Positions 1 to 64,000 of a stretch of 64,000 nt of DNA are shown here, piece by piece; position 1 is the stretch's first letter, and each line of letters opens with the position of its first letter. Location: assembly GCA_032622095.1 (NCBI GenBank), contig CP136063.1:68337897-68401896 (forward strand), in the 5' to 3' direction. Made by a program: the position numbers and the translations under genes. The notes beneath the pieces are model-generated. The model was given only the letters and a program-made list of their open reading frames with translations, was not told the DNA's origin and searched no databases. This DNA comes from Siphonodentalium dalli. Taxonomy: Eukaryota > Mollusca > Scaphopoda > Gadilida > Siphonodentaliidae.

Positions 1-404
1 CACACAGAACATCACTTAAGTCAACTGTACCTGTGTCATGTCCCAATGCGGGAGGGTCCACAATATACCACAACATTCATATTATATGCCAAGAATTCAA
101 AAGTATGGGCCCACGTAATGACATTAAATCTCAAGAAAACCCGCGAAAAAAAACAAAATCACATTTAATGTTCTAAGTTAAGTTATTTCATCCTGTATCT
201 GTATCGGTATGCGCGCAGGATCAGTTCGGATGTGAGCGCACACTCCGTAAAAAGAATCTTTGTGATAATGAACCCTCTCAAATTAGTCTCAATACTTTAG
301 AATATAGAATTAACCTAAAAATAACAAAAACCTTCGGAATAGAGAACCTTCGGAATAGCGGACCTTCGGGATAGCGAACCTTCATAATAGAAACATGCCC
401 CCAC
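1..404. other. Intergenic sequence, nothing recognised
   Basis: I see no exon-like open frame, tandem array or transposon end here. Three short spaced repeats of 'CCTTCGG(A/G)ATAG' occur near 331-375. Confidence 0.4.
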
Positions 405-520
405 AAGTACACCGGTGACGTAAACACATGTGCTAATCTTTGTTGTACTACCGTGACTCTATCGGTACGATTTATACTCAGTACGAAATAACCATAATAA
501 TACAGTCGCCCAGTGGATTA
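405..520 (+). repeat. Dispersed repeat, copy 1 of 3
   Basis: Shares the ordered motifs 'ACACCGGTGACGTAAACA', 'GACTCTATCGGTACGATT' and 'CGCCCAGTGGAT' with stretches at about 1985-2095 and 3308-3420. The order of the blocks differs between copies, so this is probably the end region of an interspersed element. Class unknown. Confidence 0.5.
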
Positions 521-1149
521 TCGATCGACCACAGAATATGAAAATCTGCGTACCCAGCAACACCACGGTGTGGCGTAATAATTTTGCAGGATGGCGTGGT
601 TTCATAGCTTTGGCTTTGAAATCAGTTTCTGGCAGTAACGGTGTGAATGTTATGATAAATATGAAAACAAAATTGTGATACGGCCTGCAGATAAGTGGGA
701 TGATTGGACTGTCTCAAAATGACGCACATTCAGGTTATCGCTGTAGTATATGGGATACCAAAGAGGATATCAGTTACGTAAACAAACTATCTATCCTTCC
801 ATGTGTCGCCAATTTGACTCAACCGTCCAACTCGTCTGTGCGTGCGTGCATCAACAATTTGATTCAGCACACCATACATGTTACAGCTCTCAACCAATCG
901 TCACCATAAGTCATACAAGAAAACCATAGTCAGAAATGGTAACGCCACCAAGATCATATTATTAGCCATAAATAGAAATATAATATTATGATATAAACTA
1001 GCTTTCAAATTCCATGTGGGAAATTTGGATACTTCCACATATCAAGTTTCCCGTTTATCGTGTTATACATTACATTCTTCAAGCTGTCTTTTGTATTACA
1101 CTAGCTGGGCCCGACTTCGTCCTGGCTGTTTCCCATCTGATTTCCGGCG

Positions 1150-1668
1150 ATAGGCGCGATTTGACCTTGAATTGACCATTTTGAAAGTCAAGGTCAGGTC
1201 GAGGCCATGATTTGACGCGTCCAAAACACTCCCCGGAGAAAAGTACCCCTAGGTATCAAATTTCGTCGAAATCCGTCCGTTTTACCCGATTTGACCTTGA
1301 ATTGATCATTTCGAAGGTCAAGGTCAGGTCGGGGTCACGATTTGACCCGTCCAAAACACTCCCCTGACAAAAGTACCCCTAGGTATCAAATTTCGTCGAA
1401 ATCAATCCGTTTTACCAGATTTGACCATTGATTGGCCATATTGAAGGTCAATGTCACGCCGGGTCACGATTTGACCCGTCCAAACACTCCCCGGATAAAA
1501 GTAGCCATAGGTATCAAATTTCGTCGAAATCCGTCCGATTTACCCAATTTAACCTTGTAAATTGTTTTAAAGGTCAAGGTGATGTCGAGGTCACGATTTG
1601 ACCCTTCCAAAACACTCCCCGGACACAAGTACCCCTAAGTATCAAATTTTGTCGAAATCCATCTTTAC
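1150..1668 (+). repeat. Four-copy ~130-bp tandem repeat
   Basis: The phrase 'GATTTGACCTTGAATTGA' or a close variant starts at 1158, 1288, 1418 and 1546, so the period is 128-130 bp. Each unit also carries 'GTATCAAATTTCGTCGAAAT' and 'CAAAACACTCCCCGG'. Phrases of this kind are usual in the 3' untranslated repeats of non-LTR retrotransposons and derived short elements; that assignment is inference. Confidence 0.8.
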
Positions 1669-1984
1669 CACACGATCGCATGCTTTCCAAAGGGTGTGGT
1701 AATATCAATATCAGCACATGTGCTAATCTGTGTCTGACTATTTTATTCAGCGGGGTAAGACTACAGCTTTTAAAGCGACCCATTTTTACTTTTACATCGA
1801 CCTAATTACTAGCCTAGTACCCATGCCAACAAAAAGGACAGAATCTCTTGTGATATGCAATGACTGAAGCGCTTGATGAAATTGCAAAGGAAAGTAATGA
1901 CGGCGATTCCAAATGTGAAAGCGAAGAGAACCCAACACATGACTCTGCTGTGGGGTATGTAATGGCTGAGGTGCGTGTTGAAAT

Positions 1985-2095
1985 TTCAAAGGAAAGTAAT
2001 GTACGTGACTCTATCGGTACGATTGAGTCAGTTACGAGACTACCCAATTACCAATAATGCAATCCCCCATTGGACAAGAACATATTACACCGGTG
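1985..2095 (+). repeat. Dispersed repeat, copy 2 of 3
   Basis: Contains 'GTGACTCTATCGGTACGATT' followed by 'GAGTCAGTTACGAGACTAC' and, further on, 'ACACCGGTGGCAATTACA', matching the copies at 405-520 and 3308-3420. Confidence 0.5.
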
Positions 2096-3307
2096 GCAAT
2101 TACATATAAAATTATGCAGCTTCTCATGTCTCAGCCACATAAAATGACAATCCTATTTATTCGATGAACGTATTCGGAAACACACATGAATAGTACAACC
2201 ACCGGCCCCTGGTACAAATTGGTCATAATACTAAAAGTACATATATAATATAAGACACAGGGGTCCGGGATTTTTTTTATTATATTATTTTTAGGGTCAC
2301 ATTCACCATTTTAAAGAAATGATACCAAGCTTCGTGAAAGTGGCTTCAAAATCACTATTTTTCAAAATACCAAATGTGTTGACAGGACTGCCCCTTCCTT
2401 AAATACATCCATAAAATAGGATGAAGCAAAACAAGTTTTAAAAATCTATTCCCAAATTCCAAAAAAAATGATAATTTTTTTTTAAATCTGCCGATCTGCC
2501 CTGCCCGTCTGTTTGATCGCCTATATAATTTATAGCCAAAGTTATAAACATTATTAGCGCCCTTAATCCCCGGGTTACGTGCATGCTATGACCCCATGTA
2601 CACATTTTCAGAGGGGTTCAGTCGTTTTGTCGCCTTTTGCCTGACAGACACACGAACTCAATTTATTTTTATTATAATAAAGGTTGATGCTAATGTCACT
2701 ATATATTTGCACGCGTGACACCCCCGTCAACAACAACGCCATCGCCAGTGTACGCCCCTGGCATCGGCACAGAAACTGGCCAACATCCCGCGACTGGACG
2801 TCGCCTTGATATTAATCCAGCACAGTTCCCAGTTTTACTATACGAGTAGGCTGCACTTTCAAGAATGGACAGTCCGTAGGTAAAATAAAGTCCATCCTGA
2901 TTACGATACGGCAAACTAACTTCATTTTTATTATTCGATTAATACAAGTCTTACTCTTTTCATCATTACTATCAATAAAACACGAATTATGCATACACGC
3001 AAGAAACAGGTCTGTTGTGACAAACGAATGGCCAAATAGCCTGTCTCTTTGAAAAGCCGACGAAATTCCTAACAGATCTACATCGTTTATGAATTTCGTC
3101 TGCTTTTCAAAGACACTGCTATACATAGCGTAATCTGGTACCAGGCGATATAGGAAGGCGAAGCAGTGAACCAAACTCCAGGCAGAAGTATCTCTCATCG
3201 CTCCAGAGCGATAGCGTAGAGGGCGCTGCATGGAGTTTGGCAGTTAACGCGTACTGTGATAAACACACTCGATTAATTATCTTCATCCCGGCACTCTGAA
3301 CCAACGG
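2096..3307. other. Non-coding, possible retroelement tail at 2590-2690
   Basis: The stretch 'GCCTGACAGACACACGAACT' followed by an A/T-rich tail with 'TTATTATAATAAAGG' near 2640-2690 looks like the 3' end of an RTE-like LINE or its SINE derivative. The 2700-3300 segment is richer in G+C and open for 139 codons on the minus strand, but I recognise no domain or splice structure. Confidence 0.3.
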
Positions 3308-3420
3308 GGCATATCGGTACGATTGAGTCAGGGTACGAAACTACATAATTACCCACAATTCAATCGCCCAGTGATACAGGCGAAATTAAATTTTCGAAAA
3401 CATATTACACCGATGGCGTA
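3308..3420 (+). repeat. Dispersed repeat, copy 3 of 3
   Basis: Matches the repeats at 405-520 and 1985-2095 through 'ATCGGTACGATTGAGTCAG', 'CAATCGCCCAGTGATA' and 'ACACCGATGGCGTAAAT'. Confidence 0.5.
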
Positions 3421-3689
3421 AATGAGTCTTCGGTGTGATCTAATATGAATCGTACGTGACACATAGTGGACCAACCACACACGCTGTGCCTCCAATTTTC
3501 TTTTTATCAGCGACATAACGCTAAGAATAATTTATGTAACAGCATGCAATGGCCCCGGTGGAGACGACATGACAAGTATTGTCATGGATTGTGCTATCTT
3601 GTCTCGATTCTGGCCCGCATTAAGCCAACATGACGTAATAGTGGAGCAGCTGGGACCAGAATTGCTCTAAACAATAGAGGTCGGACATG

Positions 3690-4250
3690 TTCACATTTTG
3701 AAATATAATATTGGACTATGTCAATGTTCTAGGGTTCGTTTTTAGGGTAAAATCGCTTTTTGTGAAAACAATTTGATAATTCTGGAACACACCACAACAA
3801 GATATGCATCATTAGTTCATTTTCCATTTTATAAACCATTCCAAGTTTCAATGTTAAAAAATTAAGTGTTAGATGTAGGTAATAAATTAACAAGGCGTTG
3901 TTGGAATGAGGCAGGTTCTATGGTTACCAGGGTAATTTTATTTGAATTAATAAAATCAGTGAAAACTGGATTTGAGTACTCTGAGTAGCATCCCCATATA
4001 TTTATATATAGGCCCTGCACATTTATTAGCGGGGACCGGAATCGGCACTTATTCGGATTGAATCATGTAAAAGAGTAACAAGGTTGGTTGTGTATCAAAA
4101 GTTTCATATCATTTGGTACATCAGATAACATGCCGGTGTTGCCTTCTTGTGAAATGTTGTGCGACTGATTTTGAGGTAAAATAGGCTTTATAGTGAGTCA
4201 AACCAGTGAAAAATGGAATCGATCACAACATGATATGCATCATGAATTAT
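3690..4250 (+). repeat. Degenerate repeat with inverted relatives at 6.5-7.3 kb
   Basis: The motif 'GGTTACCAGGGTAA' followed by 'ATTAATAAAATCAGTGAAA' at 3918-3968 reappears reverse-complemented at 7022-7092. A second internal motif, 'AAGATATGCATCATTAG' at 3800, is repeated as 'TGATATGCATCATGAAT' at 4230. The family looks like an old AT-rich non-autonomous element. Class not determined. Confidence 0.45.
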
Positions 4251-4429
4251 TGTTTGTTTAAACATATTTATTGTGACCCACATGTACATGGAATATTTTA
4301 CATACACAGCATTTATAAATAATGTTGTGGGTGCACAGGGGATCGGAGCACAAGTTACCAAACATAGTGAGGCTCCTCTCCTTGCGTTCAGCTGCTGATG
4401 AATTTAAATCGATAGTGTTGCAAGAATGA

Positions 4430-4780
4430 AATTTTGATGAGAGTTTTGTTTTGTTATTTGTAATTTGTATGGGGCGGTGTCCCATGATTTGTCAAAGATA
4501 TTTAGTTTCATTGGGATTGTGAAATAACATAAAGATAATCTGTCTCTTTCTGATTTTTCTCCCAGACCCCCGGACTGATTTTGTGTGGTGCATGATTCTG
4601 GGTACCCTAGTGGATGTTATAATAGCGATAGTTTTTGAAAATTTAATTAAAAAAAATGAAAACAAATTCATATTTAAATTTTTATTTTTTCACTATTTAA
4701 AAAAAAAGAAGAAAAGAAATATTTTTTCATTGTTTTCTTTTTGGTTAAATTGAGCAAGTAGTTCAATCCTAAAACAATTT
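4430..4780 (-). repeat. Interspersed repeat, inverted relative of 22430-22650
   Basis: Reverse-complemented, this stretch reads '(A)GGGTACCC' ... 'CACCACACAAA' ... 'GGGGGTCTGGGAGAAA' and '(G)CTCAATTTAAC', in step with 22480-22620. The + copy ends in 'TTTATATATATAGATGAC', a typical RTE-type LINE/SINE tail. Confidence 0.45.
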
Positions 4781-4784
4781 TTTT

Positions 4785-5165
4785 TAAGAGTTATGTCCCT
4801 GGCCCCGTCCCTATTTAACGCAGTGACCCCATTTGAACATATCTGAATCCCGGTCACCCAAGGACCCTCCATACCATATATAAGATAAATAGTTATTGAG
4901 GAGAAGTCGTTTTAAGAATTACTATGGAGGAAAAGAGTTATGGCCCTGGCTTCACAACTATTTGACCCAGTGACCTCATTTGAACATATCTGATTGTGAG
5001 TCACCGAGGGAAAATCCACACCAAATATGAATCCATTCGGTCTTATTGTTCCGGAGAAGATGTTTAAAGAATTGTTGATGGACGGACGGACGGATGGACG
5101 GATGGCGGACGTGGCGTGGTGACTATAGTTCCACCGGAGACTTCGTCTCAGGTGAGCTAAAAAGT
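4785..5165 (+). mobile_element. 3' end of a lophotrochozoan SINE/RTE-type retroelement
   Basis: Two ~140-bp subrepeats share 'TTATG(G/T)CCCTGGC', 'GACC(C/T)CATTTGAACATATC' and 'GGAGAAG'. They are followed by a GGAC-rich run (5078-5110) and the terminal phrase 'GACTTCGTCTCAGGTGAGCT' plus AAAA at about 5140-5163. I recall this ending as very common in bivalve and gastropod genomes, so it is one reason for suggesting a mollusc. No protein is encoded. Confidence 0.6.
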
Positions 5166-6560
5166 GATTTCCCAAAAAATCTCGGCTCGCACAGATTTTG
5201 GTCTGGTTATCTCAGTTTCATTATTGCTTTATTTCAGTGTATCTCATGATTCGATAATGGTTGACAGAGTTCATGCATGACCATAACTCTGCACGCAGCT
5301 CTTCTGGAACTCCAATTCCTGTTGTCACTGATTTACATGCAACAATTGTGACCTTCAATCAAAAATATTGCTTTCCATATGATATACTTTTTTGACCAAA
5401 CCGCAGTGCATTATATGTGGTATTTATTACATAGAACACTTAAATTATAGCTATAATATATGCGAAAACGTAAACGTAATTTGCGAGCACGATTTTCATT
5501 ATCATGAGGTTAGTGGAAGAGGTGTGTATCGTTTGCATGGTTTGGCTAAGAATATTTTAAGTTACACAAGTATCAAGATTATATAACCTACACCTAGATG
5601 TGTTCTTGTATTTGAGTTTCGGTAGGCAGGTTGTTGGCCTAATATATAGCAAAACTTCACATATTGCTTATGTTATCACATTGATTCATTTATTTAATAA
5701 AAATAAGTTTTGGCCTGTTTTACAGAAACAGCAACTGGTTGCAAATTGAAAAAATGTCATATTACCACGATTTAGAGAGAAAAAAGCCTGTTTCCACCCT
5801 TACTTAAGTTAAATCTTGCCTAAATTTGTCCCTCAATTGTAAAATATGGGTTTGTGGATTTCAACTGAAATTCATGAAATGAAGCAACATTGAACATACA
5901 TGTACTTTGACAATAATGCGGCCACAAACAAATATAGGTTGTCTGTTTAGTTTGTTCACATAGATGACATGCCGGATTATACGTATAGCACAACCGGAAT
6001 GGAATGTTGAATTTCGAAATCCAGACACAATATGTATCTATGACTCAATATGTGAAGTCACCAAGAAAGGAGAAATCAGTCTGAAACAATGAAGACGACC
6101 AAAGAACCAAGCAAATAAGCCAATATCTACATAACCTGGCATATAATAACCATGATCCAGTACTCATTTATGTACACACAAAAATAGTGTCTGTACATGT
6201 TTCGTATTTTGCTATTGACTCACTCCCCCTGTGGCGACTCGATTGAGTAGTGATACCTTATGATTTCTCGACAGATGCATATGCAGTGAATTTCCTATTT
6301 ACATGTATAGTGTATCTCTCTTCCTGACCAAACATATCTTTAATTTGGCTGGCTTAACCCAACATCTCCTGAAACATGTTACATTACATTACTTGTGAAA
6401 TACTTTTAAAAAATACACCCATGTATGGATCCTGCTTAGAACAGCCATTTATTTACTCAAATGCCTTTCAACATTCAATTTATGTCCAAGACATCCCCCA
6501 TTTAACCAATACAAATACAAATGTAGAACAAAACTGACACAAAGGCCTCCAGTCCCAGTC
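5166..6560. other. AT-rich stretch, nothing recognised
   Basis: No exon-like frame, array or element end is visible. Confidence 0.4.
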
Positions 6561-7310
6561 ATATATCTATTAATTACCTCAAAAACTTAATTTATTACTC
6601 GATAAAAATATGCATTAATTATAAATATAAAACTTGTTGTGATGGATTCCAAAATTCCCTCATTTAAAAAAAAAAAAATGAGTTTTACCCAAAAATAAAC
6701 CACAAACCATTGAAATACGCAACAAAACTCACATAACACGTGTACGTTGCCATACGCTGTCGTGAATGAGTTTCTAACCAGAAACAAGGTGAAATGCTAT
6801 TTAGACGAATTCCAGTTTTCACTGATAATTAATTCGAAAAAGATGTTTCCCCCCTTGCATATAATTGCTTGCATGTAATTTTGTTTCTGGCTAGTCCATT
6901 TTTCATAGTCTACATATCCATTCGTACATTTTGAAATATAATACATGTTTGTGGTCGGCGACGTGATTTAATTCGAATGATAAGATCCTTTCATGGCTTA
7001 TACTGCACCACTACATGGAGTGTTATTTAGAGAGCAGGATTCCAGTTTTCACTCATTTTATTAATAGACAATGTTTTACCCTGGTAACCTCAGAGCCTAC
7101 TTAATTGCACACGATCTTTGCTTTATCTATTAATTACATCCAAGACTTAAATTATTATTCGATAAAACTGGAAAATTATATAAAAGTATATGCATTGATT
7201 ATAAATATCTTGTTCAGGCAGCTGGATTCCATTTTTCCATTTTTTTTTAACGAAAAAGCCTGTTTTACCCAAAAAAGTAAACAATCGTGCAACATCTCAC
7301 AAAAAGGCAA
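6561..7310 (-). repeat. Tandemly placed copies of the 3.7-4.2 kb repeat family
   Basis: Two direct copies lie at about 6566-6745 and 7123-7305. They share 'TCTATTAATTAC', 'TTATTACTCGATAAAA', 'GATTATAAATAT', 'TGGATTCCA', then an A/T run and 'TTTTACCCAAAAA'. The segment between them (7022-7092) is the reverse complement of 3918-3968. Confidence 0.5.
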
Positions 7311-7759
7311 CATCGGCATGCTATCCGCTCAATAGAGATGAACATTTTGATATGTGTTTCAGTTTGTTACTCTCCGACATGGTTGGACCGATTTTTTCCG
7401 GTCTCTGCTTCTCCACTTCATGTTCCACATGCTTGTAGAACAGACATAATTTAGACAAATATTTTCAGTTTAATTAACCTTCCCGTATATAAATCAGTGT
7501 TCTACCACATTTTGAGAAGGGTCTATGGCATATCAAGTCGATTAACTTGCACATGTTCAGAGAAGTATAATGACAAATAAACGGTTTATAGCGTATTTAT
7601 ACACGACATGCCCACTAATATATATTGAAATGGTCCCATACACGTCTGTTGTGGCAAGGGTGTGTATATGCATGCGATGGATGCCCACTAGTATCGGGTT
7701 GGAATATATGCGCATTGCATGGGCTATAATTCACAAATAAACATGCGTTTTAAGCGAAA

Positions 7760-8412
7760 TGTGGCCCTATATACCGGGCATATATAAGCTTTAATTGCAT
7801 GTTCCTGCCAATTATGAGTAGTTGCCTAGTAACCAATGCTAAGGAGAGATTAGGTTGCAAAGTCTCCTGATCTTATGACCAGTGGTTGCATGCATAATAT
7901 CCCTGCAGTTTCAGACACGTGCCCCTTTGAACATAACCATTTAACACCATGCGACTAGACACTGTATAAATTAAGGCAAATATACCACTTAATGTTAGTG
8001 CAATGATGTCATTCCATCATTTGTGGTATTTGCTTATCAACCGTTGCTACCCTTAAATAAGACAGTTTAATTCACTCTTCTGGTTGGGTATAACTAAAAT
8101 TTCACATTAGGGTATTACCTACATCGAAAACGCGTTCACTGGCATTGAATTACGACGCTAAAAGATATATATGCATTTTACAGTCAATTCCGAGTAGTTG
8201 CCTAGCAACCGTTGCCAAGGAGTTGCCGCGGGACAAAGTCCCAAGATCTTATCATGGTCAGTGATCCATGGGGGACAAACATTTTTCAGACCTGTGCCAC
8301 AAATTAAACATAGCCAACATCATGCGACGAGCAACTGTCCAATTTAAAGGAAAATAACACGGGAACCCCGGGTCAAGGTGTCGATCACTGTGGGGCGTCA
8401 GGGTTCAAATGG
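7760..8412 (+). mobile_element. piggyBac-like 3' end, partly duplicated
   Basis: The right terminus 'GGGTTCAAATGG' (8401-8412) is followed by TTAA (8413-8416). It is the exact reverse complement of the left terminus 'CCATTTGAACCC' at 55139. From about 7990 the sequence runs parallel to 55909-56328, sharing 'ATTTGTGGTATTTGCTTATC', 'AACCGTTGCTACCCTTAAA' and 'GGTGTCGATC'. The distal ~230 bp (8140-8370) is present a second time at 7760-7985, so the end is doubled. No transposase sequence remains. Confidence 0.7.
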
Positions 8413-8416
8413 TTAA

Positions 8417-9784
8417 TTAGTTAGAACGCATATTTGAATTCGATTATCGGAGTTTTAACTCATCGTATGAGGTGTTGAGTGGGAATGTTGCTCCCTCCCA
8501 TATGAATTCAACGATTATTGCATGGAAAACTGGTCCAAAACTCGGTTCGAATTGAAGTTCGTGTGATCAGGCTATGTTGTTGACATTTTAATTGAATTTT
8601 GTCAACAGCGGGAACTCACAGCGGCTGATGAGTCAGGAGAGTGACTCAGGTCTCAGTGAAAACTATTGGAGAACCTATCGTCCAAACCCACAAATTAAAG
8701 TGTAGATAGACAGCGGCAGAAAAATGTACATTTAGCAAGCAGTAGCAAGTGGAATATTTGACACTACAATTTGCATGTACATGTATGGCTTTGGACTGGA
8801 CTGGCTGCAGTATAGTAGGCCTACACGGCAGGCCCTACATATTCAAATTCAATGGAATTTATATGGATGCACAACACTCAAGTCTCGACAGTGACGACTA
8901 GTATTAAAATGACTAATTTCAATTTCAACTAGATAGCTCCAGGCTTTTAACCCAACATTCAACAATAATTTGAACAAGGACTAAATCTTGCCAGAAGCCG
9001 GGGTTTGTCCCACAAAAATATTCATGATTGCCAATTATTACTCAATTAATAAATTCAGTTGCAAGTCTATCACAGCTAGTGTCAATTGTGGTGTTCCGTT
9101 ATTAACAGACTTTGTAATTATATTATTAGTTTGGCGGATATGTGTAAAATCGTTCATTTTTAATGAATAAATTGTGAAATTTGGCGCAGACGTTCCTGGT
9201 TGGGTCTTTTGAAAATATTTTCGGTAGGCAACTAGATCGGACCTTGTTTAGGTTTTTTTGGGTGTTTCCATAGCAAGGAACCATTACAGCCTACTTTTCA
9301 CAGAAACAAGTATACAGAACCGGAGAATGTGGATAGATCAGAGGTGTTTCCTTCTCAAAATTCCACGCTAGTGACAGAAGTATTATCCAATAACTTTTAG
9401 GTAACTAAGGCACTGGTTGGTTGCTATGGCAACAAAATATACACAATCACGTGACCGATTTGTAGCTGAATGGTACGTGGATGTGGAGGAGATGGACTTC
9501 AACTCAATTGGTATTTGGAACAAAATCATGGTTACTCTTCCGCGAATGTAGTCATATTAAATATTGGTTGACCTTATACTGCTATAATAACGGAAACCAT
9601 ATCAAATTGGGATTACTTAATACACCCAAATTACTCTCGAAAAAGTGGACATTTCTAGAAATAACTTTTCCACCCATATGTCTTTATCAACACACATGCG
9701 ATAGATTTATGCTGGTTAATGCAACCATCTGACATCAAATAAGTTATGTGACATCTCAAACCTGCCTAATAGTGTGTAGGTTAA
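8417..9784. other. Intergenic, nothing recognised
   Basis: Short open frames here lack domain similarity, splice context or repeat structure. Confidence 0.35.
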
Positions 9785-11968
9785 ACATTTCTCATAGGGG
9801 ATGGACGCCAAGATGGTCGCAAAATTACTCAAGGTGGCTTCCAAAATGGCATCCAAATTAAAAAAAAAAGTTGATTTATCACATATATCCCGAACATTAT
9901 CCTCTGCTGTTCTGAAAAAGGTAGCATAGATTGTAGCTCACTTTGTTATTAACCAAGTTACAGAATCAAATGACAACTAAATGTTCATTTTAGATGCAGT
10001 GTGGAATTCTGCCAAAACGTCTTTTGGAATTCTGGTCATATTTCTGAACGGCAATGGGCAAAACTTCAAAACAAAACTGAGAGGAACAATATTATGTGGA
10101 TACTCTTGTCCATTGGCTTCACCATTGATCAACTTAATAAATGGTGTATGTCAAAATGGCAGCCAGGGCGTGACTACATGTGTGGTCATATTATAGGTGA
10201 ATATGTTTAGAGGGAGTTATTGTATGATCATGAACGATGTGGATAGTTACACAAGGAGTGGCTATATGATCATGGGTGGGGTGTCGATAAGATGCATATG
10301 TATACAAGGACTGGATGTATGGTCATCTGTGAAGTAAATATATATATGGTTGTCTGGTAATTGAAGTGGTGTATGGGTGTCACGAGAGTAGCTAGTGTTG
10401 TTTATGTATATATGAAGTAAATAGATAGCCTTGTGTGGGATTTAGAGGTGTACCTTGGGCGGCTATTGTCATGGGTGGGTGTATATCTATACACGTGTTG
10501 GCTGTATGGTCATGGGCGAGTGTATGGACAAATGGGGGTAATGTATATAGGTGTGCATGGAATGAATGTATGGTCATGATTGTTGAAGTGCATATACATA
10601 CACGGAGTACATGTATAGCTGGATAGTCACTGGCGGGCTTGTGGATATATAGGACGTGCCATAGTGGTCATATAGCTGGATAGTCACTGGCGGGCTTGTG
10701 GGTATATAGGAAGTGCCATAGTGGTCATATATGGTGTATATGGTATGTATATGCATCTCCGCTGTGTCTGTATTGTCATGGATGTGTGTATCAGTATACC
10801 GCGAGTCGCTGTGTTGTCATGGGTGATGTGATTGTGCAAGTTTGGAGTGTGCAAATGGCAGTGTGTGCGGGATATTGGTATATCTATTGATGAGGTGTAC
10901 TCTATATGTATACTTGCAGTGACTCTATGGTAACGTGCGGGGTGAATACGTATGTTGAGTGGCTATATGGCCATGGGTGTGGCGAGATGTATACAATGAG
11001 TGAGTAAATTGGTATACAAGTAGTCATATATGCGGTGTCTGAGTATACAGCAAGTGTCTGAATTGCCATTGGTGAGGTGTATATGCAAGTATGGAGTGTA
11101 TGGCTGGCCGTGTGTTCAGGGTATTGGTATATATTGAAGGGCTCTATTGCCATTGGTGAGGTGTAGATGTATACCCGGAGAGACTATATGGCAATGAGTG
11201 GGGTGTATATGTATATATCGAGTGACTATATGGTAATGAGTGTGGCCCATAGGTATACCGGGTGTGACCATATGGCCAATGTTGAGGTGATATGACGGGT
11301 ATTGGTATATCTAGGTGTTGTATGGCCATTGGTGAGGTGTTTATGTATACCTGGAATGACTATATATTCATTGGTGGGGTTTATGTGTATGTCTTATGTG
11401 GCTATATTGCCATATGTGTGACCAATGGGGTGGACTGAATATGTATACAAGGAGTTACTCTATTACCACGAATGTTGTGTGTGAGTATACAGCGAGTGGC
11501 CGAATTGCCATGAGTGATATGTAGATTCAAGCCTGGCGTGTATGAATGGCCGTGTGTGTAGAGTATTAGGATATATAAAGGGGCTGTATGGCCATTGGTG
11601 AGGTGCATGTGTCTACCTGGGGTGACTATAGTTATGGTTGTAGTGTATGTTTATCTTGATTGGATATATGGCCATGGGTGTGGTAAATATATATATACAG
11701 GGCGTGAATGTATGGCCACCGATGAGGCGAATATGTATACAAGAAGTGACTGTATGATCATCAAGTATACATGGAGTGACCATATAGTCATGGTGAAGGT
11801 TAGAGTTATACCTGGTGTGCCTACATTACTTTATAGTCATGTGTGGATCTACAGGTATACCAAGTGTGGTTGTATGGTCACGCGTGAGGTGTTTGTATAT
11901 AAAGCGAGTGGCTTCATGGTCATGTGTGGTGTTGATGTAAATGAGTCATTATCAATTTTGGCCCATAT
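9785..11968 (+). mobile_element. Interspersed element carrying an internal minisatellite, long copy
   Basis: The outer parts have an inverted partner at 19370-19938. Left: 'CAAAATTACTCAAGGTGGCT', 'TCACATATATCCCGAACATT' and 'CCTCTGCTGTTCTGAAAAAG' (9820-9925) reappear reverse-complemented at 19840-19938. Right: 'ATGAGTCATTATCAATTTTG' plus GCCCA (11940-11964) reappears reverse-complemented at 19372-19396. Between these ends this copy holds about 1.7 kb of degenerate ~42-bp tandem repeat, whereas the partner has only a remnant. No protein domain is visible; the class is unknown. Confidence 0.7.
10240..11940 (+). repeat. Degenerate ~42-bp minisatellite
   Basis: Consensus fragments recur as 'GTGACTATATGG(T/C)CATG', 'GGTG(A/G)GGTGTATATG' and 'TATAC(C/A)(T/A)GGAGTG'. 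Successive 'ACTATATGG' phrases in the best-preserved part start at about 11183, 11226 and 11268, giving a 42-43 bp period and roughly 40 units. Because the period is often a multiple of three, scattered long open frames arise on both strands; I regard them as spurious. Confidence 0.8.
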
Positions 11969-12967
11969 TTAAGTCTGGTAATAATTGAAAAAAATAAGTT
12001 GACAGAACACGTAATTTGGTGATCGCTTGGAACAAATAGATATTATGGTTATTAAAATGCTCAAATGCAGGCTTAATCACCTATAATTCGTATTTGGTTG
12101 GGTTTTGAATGTTGGCTATGCATATATAATGTATGAACTGTAATAAACACTCTTTGTATGGCTGTTATTAAAAAATAATAGAGCTACTTTAATTTCAAAC
12201 TCGAACATGTCAAATTGCGTTATATTACAACAAATAAATAAGATTTTTCCTTTTCTCTGGTGTTAAATCATGCCTTTTCCATGTGTACAATCAACTGTTT
12301 TTAAAGATTGCACCAAGAGAGATATTTTATCATATTGGGTATTGGCTTAATGATCTGAACACGATAGGCCCAAACCACTGGCCATTAAAAAAAAACTCCT
12401 TTGGAATCATGTGACTTAGCATTTTAAAATTGTATTATTCCCCGTGTTACAGGGAGGACATCCATGTTACATTACAGACATGTTACAATATCACACTAAA
12501 CGACCAATACGTCGCATTTTGAGTATAACGCAACACTAATAAAATTCCGTAGTCTGTCGTGTATAATGCAACATGTATATGGTTATTTCATACATTACTG
12601 TGGGATTTCAAATGTCATATGTTACAGTAAAGACATATGTGTTACATAATTTACGTAACCTATGTATTTTGACTCTTCCAGTTCCATTTCGAAGAAGGAA
12701 GTGTAGTTTAATATATATTCGGGAGCTCACTTGTTAAAGAGTTTCTGCCAAGTAACTCTTTTTTTGTCACATAAATGATATGTGGGCTTTTATTGTTACA
12801 CGAATGACTTTATTCACAATTGTCTTATTCGACACAAACACGAGGAAAATGGGATATTTAACATGTATTATTCCAACGAAAAAGAAGGAAAATATATGGC
12901 TGAAATGAAGAATTCATATAGAATGTGGAGACTATATATAATGCGCTCCGCTTCCCTCTGTCGTAAC
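11969..12967. other. AT-rich intergenic, nothing recognised
   Basis: No exon, array or transposon terminus is recognised. Confidence 0.35.
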
Positions 12968-13022
12968 TCCACGCACACGCACACGCGCGCGCACGCACGC
13001 ACGCACCCTCACACACACACCA
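12968..13022 (+). repeat. CA/CG-type microsatellite
   Basis: Alternating 'CACGCACACG', 'CGCGCG' and 'CACACACAC' blocks over about 55 bp. This purine-pyrimidine alternation can favour Z-DNA. Confidence 0.85.
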
Positions 13023-14451
13023 TCAGTCCTGATACACAAAGTGGATAATGTATATTAGATATGTATACATGAGTTATAATCGTGAGCCAACTGGGCTATT
13101 CAGATCACACGCGCTCAGTCACCAGAGCAACAAAATGGATGCTGCTATTTAATGCATCATGCATGTAACCAACAGAACATCTCAACTCAATTACGTTACG
13201 GGGAGCGTTTCTTCAGCGCGAGAACTAATTTGAGGTTAGGTTACACGACATACGTGTATGTAGCTAAACAGTACTTTATCTGGTCAATAAAAATCACCTG
13301 GCCCATATGCATGACTACGTACACGATCAGTCATTAAGATTAAGTTAAGATTTTTGTCCGAAATATAACATTTTACCTGTAACTGAGAAGATGATTTTCA
13401 ACCAGCTGTGAGCGCTATGTGGAGGATATGTGATTTACGTGCTTGCGTGTAACCGAAACCACACAAAGGGCACCCGACTCTCACAAAGAGATATACTAGG
13501 AGTAGGATCACCCATCGTGTCCTACATTCTGATACAAAACAGGCTAATAAAGAAAGAACAGAATGCGAACAAATGGTAATTCGAAAACACTAAACTAACC
13601 ACAACTATGGATATTTTCCAAACGTTTGCACACATGGCCTATACAATATCTTTATAATTATCGCTGACATTTCCAACTTTAGTAAGCAGTATAATTATAT
13701 GAAACCTTGAAATATATACGGGGGAACTGAGAAATAAATTCGGCCAACATAATTTCTTAAATTCCAACTTTACTCAGTAATTCATTCCATATTGGCATAT
13801 ATAATTTCGTTATGACGTACTGCACCAGGGGGGGGAATTTTTTTTACGAGACGTGAGGTAGGTGGGGGGGGGGGGGGAGGGTGGGTGGGTACCTGAGGCC
13901 GGAAACAGTTTTTGACCACTTTTTTTGCATTTTTTTTTCATTGACATATTTTCAACTGTTTTAAACATATTTGTTTATATGTTGTGGCTTGTTGCAATAT
14001 GAGAAGCACTAATACATTCAAAGTTGTTATAATTACCCCAATAAGTTGATATAAAATTGAAAAATAGTGAAAATTGTGGGGGTGGGTCCCAAAATTTTCA
14101 TTGATTTTTTTTCCGTGCAATTTTTTTTTATTGTGTCTGTTTCAGCTTGCTTGGCAGTTTTTATAATGAAAATTGTCTAGTTCATGGTGTAGTTCAATAA
14201 AAAAATACTTCAGATAGCTCTAGGGTAGGGTGAACTTAATGCAGTCTGACAATATCAGCTGACAACTCATGACAGAATATTAATTACAATAATTCTTATA
14301 CTCTTTATTCATACAGTTAGTTGATGCATGAGTGTAATGTATGAAATAAGTATTTGTATCAGTGTTTGTACACTAAAATTGATTGCATATCAGCATATGT
14401 GATACAATTATAGCCATGTGACCCTCAACGCAGGGAAACTCATTTTATTTT
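13023..14451. other. Intergenic with a G-run at 13825-13890
   Basis: The only structure is a poly-G/G-rich tract ending in 'GAGGGTGGGTGGGTACC' (about 13862-13893), which could form a G-quadruplex. No coding evidence. Confidence 0.35.
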
Positions 14452-14520
14452 TAACCCTTCGAACACTACGGGCCCAGATCATTAGTAGCACCCTGCATGG
14501 CGCGGGGCTCCCACTCGTTA
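14452..14520 (+). mobile_element. Possible solitary piggyBac-like terminus
   Basis: 'TTAACCCTTCGAACACTACG' followed by GGCCC resembles the left end at 53186-53210 ('TTAACCCTTTGAGTGCCACG', then GGCC). No matching right end was found, so this may be a relic or chance. Confidence 0.3.
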
Positions 14521-15943
14521 AAATAACCGCCGGTATTCTCAATGTATCATACTAATGTATAGTTAATAATATATAGTAGACACAGGTAGACATATAATAG
14601 TAAATCAAGAGTACAGCCGGTATACTGTAAACAGAAGACCAAATTGGAGTTATCTTCCCTACACCAACACAATGGCGTTACGCTTACTGTGACCTCATCT
14701 CCACGGTCACATGTCACTAAAGTGCACATCCGTGTATATGGATTTGGCACTAAATTGAGTCTTAATTGACCATCCGCGTTCAAACTCAAAGGGGTAAACA
14801 TTATTTTAGTCCTAGTCCTAAGTCGTAATGCGAGGTCGGGTCGGTGGTCATGCAGGCATACATAAAAGCTAATTCATATGCACATTTTCCTTTTTGGTAT
14901 TACTATATGCTCTAGGCCTACTAGTTGATGCTGGTTGATGTCTGAAAAAAAAAGATCAATTTAATTTTGTGTAATCTTTTATTCTATTATAGGCCCTAAC
15001 ACTGGCCCTAGTTATTTTTTGTTGTCATTCCAGGGAATTCAGCATATTTTTCATCTACTCGCACAGATGAATAGGCTGGGTTATAAATTTATCAATATAA
15101 TCACATCATATTCTACCTTTGTTGATTGCTTAGAGTTTCAATTTAGTTGAGATTATCGCTGATTACTGCTGATTATCGCATGATTATCAGCCAAGAAAAT
15201 ATTTGTTTTGCACATGTTTGTAAAGAGGAAGTAACATTTAATTTGGTCTTTCAAAGAAGGGACCAATATAGAGCGGTTGGTCGTTTTTACAGAGGGGACC
15301 AACATGAAGCTTTGGGGTTTTGGGGTGGGTGTCTAAAATTTTATGAAAGAATAATGCAAGAAAGGGTGGGTGGGTGTAAAATAAATGGCAATGTAAAAAA
15401 AACACCCCCACGTCTCGCAACTTTTTTACGCCCCCCCCCCGACTGCACCGTGAATTATCTGCACATCGATTTGGCCATGCAAAGAAATGTGCAATCTTCT
15501 AATCTGTTTGCATTATGCAGTTTATGAACAACTAATGTCACCCAAAACATTATTCGTGGCTAGATGGCCCCCGTCGGGGGTGTCCACCCTGAAAATTGCT
15601 AACTGCATCAAGTTCGCCAGAATTCCACCCCCTTGGACTGGTACTTCCCAACCGATACCTTAAGCTCTCTATCTGTTGGATATTTTCAACCCGACTCCAC
15701 CTCCTAAGATTGGAAAATTTGCAACTGAATTTTTGACCGACAAAGCAACAAAACAAAAACTGGTTCGCAAATCCAACAATGAGAACAATTTCAACCTATA
15801 TGTGGTGCAATATTTCGAACCAATATTCTGTCATGCAGGCTCATGAAACTTCCAACTTTTTACCAAAGTTGACCCCCCCAACTGTTGACACGTCCCTATA
15901 TTGAAGACATAGTTGGGTTACATTGGTCTTCAATAATGACATA
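14521..15943. other. Intergenic, nothing recognised
   Basis: A 126-codon frame at 15147-15527 runs through G- and C-homopolymer tracts and lacks any domain or splice signal; I do not call it a gene. Confidence 0.35.
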
Positions 15944-16450
15944 TGTATTAAAGGTACTCAATCCGTAAAGAGGGTCCCCATCTCAACAGATTCCAACAAC
16001 AACAATCCGATCAGAGGGTCCTATATTACTATTTCTTTGGCTTTGGGGGTAAAAAATATTTGATTCGAGTCGAGGAACCCATCAAACAAAGCTCAGAGTT
16101 ATTAGATATTGATTTTTGAAAATTGTTAATTGCTCGAGATGAGTACTAATAACTGCCGTCAATTTGGTAACCTGCTCGAGATTTTACGCCAAAACTCTAT
16201 TCAAACAGACAAGGATGGATAACTCTATAATCAAGTGGTAATAATAACGAAATTTTGACTGTCTTCTGGCATGGGCCAGAAAGAATTCCCGATAATGAAA
16301 AATAATAGATTTCTAAAATCGATATCTAACAAATCTGAGCTTTGATGGGTGACTTCCTCGACTCGAATCAAATATTTTTGACCCCCGAAGCCATTGAAAT
16401 AGTAATTGAGAGGAGTTTTATCGGATTGAGTACCTTTAATACATTCAACT
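15944..16450. repeat. Inverted repeat (foldback) with ~150-bp arms
   Basis: The left arm (15944-16130) and right arm (16290-16450, minus) both read 'TGTATTAAAGGTACTCAATC', then 'ATTACTATTTC', 'GG(T)CAAAAATATTTGATT' and 'CGAGTCGAGGAA'. The left arm has a ~40-bp insertion after 'AATCCG'. Both arms keep the same open frame with mostly conservative differences, including '(Q/K)KYLIRVEE' and 'SS(D/E)LLDIDF', so the repeated unit may once have been coding. The protein is not recognised. Confidence 0.6.
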
Positions 16451-19369
16451 AGACATGACACATTAGTCAATACTCACCTTTGCAAACATCCTACGTCGTC
16501 CTCTCCTCTTCGCTCTCAATGATACATGTCGTACCCCCATGTCTGCTCTCTACGGCAGTTTCATACTACGTCTCGTCCAAACCCTCAACCTACTGCTTCC
16601 CTTCGATTTAAATATTTGTCTTCCACCTCTTCATGCTCTACTTCTATCTCACAACAATGATAATTTCTGCAGCAATTCCCCCGAGTCTTGATATAATTAC
16701 ATAGAGCATGTTCTCCTTGTAATTCCCGACCGAAAACAGCGAAGTCGCATTCTTTTATATTTCATCGGAAATATGCATGCATTTCCATTGCATAGAACTC
16801 GCTTCTACGAATCTTCCCAAGGCTGGCGAAATTGTTAATAAATGCGTTTATCCCTCTTAGATAATTGCCTAATACAGTTAAAGCGTGAAGTCTGTCCATT
16901 TTCCCTTGATAAATCGTATTCTAGTATAGGACCATCGGGTTCGAGATGTTTTATTCTTTCCGACATCGTTATTTTTGTCACTAGGAATCACTCGATTCGG
17001 CATCAATTCAACCCTTGTGAGGCCATCTAAAATTATGTCTTCACTTCCCAGTTATGCCCCAGGTTGTGGATTATGAGGAGAGATTTATTGGAAGTCATAA
17101 TATATTTTGTATTGCCCGGGAACAATACTTTTGAGTTGATTTATCGATCGTCTTACGATTCCGTTTTTGAGGCATCGTTATGCCGCAATCCACATTACGT
17201 ACTTCCAGTAAATCGTACCTCTTTGTATTTGCAGTAAATCAGACGTCGTGTATTACGCCCGTCATGAGTTAGATCTCAATCTAGGTCAATCATGCTGTAA
17301 TCTTGTCCCGTGTCGGGAGGGCTTGTCCGTGGTGGGAAAAATACCTAGACATGTATATGTCTACCCCTGTGCGTGTCACACATTCATCACCAATGACAAC
17401 TATTTTAACCACCCGTTTTACAAGCCTGCTAACCCTCTACTGCAGTCTGGGGACATGTATATAGCTCTCCGCACTCTCGATTTACATGACAATCCATCTG
17501 CATATCACTTCCCCGACGACTGTCCTACTAGATTACTGACTATTTACTGCAGTCTCTGGACATGTCTCGTCAATACTCTCCATTTCCGTCTTCATACCAC
17601 TTTCCTTCACAATAGTTTATTGTCTCACCCACTTGCACAATCTCTAGTTCCTGTCGTCTCGCCCACATATACAACTTCCTCTCCTTTTCTTCCTACGACA
17701 TATATATGACCTATATGCCCACTCTCTACTGGAGTTTCACTTTACACGTTCTGCCCACACATCAACATGCATGACAGATGCTACTTCCAAACACTTGCGA
17801 TTGCAAATTCGTGAGTTCTACACCCTGTAACAACTATTCAGGAATATGTGCATGTACCTATGGTTCACATTAGAATTCCCAACAATAAAATATTGTGCCA
17901 CATATAATTCGACACTTTTATCAAACAATTAGTGCTATTTTGGGAGCAAATATGTATTACTGCAACAAATAAACCTTCTAACATTACTCTGGTCTTGTAG
18001 CACATTGTGTACTTAATGTAACGAACACGCGATCTAATCATGTATTAAACAGGAACTAATTATAACTAACTCATCTATGCTTGTCCACAATAATACACCC
18101 AAAATCCCAAATATATACATTGCCACCAATTTAGTATTAGTATAAAGGCGGAAGTTTTTTCCGCCTTACACTATAATACTACAGTAGTGACAACTAATCG
18201 TAGTATTTCGTGTAACGTTTATTTGTGCAATGAAATATATCATTATCATGTTAACTTCGATATTTCCAAATCATTTTAAACTGCCATTCTAAATATGAAA
18301 TATCTATTACTTACAATAGTATAATCCATGTAACACACTGCTGTCTATCGTGTTACTTTATACGTCTCACATATAGAAGATGTATGGCATATTAGCATAT
18401 ATGTTCGAACATATTATGATAAGAGCACGATGTCGACAAAGGGACTAAATGCCGATTTTGTTCAAATCTAACGCTTTTTAGGTAACTCAAGTATTTCCCG
18501 TAACAAGATTTCACATGCAAATGGTGTCTCATAGAAATATAACTTCTTCACTAAAATCAAAATTAATAAGACACCCAGCTGTTTACACGTAATTCCACTT
18601 AAAATTTAGGCGCCTATATTTCAAGTATAGTCTGATCTCAGTGTTTTATTTCCAGTAACAAATCTGGTCATTCCTGTAATGGTTTTCTTCGTAACAGGAG
18701 GAGACCGTTACATGTGATATGTACTGGCTATCAAAAACAAAATATCTCAATGATTTCTCCCTTCAGCGGGGAGATAATGTGCCAATCAAACTGACTCAGA
18801 AACATCTCTTCATAAATGAATTAGAGATACTGAGGTCCCTGGTTATATCGATTAAATCCAGGTTACATTTCAGACGTTTTTGAGACGTATTTTTTCGCGA
18901 CTGTTTCTTAAAATTCCAAATCTGTTTTTGAACATACCATTTGTTCTCACTTTTATAAGGCAAGTGACGTAATTTACTATTGACATGGAGGGATTATTAT
19001 TTTGCTCTTATGCTACTTCGTTACAGGAGAGACATTGAGTTGACGAACACAAATATGTGGAAATCTTGGATATTGGTGGCCTACGGTTTATTATCATTAA
19101 GACTAATAACCATTATTCAATTACACTTGAATGTTTTCATAATTATTTTGGAGAATGTCTATAGACGGATGAGAGAACTCGATATTTTGAAATTGGGACA
19201 TGTGTTTTAGTGGAAATTCAGCTATAAGGGTGACGGGTAGGGAGTTAATGTATCGCTACACGACAGTTATTCGGTGAATAGTTAATAGAACTCATTGCGG
19301 GCCATATATACAATCATAATTTGTCAGCATATATCTTGTCTGGAAGACGCTAGTGTCAAAGGACAAGAA
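16451..19369. other. Intergenic; one perfect hairpin at 18145-18167
   Basis: No gene is supported. A 153-codon frame at 17248-17709 is pyrimidine-rich with internal near-repeats ('CTACTGCAGTCT(G/C)') and no recognisable domain. The hairpin 'AAGGCGGAA' / 'TTCCGCCTT' at 18145-18167 extends outward imperfectly to about 18131-18181 and looks like a small foldback. Confidence 0.35.
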
Positions 19370-19938
19370 TGTGGGCCAAAATTGATAATGACTCATATAT
19401 GGAGTGATTGCATGTTCATGTGTGGGTTCTGCAGGTGTACCTTTGGGTGACTATCACTTTCCACAATAACTCATGGATATGTTAATCGATAGAGCGTTCC
19501 CTAGCATTATATGGTGTGTTATCTGCACAATGGAGGAAACTGTTTTCCTGATATAAGTCAATAAATTTTGATGCCAATGGACCAGAAGTTTGGTGTTATT
19601 GGGCAGAGTAGCCACATAATATGGCCCATCTCAGTTCAGTTTCAAATTTCTGCCCATTTCCGTTCAAAACATGGCCAGAATCCCAAAAGAAGTTTTCGGT
19701 AACATTCCATACTGCACCTTTAGCATGAATGTGTCATGCCGCATACGGTACTGAAACAACCAGAATAGAACATTTAGTTGTCAGTGAATTATGTTACATA
19801 TTTAATAACCAAGTATTTGTCACAATTTGCTACCTTTTCGGAACAGCAGAGAATAATGTTCGGGATATATGTGAAAAATAAACTTTTTTTTATACCAAAT
19901 TTGGTTGCCATTCTGCAAGCTATCTTGGGTAATTTTGC
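19370..19938 (-). mobile_element. Interspersed element, inverted short copy of 9785-11968
   Basis: Reverse-complemented, it begins 'GCAAAATTACCCAAGATAGC' and ends 'TTATCAATTTTGGCCCACA', matching both ends of the 9785-11968 element. Internal agreement includes 'GATGCAGTGTGG' against the complement of 'CCATACTGCACC' at 19710. Only one or two units of the 42-bp repeat remain near 19390-19460, so the copies differ by about 1.6 kb of array length. Confidence 0.65.
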
Positions 19939-21892
19939 TTAAAACACATCAGTGTCACGCATTTAAGATATATCAAAACAATAACCAGATTTGATACCAA
20001 AGATAGTTCCATTTTACATGAAACAATCGTCTAAACCCGAAAAGTTATTTCTTTGCCGATTTTGATGTCAAGTTTGTGAAAGAAAATTCCAATAAAATCT
20101 GGTAATGTCAGTGGCTATATACAATACTAGCAGGTTAGCGAAATTTACACAACCATGGGCTGTTCTCAATCAACTGTTTTCTTAAATTGTGTGTGATTGT
20201 CCCCGCACACCACTTTCTATTTTTTGCACAGAAATGAACTGTTCATTGCATTACACCACGCTCTAGTGTGCCATCCTTGACGCGTTGAGTTAAATAAATA
20301 ATTGAATATAAGGACGACACACAAGGACAGTGCAGGAGGGGGCAAATGTGTGTACGTGTTACAGGCTCCTATTGTGCATTAATTTTAACTGATAAATTGG
20401 CATGATGTCTTGATGAAGACAGTACATTTCACTCCAAACTTAGACTGGAAATTAAATCAGGTGGATAATCTAATATGATCTATTTCTCAGCATGAACTTC
20501 CCAGTATAGTTTCCATTGCTGTCAGGGACGTGGTGACAGGTGGTTTGTGGGTTTTCTAGGTCCCAACTTTGATGAACATTTTCCACATTTAAGTTGGAAA
20601 ACCTGAGGAAAAATTTAAAGAAAAAATTCCATTCCAGAGGTTGCAGCATTTCCTGAACTTCAAAATTGAGTCTGGACGAAGAGGTGCAGTCAAATTCTAA
20701 TGTGACCCCACACACACTCCAGCCATGATTGCTGCTTTGTAGCATACAACTATCGTTATATAACCCCTAAATGGAAATGGCAGATTTTCACCATATGAAA
20801 ATACAACGATATATACATTGTTTTAGCCTGATTAATATTCAACCAGGGTGCATGGGGTGTTAGATTTTCCATCTACACCTGCTTGAACCAGTCTAAAGTT
20901 CCTAACTCTGGCAAATTAATCCCTATCCAACCGAATGTCTTGTTACTATATAGAATATACAGCAAAATCAGAAAACCAATCAACTCTTAGTAAGCAAAAA
21001 TTTACCGAAATGTCCAAGTCCGTGAAATTCATTTCCCATACTCCCCCACCTTTTGTGTTGAATTTGTTTTAACTGGCACCTCAAGGTTTCTCAATGTAGT
21101 ACATTTCCAACCTATATTGCCCTATGGCATTTTTGTCCAAAACATTGACAGAAAATGCGGAGATGTTTTATGGACTTTAATTATAAAAACACAAAGTTCA
21201 CACTATGTCATTAAATATAGTTATTATTCTCCAACGGCATAGCATATATTTGTGTATAAGTAGTTCGGGAGGAGGGGGTTTCAAACACACATATGTAAAC
21301 TATTCCAGAGCGAATTCGACGATATAGCGCTAAAAAGGCGCTTTGTTTGTTATATTTTTGCGCAAATTTGATATCGTTTCATCTGTTCCGGTTATATTTT
21401 TCTAATCAGCCGGTCATCCGAGTGATCCTGGCAGCGTTCGTATGTTGTCGGAAATAAGTGTATTCTCGATACCGCCATGTTTGTGACGTTTTTGTTTTCC
21501 AAGTTTCCGCAGCGTCTCTATCATTTTGGGTGCGCGATAAGGCGTTTCTGTTGAATCTATTTGTCCATGCGAGAACGGTCTCTGTTGACAATGATCTAAT
21601 GATAGAACTGTTCTCCAGTCTGTTACACCATGTCAACAATGATTTTAGTCATTTACATTGATCCACGGAACACAATATATTTTCTCAATTATACTTTGAG
21701 TCAAATCGTTAAAAACAAAAAACAGCATCTTCACCATCGGTTTCAGTCTGGAATAGAATTACATTTGTTTTAAAGCGTTTATCCTCAAAATGTGTCTGCA
21801 TTGTTTACTCGCCGTTACCATAGATACGACACCACTTTCAAATTTTACAGAATTGTGGAACATGACGCTGAGATCTTCTACTTTTATATGGT
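19939..21892. other. Intergenic, nothing recognised
   Basis: The 21300-21660 part is less AT-rich and open on both strands for 65-77 codons, but no domain, splice pair or start context stands out. Confidence 0.3.
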
Positions 21893-23172
21893 ACAGGGGG
21901 GGGAGTAGTACAAAATTTGCAGGAAGGTATGCCGTTTGTTTGCATCTGGTATTTTCGGGGACTCACCACCCCCAAACCTGCAAAAAAATAAATTGTTTAC
22001 TCCCAATTTTGTTTACACCCACCCCTAAATTTCACTAAATTTGGTCTAAACGGCATCAAACTCTATGATATCAATCAAATGACTGGGAATGATCTCATTT
22101 AGTTCAAATAACCTGTTTCAGAAGCTGTTTTAATTGAAAAAAAAAATGTTTTATAAATTGCTGATCATCTGTAAACCTAGGTCATTGTGCATGATACACA
22201 CAATTTCATAATTTCTAACTATTTCCTGATTAGTCTGTCAACCTGCCCATTATCTAACATATTCCATACCACTTATGTTAGTCTACTGGAGCAAACTAAA
22301 CTAGCTGAAACAGGCTCCCATATGGAGCTACATTCAGCGTCGGAGATACCTGTGGTCCCCATTTTGATCTTAGACAGAGCCTTTATTTAGCGGCGGCCCC
22401 TTTGCGCTTCAAGCACATTTTGATCATTGAAACATTTTGATTTATATATATTGTTTTATTTTATTTTTTTAGATTGAATTCCTTGCTCAATTTAACAAAA
22501 CCAATTTTTTTTTTTAATTCAAAATTTTGAAAAACTAACACCATTATAAAATCCGCCAGGGTACCCCGAGTCACCACACCAAATTTGTTTGAACTCGATC
22601 CAGGGGTCTGAGAGAAATATCTGGACAGACCCTACTCATTTATATATATAGATGACAAGCAGTCATAGCACTATACCAGTGTTGGATACTTTAGGTCTTG
22701 TGAGAGATCATCTGAGTTGATAGACATGCAAATAGTTCACAGATTGGCTTGATGCACTGATGACAGATATTTTCTACCCATCGATAGTCACATTACTGTT
22801 TGAGACAGTTGCTCGCTTTTCGTGCACACAATGATTTAGGCTTTAGTTACATCAAGACAAGTTTATTTATTTCAGTTTTACATTTCTCGAAGCTTCTTTT
22901 CGAAGGGTGTCAGGAAGGAATATGCAACATTCCATAGCTTAATGTCATCTGCACTAAGGCCCATATGAGGTCCCAGTAACATAAATATGGTGTTTCTGCT
23001 GTTATAAATTCTTATAATAGGTTTTAAACTGTTACAAATGTCAAATAAGGGCACCAAAGGTCTTTAGTAAACAATTTGCATGAGGTTGTAAAAAATGAGT
23101 TTTTTCCCCCTCGGGACACCCACCCACCCCGGCATACCTTCCTGCAAATTTGTTATTACCGCCCCCACCCGT
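21893..23172. mobile_element. Non-autonomous DNA element with ~45-bp terminal inverted repeats
   Basis: Both ends contain 'CAAATTTGCAGGAAGGTATG' plus CCG: left at about 21914-21936 on the plus strand, right at about 23129-23152 on the minus strand. Both continue outward into G-rich sequence ('GGGGGGG(A/C)G'). The ~1.28-kb interior includes an unrelated interspersed repeat (22430-22650) and encodes nothing recognised. A target-site duplication was not resolved. Confidence 0.55.
22430..22650 (+). repeat. RTE/SINE-type repeat tail
   Basis: Ends 'GAGAAATATCTGGACAGACC' ... 'TTTATATATATAGATGAC'. It is the inverted relative of 4430-4780. Confidence 0.5.
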
Positions 23173-23209
23173 ATGGAATCTAATATTTCAGTGTGTAAAA
23201 AAAAAAGAA

Positions 23210-23494
23210 ACAATTTCTGGTCGATACCGCTCCTCTAAGTACCCTGCGTGCATGGCGACAGGGAAGTTTACAACATAAAAAAAAAAGTTCAGCTAATATT
23301 CTTCTTAGGTAATAAATCCTCAGTAAATACTGTATTGAACAGTGTGGGTGAATATCCCAGCTCGAGGTTGCATGAAATATGCCACTTTTTTTTAGTCGAG
23401 TTTGATTGGCATCCTTTACAATCATTTCTCACGGGTACTCAATTCAATGTTGATTTCGATGTCGACTCATAAATGTTACAAACACATCATGCAA
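23210..23494 (+). repeat. 285-bp exact duplication, first copy
   Basis: As far as I can read, every base from 'ACAATTTCTGG' to 'CATCATGCAA' recurs at 24283-24567 with a constant 1073-bp offset, including a 10-A run. A 74-codon + frame and a minus frame of similar length are carried along; neither resembles a known protein. Confidence 0.9.
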
Positions 23495-24262
23495 TCTGGA
23501 GTTGTGGCTACTCCTATTGTGAAATATATTATTACCCCTATTGTGAAATATATTATTAAGGAACAATTATTAATAAGGAAATGTAGTCACTGCGTTGTTT
23601 GTTCACTGCTATAAAGTTCCCCGTCAGAGTATTAAACAGTTCCAGATCTTGAACGTAATGAACGAGATGAATATGATATCTACCATAGCCAGAGTAGAGA
23701 TTCTAGACATGATCTAATACTTGGCGACCCATTCTATATGCTACAAGAAAGAGAGATATCTTCAGCAGATACTGCAATTCAATAACTTAATTGAAGTTCA
23801 ACGAAGAATTATTTGGAGAGCAGAGTGTTAATGGAAAAGATCAGTTCGACGGGGGTTAAATTGATGGGGGGCGTATCTGGATGATTGGTGATAGTAGTTC
23901 ACGCATGATAAGCATTGCTTGATAATTGACTCGATTCAGCACAAGTTTCTCGAATGTTCTAAAGTGTGCTTGAACAGCGCATCCGCACACAATCCCGTCC
24001 AAATACAGATACGATAGGCGAGAATCGCATGCGTTTTGATATGTCGATGCCGTCTGGAGAGTTTGGCGGGACCAGCATCCCGTCTCGATTTGCTCAGTCT
24101 ACCCTTGATGCTATAAAGTGGTAGCCGCGGGCGCTTATATATAGAGTTGTTTTTATGAGCCATCAGGCCCCCGCGGCAGCGGTCGCTGGCGCGACCTGAC
24201 TGCCTCGATATCAATTTGAAAAAGGGGTGACGTTGCTTGCTTGCGTTGAATTTTGTGTTTCC
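23495..24262. other. Spacer between the 285-bp copies
   Basis: Contains a coding-like + strand frame around 23640-23785 (residues such as 'RNERDEYDIYHSQSRDSRHD') without recognised domain, and a 116-codon minus frame at 23936-24286. Neither can be supported as a gene. Confidence 0.3.
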
Positions 24263-24579
24263 CAACAGGTTAGACAGTTTAGACAATTTCTGGTCGATAC
24301 CGCTCCTCTAAGTACCCTGCGTGCATGGCGACAGGGAAGTTTACAACATAAAAAAAAAAGTTCAGCTAATATTCTTCTTAGGTAATAAATCCTCAGTAAA
24401 TACTGTATTGAACAGTGTGGGTGAATATCCCAGCTCGAGGTTGCATGAAATATGCCACTTTTTTTTAGTCGAGTTTGATTGGCATCCTTTACAATCATTT
24501 CTCACGGGTACTCAATTCAATGTTGATTTCGATGTCGACTCATAAATGTTACAAACACATCATGCAACAGGTTAGACAG
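24263..24579 (+). mobile_element. 285-bp duplicate flanked by a 15-bp direct repeat
   Basis: The second copy (24283-24567) lies between two identical 'CAACAGGTTAGACAG' sequences at 24263-24277 and 24565-24579. The right one overlaps the last CAA of the copy. Five extra bases (TTTAG) sit at the left junction. This is the footprint of an insertion with target-site duplication. There is no poly(A) tail and no terminal inverted repeat, so the mechanism is unclear. Confidence 0.75.
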
Positions 24580-25773
24580 TGACGTCCGCCTCCCCCAAGC
24601 CCACCCACCCTAAAAGTGATTTTTCCTATAGTGTTTTTGAAACGTGTCTCTTTGTGGTGTCATTCTTTTGGTATGATTTTTTACTAAATAACGGGTATAT
24701 TAGAGTTACATTTCTTTGAATTTTACAATCGAAACATAGTATAAGATATTCGCATGCGATGCTGAGTCACGCGGGACACGGCAAACTAAATCGCGCGCAA
24801 ATTGGCTTGCGATTTTTCAGCATCCCACCCCATTTGGCATGCGATAGCGTTTGTACTAGGTGGCTTGAACGTTAACAAGATTTTAGCGCTCATTCTGATT
24901 TAGCTTCTTATGTGCACGGTTGGGCCCACCCTCCCACCCGCATGTAGTAACGTAGATCATTCAATTATATATTGGCTTTTGATAAAGTTGATCATCAATA
25001 CATACGAGAATATAGGCTGCAAAAGTTCGTTTCATTGCCTGATACATGTTTATAGTATGCCATAATAGTATAGGTCTTTTATGATTATTTAATGATAACA
25101 TTATATATGATGTGCACAGTTCATGTGAAGCCAACGTTATCCTGAATTTCCAGATTAAAACTTCGTTATACAATTCGTAGTTGTTATTCTATAAATCATT
25201 TATGTTTGTTCGAGTGAAACGAGTTTAAACATAATGCAATTTACTACCATTTGTTGGGTTGAAATTTAAATACAAATTAGGCATCTCAACATAATAACTT
25301 ACTATTCTATTAGTAATATTATGTTCCTGTCTGAAACCCACTCGCACCGTGGCTACGTCCCTGATAAATGAAAGAGGACTGTTCTATCATTAAATTCTTG
25401 TCACTAGAGATCATTGTTATTGTATGGACATATAAGATCAAATTGAAACGCCTTATCTTAGTTTCAGCTGAAATTAACGGCGTCTCAATTTCAATTCAAT
25501 GCTTTAATGTTCTAACCATATTATGGCATGAGAACCGTTCATGTAAAAAACAAAATACAATATACACATGTCATTGGTGTAAACAGATTTAGCATATACA
25601 TACACACATAATAATATATATATATACATGTACGTAAATAAAATCTGGGTTCATGTGAGAATAATAATACAATTAATGGATATAGCCGGGCTTATTATGC
25701 GGTGATCCAACTTTAAGTATGTATCTGAGATACCCACACAGTTTATTTATAATTACTACATCAGAGGGGTTCA
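24580..25773. other. Intergenic, nothing recognised
   Basis: AT-rich, with a short TA microsatellite near 25612-25632. No coding evidence. Confidence 0.35.
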
Positions 25774-26100
25774 TCAATTTTTAAAAATTATGGGTATTGA
25801 CTGTACAGTTAGTTGGGTTGGTAGAAATCTCCTCCGCATGGAATTCATTTCTGGGCATTCCATTATATAATGAAATTCGTCCCCGATTAACCCTTCGTCG
25901 CACTGAGTACAAATTCTCGCATCAGTTGCCGTGTCGTTCCATGAACCGAATTCAATGGGCAAGTGGTGGCTCCTACATCGGATTTTTGCCAGAATCGTTA
26001 CATTTGAGGCGTTCAAAACAGATCGGTATTTTTCTGCGCCAAATTGTGTCTTTATAATACAATATATTCTACATTTACTCATCGATGAAATACGAGTTTG
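25774..26100 (-). pseudogene. LINE 3' end (reverse-transcriptase C-terminal zinc-finger part)
   Basis: The minus-strand frame contains 'ARICTQCDEGLIGDEFHYIM' followed by ECP. The spacing C-x2-C-x9-H-x4-C is typical of the C-terminal Cys/His region of CR1/jockey/L2-like LINE ORF2 proteins, and an upstream 'LAKIRCRSHHLPIEFGSW' fits the preceding helix. The frame ends at a stop near 25774. The catalytic reverse-transcriptase domain is absent, so this is a truncated remnant. It sits 73-91 bp before the acceptor of the first supported ARM-gene exon, in opposite orientation, and presumably lies in an upstream intron or in the 5' flank. Confidence 0.75.
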
Positions 26101-26172
26101 CCATAATTGCTTATACTGGTCTGGTAATCGTGAAACACCCCTTTAAATAAACATTGTTTTGTCCGATTTTAG

Positions 26173-26373
26173 GTAATCAAGAATTCTCCAATAAAGGATA
26201 TAACAACCAAACAACCAAAAATACTATCAACGGAGCACACCGAAGAAACAAGTGATTCCAATTCCCAAAAATACCAGAAGCTGATGTCAGCTGCGAACAA
26301 TACAGAGAAACGACAGGATTTTGAAAAGATCAATTAAATTGAGAATAAGTCAAAGTCTGAAAAAGTTGAGAAG
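26173..26373 (+). pseudogene. Coding-like 5' extension of the ARM-gene exon, ended by one TAA
   Basis: An acceptor 'TTTGTCCGATTTTAG' ends at 26172. From 26173 the frame is open for exactly 54 codons, up to TAA at 26335-26337, then runs 12 more codons into the ATG at 26374 in the same frame. The frame upstream of the acceptor meets TAG at once, so the opening coincides with the splice site. The residues are hydrophilic (K, S, T, E, N, Q rich; e.g. 'TTKQPKILSTEHTEETSDSN'), as in a disordered linker. Possible explanations are a nonsense change in a once longer exon, a 5' UTR exon with the true start at 26374, or a sequencing error. Confidence 0.45.
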
Positions 26374-26895
26374 ATGGATGAGGAAGACTATGCTGAGAAA
26401 AGAAGGGAGGCGTTGATTGGATTAGAGGGAGCATGTTATTGTCTTGTGAAAATGTCTTATGAGTTAGTTCCCGGGGAGTCTATTTCTGACGAAATTTTTA
26501 ACAATTTGGAGTTTGTCTACAACTCACCCATTGCCTTGGATGCTGCCGGTCTTGGTGAATTGAATTCATACCGATTGGAGGCTTCGCATCTTCTTATTAG
26601 TACTGGTTGTATTCGTGCAATGTTCAGGATTATTGTACATAGTCACGACAAAGGCTGGATAGATTCTGACGATGACTGGCAGGAGCCCACCTATGCTGGT
26701 ATTGGAGCAATAAATAACTATGCTGATAATAGCGATGAAATCGCGACAGCGATATGCAACGATGAACCGTTTTTCCAACTGCTTATTGATGAGCTTATGA
26801 AGCATTCTGTTGAATTTGATGATGATGGTGCTGCTGATGATGATGGTGGTGGTGATGATGGTGATGATGGTGATGATTATGATGATAATAACGAT
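26374..26895 (+). CDS. ARM-repeat protein, first supported coding exon
   Basis: Encodes 174 residues from an ATG with favourable context (A at -3, G at +4). It is a mostly helical segment ('RREALIGLEGACYCLVKMSY', 'YRLEASHLLISTGCIRAMFR'), then a run of Asp/Gly from residue ~149 coded by imperfect GAT/GGT triplets (26817-26892). A canonical donor GTAAGT starts at 26896, leaving phase 0, which matches the next exon. The spacing of hydrophobic positions fits armadillo/HEAT-type helices, though this part is more divergent than later exons. The acidic tract would be a flexible, charged loop; its triplet-repeat coding suggests length polymorphism. I infer a cytosolic scaffold protein. The start could lie further upstream if the in-frame TAA at 26335 is an error. 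Confidence 0.72.
26817..26892 (+). repeat. Imperfect GAT/GGT coding microsatellite
   Basis: About 25 triplets, almost all GAT with GGT/GCT interruptions, coding Asp/Gly. It ends only a few bases before the splice donor at 26896. Confidence 0.9.
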
Positions 26896-26945
26896 GTAAG
26901 TTGAACATTACATTTAATAAGATATAGATAGTACTATAGCTGTGG

Positions 26946-26965
26946 TACCCGGCGTTGCGCGGGTA
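26946..26965 (+). repeat. 'ACCCGGCGTTGC' repeat head
   Basis: 'ACCCGGCGTTGCGCGGGTAA' recurs, altered, at 27522-27541 ('TACCCGGCGTTGCTCAGGTT'). I recall this phrase as a common start of interspersed repeats in invertebrates. The 3' ends 'ACAGACAGACAGACATTCG' (30691) and 'ACAGACAGACCCGACATTCG' (29251) may be their tails. Confidence 0.5.
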
Positions 26966-27295
26966 AAGAATGAGTTAATCATTAGTGCCCACTCAAGTCA
27001 TTGCAATTAATTATTAATTACCTGAGGTAAACATCACATATTTGCAAGACACTCTCTTGATATTGTTATCTCTATCTATTATGTTGACAGCCGCTCTGCC
27101 CTTTATTGCTAAATATTAATGTTTTCATCTATGTTAATATAATTTATGAGTCCCCTTTAAGTCATATGAGGTCAAAGGCGGATATCCCATGGTAATTACC
27201 TGGTCAGGTGACCCCTTACATATAGTCTAAACTGATATATGACGGATTAACATTTCCATGACTGGAGCTTCCTGAAATTTTGCGAAAACCCTGTG

Positions 27296-27458
27296 CCAAT
27301 GCATTATCTTATATATGCGAGTCTCCCATAGGGAGCCTTGCATATATAAGAGAATACATGTACCTGCCAATATTTACATTGACCTTGTAAGCCAGCGCAT
27401 TCTTCTATATATGCGAAGCTCCTTATTGGAGACTCGCATATATAAGAGAATGCACTAG
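27296..27458. repeat. Hairpin pair P1/P2 (CTCCC stem subtype)
   Basis: Two ~65-bp palindromes lie at 27296-27357 and 27391-27458. Each arm reads roughly 'GCCAATGCATT(C)TCTTATA' to 'TATGCGAG', with inner stems CTCCC/GGGAG (P1) and CTCC/GGAG (P2). P1 is in the inverted orientation relative to P2. They probably belong to a decayed element like 27625-28063; its termini could not be fixed. Confidence 0.8.
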
Positions 27459-27783
27459 CATAGGTTATTTAATGCTGCACCAGCGCAGCTCACGTAATTA
27501 TAGGTTTAACTAACAGGGTTACCCGGCGTTGCTCAGGTTAAATTGAGGTGATACTCACTGCTGCATAGTGTGGACATGCATGTGGTGGGAATAGAGAATA
27601 GTCTTGCGCAAATATATGTTTTAACCCTTTACCCAACAAAACGGCCAAAAACGCCCAAATAAAGCTTCAACAGCCTAAAATATCTTCGGCCTGCCTCAAT
27701 AACACCATACACATATGGATATCATTGGAACCGGTTCATTGACCACATTGTGATTGTTACAGTTATGCCCAGTTATGCCCTGT

Positions 27784-27852
27784 GCCAATGCATTCTCTTA
27801 TATATGCGAGTCGACCATAGGTCGCCTCGCATATATAAGAGAATGCATTGGC
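27784..27852 (-). repeat. Hairpin P3
   Basis: A 27-bp perfect outer stem (arm starts 'GCCAATGCATTCTCTTATAT'), a one-base mismatch (T opposite C), a 5-bp inner stem CGACC/GGTCG and loop ATA. Read on the minus strand it equals the P6 core, with mismatch G opposite A and loop TAT. Confidence 0.95.
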
Positions 27853-27968
27853 CTAAAAAAAATCTTACATTCTTTAACAATTTTATAATTTTTTCTTACA
27901 TTTTTTAACAATTTTTATAATATTTTTCTACATTCTTTGACAATTTTATCATTTTTAATATGTGTTAA

Positions 27969-28037
27969 GCCAATGCATTCTCTTATATATGCGAGACGAC
28001 CTATGGTCGACTCGCATATATAAGAGAATGCATTGGC
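27969..28037 (+). repeat. Hairpin P4
   Basis: Same 69-bp design as P3: perfect 27-bp outer stem, A opposite A mismatch, CGACC/GGTCG inner stem and loop TAT. It lies 5 bp from the right terminal repeat of the 439-bp element. Confidence 0.95.
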
Positions 28038-28739
28038 ACAGGGCCGTTCTGTTGGGTAAAGGGTTAAAGAAATGCCCTGTTGCTCATCTGTCCATGGCGT
28101 TGTAGTGGCCAATTATTCTCAGTTTAATATAAAAGTTGCTACATTTAACCCACACAGAGCGAGGTTTTAAGTTGTTTATGTTAGGCTATGAGTCTGTTCT
28201 AAAACTGAACGAATTTATCTGTATCGGGTGATATACCCTTGTCAGCTTCCAGTATTGAAAAGCGCTACTGACTGTTTTATTGTATCTCAGAAGAAACTAT
28301 ATTTGACTGCACACTGTCACCACTATTGCGAATGGGCCTTCAACGCATTCCCATCTCTCTCTTGACAAATTGTATCTATTTTGCGCAAAATATCTTGAAT
28401 GTGACAGACTCAACTGTGTTATAATACATTACCCAGTCTAACATGCCATTCTCTAACGATTCAAGGTCCCTCATTTGGAAAGAATATATGTATCTCTTAA
28501 ATATAATGATAAGTATACTTATAATGTTTCTTCTATGTATCTGTTTGCGAACTCACTGTATGAATGCCCAGATTACCGACCCATACAAATACCAGTTGAG
28601 AAGAGCACCACATGTCGACGCTGTGAAATTTGAACGCCAAAAACTCCTTACAGAACGAATTATATGGGGATGACTTTATAAAACTATTGTTGGTATTGGC
28701 GACTAAAACATTCTCATCAATGTTACACGTTGTGCGTCC

Positions 28740-30600
28740 CTTCTTGATGGAAATTGGTGCCAATCATATTTGTATCAGCTTTGGTGCTCATCCCTTCCAC
28801 AATAATGACTCGAATGGTGCCCCTTTCCCATATCTAAACCACATCCATTAGATTCCTGATATCACGGAGATGATTACTTATATATATGTGTGGTGTTAAT
28901 CAGTAACTAAACAAATTCTTATCAAATTTAGTGCTTCCCCATCTCTTACCCAAGCGACCCCCATTTAAATCACACGATTAAATTCCGAATATCATGGGAA
29001 GAATATGTATCCATTTGGAGGAAATGGGCGTTTAATATATGTTGGTTGCCCTCTGTGCACTCCTGACCAGAACAACACCATATCATGGAGAGTATATTGT
29101 ATCAGTTTGGGGAAATCCCCATTTTTTGCACCTAACACAAACAGCATATCTTTAGAAAAATTTCACCCTCACCATTATCTTGCTCGTAATAAGTTGCACC
29201 TGTTAGTCCCTCTGGTGCCATATAGATGACCAACGTGAGGGTATAATGTGACACAGACAGACCCGACATTCGCAAATGTAGGTACCAACCTTGGCGTCTT
29301 CAACGGGTCCACACAATTTGATTCCTCGTATCATTGGAGAATAATAAGTAAGAATTTGGTGAAACTATTTGCACTAATATTTCTATAGATGTTGTCCCTC
29401 CCCGCCCTATCCTTGACTCAAGTGGCGCCACTATGACATCTCTACTCACTATGAAGATGAATATATAACAAATTGGTGGAAATTGGTGACAAACAAATTC
29501 GTATCAGATATAGTGCTCCCATCTCTTAAACAAACGTCGCCAATTTGGCGTATTTTAACCAGACGATTAGACTCCTGATATCATAGAGATGATTATGTAT
29601 AAGTTTGGTGGAGAAAAATTTGTATCCATCTGATGGAAATCGGCGCTGAAAACAGTTTTATCAATTTTGGCGTCCCTCTCCCCTTCATTGCACCCCTGAC
29701 TCAAATGGTACCACTTTTGCCATCTCTAAATCACACCTTAAATGCCATTTTTGACATATTTAAATCACACACGACTTATGACAGCTTTAAGACACATCGT
29801 TACGCTCCTGATGTCATGAAGATGATAATGTATAAGTTTGGTTATAATCGGCGACCAAATACATTTTTATCAAATTAAGTGCCCCCTCCATCTTTCATCC
29901 AAACGGCACCAACTTGGCGTCTCCACATCACACGAGTATTTTCTCGTATCATGGAGAAGAATGTATCAATTTGGTGGAATTCGGCGCTAAAAGTTTGATA
30001 GATTGTTGTTGCCCCTCTCCCCTTCCGTGCACCCTTTACAATGCACGATTAGATTTCTCGAAACATGGAGAAGAATGTATATCAAGTTGGTGGAAATCGG
30101 CCTTAAAGAGTTTATAAATTTTCTTGACCCTCTCCCCTTCCGTGCACCCCTGACTCAAATGGCACCAATTTTGCCATATTTAAATCGCACAATTAGATTT
30201 CTCGTATCACGGAAAAGAATGGGTATCAATTTGGTGGAAATCGGCGTTAAAAAGTTTGATCAAATTTGGTGCCATCTCCCTTCCGAGCACCCTGACTCAA
30301 ATGTCGCCACTTTTGCCATCTTGAAATCACACGATTAGATTCCTAGTTTCATGGAGAAGAATGTGTATCAATTTTTTGGAAATCGGCGCTAAACAGGTTT
30401 ATCAATTATTGTGCCCCTCTCCCGTTCAGTGCACACCTGACTTAAATGGCGCCATTGTTGACATCTAAAAATCACACCATTAGATTCATCATATTATGGA
30501 GATGATTATGTATAAGTTTTGTGGAAATCGGCGACAATTTTTTTCTACTCCTCCCCATTTTGTGCCCCTGACAACAACAGCGTCACTTTAGAAAATTGTA
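28740..30600 (+). repeat. Degenerate ~143-bp tandem array
   Basis: 'GGAAATCGGCG' variants occur near 29636, 29977, 30091, 30236, 30378 and 30522, and the units from about 30091 on are spaced 142-145 bp. Each unit contains 'ATCATGGAGAAGAATGTAT', 'CCCCTCTCCCCTTC(C/A)GTGCACC' and 'AAATCACACGATTAGATT'. About 12 units, clearer toward the 3' end. Short open frames arise from the repeat and show no known domain. Confidence 0.8.
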
Positions 30601-30688
30601 ACCCGCACCATTATCTTTCTCGTAAAAAACGTACCCCAAATAGATCCCTCTGTTGTTATCTAGATGGTCACCTGTGAATTTCTATAGA

Positions 30689-30724
30689 ACACAGACAGAC
30701 AGACATTCGTAAATATATATATAG
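30689..30724 (+). repeat. Retroelement-type tail
   Basis: 'ACACAGACAGACAGACATTC' followed by a TA-rich end 'AAATATATATATAGATGG', as at the 3' end of RTE-like LINEs and their SINEs. It closes the 143-bp array region. Confidence 0.5.
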
Positions 30725-32084
30725 ATGGTCAGTTGTGATTTTGTGCGTGTACTCACTGCGTAGGATTTAAGTGCATTCAAGTGAATGAAGCCCTTCGACA
30801 ATTATATTCACAGTTAATTGGTTTATAGTTTTATGATAATCCACTGAACTCCAAACAGCAATGGAAGTTTTTGAAATACATATTGTTACAGTTTCAATAA
30901 AAATCGATATTCTTTTAAACACATTCAATATAATTCAGTAACTTCTGAGAGAATAGTTGATACAAGCGAGAACCTTGCTGCTAATATATAGTACAGCATA
31001 GTATAGTCTACGGTATATGCAAAGATAAATTATCACCATATACAAGCGACCAGGAAGTGTGAATAGAGATTCGCTTCTAGCGATTGTGGGTAACTCTAAC
31101 GAACAGGTCACGTGCTTCTACACGCTTGTTGTATATAAGTGACTGACTTGCGCGAGTACGACTTTCTCTACTTGTAAACACGGGGTATAATTCTATTTTT
31201 AAACATTTTGTTCTAACTCCATGATTCTGCATAGACTATCAACCATAGCAAGCTATATTGATCAATATGATTGCCAATATATAGTGAATAGCCACCATGA
31301 CTAGCTATATTATTATTATTGGCATTTGTAGAGCGCCTAATTCACAATATTGTGTTCATATGCACTTCATAATATACATGGGTGGTCAATTAAATATGTT
31401 CTATATATACATTAAAACCGTTATTCATGTGAGACCGTACGCAATTTTGAACAGGTTTGTTTTCAGTAGTTTCTCTCACTGCCAAAATCTGACCATCCAA
31501 TCTGGAGAGGATCCCATCAGTGACTAATGTACCTGGCAAGATATCGACTACCCACCATAGCTAGCTGCTTTGATCAATATTACCGAATAACCATTATGAC
31601 TAGCTAATAGTGACTAATGTAACTGGCTATATAGGCTTACCGCCCTGGATAGCTATAGTGGCTATTCTTACTAGCTGGTCCCATGTAGATATATTGTCCA
31701 TCCAGTGATGCTCTTGTTCAACATATGTCTGCATCTGAGCTGATAAGAAACGCTCTTTATTGATCATATAATTTATGTGTACCCATTTAAGTCGTCTGCG
31801 GTCAACGGCATCTACTCCACAACACTCCAATTTATCTCCGTGTTTCAATTTTCACCGACCAGTTTCAACAATTTTGGGTATATAAATAGTTGGTTAGTTA
31901 AATTATTATAATGCCCGTTTAATTAATACATCTGATGTATATAAGCCGGACAAACGAACAAATAGACAAATCAATTTATAAGTATAAAGCATTCTAGTTC
32001 TAAATTGTATGGTTTCTGTGAGCACCTTTAATATTTTGTCAAACTATCAGCGCATTCTCTATGGCTTCGCTGAAATTCGGAAAT
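30725..32084. other. Intronic sequence, scattered short motifs only
   Basis: Repeated 'GACTAGCTATA' and 'GACTAATGTA(A/C)CTGGC' motifs at 31235-31680. A 73-codon minus frame at 31627-31848 is not recognised and is not called. Confidence 0.35.
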
Positions 32085-32870
32085 GGCCGATTCACATTCT
32101 CAACAAAGTTATCTCCCTTATAAAATAATATTTTCATTTTTCTAGTTGGAGTTATTCTATGATAAGCATTGGTAACTTTGTGACAAAAAACACGTTGGAT
32201 TTTTGAAACGACTTGCAAATATAAATTTGTAACCATTTTTTAACAGGGATGGGTGAAATATTTAAATTTTTCTAGTTGCGGTTATTCGCAGAGAAGCATT
32301 GGCAACTATGTGACAAAAACACGTCGGATTTTTTAAACGACTTTTGTAACCCTTTTTAAACAAGGATTGGTGAAATATTTTCATTTTTCTAGTTGGAGTA
32401 ATCCTCTGATAAGCATTTGTAACTATGTGACAAAAAACATGTCGCATTTTTGTAACGACTTGCAAATGTAACTTTGTAACCATTTTTAAACAAGGATAGG
32501 TGAAATATTTAAATTTTTCTGGTTGGAGTTAGTTTCTGATAATCACTGGTAACTTTGTGACAAAAACACGTCGCATTTTTTAAACGACTTCCAAATGTAA
32601 CTTTGTAACCCTTTTTTAACTGGGATGAGTGAAATATTTTTATTTTTGTAGTTGCGGTTAGTCGCAGAGAAGCATTTGTAACTATGTGACAAAAAACATG
32701 TCGCATTTTTGTAACGACTTGCAAATGTAACTTTGTAACCATTTTTAAACAAGGATAGGTGAAATATTTTAATTTTTCTGGTTGGAGTTAGTTTCTGATA
32801 ATCACTGGTAACTTTGTTTAAAAAAACACGTCGGATTTTTTAAACGACCTCCTAATGTAACTCCAAATGC
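32085..32870. repeat. ~129-bp tandem array
   Basis: 'GTGAAATATTT' begins near 32251, 32370, 32500, 32629 and 32759 (spacing 118-130 bp). Units share 'ACTTTGTGACAAAAA(A)CA', '(C)GTCGCATTTTT', 'AACGACTTGCAAATGTAAC' and 'CATTTTTAAACAAGGAT'. About six to seven units; neighbouring units alternate between two variants (AGTTGCGG / AGTTGGAG). Confidence 0.85.
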
Positions 32871-32954
32871 CAAACAAAAAATTGGGCGCATTTTTAACCC
32901 GGTTACTGTCGGAACTAACACGAGCAAACGTTGAGTCGACTTGTAAAAAAAACC

Positions 32955-32996
32955 ACGACGCATTTGTAACCCAGTAACTGGTTACAAATGCGTCGT
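32955..32996. repeat. Perfect 17-bp-arm hairpin beside the 129-bp array
   Basis: Arm 'ACGACGCATTTGTAACC', 8-base loop CAGTAACT, then the exact complement. The arm sequence is the 'GTCGCATTT(TT)GTAAC' motif of the adjacent array, so the array unit seems to derive from, or end in, this foldback. Confidence 0.95.
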
Positions 32997-33659
32997 ATTA
33001 TTTTTCTGCACCAAAATCTGCCATATATGAAAAATGGTTGAATATGTTGGTAAATATTTACTCTTGGAATACATGTATTTACAACGCCTAATTGTTATGT
33101 GGAATTTATGTTATATTGCTTATAACAAATTGTAATAAAAAACTTAACTAATATTTTATAGCCTGAATTTGTCAACGGTGTCGCTGTTTCGAGACATGAC
33201 AATTTTGCTTAGAATTGGGGAGTTTGTTGGTTTTATTGACAAAAAGCTTGTAGGTTAATTGCCAGGTAAAATAACTAAACCAAGATAATATTCATATCAA
33301 CTCATATAGCGTTCTGGATTAAAAGTCACATGTAACTATACAATCAACATTTGTGGATACAGGCATACAGAGCGGTGTTATGTCAATAATCCAACAATTA
33401 TATATGTTTCATCGTCTACATGAATTGCACATTTACAAGTAACATTGTCCACGTCTAGCCTCATGCAGCCACATGACACACACGAATATCTACGTAATAC
33501 GCAGTTACCAAGGATGCACTTCACAATCCCTACACTCCGTACAAACGCTACAAGCGGAATCTCTCTATTATGTCTTCGCCTAAACTGAAATTAGTGAAAT
33601 ATGGTTGTGGGTGTCTAAAATTTCATGGCTGCAGAACATACTTTTGCAGGTGTTAGAAT

Positions 33660-34345
33660 ACTGGCATCCCAAAAAAAGAAGTGAAACCCAACATGTTTAC
33701 TAACTCCCGCCGCACGTTTTCCATGTATGTTATGATATATGTATTTGTATGATTTATATTTTTGCTATAATGTCTGTTATTGGATTGCAAGTTCAAATAA
33801 ATATACTTTCCATAAACATTTCCATGCGTAATTAAAATGCAACAACCCCTAATACATGTCAGTGTGTTTTTTTTATCTAAACGAATTGATGCGATTGTAA
33901 CATAAACATTGCGTCCATGTGTTAAACACAATTACCATTTAAGTTATAAACACAGTGATGAACTTGTAACATAAACATTGCATATATGAGTTTGCCATTC
34001 AGATTATAAACACGTCCGTCTAAATACATTGACCTGTTTATAATATAAATTGATACCTTCCATAAACATGTCCATGCGTAATTAGACTGTAACAAGCCCA
34101 TAAACATTAGCTAAACACATTTACGCGTTTGTGACATATAAACATTGCGTGTATTGGTTGTGTTTATTTTCTAAACACATCGGCCATTTAATCTATAAAC
34201 ATATTTGCCTATACATGTGGATGGGTTTGCAACATAAACGCTGGCTTTATCCTTAATACATGTGTTTGTGTTTTAAACGTCTGCACGCGAAATTAAACTG
34301 TAACAGAATTGTGTTTATGATATGTCACAAACCTAAACACTTGTT
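33660..34345. repeat. Degenerate 'TAAACA' repeat region
   Basis: Recurring 'TTGTAACATAAACATTGC(G/A)', 'TTAAACACA' and 'ATTTAA(G/T)(T/C)TATAAACAC' phrases about every 60-70 bp, and the exact pair 'CTTCCATAAACAT(T/G)TCCATG' at 33806 and 34056. An old array or element cluster. Confidence 0.55.
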
Positions 34346-34470
34346 TTTACAGTGTGTATACGTGCACCGTATTAGGATTCTATAGTACAGGCAGGGCCCA
34401 ATCAATCCGTACAGTGATTTCCAGGTAAAATTAACCATCTGTGTGGTCTTTCCTCCACTCGTAAAATTTA

Positions 34471-35129
34471 CGGTCGGCGCACACGATCCCGATTGTCCCC
34501 GATTAATCCGGCTGCAGGATAAATCTGGGACAATCGGGACCGTGTGAGCCTAACACTGGAGCGGATTTTGTCGGATCCGATTTAATCGGACGGATCAAAC
34601 TGAGTTTGATTTCATCAGGAGAATCCGGCTCGTGACGACATCAATGCGCGTGTTTTGCTTGTCACATGACCGATCGTCACATGACTAAAAACCTCATTCA
34701 AAAAAAGCGGCGACCGCTATTCGAAATTAAATCAAGAATTCTGATCGATCGACAAGGAACAAGGGCTGGTAGACCTGTGGGCAGAATAATATACAATAAT
34801 CACAACAAGAGGGCGGCAGCTGTGGAAAGATATGTGTATTACGCCAATTTACTGATATTACTTGTGACGTCAATATATTATTACTATTATAATTACCGGT
34901 ATTTAATTTATTATTAATAAATATTAGTATTTAGAAATACATATTAATATAAACCACCACGACTAGCTATAGTAACTGGCTAGACAGGCTGACACACCAG
35001 GTGGCTATATACTATAGATTATATTGTGTTCATAGCATGATTATATGACGGGAGTGAAAATCCTACTCGTGTGCGATTTATCCCGCAGCTGCATTTAACC
35101 GGGCACAATCGGGATCGTGTGCGACGACA
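34471..35129. mobile_element. Non-autonomous DNA element with foldback left end
   Basis: The left end 'GGCGCACACGATCCCGATTG' (34476-34495) is matched by 'CAATCGGGATCGTGTGCGAC' on the right (35105-35124). A third, inverted copy of the core, 'GACAATCGGGACCGTGTGAG', lies only ~35 bp inside the left end (34530-34549), so the left end is itself a hairpin. The terminal repeats run at least 50 bp ('GATAAATC' to the tip). No transposase. The element ends ~87 bp before exon 2. Superfamily unresolved; the target-site duplication is unclear. Confidence 0.65.
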
Positions 35130-35215
35130 CTTAACGACGATATAAAATCACAATAAAAGAATCCAAACCGACCCATGGAAACCATATCTATGACTTTGTT
35201 TTCTGTTATTTGTAG

Positions 35216-35283
35216 GCTTTTTTAGAAATGATTCTGGGAGTTGTTCATAACGTATCCACAAAAGATCATGAAGAAGATATCAG
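35216..35283 (+). CDS. ARM-repeat protein, exon 2
   Basis: Encodes 'AFLEMILGVVHNVSTKDHEE' + DI and two bases of an Arg codon. The acceptor is 'TTTGTAG' ending at 35215 and the donor is GTATGA at 35284. Phase 0 in and phase 2 out agree with the flanking exons. The pattern '(A)FLEMILGVVHN(V/L)S' is a typical long helix of an armadillo repeat. The exon is short, so support comes mainly from splice signals, phase and fit to the following helix. Confidence 0.7.
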
Positions 35284-36570
35284 GTATGATTTTTTTTTAA
35301 AGTCTTGCACAGACATATGTTATTATTATTATCTTTTTGCATGAATATATAGGTAGTATAGATAGAACAACAAAGTGTGTGAACTGGTTAACACTATTGC
35401 TCAAGTTGATTGTGACATGATGGTACAATGAGAAGCGAACGATTGAGTTTTGCCTCGAGGCACGAAAAACGAGTACGAAATATTAATCCGTTCACAGCAC
35501 TGTCGTTTCGGTGATAAACATGCCGTCTGGTGTGATTTTGGGATGTTTATAAGTAATTTTACAAATGCCAAATGCAGTTTTACCGGCGACGCAAGGAGGT
35601 TGGCCATTATATATACATATAAGCAATTGTATAAGTAAGAATAGGGCCGTGGTCTTGAAAAAAATGCAGATACAGGGTCGTTTTGTCAAAACAATATAAT
35701 TCCTAAATGCCTAAAAAAAAAAGAGAAGATAATTAAGATTAAAAATAATAACAATCTGTTTTTTTTCCAACAAATGTATTTTAACATTTTCCACTATATT
35801 ATTACCACCCCAAAACCAGTGAAATAGTAGTAACATTGTCACAAAGCAAGAACTTAAATTGCAAAACAAAAACCGTGTCCATGAATTAACACTGGAAAAA
35901 AGCTGACAATCATATTGTTAAGACAGAAATGCTTCTGAGGGACTGTATACAATCATTTACTTATCTATACAAATCTTATAAGATATGCATTGTGTTTAGG
36001 GATTTCATGTTAGAAAAGGGCCCACATGTGCATTCTAATGGTAAACATGTACATGCAGTATGGCAATATCGTTCAACTTCCACTTGTCGCCAAAAATGGT
36101 AAATTTTTAAAATAAATTTTACTCTAACTTGCAAGTTATTGCGTTAAAAATTGTCTTTCTGAAATAACGTGCATACCAAAAAGATTCACGCTTCAAACAT
36201 GCAAGTTTCCGGAACCATGATGCAAACATACCTGCATGACAGGGATGGTGCGTACGTACGCATGAGGAGGTCGTTAAATTATAAAACAAAAACTTCAGCC
36301 CAAGGTTAATTTGACGGGGAAGTATGATGATATGATATTGCCTACAGTGTATACATTTGTTATTCAATGGAATTTAGCATTCAATTGACTCGCGACATCA
36401 TGTTTGTGATTACTTATAAATACATGGGCGACAATCCCAATTAAAAGCAAACGATGTTGGTTGTTAATGGCTGGTGTAAAAGGTTATGATGGCAAGATCA
36501 TAAAGGTCAAAGTACAACATTTCTGGCATTTCAGAAATTTAAATCCTAGTTGTCTTTTCTTATTTTTCAG
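35284..36570 (+). other. Intron 2 of the ARM gene (1.3 kb)
   Basis: From GTATGA to 'TCTTATTTTTCAG'. No array or element was recognised. Confidence 0.65.
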
Positions 36571-36806
36571 AAAGTTGAGAGATAATGACATCATAAACAT
36601 CTTGATGCCATACCTGAATTCATCGAATGAAACAATAGTGATACTTGCTGCCACAACTCTCGCAGAGATTGTCAATGAGGAAGAGAGCAAGGAACTGGTA
36701 GCGGGTGAAAAGATTCTTGGTTTCATAATATATATATTGGAGGAGGCCTTGAATGATGCGACGGGAAGGCGATATCTTGGCTTCACCTGTCATGAGATAG
36801 CACGTG
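36571..36806 (+). CDS. ARM-repeat protein, exon 3
   Basis: Encodes ~78 residues: 'KLRDNDIINILMPYLNSSNE', 'TIVILAATTLAEIVNEEESK', 'ILGFIIYILEEALNDATGRR', 'YLGFTCHEIAR'. The acceptor 'TTATTTTTCAG' ends at 36570 and the donor GTAAGA starts at 36807. The first base completes the Arg codon of exon 2, and one base is left for an Ala codon completed by exon 4. The alternation of short and long helices (a PYL turn, 'LAATTLAEIV', 'GFIIYILEEAL') is a clear armadillo/HEAT signature. From memory it resembles the ARM section of invertebrate ARM/TIR proteins with 'LLTLAHLVDEEEN'-like repeats; this family match is recalled, not computed. Confidence 0.85.
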
Positions 36807-38609
36807 GTAAGATATTGACTGTTTAGTTTGTCAATATTTACGCTTTTGTGAAAGGTCCGAATAGATCTATAGCACACACGTAAAACGCGGAAGGAACAAG
36901 TTGATTTGCAGGTAATGCTCCCATCTGCTGATCTATAGAGTTGCCATCAAACGTTCTGCATTTTACACATCTTCATAAGTCTTCATCGACTTTATCATAC
37001 GTTAAACTCCGGGTATCCAGTACTCACTTCTCAATTTCACCAATGTCGTGTCAACTCCACATGACTGTTTCGTGAAAGTGCTTGATTTTCACAAAGTGAA
37101 TGTCCGATCGAAGCAGCACGAGCAAGTTTTCTCCTTTTAGTATAATTACACTATACATGTGTGACATCACAGGGTATACGTTTACGAAAATTTAACGCAC
37201 TGAGTGAGTATTCCTGGGACATATGGCAATTCCTTTGTCGTATGCTACCAAACGAGAGCCTACATGTGCGCTCTGTACGTCTTCTGCGAAAAATAATCAT
37301 GTTGACGGATTTCTACCAGGTTTTAGTTCATGCGAAAAATATAACCTACATCTTTACACGTAGCCTCGGCGATTATAGATAAATTATATCGACGTGCGTA
37401 ACAAAAACAGAACCTAATGTTAGAACTGAAAAGCTGATATGTCAACTCACTGACTTCACATACAAGATTTGCCAAAGAGTGGCTGACTTTGATTGATAGA
37501 GCCAGGATAGGCAAATAGCCTCATATAATGATTCCCAATGTTATTTTTGAGTTCCATAGATGGGATGGTTCTCTGGACATCACCTATACTACAAGTTCGT
37601 TACCACAATGGAATATGCTAAAAGCAAGAAACTAAAATGTCACGTGCCTTAATTTATTTTATTGTACGTAATTGTCTCATAATATGAAATACGGTTATAA
37701 TGATCTGCACTATATTGTGTAATGTATGTGTGGCGCCGGTATTTCTATGTTGAGCAAGTATATTTCCCAGTGGCATTATGATAGCAATAAAGAGTTGTGA
37801 TAGTGCTCCCGGATATTTGTAAATTTTGGTGGCCGAACGAAATCAACACCGCCAGATATTCATCAAGAAAGTCAACGAATAAAGTAAATTTTCCCCATAT
37901 GAAATAATATAGCCGTAAATGTTGATTACTCTCGGTCCTCTGCAGTGATTCCTTTGCGTTCGGCCATCTCGCTATGGTTTAATAATAATTAAATAAGCAC
38001 ATTCAGAGTGAGTTCCTGGCTTAAAGTGGGCAGGATATTTTATATTGGCAAATTTCATGTCAGCTTTTTACTATCTAAGAACCCATTTTGATATGTTTTC
38101 GGTTATAAAAAACGATTTTTTTTTCAAACCTATTCACAACATACCATACATAACATAATAGTATCTCATTGGACGAATATATATACGTCGTTTGCTAAAT
38201 GCCCTTTGAACAGCGATATAGGTGTACATTTGTGAACTTTTATAATTGTGAGTTTTGTTTTGTTGGCCATTTTGGCGACCATCTTTGATCAAATTGATCG
38301 ATTTCAAGCGTTCGTGATTGACAATAACCATATATAAAACTCTGTACACTTTAAAATCAAATATTAATCTAGAACCACGAGAAGCAAGTTTTGGGGAAAT
38401 CTGTTGAATGCTGCGATAAAACAGCCATAGTTCTACAAATTTATAAAGTATAACATAACTCCAAGTTCTTTCGCGAATATGGAGTAAATATATTCGCAGA
38501 ATTTCACTTTGCCCCAAATCAGGAATGATATCAATGAACGGGACCTAACTTTACCCCACCTATCTTGTTCATTATTATGTCCTTCAATTTTTAAGCAATG
38601 TTAACAAGA

Positions 38610-39185
38610 ATAAAAAGTGGCCACGTAGACTCCAGACAAGATGGCGGCCATTATGGCCGCCGTTCTTCAGACTAGGCCCTAAGTCAGTTTGATGCAAATT
38701 ATAGCGGGAAACTCTTCTAAAATGTATACAAATATATATATTTTCGTGAAGCTAAGAGATAATGACACTTTTATAGGGCAAAATTGACTCCCCATCCAAG
38801 ATAGCCGCCAACACGGCCGCCGGAAGTTGAACATATGACGTTTTTTCACTTATATCTTCTAGATCAGTTTATGCTGTTTGGAACTGGTTGAGAAATGTGA
38901 CTTTATTATGTATTTTATATATTAACGGATCATTGGAGCAATGAAATATGCAATTATTGGGGTCCTAGCCCCTTCCGATCCCTCAAAAATTCGAATTTAC
39001 AGAATGTGGTATAAAAATTCACAAAAAAAAATCATAATTGGGGATGAACAACAGGGAATGAACATAACTGTGTAATATAATGGAGTCCTATCCATTACCT
39101 ATGCATATTCCAACTCTGTGGAACCAAAGTTATTACTTTGGCTGAAAATGGCTGCCAAAATGGCCGCCAAAATATGGAAAATGCG
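38610..39185. repeat. Degenerate ~165-bp repeat with 'ATGGC(G/T)GCC' cores
   Basis: 'AAGATGGCGGCCATTATGGC' (38639), 'CAAGATAGCCGCCAACACGG' (38797) and 'AAAATGGCTGCCAAAATGGC' (39146) mark successive units. Between them, 'GAACTGGTTGAGAAATGTGA' resembles the 45.3-45.8 kb repeat. Probably retroelement 3' tails. Confidence 0.5.
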
Positions 39186-39399
39186 AGTTGAGGGACCTCC
39201 GCGATTTAATTTGCGTGCGCAGCAGTCTCCGGGAGTATGTATATACGTGCTAGCTAATGAATAATATTATTTGATTGACTTAATAAATAACATCTAATAA
39301 ATGTTCTCCATCTTATTCACAAATTTAACGAGCCTTCTGGCATACGAGGACATAGATCTATATAGTGAATAGTTATCGTCGTTTGATTTACAATTCGCC

Positions 39400-39480
39400 A
39401 TTTGGACTTAAGTGCAAATATTTGCACTTAAGTACAAATAATTGCACTTAAGTGCAAATAATTGCACTTAAGTCCAAATA
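39400..39480. repeat. Nested palindromic 'CTTAAGTGCAAAT' repeat
   Basis: Four consecutive 'CACTTAAGT(G/A/C)CAAAT' palindromes 20-22 bp apart, each self-complementary around CTTAAG. The block starts with 'TTTGGACTTAAG' and ends with 'CTTAAGTCCAAAT', so the whole 80 bp is also roughly palindromic. It abuts the reverse-transcriptase fragment. Confidence 0.9.
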
Positions 39481-39484
39481 AATA

Positions 39485-39725
39485 GAAAATGTGAAAACGG
39501 CTTGCCATAAAGGTCTTTTGTATAATATTTCTAAACTTGGAATAAAGGGAAAAGTATATGAACTAATTTCATCTTGTCTTGAATGTCGTCAACAGAGAGT
39601 TATAATCGATGTTAGTTCTGATTGGCAAAATGTTTCCGCAGGTGTACATCAAGGGTATTTATTAGGTCCATTGTTATTCCTGATATACACCAATGACATA
39701 GCCAGACATATCACGTGCAACATAC
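39485..39725 (+). pseudogene. LINE reverse-transcriptase fragment
   Basis: The frame reads 'ACHKGLLYNISKLGIKGKVY', 'ELISSCLECRQQRVIIDVSS' and then 'SAGVHQGYLLGPLLFLIYTN' + DI. This is the fingers-to-palm part of a CR1/jockey-type reverse transcriptase, with the conserved 'GVxQGxxLGPLLFLIYxNDI' block (Pro replaced by His). The catalytic YADD block and everything after it are missing, and the frame stops soon after the match. Both ends are truncated: the left side meets a palindromic repeat, the right side a 'GACGTTG'-type repeat. Non-functional. Confidence 0.85.
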
Positions 39726-39729
39726 GTCA

Positions 39730-39900
39730 GGATCCGACGTTGAAACAACGTTTAGAGTTCTCGGTGTTTTGACGCCGATCCACCGTCTGCGCCCGACGTT
39801 AGAGCAACGGTAAACTGACGCTGTTACGACGGTGATGTGCGACGTTGAAACAACGTTCGCTACACCCGTTGGATAGACGTTATACCAACGTTGAATTTGA
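39730..39900. repeat. 'GACGTTGAAACAACGTT' repeat cluster
   Basis: The self-complementary motif 'ACGTTGAAACAACGTT' occurs at 39737 and 39841, with variants 'GACGTTAGAGCAACGG' (39796) and 'GACGTTATACCAACGTTGAA' (39874). A degenerate palindromic repeat about 35-50 bp apart. Class unknown. Confidence 0.7.
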
Positions 39901-40214
39901 GTGTTATATATATATGCCCACCTAAATGGATAGGACCGACCGCCTACAAGTTTACCCAGAAGAATTTCCCATTTAGATGTACTGTGCATCCAATTGCTAT
40001 TCACCTATAACTGTATATGTGTATTTACAAATCATGGACTTGGAAGTCCAAAAGCATGGATACAATACAGATGCTTTATGACATTTTTGACTTGGAAATA
40101 GCATTTAACACAATAGTTATTTAAGTTTAGCATGTATGGTCATTGTATCTGAGCACATCTGGTGGGCTGTCCTCATTTTTGGAAGATTCGTCAGAAGAAC
40201 AATATGAGTCAGGA

Positions 40215-41985
40215 CCCAAATACCACATAGAAACACCCCGACCCCCCACCCATCACCCCCGGGGGTGCCACCCCGAGGGGGTGAAAATGGGGTGTGGACC
40301 ATTTTCGAGAACGGTAAGGATTTCGACCGATTTGACGGCATGGTTGGGTGGCACGCCCCAAATACCACATAGAAACACCCCGACCCCCCACCCATCACCC
40401 CCGGGGGGTGCCACCCCGAGGAGGTGAAAATGGGGTGTGGACCATTTTCGAAAACGGTAAGGATTTCGACCGATCTGACGGCATGGGTGGGTGGCCCGCC
40501 CCAAATACCACCTAGAAACAACCCGACCACCCACCCATCACCCATTGATGGGTGGGGGTCGGGGTGTTTCTATGTGGTATTTGGGGCGGGCCACCCACCC
40601 ATGCCGTCAAATCGGTCGAAATCCTTACCGTTCTCGAAAATGGTCCACACCCCATTTTCACCCCCTCGGGGTGGCACCCCCCGGGGGTGATGGGTGGGGG
40701 TCGTGGTGTTTCTAGGTGTTATTTGGGGCGGGCCACCCACCCATGCCGTCAAATCGGTCGAAATCCTTACCGTTCTCGAAAATGGTCCACACCCCATTTT
40801 CACCCCCTCGGGGTGGCACCCCCCGGGGGTGATGGGTAGGGGGTCGGGGTGTTTCTAGGTGGTATTTGGGGCGGGCCACCCACCCATGCCGTCAAATCGG
40901 TCGAAATCCTTACCGTTCTCGAAAATGGTCCACACCCCATTTTCACCCCCTCGGGGTGGCACCCCCGGGGGTGATGGGTGGGGGGTCGGGGTGTTTCTAT
41001 GTGGTATTTGGGGCGGGCCACCCACCCATGCCGTCAAATCGGTCGAAACCCTTACCGTTCTCGAAAATGGTCCACACCCCATTTTCACCCCCTCGGGGTG
41101 GCACCCCCCGGGGGTGATGGGTGGGGGGTCGGGGTGTTTCTAGGTGGTATTTGGGGCGGGCCACCCACCCATGCCGTCAAATCGGTCGAAATTCTTACCG
41201 TTCTCGAAAATGGTCCACACCCCATTTTCACTCCCTCGGGGTGGCACCCCCCGGGGGTGATGGGTGGGGGTCGGGGACGTTTCTAGCTGTTATTTGGGGC
41301 GGGCCACCCACCCATGCCGTCAAATTGGTCGAAATCCTTACCGTTCTCGAAAATGGTCCACACCCCATTTTCACCCCCTCGGGGTGGCACCCCCCGGGGG
41401 TGATGGGTAGGGGGTCGGGGTGTTTCTAGGTGGTATTTGGGGCGGGCCACCCACCCATGCCGTCAAATCGGTCGAAATCCTTACCGTTCTCGAAAATGGT
41501 CCACACCCCATTTTCACCCCCTCGGGGTGGCACCCCCGGGGGTGATGGGTGGGGGTCGGGGATGTTTCTAGCTGTTATTTGGGGCGGGCCACCCACCCAT
41601 GCCGTCAAATTGATGGGTGGGGGTCGGGGTGTTTCTATGTGGTATTTGGGGCGGGCCACCCACCCATGCCGTCAAATCGGTCGAAATCCTTACCGTTCTC
41701 GAAAATGGTCCACACCCCATTTTCACCCCCTCGGGGTGGCACCCCCCGGGGGTGATGGGTGGGGGTCGTGGTGTTTCTAGGTGTTATTTGGGGCGGGCCA
41801 CCCACCCATGCCGTCAAATCGGTCGAAATCCTTACCGTTCTCGAAAATGGTCCATACCCCATTTTCACCCCCTCGGGGTGGCACCCCCCCGGGGGTGATG
41901 GGTGGGGGGTCGGGGTGTTTCTATGTGGTATTTGGGGCGGGCCACCCACCCATGCCGTCAAATCGGTCGAAAACGACATTTTTGA
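40215..41985. repeat. GC-rich 143-bp satellite with internal inversion
   Basis: The anchor 'ATGCCGTCAAATCGGTCGAA' starts at 40601, 40743, 40886, 41028, 41171, 41314 (variant), 41457, 41599 (cut short), 41666, 41808 and 41952: spacing 142-144 bp except a 67-bp deleted unit. Two further units (40215-40545) are in the opposite orientation, and the switch lies at 'CACCCATTGATGGGTG' around 40537-40555. Each unit has the palindromic GC block 'GGGGTGGCACCCC'. Open frames on both strands are by-products of the array. Confidence 0.95.
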
Positions 41986-42045
41986 AAATAAGGAATAAGG
42001 AATAGGGAATAAGTTCCAATTGTCATGTCTGTCACTTTTTACCAT

Positions 42046-42185
42046 TTTTTCTTACATTCTTTAACAATTTTATAATTTTTAATGTGTTAAGCCAATGCAT
42101 TCTCTTATATATGCGAGGCGATCTATGGTCGACTCGCATATATAAGAGAATGCATTGGCACAGGGCCGTTCTGTTGGGTAAAGGG
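42046..42185. mobile_element. Right half of a MITE 'A'-type element
   Basis: The right terminus 'GGCCGTTCTGTTGGGTAAAG' + GG (42164-42185) followed by TTAA (42186-42189) is identical to that of 27625-28063, and the preceding 'CATTCTTTAACAATTTTAT' spacer and hairpin P5 are collinear. The left half is missing; the sequence passes within ~60 bp into the 143-bp satellite. Confidence 0.85.
42091..42159 (+). repeat. Hairpin P5
   Basis: 69-bp palindrome with perfect 27-bp outer stem, G opposite A mismatch, inner stem CGATC/GGTCG (one G-T wobble) and loop TAT. Confidence 0.95.
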
Positions 42186-42261
42186 TTAAAGATACGTCAC
42201 CAGTGAAACCAACGCATATGAAATGTACCGGAGTCGATGTCACACGTGTGAACTGGTTTTC

Positions 42262-43886
42262 ACTGTTATATCACGGTACATGGAATTCACTGTTATATCT
42301 CGGTACATGGAATTCACTGTTATATCTCGGTACATGGAATTCACTGTTATATCTCGGTACATGGAATTCACTGTTATTTCTCGGTACATGGAATTCACTG
42401 TTATTTCTCGGTACATGGAATTCACTGTTATATCTCGGTACATGGAATTCACTGTTATATCTCGGTACATGGAATTCACTGTTATATCTCGGTACATGGA
42501 ATTCACTGTTATATCTCGGTACATGGAATTCACTGTTATATCTCGGTACATGGAATTCACTGTTATATCTCGGTACATGGAATTCACTGTTATTTCTCGG
42601 TACATGGAATTCACTGTTATTTCTCGGTACATGGAATTCACTGTTATATCTCGGTACATGGAATTCACTGTTATTTCTCGGTACATGGAATTCACTGTTA
42701 TATCTCGGTACATGGAATTCACTGTTATATCTCGGTACATGGAATTCACTGTTATATCTCGGTACATGGAATTCACTGTTATTTCTCGGTACATGGAATT
42801 CACTGTTATTTCTCGGTACATGGAATTCACTGTTATTTCTCGGTACATGGAATTCACTGTTATATCTCGGTACATGGAATTCACTGTTATATCTCGGTAC
42901 ATGGAATTCACTGTTATTTCTCGGTACATGGAATACACTGTTATATCTCGGTATATGGAATTCACTGCTGTTATTTCTCGGTACATGGAATTCACTGTTA
43001 TTTCTCGGTACATGGAATTCACTGTTATTTCTCGGTACATGGAATTCACTGTTATATCTCGGTACATGGAATTCACTGTTATTTCTCGGTACATGGAATT
43101 CACTGTTATATCTCGGTACATGGAATTCACTGTTATTTCTCGGTACATGGAATTCACTGTTATTTCTCGGTACATGGAATTCACTGTTATTTCTCGGTAC
43201 ATGGAATTCACTGTTATTTCTCGGTACATGTAATTCACTGTTATATCTCGGTACATGGAATTCACTGTTATTTCTCGGTACATGGAATTCACTGTTATAT
43301 CTCGGTACATGGAATTCACTGTTATTTCTCGGTACATGGAATTCACTGTTATTTCTCGGTACATGGAATTCACTGTTATTTCTCGGTACATGGAATTCAC
43401 TGTTATATCTCGGTACATGGAATTCACTGTTATATATCGGTACATGGAATTCACTGTTATATCTCGGTACATGGAATTCACTGTTATTTCTCGGTACATG
43501 GAATTCACTGTTATTTCTCGGTACATGGAATTCACTGTTATATCTCGGTACATGGAATTCACTGTTATTTCTCGGTACATGGAATTCACTGTTATATCTC
43601 GGTACATGGAATTCACTGTTATTTCTCGGTACATGGAATTCACTGTTATTTCTCGGTACATGGAATTCACTGTTATATCTCGGTACATGGAATTCACTGT
43701 TATATCTCGGTACATGGAATTCACTGTTATATCTCGGTACATGGAATTCACTGTTATTTCTCGGTACATGGAATTCACTGTTATTTCTCGGTACATGGAA
43801 TTCACTGTTATATCTCGGTACATGGAATTCACTGTTATATCTCGGTACATGGAATTCACTGTTATTTCTCGGTAAATGGAATTCAC
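42262..43886 (+). repeat. 27-bp minisatellite, ~60 units
   Basis: The unit 'CATGGAATTCACTGTTATWT' + CTCGGTA repeats about 60 times with very few changes. The only common variant is A/T at W. Single exceptions include a 3-bp insertion at ~42967, 'TATATATCGG' at ~43433 and 'ATGTAATTC' at ~43228. Since 27 is divisible by three and no unit holds a stop in several frames, frames of 573 (plus), 336/206 (plus) and 559 (minus) codons result. I consider all of them artefacts of the array: no signal, no domain, synonymous constraint absent. The array begins ~75 bp after the TTAA-element end. Confidence 0.97.
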
Positions 43887-45324
43887 TTGCATTTTGGGTT
43901 TCTTTGTTGGAAGCTTCAAAATAGTCGGAAAGGGGAAATATTCTTTAGGTATTGTGGCGCAGTTCTTGTAATCATTTTGTGGAAAAGATATAGCTTCACT
44001 TAGTCACGTCCTGTTGTCATTGCATCCAATTTCTTCCAATAATCTATCGTTACTAACAGATCTAGTCAGAGTAGTGTCTATATGAGCTGATTTTAGATGA
44101 ATACGTTCTAATTTATCAGAATCAGTATGAGTACAGTTTGTCATATAATACTGCCATATTCCAAACATGGCCTTGCGTACTAAAGTTAAATAACATACCG
44201 CTCAGTGGGGGGGGGGTCTGCAAACAAATAATCCGTACATAGGGCAAACTGCTTTGTCATCACCCTTAATTCTGACTAACGTATATCTCTCAGTGATAGA
44301 ATATTATATGCAGAAACAGTTATTTCCCTGTTAACCGTTTAATTGTACACCTATGATGATCTTGAGCGCTAATAACAATTATTCGCATAAAATATGTGTT
44401 GCCTGCGAATGTGATTGTTCTATCTTGTGTTTTTATACAATTTAAGGTGGAAGCGATATGTATGTTTTCAATAATAAGGGAGAAAAGCGGCGATGATCTA
44501 GAGATGAACACCAGTAACAGATAATTCTTTGCGAGAAGGGTCTACTAGATTCGGATTAAGATTATCGTTCATGAGGACCAGTGGGTGTGAAGAAAATATT
44601 TTGTACATATGCATGTATTTGACCACCCCTATTTTGATGGTCAAATGGGTGGATATTTAGACAGAGTAGTATACTGCCCTGTTCTATGCTGCTATTGAAA
44701 ACTTCTTAATTAGATCTGGCTTCAGATCACTAATGGCATTAGCAGTTGAACACTTATCATATGCATCGATCTGTATAAATTGGGTCATTGTTGAGTGGAG
44801 CACATTCAGCTATCCCGGGACAACTGATATCATGTTCATTATATATTAGCAGGATAATTTATATATGTTATAATATTGTTTTGCTATATATATCTCTCCA
44901 GTTAATTATAAATTATTCCCTCAAAACTTATTGACCATGATGTTATATTTGGACTTCATACCTCGGTAATCTAAGGCTAACATATATATTCACCCTCATA
45001 CATGTACCAAATAATGTTACTTAGACTACTGGACAATAGACAAAATAAAAATAAAAACCCCAAGCACCTGGGGGGGGACAAATTTCCGTACACTAGGCGC
45101 AAAAACACAATTTTCGCCCTCTGTATATCCACCACCCCCTAATTTTTTTTTCTGATTATAGGATAGGGACCCACCCCCTCCAAACTGCTTCAAATGATTA
45201 TTTTATTCAGTTGTCCTGATCTTATCCGATCAATGTTCCGTATCATGATTATAGAAGCATTCTTACTTTTTATTTACCAACACAGACTGTAAACTATTCT
45301 CTAATAAATGTGGGTTGTAGGGCC
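43887..45324. other. Intronic, nothing recognised
   Basis: Only homopolymer G tracts (44203-44216, 45070-45078) and AT-rich sequence. Confidence 0.35.
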
Positions 45325-45795
45325 GGTGAATTGACATTTGAAAGCCAAGATGGCTGCTGGTGGCCATGTTTGTTTTAAACTAATTTTGGGAAAAAATGGA
45401 GGCTTTCATCTAGAGGTCACCTCGAAGATCCACATGAAGTTTGTTGACGATTGGATGAGAAATGTGACCAGTAAAGTATGCTAAAGGATTTGATCATACA
45501 AAGAGCAAAATCCAAGGCCGCTGGCAGCCATGTTGTTTTTAGAAAATTGGCGGAAAATGGTAGGCACCCATCGAGAGGTCACACCGAAGATCCATATGCA
45601 GTTTGGTGATGATCGGACGAGGGACATAAGCTATGCAGGGGGTGTTAAAGGATTTAGTGATGCAAAGAGTAAAATGCAAGATGGCTGCCAGCGGACATAT
45701 TTTTCATCAGAAATTATTCAAATTTGACAGCTCCCATCCAGAGGTGATCCTAGACCCATATACCGAATATCATTGAAATCGGTCAAAGTTTGTTT
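45325..45795 (+). repeat. Three-unit ~165-bp repeat
   Basis: 'AAGATGGCTGC(T/C)(G/A)GTGG', 'AGAGGTCAC(C/A)(T/C)CGAAGATCC' and 'GATTTG(A)TGATGCAAAGAG'-like phrases recur in three units (45345, 45510, 45680). The last ends with 'CGAATATCATTGAAATCGGT', typical of retroelement 3' repeats. Confidence 0.65.
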
Positions 45796-46169
45796 TAACA
45801 CCTTTGTTTTACTTTATTATGGTTCTTTGAATAGTCTATTTTTATTTGAAGAAGAGTTCAGTGAAGAGTTTACATTTATTTGAAGAATCTACTATTGTGT
45901 TATGTTTGCATTTATATCATGTTGAATAAATGATTTTTAATAGAACTATTTAAATCTGAGCCTTTCCATGTCAATGTGCATTGATAGAACCTTGATGTCA
46001 TCATTTGATCTGCTTTATACGGGAGACAGAGCAATATTTTTTCCCCTTGATGTATCTTTATCATCAGTTGATGTGTCTTCTATATGGTAATGGATACAGA
46101 GACATCTCTTTTCCCTTTAATATCACCTTTGTTCTTAATATCTGATTCGATGTGTCGATATCTTCCAGG

Positions 46170-47180
46170 TACACTCTAAATAAAGTTTAGATACCGGTGA
46201 ATAAATTTAAGTCAACCCTAAACTGTTGGATCAAACTCCTTCGACTAAACAATTGGTTAATAAATCTTGATTAACTAAAATTTATTTAGACAATTCTTCA
46301 CTAATTAAGGGTAACTAAATATAGAATAACTAAATTGGGTTACCACGTTTTTCTCCTACACAATTTTAGTTAATTGTAACACAATCAATTGAGACAAAAT
46401 TAATTAGTTAACTCTGAATCCAATATTTAGTCAGATTTTAACCCAATATGTACTAATAATTCCAATGGAATTAGATTATAAAATTGACTAAATATTTAGT
46501 AGCCTCTAACTAAAACTGAGTCATGTATGACAAAACAAATTGGATCATAATTAGATCAAATGTGACTAAATATTGGTAAAAAATGACTAAATCATGGATT
46601 ACCAATGGTTTTCTTAACCCATAAAAATATGACAATAACATAGCTAAATCGAACTTATTGATAACAGTTACAAGTTTGTTTTGGTTCTTTAATACTATAC
46701 ACGCGAATGCACTTGAGATATATAAACAATCATGAAAATAGATGACGTAGTCACGCAAATTGCATGGATTGGATGGTGATCATGAGGCATGATGTACTCA
46801 GCACTGACGCAGAGAGTAACATGAATAAAACTTACCATTGGATGCAGAGACGACGTATTCCCCGTATTCACATTCTTCCAAAATGCATCTCACTGACTTT
46901 GTCGTCAGCCATGGATTACACAAACGCAATACAGAAAACATGTGTGGAACCCCTGCGATTTAAAACATGTTGGTAAGACACATATGTAAACGATATGTTG
47001 TCAGAGAAAAGCCATTTGGTTGGTCTAATATTTAGTTACAAAACTTTATGACCACGTGATTGGATTCAACCCAATTTTCTTTGACGGGTCTATGGCGGGA
47101 AATTAACTAAATTTCGACAGGATTTGGTCAAATCTATAACTAAATAAATTTTGACTATATAAAATCAACTAAATGTTATA
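46170..47180. repeat. 'TAACTAAAT'-rich AT repeat region
   Basis: At least fifteen occurrences of (T)AACTAAAT or ATTTAGTT(A) on either strand over 1 kb. No terminal repeat could be defined. Confidence 0.45.
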
Positions 47181-47488
47181 CATCATTGCATGGCTGGTCG
47201 TTATAATGGCTATCCAGACTGTGATTGAATTCGTTTACACTTTCTTCCACAATCACCTCTGATTATACGGTCAGCAAAATCTCAATTTAGTTAATTTCAT
47301 TACATGTGTTCAGGTAGCTGAGAGCTTTGGTGTGATGGATACATGTATAACACTAATAATAAACCAACACTATTTTTCCCCTGCTGAATACTCCGATGAT
47401 GTCCGAAGTCAATGTGTTCAGGAAGAAATATCGAGGGCATGTAAATAATATACAACATTAATTAATGTTTCCTATATCTTTCTTTCAG

Positions 47489-47608
47489 CCATAAGTCGCC
47501 TAGCCAGGAACGACACCAATAAGGAAGCATTAGTAGATCTTGGAGTTCTTCCGTTACTCCTACAATTGTCCAAGTCAGAGGCAGACACAAAGGATCAGGA
47601 ACAAAAAT
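47489..47608 (+). CDS. ARM-repeat protein, exon 4
   Basis: Encodes '(A)ISRLARNDTNKEALVDLGV' followed by 'LPLLLQLSKSEADTKDQEQK'. The acceptor 'ATCTTTCTTTCAG' ends at 47488 and the donor GTAAAA starts at 47609. One base carried from exon 3 makes the Ala codon, and one base (T) is left to form Tyr with exon 5. 'LARNDTNKEALVDLGVLPLL' is the textbook armadillo pattern (N..K..LV..G.LP.L). With exon 3 it completes at least two full repeats. Family inference as for exon 3. Confidence 0.87.
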
Positions 47609-47612
47609 GTAA

Positions 47613-48120
47613 AAGATATTTCACAGTTCTGCCTACCATTTATAAAATGTAGAATATATATCACAGTCTTTCCTACTGTTTATAAAATTAAGAATATATT
47701 TCACAGTCTTTCCTACCGTTTATAAAATGTAGAATATATATAGTCTTTCATACCGTTTATAAAATGTATAATATATTTCACAGTTATTCCTAGCGTTTAT
47801 AAAATGTATAATATATATCACAGTCTTTCATACCGTTATAAAATGTAGAATATATATCAGTCTGCCCTACTGTTTATAAAATGTAGAATATATATCACAG
47901 TCTGCCCTACTGTTTATAAAATGTAGAATATATGTCACAGTCTTTCCTACTGTTTACAAAATGTAGAATATATTTCACAGTTCTTCCTGTCGTCTATTAA
48001 ATGTAGAATATATATCACAGTCTTTCCTACCGTTTATAAAATGTAGAATATATTTCACAGTTCTTTCTACCGTTTATAGTATGTAGAATATATTTCAGTC
48101 TTTCCTACCGTTTATAAAAC
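47613..48120 (+). repeat. ~40-bp tandem array directly after the exon 4 donor
   Basis: The unit 'CACAGTCTTTCCTACCGTTT' + ATAAAATGTAGAATATATAT repeats about 12 times with a 36-45 bp period. It starts within ~10 bp of the donor at 47609. Confidence 0.92.
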
Positions 48121-48829
48121 TGATAAAACATAATTTATAAACACTCTTCTTATATACATCAATTTTAGCAACACTAACAGGGGATTAACTCCAGGAAATA
48201 TTAAATAAAAAATCGCTTAAAATTTCACCCAAATGAGCGCTGGAAAAACTGATCTAATCTAATTTATCACCTGATACAATTCCGATGTCACGTCAGTTTA
48301 AATGCGCATGTTTTAAAAGGGTACGTATTATGTTTTGGTCCGCCCATCAACCTGTCCGTCCATTCATAGTTCGTTTCCGGATGATAACTTTAGTTCTACT
48401 GAATCATAAAATAAAGGCCAAGTTCAATATTGGAGTATGGTCGTCCATATTTATCAGGTACGGCCCTTGTGCTAATGTTTTGGTGTCTGGATGATAACTT
48501 TATTCAATGTAAACTGTGTGGTATGCAGGTTTACTTAAAGTTGATTGAATTGAGATTTGGTATTGATGTTTTAAACAATATTTAGCTGATATAACTCCAA
48601 GTGATGGAATCTTATACCACCGTGGCAATGAAATTTGTTATAGCATATTTGGAAGATGACAAATCTTCTTAGAACCCTTCCATCTTGGTTATATTTTCAT
48701 TTGGCCATCGGCGAGTAACTGACAACTGCACCAGATAACGATTTCGAGTTACAAAGTCCACGATGGAAACAATTAGATTTGAACCCGTATCACCAGCGCT
48801 CGAGGGTTAGACGGTTTGGAGTTGTACCC
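48121..48829 (+). other. Intron 4, no recognised feature
   Basis: A 69-codon frame at 48285-48494 overlaps phrases such as 'CCGTCCATTC' and 'GGATGATAACTTTA' that recur in interspersed repeats; not coding. Confidence 0.4.
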
Positions 48830-49350
48830 CCAGCCACCCACTTACCGAGGCCCGATCACTACCAAGCTTGGTGTGTGGGTAAATTGGCTCAAAAAGCAGC
48901 GTGCTTTTCAATGCATTCCAGCAAAATTAAAAAAAATTCTTAACTTAGAAGCGGTATACAGTTTTATTATGCACCTGACCTTGATTCGGGGTTATATAGT
49001 GGATACATTCGTCCGTCCTTCCGTCCGTAACAAGAATTTCACAACACAGCTCAAGTATCTATAGTCCAATTTGAATGTCACATTTGGTATGCCAGCATTG
49101 TGGAAATGATCTCCACGTAGTCCAGATTTTGTCCGTACATTATTCAGAGTTATGGCCCTTTGCTCGACTTAATGTAAAACGCGCATTCCGTCCGTCCATA
49201 TTAAACATTTCACTACACCACAGCTCAACTTAGTCCAAGTCTGCTCGTATAACCAGGTAAGATATTTGGATAGCAAATGCTGTTTTTCGTCCGAGACGCC
49301 CCATTGCCTATGACACGAGTAATGCGTTAGTGACCAGCTCACATAAAACC
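48830..49350 (+). repeat. Mollusc-type interspersed repeat ('ATGGCCCTTTGC')
   Basis: Contains 'CGTCCGTCCTTCCGTCCGT', 'AGTCCAATTTGAATGTC', 'TTTGGTATGCC', 'GCATTGTGGAA(A)TGATCTCCAC' and 'AGAGTTATGGCCCTTTGCT'. The same series recurs at 51490-51620, giving two dispersed copies. Confidence 0.65.
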
Positions 49351-51180
49351 TCAAATAAATGTAATCAAATATTACAATTGCAATAATAAACGGGTTTATC
49401 CCGTAGAAGACATGATATTTGTTCTGAAAACCACATCACTTGTAAAATGAAGTCGGTAATTTAATTTGAAATAATGACATTTCCGCAGAGTTTATATATA
49501 TTATAAAAAGTATGCAAACTAAATACCGGAGAAATTATTCTAGCAATTTTAAGGTAAACAAACAAAACCACGTGAACGTAAATTGAATTAATTCTATCAG
49601 TTATACCCGGTAATTTGTAAATTAAAAATTGCATATATATCGCGATACGTTCCGTGTAAGAAATGTTTAATTGATAAGTAATAGAGGGATCGAAGGCACC
49701 CAAGATGGCGCTGCCAATCTAAATTGTCTTAGCTCCAACAAAAAACCAAACGGAATATGTTACAGCAATATTTCCAACGGGCAGAACGGAGAAGATAATA
49801 ACTCTGAATTGGCCCATGTATTTACATTGAAATAGAAACGTTTTTAGATCAGTTTACAAGAAAAAAAGACGTAACCGCACAAGCGCTTCACCTATTTTCG
49901 TGCAACACCACGTGAATACATTTTTTCCGAAGAAAAAATATGCCCCCAAACGAGGACGAAAAAACAAGTTCCAATATCCCGCAAGAAATTGCTATTATTT
50001 TGACATCTACAAAAGGAGTCATTGATATATAGAATGTTATCTCAAGAAATCTTCAAAAGTTCACAAAACCAAATGAAAATGGGCAAATGAATTTGCAAGT
50101 CAGTCCACGAATGACCAGTACTTGGAACAAATCTTTACAATCCCATTTCATACAACCAAAGAGAGGCATATATGATGGTTACAATATCGAATTTTGAATA
50201 GAATCCTCAGTACAAATAATTATTTGAAAACGATCAAGGATCACATATAATAGTTTTTGTCAGCCATGTAAAGTTTGTCTTTAGAAAAAATGGCAAATTG
50301 ATTCTCATCTTATGGAGTTATGCTGACAAAATCAGCTTCTACCTTTACTTTATGGATTTCAGGGAAAGAAAATTATACCTTGAATTATTTAAATCTGATA
50401 TTAAAGGGATATATTTTAATAATAAATTTGCAAATTGTGAACTCAGTACTGAAGGAGCTCTCAGAATGATAATACAGCCATTAAAGGCAAATCAGTTTGC
50501 ATCAAAGGTGAATTTCATAAGTAATTACGAAAGAGATTGGGGACTACAATTGTGATTATTGAAAGACAAAGATAATATTCCGTAATCTTAATTTTTTTCC
50601 TTTTCTTCGAAGAAATTTACTTGAGACCGGGACAGACTACATTATCATTCTATGAAAAGGGATGCAAACATTCATTGGTGTATAAAAAAAAGATAAAAAA
50701 TATGTTGACTGAATTCAACCATAATTTGTGTTGGTCCTTTTTGCTATGCTCATTGTTTTACAGTGGTTACTCAGTGTGAATGATTGTGAGTGCAAGAGAA
50801 TGTGAGAAAGTGAATGATAGAATATATATATTTGCTGAACGTGAGGCCAACGGGTACCATTCGCTGTGATTATTAGAAATGTGTCATATTTATAATTATA
50901 ATTATTTTCTAATAATTATTTTTAAAAGAAGCAATATAGAACCACTTACAGTTAAAATAAATACATAATAGTGGCGGATGTTGGAATAAAATAACAGTGC
51001 ACATTGTCGGCGATCTAGTGTACTCGATTGTTTGAGTGATTTTGGGTGCACTGGATTGTTGGCATAGAAGCCGAACTTAGCCGAGTACATTACGGAACAC
51101 TTTGGCTTTCAGTTAAAAGGTAAACAAACCGATGTTAGTCCTAATAAACCGGAATATTATATGTGTAATTTAAAAACATG
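49351..51180. other. Intron 4, unrecognised frame at 50298-50555
   Basis: An 85-codon + frame ('YLYFMDFRERKLYLELFKSD', 'CELSTEGALRMIIQPLKANQ') has a protein-like composition but is preceded by stops, lacks splice context and matches nothing I know. It may be a fragment of an old mobile-element gene. The rest shows nothing. Confidence 0.3.
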
Positions 51181-51361
51181 AAAGTTATTATAAACAATTA
51201 TGCCCATCAGATGTCACTCTTTCCGATATATATATAGCATCAGGTATTTATTTGTTAGGTAAAATCAAGTAAAGTTATTATAAACAATTATGCCCATAAT
51301 ATGTCACTCTTTCCGATATATATAGCATCAGGTATTTATTTGTTAGGTAAAATCGAGTAAA
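51181..51361 (+). repeat. 90-bp tandem duplication
   Basis: 'AAAGTTATTATAAACAATTA' begins at 51181 and again at 51271. The two copies differ by a CAG/AAT change, a 2-bp TA length change and one A/G substitution. Confidence 0.95.
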
Positions 51362-51479
51362 ATAGATTAGATTCCCGCCACCAACCCTGAGCATAACTCA
51401 TGTCATAGAAAGAGCAATGGGGTGGTCTCAGACGAAAAACAGCATTTCGCTGTTCAAATACCTTAGCTGGTTTTCGTAC

Positions 51480-52690
51480 GAGCAGGCTTGGACTAAGCTC
51501 AACTATCGATAGTCCAATTTGGATGTCCTTTGGTATGCCGATAGACTAGCATTGTGGAAGGATCTCCACATAGTGCAGGTTTTGTACTCCAAAGTTATGG
51601 CCCTTTGCTTAGTGTAAACTCGTCCATAACAAACGTTATGCAGTGGATGTCTTTATCATTGAATTTCGTTGTCGTTTGGCATGGTGATAGCACAAATTGG
51701 AGGAAAGGATATCCACATACTACGGGTTTCGTCCACTAATTTGTACCAGAGTTACCGCCCTTGTTTGACTCGGAAATTTGTGAATTTTGTGTCTAAAAGA
51801 AGATTTCAGGTTGTAACTTGGGCAAGGATCTGCTGATTCAAGTGTGCTTTGGTATGTTGATAGCACAGTTCTGGGGAAAGAATACGGACAGTGTTCCCAA
51901 TGGGCCGAGAAATCCATAGGATAATATTTTGGCCAATTCTGATTTTTTCAAATTAAAACCTCATTTTCTGGTCTCACAATTAATGAATATTTTAGTTTTA
52001 TTTAACAACTAACATTCTATATTCTATTATTTCCATACCATCAAATACCATGTCTAGACTTCTTTAATCCCACATTGTTACTTGAGAAAATAAAACCACC
52101 CACCATCTACCATTTAGCCTTATGACAGACCCATAATTCACTAGTGTTAATCCTAATTACTGTTTTATTACATATGGTTGATAGTGCACTGCCGTTGGTG
52201 TCTTTTGAAAATATATTAAGCTGTATCACCTACTTAGTTAGCAGATGCTGATAATATAAGATGTATTATCATGTCGCTCTCGTTACAAAATCAGTTTGGG
52301 CTTTTGAATAAGATTTTGGGGGAATTTCTTTTGGCCATTTTCGAAAATAATTGGCCATTGGCCTATGACAGCGAACACTGGATACCGACGTACTACAGGT
52401 TTCCTCCATTCAGTTTTATCAGAGTTACAGCCCTTGTTTGACTTGCGACTTTCTTAGTTTTGTCTCTGTATGAACATTTCAGCTTGTACCCTGGTCATGG
52501 ACCATCGGATACGGTTGTGCTTTGGTGTATTGATAGCGAGTTTAAGAGGATAGAATAGCCACCTCTTGGATTTAGAAAATAAAAAAAAACAATTTCCATC
52601 CATTGCACACTCTCTAAACTGAGCGTCGGGGCATATGCCAAGCTTGGCGTTGCACTTGTCGGTTTTTCGTGTGCCAACTTCAACTAATTA
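51480..52690 (+). repeat. Degenerate repeats of the 'GAGTTA(T/C)(G/A)GCCCTTG' type
   Basis: Successive blocks share 'AGTTATGGCCCTTTGCTTAG' (51593), 'AGAGTTACCGCCCTTGTTTG' (51749) and 'AGAGTTACAGCCCTTGTTTG' (52421), along with 'GTGCTTTGGTAT(G)TTGATAGC'. They form a diverged, partly tandem family with the copy at 48.8-49.3 kb. Short frames here are not genes. Confidence 0.65.
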
Positions 52691-52785
52691 TATATCCTTA
52701 TGGAATTAAATTTGAAACAACCCAACCTGTATATTATGGGGCGAAATGTATACCATGCCTGGCTTTGCTATTGTTTTATTTTCAG

Positions 52786-52977
52786 ATGCTATGGAGGCCA
52801 TCTGGACGCTGTCATTTGATGATTACAATAAGTCAGAGATAGTGAACACAGAAGGACTTATAGACAGAGTGTTAGAAATGAAGAAAACAGCTAAAGGATC
52901 CATTAAGAAAGCTGCCGATGGAATTATATGGACTATGAGGGATACACTGAAAGAAACGTCCAAATACTCCAACATCG
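52786..52977 (+). CDS. ARM-repeat protein, exon 5 (last one in window)
   Basis: Encodes '(Y)AMEAIWTLSFDDYNKSEI', 'VNTEGLIDRVLEMKKTAKGS' and 'IKKAADGIIWTMRDTLKETS' + KYSNI. The acceptor 'TTGTTTTATTTTCAG' ends at 52785; the donor GTATGT starts at 52978, leaving phase 1 (first base of a likely Gly). 'A(M)EAIWTLSFDD.N' and 'KKAADGIIWTMRD' are clear armadillo helices. In the ARM/TIR-type proteins I recall, this position ('ALWVIK..') is soon followed by a TIR domain. I looked for a 'MISYQWD'-like exon between 53 and 64 kb and saw none, so the gene probably continues beyond the window or the family match is wrong at its C-terminus. Confidence 0.87.
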
Positions 52978-53189
52978 GTATGTAACATATGCTTCATTCA
53001 CCAGAACCTAACAGACGTATATGAATCATCGTCCATATTGAATTATATGATGTCAGTTTTACATTCAGTTTCCGGGGCATAACATAATAAATACGAACGG
53101 AACACACCTGCCTGTAAATGCTTCTATCAATTAATATTTTTTTTCTGGTATAATACAACCTATCTGGACAGTTTTATGGCCAACTTTAA

Positions 53190-53628
53190 CCCTTTGAGTG
53201 CCACGGGCCGATCTCATCGGCCATAATTTTTTTATTTTTTTTTAGAATTTGTTTTTGTTTTGGGTTGAATTTTGTTCGGGTATGCTTTAGCATGCTATAG
53301 CGAATTTAAAAAACAAACTGGATAACACCTTAGGGGCATGTTATAACTCAAAACTATCACCAAGTATTCATAGTAATAATTTTGATGCCCATAAAAACAT
53401 AAGATTCCATGGCACTAAACCTACTAAATATACATGTTAAAGAATATAAGAAAAAATTATTAAAATTGTAAAAAATTGTAAAAAATAATAACAAAAGATG
53501 AAAAATTGTTAGGCCAATACATTCTCTTATATATGCGAGGCGACCTATGGTCGACTCGCATATATAAGAGAATGCATTGGCACAGGGTATATGGGTTGAT
53601 ACAAAAATCGGACCTGGCACTCAAAGGG
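53190..53628. mobile_element. 439-bp piggyBac-like MITE 'B' with one hairpin
   Basis: TTAA flanks (53186-53189 and 53629-53632). Terminal repeats 'CCCTTTGAGTGCCA' are exact, then diverge (CGGGCC / GGTCC). A subterminal palindrome 'GGCCGATCTCATCGGCC' follows the left end. It contains hairpin P6 near the right end. It is exactly as long as MITE 'A' (439 bp) although the termini differ after CCCTTT. It lies just after exon 5. Confidence 0.85.
53513..53581 (+). repeat. Hairpin P6
   Basis: 69-bp palindrome: 27-bp outer stem with one A-C mismatch, the constant G opposite A mismatch, CGACC/GGTCG inner stem and loop TAT. Confidence 0.95.
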
Positions 53629-53884
53629 TTAAAAGAGAAACTTGTGGTGCATATTTTGTGGTGGTGCTACGTTTGTTACCCTCACTCGGGATATAATGGT
53701 TTTGCCTGAGATGTGAGCTGCAGGGCCTGCTCCCAATGGTATGCTCCTAACAAATCACAAAAAAACACTCAATTGCAGCAAAATAACTTTATCAAATATT
53801 CCACATCTTACAGAACTGCCAGACAAATCTCTGGTTTCACCCTCAGTTCTGTTCTTCCCCAATTCTCAACTTCTCTTATTCTTC

Positions 53885-54170
53885 TCGCCGACGTTCAACT
53901 TCTCTTTGTCAACAATCTCTGCTTATCTTCGCCATCACTCTATGCTGCTCTTCACCAATAATCCCTGCTTTGTATGGCCAATTGTCTATGCTCGTCTTCG
54001 CCAACAATCTTTGCGTCTGTTCGCCAACACCATATGCTTCCCTTGGCCAACACTCTATGCTTCTCTTCTCCAATAATAGCTGCTTCTCTTCGCCAAAATG
54101 TTGCTCTTCGCCAATACTCTGTTCCTCTACACCAATATTTGTGTTGCTCTTCGTCATTACCTTGTTTATT
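53885..54170 (+). repeat. ~30-bp tandem repeat, 'CTTCGCCAA' type
   Basis: 'CTTCGCCAACAAT(C)TTTGC', 'TTGGCCAACACTCTATGCTT' and 'CTCTTCTCCAATAAT' type units repeat about every 30 bp, roughly nine times. Because 30 is divisible by three, several frames stay open for 80-110 codons; I do not regard them as genes. Confidence 0.85.
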
Positions 54171-54574
54171 TTAGCGAAGTCTTATACTCTGATTCAGCAA
54201 TTTATTGAGTTGACTCATTGAATTGAGAGGCAGGGTGAGGGATAACTTTATTACTGTGTCATATCTAGCATTTATATGAGTAAATCTGTACCTAAGTCGA
54301 CTCTAATATCGACTCAGCTAATTTATATCTGGGCCACTAATTTGAGCAAACTGAGTTCCTGTCAGGGTGCTAATTTATCCCTCTCTCTATTCTCTAACTA
54401 ACTCCCAAATCAAAATTGAATATATAAGTCGGAATTTGTTGTTTTCGAGGTCTAACCAGAAGGGCCGAATGGTCGCCCCTTCACCCCTCATTTTATGTCT
54501 TTAATTAGTAATACCCCAAAAAGACAATGTTGAACATATTTTGCTGTTACCCACAATATGCAGTATAAATTATA

Positions 54575-54670
54575 CATATTATTATAAACATCCAGATAGG
54601 TGCATGCACAGAGGATCGGAGCACAAGTTCAGGAACTCATCAGAGCTCCTCTCCTCTGAAAAATACATAC
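54575..54670 (+). repeat. Dispersed repeat shared with 4310-4400
   Basis: 'GTGCATGCACAGAGGATCGG' + AGCACAAGTT ... 'AG(A)GCTCCTCTCCT' parallels 'GGGTGCACAGGGGATCGGAG' ... 'GAGGCTCCTCTCCTT' at 4330-4383. Confidence 0.55.
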
Positions 54671-54740
54671 AATTATTCCAGAATGATAGGTTTACTTTTT
54701 CTTTCTACTGTTATTGGAGGTTGTGAGATTTGTGTTGGGG

Positions 54741-54767
54741 TGTTGTTGTTGTTGTTGTTGTTGTTGT
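54741..54767 (+). repeat. GTT microsatellite
   Basis: Nine consecutive GTT triplets. Confidence 0.95.
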
Positions 54768-55152
54768 CGGCTGAAGTTTGTGCCATTTTTATCGGCTTTC
54801 TTTTTCTTGGTAACTTCTTCATCTGATATCTTGTCTCCATCAATGTGTGTTTCTTGCATCGACTAGTTGTTGGAGTTCTGGAGGTCCCTGATTGAATTTA
54901 ATTTGGTCTGTCTCTTGTTATATTGGAGTCGTCGGGAGTCTGACTGGGTGATTCCAGCTGCACTTCAAACCGACCTGGGGCGGCAGGTGCAATTTCACTC
55001 GACATATCGATGTATCGGCTGCTTGTGACTCCGGCAGTTGGAGGGTCAACTCCATCTGTCACTGAGTAGAAAGAGCGAGCCGGGCATATCTCAATATCGC
55101 CTCTCTCCAGCTGACTATCATCGCTGCACCCCCGTTAACCATTTGAACCCGA

Positions 55153-55217
55153 GCGGCCGGAAAACCGGCCGCTGCATGAACCTCCAAATACCCCAGCGGC
55201 CGGTATACCGGCCGCTG
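55153..55217. repeat. Two GC-rich subterminal palindromes
   Basis: 'GCGGCCGGAAAACCGGCCGC' (55153-55172), and a perfect 24-bp palindrome at 55194-55217 built from CAGCGGCCGG, TATA and the complement. Subterminal palindromes are likely transposase-binding or structural sites; that is inference. Confidence 0.95.
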
Positions 55218-55369
55218 AACAGACCAGTATACCGACCACCACGTGTGTATTGTTTACAAACATCGTCGCGGTCGACTGATTCTCGAATAAGTATGTTTTT
55301 GTTTATGTCTTGTTGCTATTGCGTTTAAGCACCCAATATCATTAATTATGAAGCCTAAACATTTTCGGT

Positions 55370-55866
55370 AGAGGAGGTGGTCCGGCAAATATTGGAATCG
55401 GACGCGGAAAATTTAGATGATGATGACTACGACAGTTGTGAGTTAGAATGGGAGAATGAACGCACAGTGACACTGGGAGAGATTCAGACGTCAGTCACTA
55501 CAGCAGCGGGTGGCGTTTCAAGTACTGATACGACAAGTGCTCAATGTTTGGGGCAGTTGAGGTATTGTGGAACTGGGCGGAGCTTATGTCGAGGTAGGGG
55601 GTGTGGCTTCATACCTGCAATTAGTCATGGTGATCATAATGCCCATACCTGGAAAAGGGACACAAATTCGTTTGCTGAACGTACCTTTACACCGAAAGAG
55701 AAGCCGCGGTTCCAAAGAATGTACCAACTTCAATAAGTGTGGACAGTACACCCACAATGTTGATTACTTAAATTTGTTTTGGGATGATGCAGTCTGGCAG
55801 TTGATTGTCGACGAGACCAACCGAAACGCTCGTCACGTGATTTCGGAAAATCCTAACGTGCTCCTA
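55370..55866 (+). pseudogene. piggyBac-type transposase N-terminal fragment
   Basis: First frame: an acidic start ('ESDAENLDDDDYDSCELEWE'), then 'RTFTPKEKPRF'. After frame breaks between ~55700 and 55765 (at least two shifts) another frame continues with 'DYLNLFWDDAVWQLIVDETN' + RNA. 'YLNLFWDD..W.LIV.ETNR.A' is the conserved start of the piggyBac (DDE_Tnp_1_7) domain, and the acidic N-terminus is also typical. The DDD catalytic core and the C-terminal Cys-rich domain are absent. A second, inverted copy of the N-terminal part is at 57215-57440. Confidence 0.75.
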
Positions 55867-56328
55867 TAAAAATGTCTAAACTGGAGCATAATACAATTAA
55901 ATGCTCAGGGCAATTGTGTCATTGAATCATTTGTGGTATTTGCTTATCAACCGTTGCTACCCTTAAACAAAAGTTAGATTCACTTATCTGACCAGATATA
56001 TATCACATTTCACAATGGGGCATTGGCTGCATCGAAAACGCCGTTTTCTAGGGCTGAAATACGTCGATAAAAGCTATAATTGCCTTTTACTTTCAATTTC
56101 GGGTAGTTTCATAGCAACCGTTGCCAGGGAATGATCGTGTGGCAATGTATCCCGATTTTAAAATACTCAATGGTCCATGGGGAAAATACATGTAAATGTT
56201 CAGACCTGCGACACCATTTAAACATAACCAACACATTGCGCCTAAACACAGTCTACAATAAATCAAAAATAACACTGGGAGCCCAGGGTCATGGTGTCGA
56301 TCGTTGTGGGGAGCCAGGGTTCAAAGGG

Positions 56329-56706
56329 TGTGAATGGGTCTTCCTCATCTTCCTGATTGAAGATGTGGCCTGTGTGTTGTCCCATGGGCTCAATGTGGCA
56401 TATCTGGCTACAATGGGTGACCCGATAATAAATAAAAAAAACCTGCACTCGGGTGCCTTGAGTGTGGATAGTCCAGCTCAATGCATGTGAACATCGACCA
56501 CCTCGGCAGGGATTAGAGATGAACCCTTAAGCCGCCGAGGTGTCATGTCAATCACTGGCGGGCTAAGTTCGTGGAGTGACCCAAAGACGACATGAACCGA
56601 CCGGTGACCGAAGAGCGAATTAATTAACAGATCAAGTCGCAAAGTGGTGTTGGGAGGGGTGGGGCTAGCTCCAGGGGATTGTCGAATGGACCAAAATGTC
56701 TATTCC
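56329..56706. other. Spacer with a small foldback
   Basis: 'CACCTCGGC' (56499) and 'GCCGAGGTG' (56533) are inverted around ~25 bp. Nothing else is recognised. Confidence 0.4.
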
Positions 56707-56710
56707 TTAA

Positions 56711-57056
56711 CCCCTTATGAGAACGCCTTTTATTTAGTATATATGAATTATTTTTTAAAGATACATAAATACATTTATAGTCAATGTTTCTTTGTGTTCT
56801 GTTTCTTTTTTGGAGGTGGCTTTTCTGTTCGATGCAGGTCGCGTGTCGGCTGCGATGAGAGATGTTCCAAGAAGAGTCTGGTGCTTTTCAGATGTTCTTA
56901 TATGTGCTGCAGCTCTTTCTTGTGTCTTTTCTTCTCAATTAACGCAATGACGTTTTTTATCATTGATGACTCCGTTTAGTGGATTTTACCTCTTGTAATG
57001 TTCATATAAATTGATGTCGTTAGTAACTGCTCTGTTATAATGGACATTACAAGGGG
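56711..57056. mobile_element. Small TTAA-flanked element (346 bp)
   Basis: TTAA at 56707-56710 and 57057-57060, with CCCCTT/AAGGGG tips. A subterminal inverted repeat pairs 'CTTGTAATGTTCATATAA' (56993-57010) with 'TTATAATGGACATTACAAG' (57035-57053). Short termini plus a subterminal repeat fit piggyBac-like MITEs, but the tips alone are weak evidence. Confidence 0.5.
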
Positions 57057-57214
57057 TTAACTCTATCCCCTATGTTCATCATTATAAAATCACCTAATTC
57101 TAATGCACATCAGTTGGTGCATACATGGTCCAGTATAGAGGTAGTAATGATTTTACAGTTCTTTTGTTGTAATACTGTACATGTTAAGGTATGAATATTA
57201 ACACCGTGCCTAAT

Positions 57215-57440
57215 TGCAGGTACGAAGCCACCCCCTACCTCAACATAAGCTCTGCCCACTCCGGTAACACCTCAATTGCCCCACACCTTCACATATTGAC
57301 ATGCCGGTACGTGTAACAACACTACTACTGTAGCCATCGACGTCTGAATCTAACTCAGTGTCGTGTGCTCTCGTTCTCCGATTCGAAATCACTGTACTGT
57401 TGTAGTCATCATCGTCATCTAAATCTTCCGATTCCAAAAT
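57215..57440 (-). pseudogene. Inverted second piggyBac transposase N-terminal fragment
   Basis: The minus frame has 'ESEDLDDDDDYNSTVISNRR' and ends 'GQLRCYRSGQSLC', the counterpart of 'GQLRYCGTGRSLC' at 55550-55590. DNA identity around 57215-57285 against 55540-55620 is high ('GAAGCCACCCCCTACCTC' and its complement). No downstream domain and no terminal repeat were found. Confidence 0.65.
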
Positions 57441-58311
57441 TTACTGGACCCCATAAGATACGTATTTTATTGTTCTTAAAATATGTACAAAATAAATGTC
57501 AAATACAAGAGGCAGCTTTTGAAAATGATAAATATAGCGAATAATGTAATAATGTAGGATAGATGTACAATTGGACATTTGACTATATAAATATCACGAG
57601 TTTCACTAGAACTGGGCTCTGTAAAGGTGTTGTCTGGCACTAGCAGGTGATTAAAAACCATCGGGGATAGCAAAAGAAAAAACGGTCAACAGACTAGTTA
57701 TTTCCAATATGGTCTCCAATAGTATTCGGTCACATTAAAGGCCAGACCGCGCCCATGGATATATTGCTAATTTTGGTGGGAAATTGCGAATGTCAGTTTA
57801 TTAGGGTAAATGTTGTTGCCCACGGTGGATTAACATGGACAAATGTGTCTATATTGTTGAATTAATGAACTTCCAGGATAAAAAAAAAGTTAGTATACCC
57901 ATGTCCCTGTGCATACATTCTCGAATTGCCTCCACCATCCCCACCATTTATAAGAAGTAGTTTAGCTTGGCAAACCCATGCTGATAGAATCAGAATGTTA
58001 AACAATAGTTCTAAACAGTAGAGGGTATACTTCGATGAATGAATACACGAATGTGCTATATAACGATACAGATACATGTTAGGTTATCCTTATCAAAAAG
58101 ATTATAACATCAGTACAGTAGCAGAACAAAGTCAAAAGCGTTTCCTAGTTTTTACCAGTAAAACTCTTCAAAAAAGAAATTTAATCGAATATGTAAATGG
58201 ATTTTTCAGAAATACGAAATCTCTTAAATAAATTATCCAGGACTGATTGCTCCAAACTGGTTTGTTACAGCTTGTATTTATATAATGTTAGAATAATCGT
58301 TCCATAAAAAT
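57441..58311. other. Intergenic, nothing recognised
   Basis: AT-rich; no exon or element end identified. Confidence 0.35.
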
Positions 58312-60680
58312 AACACCTCAAAAAGTAAGTCCCCCTCATATAATACCTTATATCTGCTATTCGTGTTATTCGTCCGATCGTGTTGAAATTTTGAACGAAT
58401 TGAAAATATGGTAAATGCAGTACATTGCGGTAGTTAATTATCCGGATAGTTTTCTAACTTTCTTCTGATTGTTGCCTGATTGGAAAATTTGCCATTTTGG
58501 AAAATATCACTTTCAACTTTGACCCTCAACGGAATCGTGGGTGATCAGTGTTTGTTAAGTGTCACCGACCTTATTACTGCATGGGATTTTCTTGGTACTG
58601 TATGGAAATTTATGGGTATGCTTTTGAACTACCCCCTCTTGTCCACTACATTCACTCGAAAGGACCCGTGCCCCATGCGGCGGAACAAGGAAGTGTTATC
58701 GCCATAAATTTATTGAAGGCAAACAACCCGCAAAGCAGGTCACTCAAAGGATAGGTTTATCACCGAATGCGACAAGAAAACTCAGCCACATTTTAAGAAA
58801 CTGTTTGTAGGAAGACCGCTTTGAAATTGAACTGTCTTTACAAGCAGTTTCTTGAAATGAGTTTTCTTATCACATTCGGTGAAAAAAACATTCTACGAAC
58901 GACATGAGTTACGTAGATGTTTATAACCAACAAATATGTGGCATTAACACTTAATTGGTCCACCACCAGGGACAGGGATCCTTTCGAGTGAATGAAGTGG
59001 ACCAGCTATAGGGTGGTTCAAAATTATGCACATAAATTCCCACAGAGTGACAACTGGCCAAGTTCAAGAAAATTCCACACAGTAATAAGGCCGGTGACAC
59101 TAGTCTTAGCAAACACTGACCACCCAGTGTATGCACCAACACACGATTCAGTTGAGGGTCAAAGTGTGATTTTTGAAAATGGCAAATGTTCCAATCAAGC
59201 AACAATTAGAAGAAAGTTAGAAAACTATCGGGATAATGGACCTATCCGTAAGTACCGCCCCATTTTAAATTATAGCCAATGAGCCGATAGCTTAATCGTC
59301 GATGCGACATGTGTCTGTCTAGCGATATGGGAAACACCACAAGCGACCCCCCTAACAACCATTGTAAGCAGTAGGTGGTTTACAAACACCAGGGCAAAAT
59401 ATCAGTTATTTAGCTACAAAGGTGTTGAAATGTGCACGAGGAACATGTCCGGTTGACGAACGATATCTATACAAATATCCCGGAGTGTTTGTAGTTCGGT
59501 TTCCTAAACCAAAAAGTAACTCAGACAACTGTTTACTCTGGATTAAACAATGCCAACGACCACACTCGGATCCTAATGTTATTTAAAGTCCAATGTTAAT
59601 ATAACAAATTTCAAAATAAAAAGTGGAAATAGTAGTCCCGATCGATGATGCGTTATGAATATTAATTGTGCCACGAGTATTTTTTTTATGTGAAGTGTTT
59701 TTCGTTATATATGTATACATGTATTGCTGTTATAACACCGTGGTAATATTTAGTTCAAATAAATATTCACACTAACCTGTAGGATCTTCTGCGAACGTTT
59801 TACTGAATCCGTTTGAGAATCTAAAGCTGCCTCCATATTAATGCGATAATGCACATGTAAATTGGAATCAACAAATGTTTTCCAAGAGAATTACCCGAAA
59901 TTTCACACATTGCACGTGCTTCGCGTTGTATACACGCAGCCACACGACAACACGTAAATGAATCCATGATAGTCAGCGTTTTATTTAATGTACTTTAGTG
60001 ACGGCCGAATAGGATGTGGAATTTAAAAAGACCACTATTTGATAATCATTTGCATCCGGTCGCAAAGTTGTCGGCACCTCTAATGTCGCCGGGGCTAATG
60101 CAGGATACTCGATGTATGATGAACTGATATCGTTATATTTATTTCGACAAAAGAGGGATTATAGATTAATTACCTCATGTACACCTCCGGTTAGCTTATT
60201 TCATCAAGGTGTGAACTATTAGCTTCGATCTTAGATATTCTATTAGATATTGAAGTTATAATGGCTTCTGATACACCGTTTGATTCAACGTAAACATCGA
60301 TCTTTGTTGGTTATCGGAAATGGCAAAACAAATTTTCAAATCTGGTTCTATTTTTGTTTATATCTAACGACAGTCACTTTTACAAGATGCACATACGCAG
60401 AAGCTATATGATCGTGATACATGGAGTTTAAAAACACAGTCCATTCTCACCCGAGGCCATTTTAGGTATGAATATGTAGCGATATTGAGATGGCTTGTGG
60501 TGCTTAATGACAGTAACCATATAGCCTATAGGTGGGCGGAACCTACGGATAGGTCCATTAACCAAAATGTACTGCATTTACCATATTCTCAATTCGTTCA
60601 AAAATTCAACACGATCGGGTGAAATAACACAGGAGATATAGGGTATTATATGAGGGGGGACTTACTTTTTTTTAGGTGTT
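58312..60680. mobile_element. Large foldback element interrupted by a nested element
   Basis: Arm 1 (58312-58680) starts 'AACACCTCAAAAAGTAAGTC'. Arm 2 is its inverted partner, ending 'CTTACTTTTTTTTAGGTGTT' at 60680, and is split by an insertion at 59236-60558. Shared internal blocks include 'TGGTAAATGCAGTACATT', 'ATAGTTTTCTAACTTTCTTC' and 'CACTCGAAAGGA(C/T)CC'. The ~280-bp centre carries another foldback: 'TCACCGAATG' ... 'AAGAAAACTCA' (58759) against 'TGAGTTTTCTTATCACATTC' (58858). Short frames in the arms match nothing known. Confidence 0.75.
59236..60558. mobile_element. 1,323-bp TA-flanked element nested in the foldback
   Basis: TA dinucleotides flank both ends (59234-59235 and 60559-60560). 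The terminal repeats are 'ATGGACCTATCCGTA' + AGTACCGCCC at left and the complement of 'GGGCGGAACCTACGGATAGG' + TCCAT at right; the outer 15 bp are perfect. The uninterrupted arm 1 supplies the empty site ('GTTAATTATCCGGATAG' against 'GGTTA|...|TATCCCGATAG'). TA target duplication suggests a Tc1/mariner-like non-autonomous element. No transposase frame is visible. Confidence 0.7.
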
Positions 60681-61163
60681 TACAATCCATGTATGTTAAA
60701 AACTATATATCAAAGCCAAATAAAAGGGACCCATGCGAGTGATTATACGGTTCCATTGTCTTGATCTTTTATCATGGCCACAGTATGAGCTGATCTTAAA
60801 GAAGTGTTCAGTCAGATAACTGGGAGCCTCTGAGTCAGCAACCTTTTCCATCAACAGCTAGTAGCTTTCTTTGGTTTACTCACTGATCTACTAGATGTTA
60901 ACAATGGTTAGTTTATGATATTCTTTATATCCCATTGTAGAGCGACCATGTAATCCAAAACAGAACCCAATTAATTAATTAACCCAGTGTCATATGTGTG
61001 TGGTTTACCCTCATTAGTTATAGTTTGCGTACTGTACCAAGAACAACCAACAATAGTCGTTTGGTAAAAGGCGTTTGTGTATGTGTATATACTGTGCACG
61101 TGGTGAGAAAGGATGTGAAAATATTTTTTAAATCAGACGTGCCAAACTAAAGTTTATTTTTAA
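60681..61163. other. Intergenic, nothing recognised
   Basis: No gene or repeat evidence apart from the 3' flank of the minus-strand small frame. Confidence 0.35.
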
Positions 61164-61184
61164 ATATTTACACACCATACATGT

Positions 61185-61394
61185 TCACAAAGGGCGCATA
61201 CGTTCCAATTTGTTTAAATGTTCATCGCCAAACATACAACGGCCATTGCATTGATACACCAATAACCACACACCCATTGCCAAAAAAGTAACGAACGCCT
61301 TGACGAGTGACACGCTGCCAGCTCGCGGCAAATACACTAAACTGTTGGTTTCTCGGTTCTCTTTAACGACATTCGAGTTGTTTTCGGCTGGCAT
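61185..61394 (-). CDS. Possible 69-residue single-pass membrane protein (hypothetical)
   Basis: The minus-strand frame starts 'MPAENNSNVVKENRETNSLV' and has one hydrophobic segment at about residues 30-47 ('VKAFVTFLAMGVWLLVY'), then a short Cys-containing tail ('QCNGRCMFGDEHLNKLERMR') ending PL and a stop. An AATAAA signal lies about 27 bp past the stop (complement of TTTATT at 61153-61158), which supports a transcript end. The start context is weak (T at -3), so it may be the last exon of something longer. I recognise no family. It could be a small integral membrane protein or a chance frame. Confidence 0.33.
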   Translation of the reverse strand: MPAENNSNVVKENRETNSLVYLPRAGSVSLVKAFVTFLAMGVWLLVYQCNGRCMFGDEHLNKLERMRPL

Positions 61395-61559
61395 GTATCT
61401 TTTCTTTGTTATTTGACGTAAATACCGAGTACATTTTAATCACATTTAGTCCATGACCTCATACAACAGGGCCAGATATACTGGCAAATCTACACCCTAA
61501 AAGGGCATAATGATGATCTTTGCATGGCCCCAGATAATGCACTCCTGGTATCAACTTTG

Positions 61560-62110
61560 AAAATATGGTCTCCCATGAGAGTTAATTAAAATACATGAAT
61601 TGTCCCATGAGGGTTAACTAAAGGTTAACTAAAACATGGCCACACCCAGAGAGGGTTAATTAAAATATGGTCCAATGATGGTAAATTATAATAAGGTCAC
61701 ATGAGGGTTAAATAGAATGTGGTCACATGAGGGTCAATTATAATATGGTCCAATACATGTTAATAAAAATATTGTCCCATAACTGATCAGGTTTAATTAA
61801 AATATGGCTACATGGGGGTTAATACAAATATGGACACACAGGGTTAATTAAAATATTGGCACATGAAGGTCAATTAAATATGATAACATGAGGGTTAATT
61901 CAAGTTAAAATATGGTGCCATTATGAGGGTTAATTAAAATAAGTATATGGTGTCATCAGTGCTGATTAATCTACGATCCCACGGTGTGGGGGGGGGGGGG
62001 GGGGGGTAAATAAAAATATAGTCACATGAGGGTCAATTAAAATATAGTCCAATGACGACTAATTAAAATATTCCCCCATGAGGATCAACTAAACATGTTC
62101 CCAGTAGGAT
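61560..62110 (+). repeat. AT-rich ~28-bp minisatellite
   Basis: 'CATGAGGGTTAATTAAAATA' + TGGTC and variants repeat about 18 times with 24-32 bp spacing. A run of about 20 G interrupts the array at 61987-62006. Confidence 0.9.
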
Positions 62111-62859
62111 TAATTTCTGAACATTGTTCAATTCAAATATCATTCTGATATATGCTGCGTACACATAAATAACATGATGTTTAGATTAAGGCCACATTGT
62201 ATGTCAAGCAGCCAATGAGAAGGGTTAGTGTGTTGGAACTTTTCTTAATTCTTATTAACATCTCTTGTCATAGCTCAGATATACTGCGCACGCAAAGAAA
62301 TAACAAACATTGGTTAATTGGGAATTGGTTAATAATTACCATCCCAATTCATTTAGAATATAACATGCCGATATTTGTTGCGTATAAATAAATGAAAATG
62401 TTCACTAAACGCTGTTTAATAACATGTTAAACACCAATATAAACAAACAGCTCGAAGGGTTCATGTGTAAATTAAATTTCTTTTACCATCGTCAAATCCC
62501 CGTGCAATATAATAGTAGGTACGATTCCGATTTATATCACGCGAATATAAATCAAAGATGTTCAAATAACGAACAAAAAAGCAGGTTAATAAACAATAGA
62601 AACAATCAGCACGCAGTATGCACAAGGGTTAACGCAGGAATTCCCATTCCAATAACTGGGGACGGACTTAGAACTGAGCATAAAACATTATCGCCGCTGA
62701 CAAGCCATGGTTCAATAAAGCATATCGAGACGAGATAACCGCAAAGCGATACGTGAATAAATATCGCGATGAGATGCTACATCATCAGGAACACAAAAAC
62801 CAAAGAACATATTTAGTCACTTTTATCTCCATTGCTCCTCTGGCATGTCAGAAGTAAAA
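62111..62859. other. Intergenic, unrecognised 104-codon frame
   Basis: The + frame at 62424-62738 ('YDSDLYHANINQRCSNNEQK') has polar composition, no domain and no splice context; I do not call it a gene. Confidence 0.3.
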
Positions 62860-63906
62860 AACACCTTCACAGAAAACACACATAGATGGCATAATAAGGA
62901 CCAAGTATATAGCCCCGAGGGACGTACGCCACACAGGTCATATGTTTACTTTTGTTGTATGTCCCATTAATAACAGTGACTTGTGAATGATTCATTACAT
63001 ATGATTTGAAGTTTTTAACCAGGATAGGTGTTATCATTAAATCCCATTGCAAATAATATATCCAAAAGTATATGGTGGTCTATCATGTAAAATGCTTTTT
63101 GTAAATTTATCAGAATCATTCCTTGCTTTTATCCATTTGTTCACGGATATAACCTGTGAGATAGATTAAAGTTGACTCAGTCGAAAACCTTACCTAAATC
63201 CCCAAATGAAACTCGTACAAAAGGCCGACATTAGAGAGATATTTATCCAGCTGTTTTAATACAACATGTTCTAGAATATTTGACCAATACACACTTAAGA
63301 TGGATCGATACTGGCTATGGCCAATAATTACTTGGATTAGTTGTATCGTTCTTTTTGTAGATGGTTACGACCCGTGCCTCTTTCAAATGAGATATAATTT
63401 GTCCCTACGTAATTATAAATATGGATAATAACGTGTGTTAGAGGGGCCGCTATGACTGATGCATCGTCATGCAGGATTCGGACCGGAATTGTGTCTCATC
63501 CTGTTGTGTGGGATGGAGGAGTTCCAGCAAACAATCAGATTTCAAGTTCGTTGGCATCAGCAAACTTGCATGAGTTATGATTGATACCAGAAGCCGAATA
63601 ATAGATACAAAGGTTTGACCATATTTGCCTGAAGGAGATTGTTAGTATCTCTCCTAACTCCTAACTTACAAGAGAAGTTGTTAAATTCATTTGCCACTTG
63701 TTATTTATCCATCCATCCCATGTTTAGAGCGTAATTTAGCTCTAACTGCGCATAAAGATGCCACTTCATCAATGGCCGAAGTGAACATTGGTTTGAAGTG
63801 GCGCCAAGCCTCATCCACATCATCGCATTTTGTATCCTTTGACCAATCCAGTTTATGTATTATCTCATGGCATTTCTATATAGTCCTGCGCACGAACAGG
63901 GGTTGA
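62860..63906 (-). pseudogene. Decayed CR1/jockey-type LINE (linker and reverse transcriptase)
   Basis: On the minus strand, in order: 'KLDWSKDTKCDDVDEAWRHF' near 63850, which fits the endonuclease-RT linker; 'DASVIAAPLTHV' near 63450; 'ARVVTIYKKNDTTNPSNYW' near 63370 (RT block 1, normally followed by RPISIL); 'DHHILLDIL' near 63080 (the D.VDH block); and 'GYILGPYYAIYV' near 62900 (normally 'GSILGPLLFLIY'). Several stops and shifts separate the blocks, and the YADD block is missing at the 3' side. Non-functional remnant; the 5' part may extend past the window. Confidence 0.8.
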
Positions 63907-64000
63907 TATAAAGAATAGTAAATATAAGATGTCTACATAGTTTATATAAATTATATACTATCAAAACATCAGTCCATATTCAGGATGACACAAATATGAA

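Follow-up and report, generated by a model that had tools for sequence, protein, structure and literature searches.

A window of 64 kb (the whole stretch of DNA analysed here) contains six palindromic sequences whose inner stems come in two types, and whose outer and inner stems are separated by a site that is unpaired in each copy. An earlier note took this pattern as a sign that the hairpin structure, including its mismatch, is selected for or homogenised by repair. The question raised by this locus is thus what the hairpins are, and whether anything keeps them paired.

Anatomy and folding of the six hairpins

All six hairpins exist and are listed below in the order of their starts, together with the number of Watson-Crick pairs formed out of 32. 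The first one begins at 27295 and not, as had been noted before, at 27296.

27295..27363, + strand: left hairpin of the inverted pair E0; inner stem CTCCC/GGGAG, 26/32 pairs
27391..27459, - strand: right hairpin of E0, in opposite orientation; inner stem CTCCA/AGGAG, 26/32 pairs
27784..27852, + strand: left hairpin of element E1, 160-228 bp from the left tip; 32/32 pairs
27969..28037, - strand: right hairpin of E1, 27-95 bp from the right tip; 32/32 pairs
42091..42159, - strand: hairpin of element E2, 27-95 bp from the right tip; 31/32 pairs
53513..53581, - strand: hairpin of element E3, 48-116 bp from the right tip; 31/32 pairs

When read from the element tip towards the interior, all six sequences align without gaps over 69 nt. 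The consensus consists of an outer stem of 27 bp, a T opposite C, an inner stem of 5 bp and the loop ATA. The outer stem had been described as common to all copies, and it is indeed the consensus, but it is intact in only three of them; the copy at 53513 has one break, that at 27391 five, and that at 27295 six. Likewise, both types of inner stem can be recognized, but not all of these stems are intact, as the fifth pair of 27391 is A-A and 42091 (CGACC/GATCG) has lost one pair. The four near-intact hairpins (two in E1, one each in E2 and E3) are separated from each other by only one or two differences. A CCCTGT flank on the outer side of the hairpin is common to five of the six copies.

Folded as RNA, each hairpin of about 69 nt reaches -31 to -54 kcal/mol and beats all 200 of its own dinucleotide shuffles (z -7.1 to -14.3); folded as DNA, the hairpins are likewise far better than shuffles. 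A covariance model built from the six copies gave 27 matches up to an E value of 1 when the window was scanned. The six known sites scored 81-102 bits on the better strand of each, whereas the next matches, at 39406-39473 (34 bits) and 34477-34549 (33 bits), are other palindromes. A seventh strong copy was not found in the window.

The surrounding DNA has few long open reading frames (ORFs), many tandem arrays, and exon-like as well as reverse-transcriptase-like fragments. A bacterial-mode search returned no tRNAs in the window, and a bacterial or organellar origin was rejected on the ORF, repeat, tRNA, exon-like and reverse-transcriptase-like evidence. Judged by eye, the DNA looks like that of an animal, perhaps a lophotrochozoan. 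Pfam matches on a minus-strand ORF of 559 aa (42240-43919) turned out to be artefacts of a 27-bp tandem array.

Short TTAA elements as hosts of the hairpins

Four of the six hairpins lie within short, non-coding elements with TTAACCCTTT ends (E1, E2 and E3), which have the following parts.

27621..28067, no strand assigned: E1, short and complete, bounded left and right by TTAA; 447 bp with the two TTAA counted in
27621..27646, + strand: left end of E1 with TTAA, TTAACCCTTTACCCAACAAAACGGCC; 25/26 identical to the right end, TTAA included
28042..28067, - strand: right end of E1 with TTAA, TTAACCCTTTACCCAACAGAACGGCC read inward; inverted copy of the left end, 25/26
27863..27956, no strand assigned: AT-rich interior of E1, three tandem 31-bp units
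42033..42189, - strand: E2, of E1 type but with the right half only; 92% identical to E1 over 159 columns
53186..53632, no strand assigned: E3, likewise short, complete and bounded by TTAA on either side; 447 bp with the two TTAA counted in, different tip TTAACCCTTTGAGTGCCA
53206..53222, + strand: left subterminal palindrome of E3, GGCCGATctcATCGGCC; bp 17-33 from the tip

The two hairpins of E1 have opposite orientations, one in each end, and face inward from the tips. E2 has the same 26-bp end as E1, finishing at 42189, with TTAA and the TTAACCCTTT tip at its right end only; its left part is missing and a GC-rich tandem array adjoins. The tip of E3 differs from that of E1 and stands with TTAA at both ends, while the hairpin is the same. 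Directly after TTAA, both E1 and E3 read CCCTTT, and the two elements have the hairpin and the AT-rich interior in common (84% over 169 columns). In all four copies with a known tip, the orientation of the hairpin relative to that tip is constant. The middle of E1 matches its own reverse complement (78% over 276 columns) in blastn with a free register, whereas only 30 of 57 positions match when the interiors of its two halves are cut to a fixed length. Since the two procedures disagree, this half-versus-half comparison was kept out of the pooled count given below.

Non-autonomous piggyBac-like families are defined by a TTAA target and terminal inverted repeats beginning with CCY. E1 and E3 have TTAA at both ends, E2 at its right end, and the terminal inverted repeats of the two complete elements begin with CCY; they agree at 25 of 26 positions in E1 and, ungapped and with TTAA included, at 20 of 26 in E3, the first 18 being identical. 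Neither element contains an ORF of 100 aa. In their anatomy, E1 and E3 are non-autonomous piggyBac-like elements (TTAA miniature inverted-repeat elements, MITEs), and so is the right half of E2. Targeting of TTAA by piggyBac itself is described in PMC7351741. Pairs of TTAA-anchored ends that agree at at least 20 of 26 positions within 1 kb occur four times in the window, namely in E1, in E3, in a palindromic tandem repeat (39408-39471) and at 15948-16439, but in none of 20 first-order Markov sequences. Lowering the requirement to 18 of 26 positions gives seven pairs in the window versus zero to four in the Markov sequences.

An ORF at 55561-55866, outside E1-E3, matches DDE_Tnp_1_7 with an E value of 0.028, which is below the curated cut-off of Pfam, and further searching for this candidate recovered nothing of that kind. 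Exact element patterns had no match in viral_contigs, and a 16-letter pattern (15 letters specified) gave 59 scattered prokaryote matches in genome_contigs, which we take as chance. No paper on the 69-bp module was among the matches listed in a full-text search of the open-licence literature, and element stretches entered as literal letters led to a single, unrelated paper.

The remaining two hairpins form the inverted pair E0 at 27.3 kb, whose members are 27 bp apart. TTAACCC tips were looked for in E0 and none is present; beyond CCCTGT and the hairpin, it has little in common with the other elements. E0 is older than the TTAA-ended copies. The earlier note had overlooked the main point, the subterminal position of four hairpins in TTAA-ended miniature elements.

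Inheritance, decay and possible maintenance of the pairing

Since four hairpins belong to the ends of transposable elements, the shape that the six have in common is mostly due to shared descent, with one change that altered both sides of the stem together. The ancestor deduced for E0 and the E1 type differ at exactly four bases, and these form two adjacent Watson-Crick pairs, an outcome that four random changes would produce with a frequency of about 7e-5 (200,000 trials) in a test chosen after the change was seen. The claim that the inner stem had changed on both sides stands for two pairs, and the carriers of this change are the two members of a single inverted pair. The difference is one event or tract held by both E0 hairpins, and the two types of inner stem are two lineages, E0 versus E1/E2/E3. 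As only one further paired change is seen, and that at chance level, the outcome that the earlier note had set against its own reading, two old lineages, is largely what we find.

Compared with their ancestor, the E0 hairpins have acquired 6 and 9 private changes. These broke 12 pairs, versus 12.8 +/- 1.5 in random simulations (P(<=12) 0.39), and yielded one compensated pair where 0.45 would be expected (P(>=1)=0.38). The latter, A5-T65 to G5-C65 in 27391, is a change on both sides that had previously been missed. Since pair breakage is close to the random expectation, resident (inserted) copies show no sign of maintained pairing, and pairs are lost as neutral drift predicts.

In a covariation test on the six copies, both sides had changed at three pairs, in five cells; none of 500 shuffles attained the cell count or the covariation score, but 23 attained the pair count and 151 the number of further pair types, and it has to be considered that related sequences can exceed shuffles even without a structure and that cells count sequences, not events. 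Structures slid along the alignment had at most one pair with both sides changed.

As for the site between the stems, G opposite A in five copies and A opposite A in one had been reported, and this is confirmed on the other strand, where the site reads T/C in five copies and T/T in one from the tip inward. There has been only a single substitution at this site, C to T in 27969, and of the six single changes possible two give a Watson-Crick pair whereas four leave the site unpaired. The "never paired" state is therefore explained by inheritance, and a mismatch that is a functional part of a maintained structure is not supported.

A different picture emerges when the elements are compared with each other. 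Between E1 and E2, 26 of 26 positions agree in the tip region, 67 of 69 in the hairpin, and 50 of 58 in the interior, with two gap columns; between E1 and E3, the hairpin agrees at 68 of 69 positions and the interior at 59 of 78, with 12 gap columns. Pooled, this amounts to 3 mismatches in 138 hairpin positions versus 27 in 136 aligned interior positions (Fisher p 1.2e-6; p 0.043 for E1/E2 and 2.2e-5 for E1/E3 separately), gap columns being left out and E1 entering both comparisons. Since the interior is an AT-rich tandem repeat, its divergence may be overstated; for this reason, and because E1 is used twice, the better conservation of the hairpin relative to the adjoining interior is suggestive, not proof. 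Taken together with the unlikely two-pair change, it suggests that something in the source elements kept or rebuilt the palindrome. Selection or repair-driven homogenisation, as originally put forward, may thus have acted there, but it is unsupported in the resident copies.

Explanations for the palindrome and known systems

What can be read directly from the DNA is the anatomy of the elements, the presence of the module in both ends of E1, its sharing by elements with different tips, and its conservation over the interior. On these grounds we are inclined to regard the hairpin as a 69-bp palindromic module inside the ends of short, non-autonomous piggyBac-type elements, which would act in cis during transposition, be kept in source elements and decay after insertion. 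Such a module would operate at the DNA level and, by analogy, would most likely be a subterminal, two-fold-symmetric protein-binding site; in the simplest form, it would be contacted by the dimeric DNA-binding domain of a piggyBac-like transposase provided in trans. As only elements with working ends would leave copies, the palindrome would be preserved in the sources and would degenerate once inserted. The inner-stem difference would then go back to a single paired change that arose in a source lineage through selection or palindrome-templated repair and was inherited by its copies, and the unpaired site would be an inherited feature and not a demonstrated functional part.

Some observations argue against this proposal. 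The palindrome is far longer than the 19-bp repeat of piggyBac, and its distances from the tip differ (27-95, 160-228 and 48-116). The candidate transposase piece stays below the Pfam cut-off, the analysis covers only six copies, and E0 is devoid of TTAACCC tips. Moreover, palindromes near the tip are not enriched at TTAACC sites of the window (3/51 vs 21/863 at other TTAA sites; Fisher p 0.15). One of these three sites looks unrelated. At 55135, two palindromes of 22 bp follow a TTAACC tip, one of them at bp 14-35.

It is also possible, though doubtful, that the palindrome is passive, i.e. that it arose by a replication or repair accident in an ancestral element and has been hitch-hiking since, the inner change being one template switch or gene conversion between the arms. 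The neutral decay of pairing in E0 fits this scenario, as do the unrelated palindromes elsewhere in the window, and the bases that changed make up two neighbouring pairs, just as a single tract event would leave them; the four near-intact copies, being so similar, may simply be young. Yet a mere passenger accounts poorly for a hairpin and tip conserved over the interior, for the retention of the module in elements with different tips, and for its constant orientation.

An unlikely elaboration of the transposition model is that the palindrome represents an exchangeable cassette, i.e. a long symmetric recognition site or a cruciform-forming site common to different TTAA families of one genome that keep their own tips, whose arms co-change with the binding protein. 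The inner stems of E0 and E1 would then be two recognition types. If this were true, the piggyBac model of palindromic subterminal sites would extend to a much longer, family-shared site.

It is quite improbable that the hairpins are transcribed into miRNA- or siRNA-like small RNAs and selected for their RNA fold. Other MITEs are known to give small RNAs, the size and folding energies would be suitable, and the + strand has exon-like ORFs close to the elements, which would allow transcription. In addition, 29 Rfam matches with E values up to 1 fall in the region 27201-28100, which contains four of the six hairpins; miRNA families account for 27, and the best match, MIR841 (E 2.4e-15), spans both E1 hairpins. 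However, all 29 are below their gathering scores (74 bits vs 200 for MIR841) and scattered over many families, and we read them as generic matches to long hairpins; at the gathering score, Rfam has no match in the whole window. Changes compatible with G-T pairing are not in excess on either strand (5 on one and 3 on the other, with an expectation of about 4.6 for each), and a loop of only 3 nt is badly suited to the microprocessor. Selection on RNA was therefore dropped as the first choice, given the lack of both Rfam matches at the gathering score and a G-T bias.

Finally, that the palindrome is a mobile element of its own, inserted several times into other elements, would account for its three contexts (E0, E1/E2, E3) and for how little else E0 has in common with the others, but it is highly improbable in view of the CCCTGT flank, the AT-rich interior common to E3 and E1 and the constant orientation, and was rejected as no target duplication was seen by eye at the hairpin edges.

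We therefore return to the module in the ends of TTAA elements. Seen in this light, the puzzling hairpins belong to an ordinary class of objects, miniature TTAA transposons. They also illustrate how a copied palindrome can give the impression of RNA-like covariation, with paired changes between source lineages and free decay in inserted copies. The MADE1/miR-548-type hairpin is a mariner-type MITE that is nearly one palindrome and has the size of a miRNA precursor. In contrast to that system, where the whole element forms the hairpin, the module described here is located inside TTAA elements.

Close parallels are found in piggyBac and piggyBat. The first 16 bp of piggyBac are held by the catalytic and insertion domains; next to them in the left end, at bp 17-33, lies a palindromic repeat to which the cysteine-rich domain (CRD) binds as a dimer (PMC7351741). 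The repeat is present in both ends, at different distances from the tips (PMC11707139). Like these 19-bp repeats, the module is palindromic, subterminal, present in both ends (in E1) and asymmetric relative to the tips, and the short left palindrome of E3 even lies at bp 17-33. Unlike them, the 69-bp hairpin has about 3.5 times their length, arms of 33 bp, another sequence and other tip distances; none of its four tipped copies (27-95, 160-228, 27-95 and 48-116) occupies the bp 17-33 position, which is taken only by the short palindrome of E3. For piggyBat, several palindrome-like sites reaching bp 120 (PMC11707139) and a subterminal sequence that restricts activity have been described, and the palindromes of the left end are bound by paired CRDs according to a 2026 preprint (PMC13405395). 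The module resembles the G and P motifs of piggyBat in that palindrome-type sites are located within about 120 bp of the end. In the account given by PMC11707139, however, those motifs are short, imperfect palindromes in the left end only, the innermost at bp 107-120. Among TTAA MITEs, E1 and E3 are typical in having TTAA at both ends, CCC tips, inverted repeats and a length of a few hundred bp, but they differ in carrying an inward-facing, near-perfect palindrome of 69 bp in one or both ends. The one unusual feature of these otherwise ordinary elements is this long palindrome, which is common to TTAA elements with different tips.

A candidate piggyBac-like end at 55135 and other TTAA-anchored ends

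At 55135-55216 the tip TTAACCATTTGAACCC is followed by two perfect 22-nt palindromes (AGCGGCCGG....CCGGCCGCT), located at 55152 and 55195 and spaced 21 bp apart.
Downstream of the tip and palindromes, the ORF at 55561-55866 gives a weak DDE_Tnp_1_7-like match. A broken piggyBac-like element may have its left end here. A tip also labelled TTAACCATTTGAACCC lies at 8416 on the minus strand; it differs from that at 55135 in 1 of 17 positions, and this site is possibly a further end of the same family. A Pfam search of the reading frames in 7001-8502, the region of the 8416 tip, returned no transposase. The window scan gave an additional TTAA-anchored end pair, TTAAAGGTACTCAATCCG (15948-16439, 492 bp), whose ends match at 21 of 26 positions and whose tips are not CCC.

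Tandem repeats

Near E2, the right half of a TTAA-ended hairpin element, 40215-41972 is a GC-rich array of ~143-bp tandem units; a strand switch near 40546 creates a 147-bp inverted repeat. Immediately adjoining E2, a 27-bp unit is repeated ~60 times in tandem (42259-43887), and this array is open on both strands. The Pfam matches there are false, being produced by the repeat itself. A palindromic tandem repeat with the 20-bp unit TTGCACTTAAGTGCAAATAA lies at 39400-39481, and immediately past it comes a reverse-transcriptase-like fragment (39482-39769), whose RVT_1 match, at E 0.0004, falls short of the curated cut-off.

Exon-like reading frames

Three exon-like ORFs, which by eye resemble armadillo/HEAT-type repeats, were recorded:
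26338-26901, plus strand, exon-like ORF
36410-36823, plus strand, exon-like ORF
52716-52982, plus strand, exon-like ORF
Only the second gave matches, all weak (best V-ATPase_H_N, E 0.005, below the cut-off). The elements may be located in introns of a single gene.
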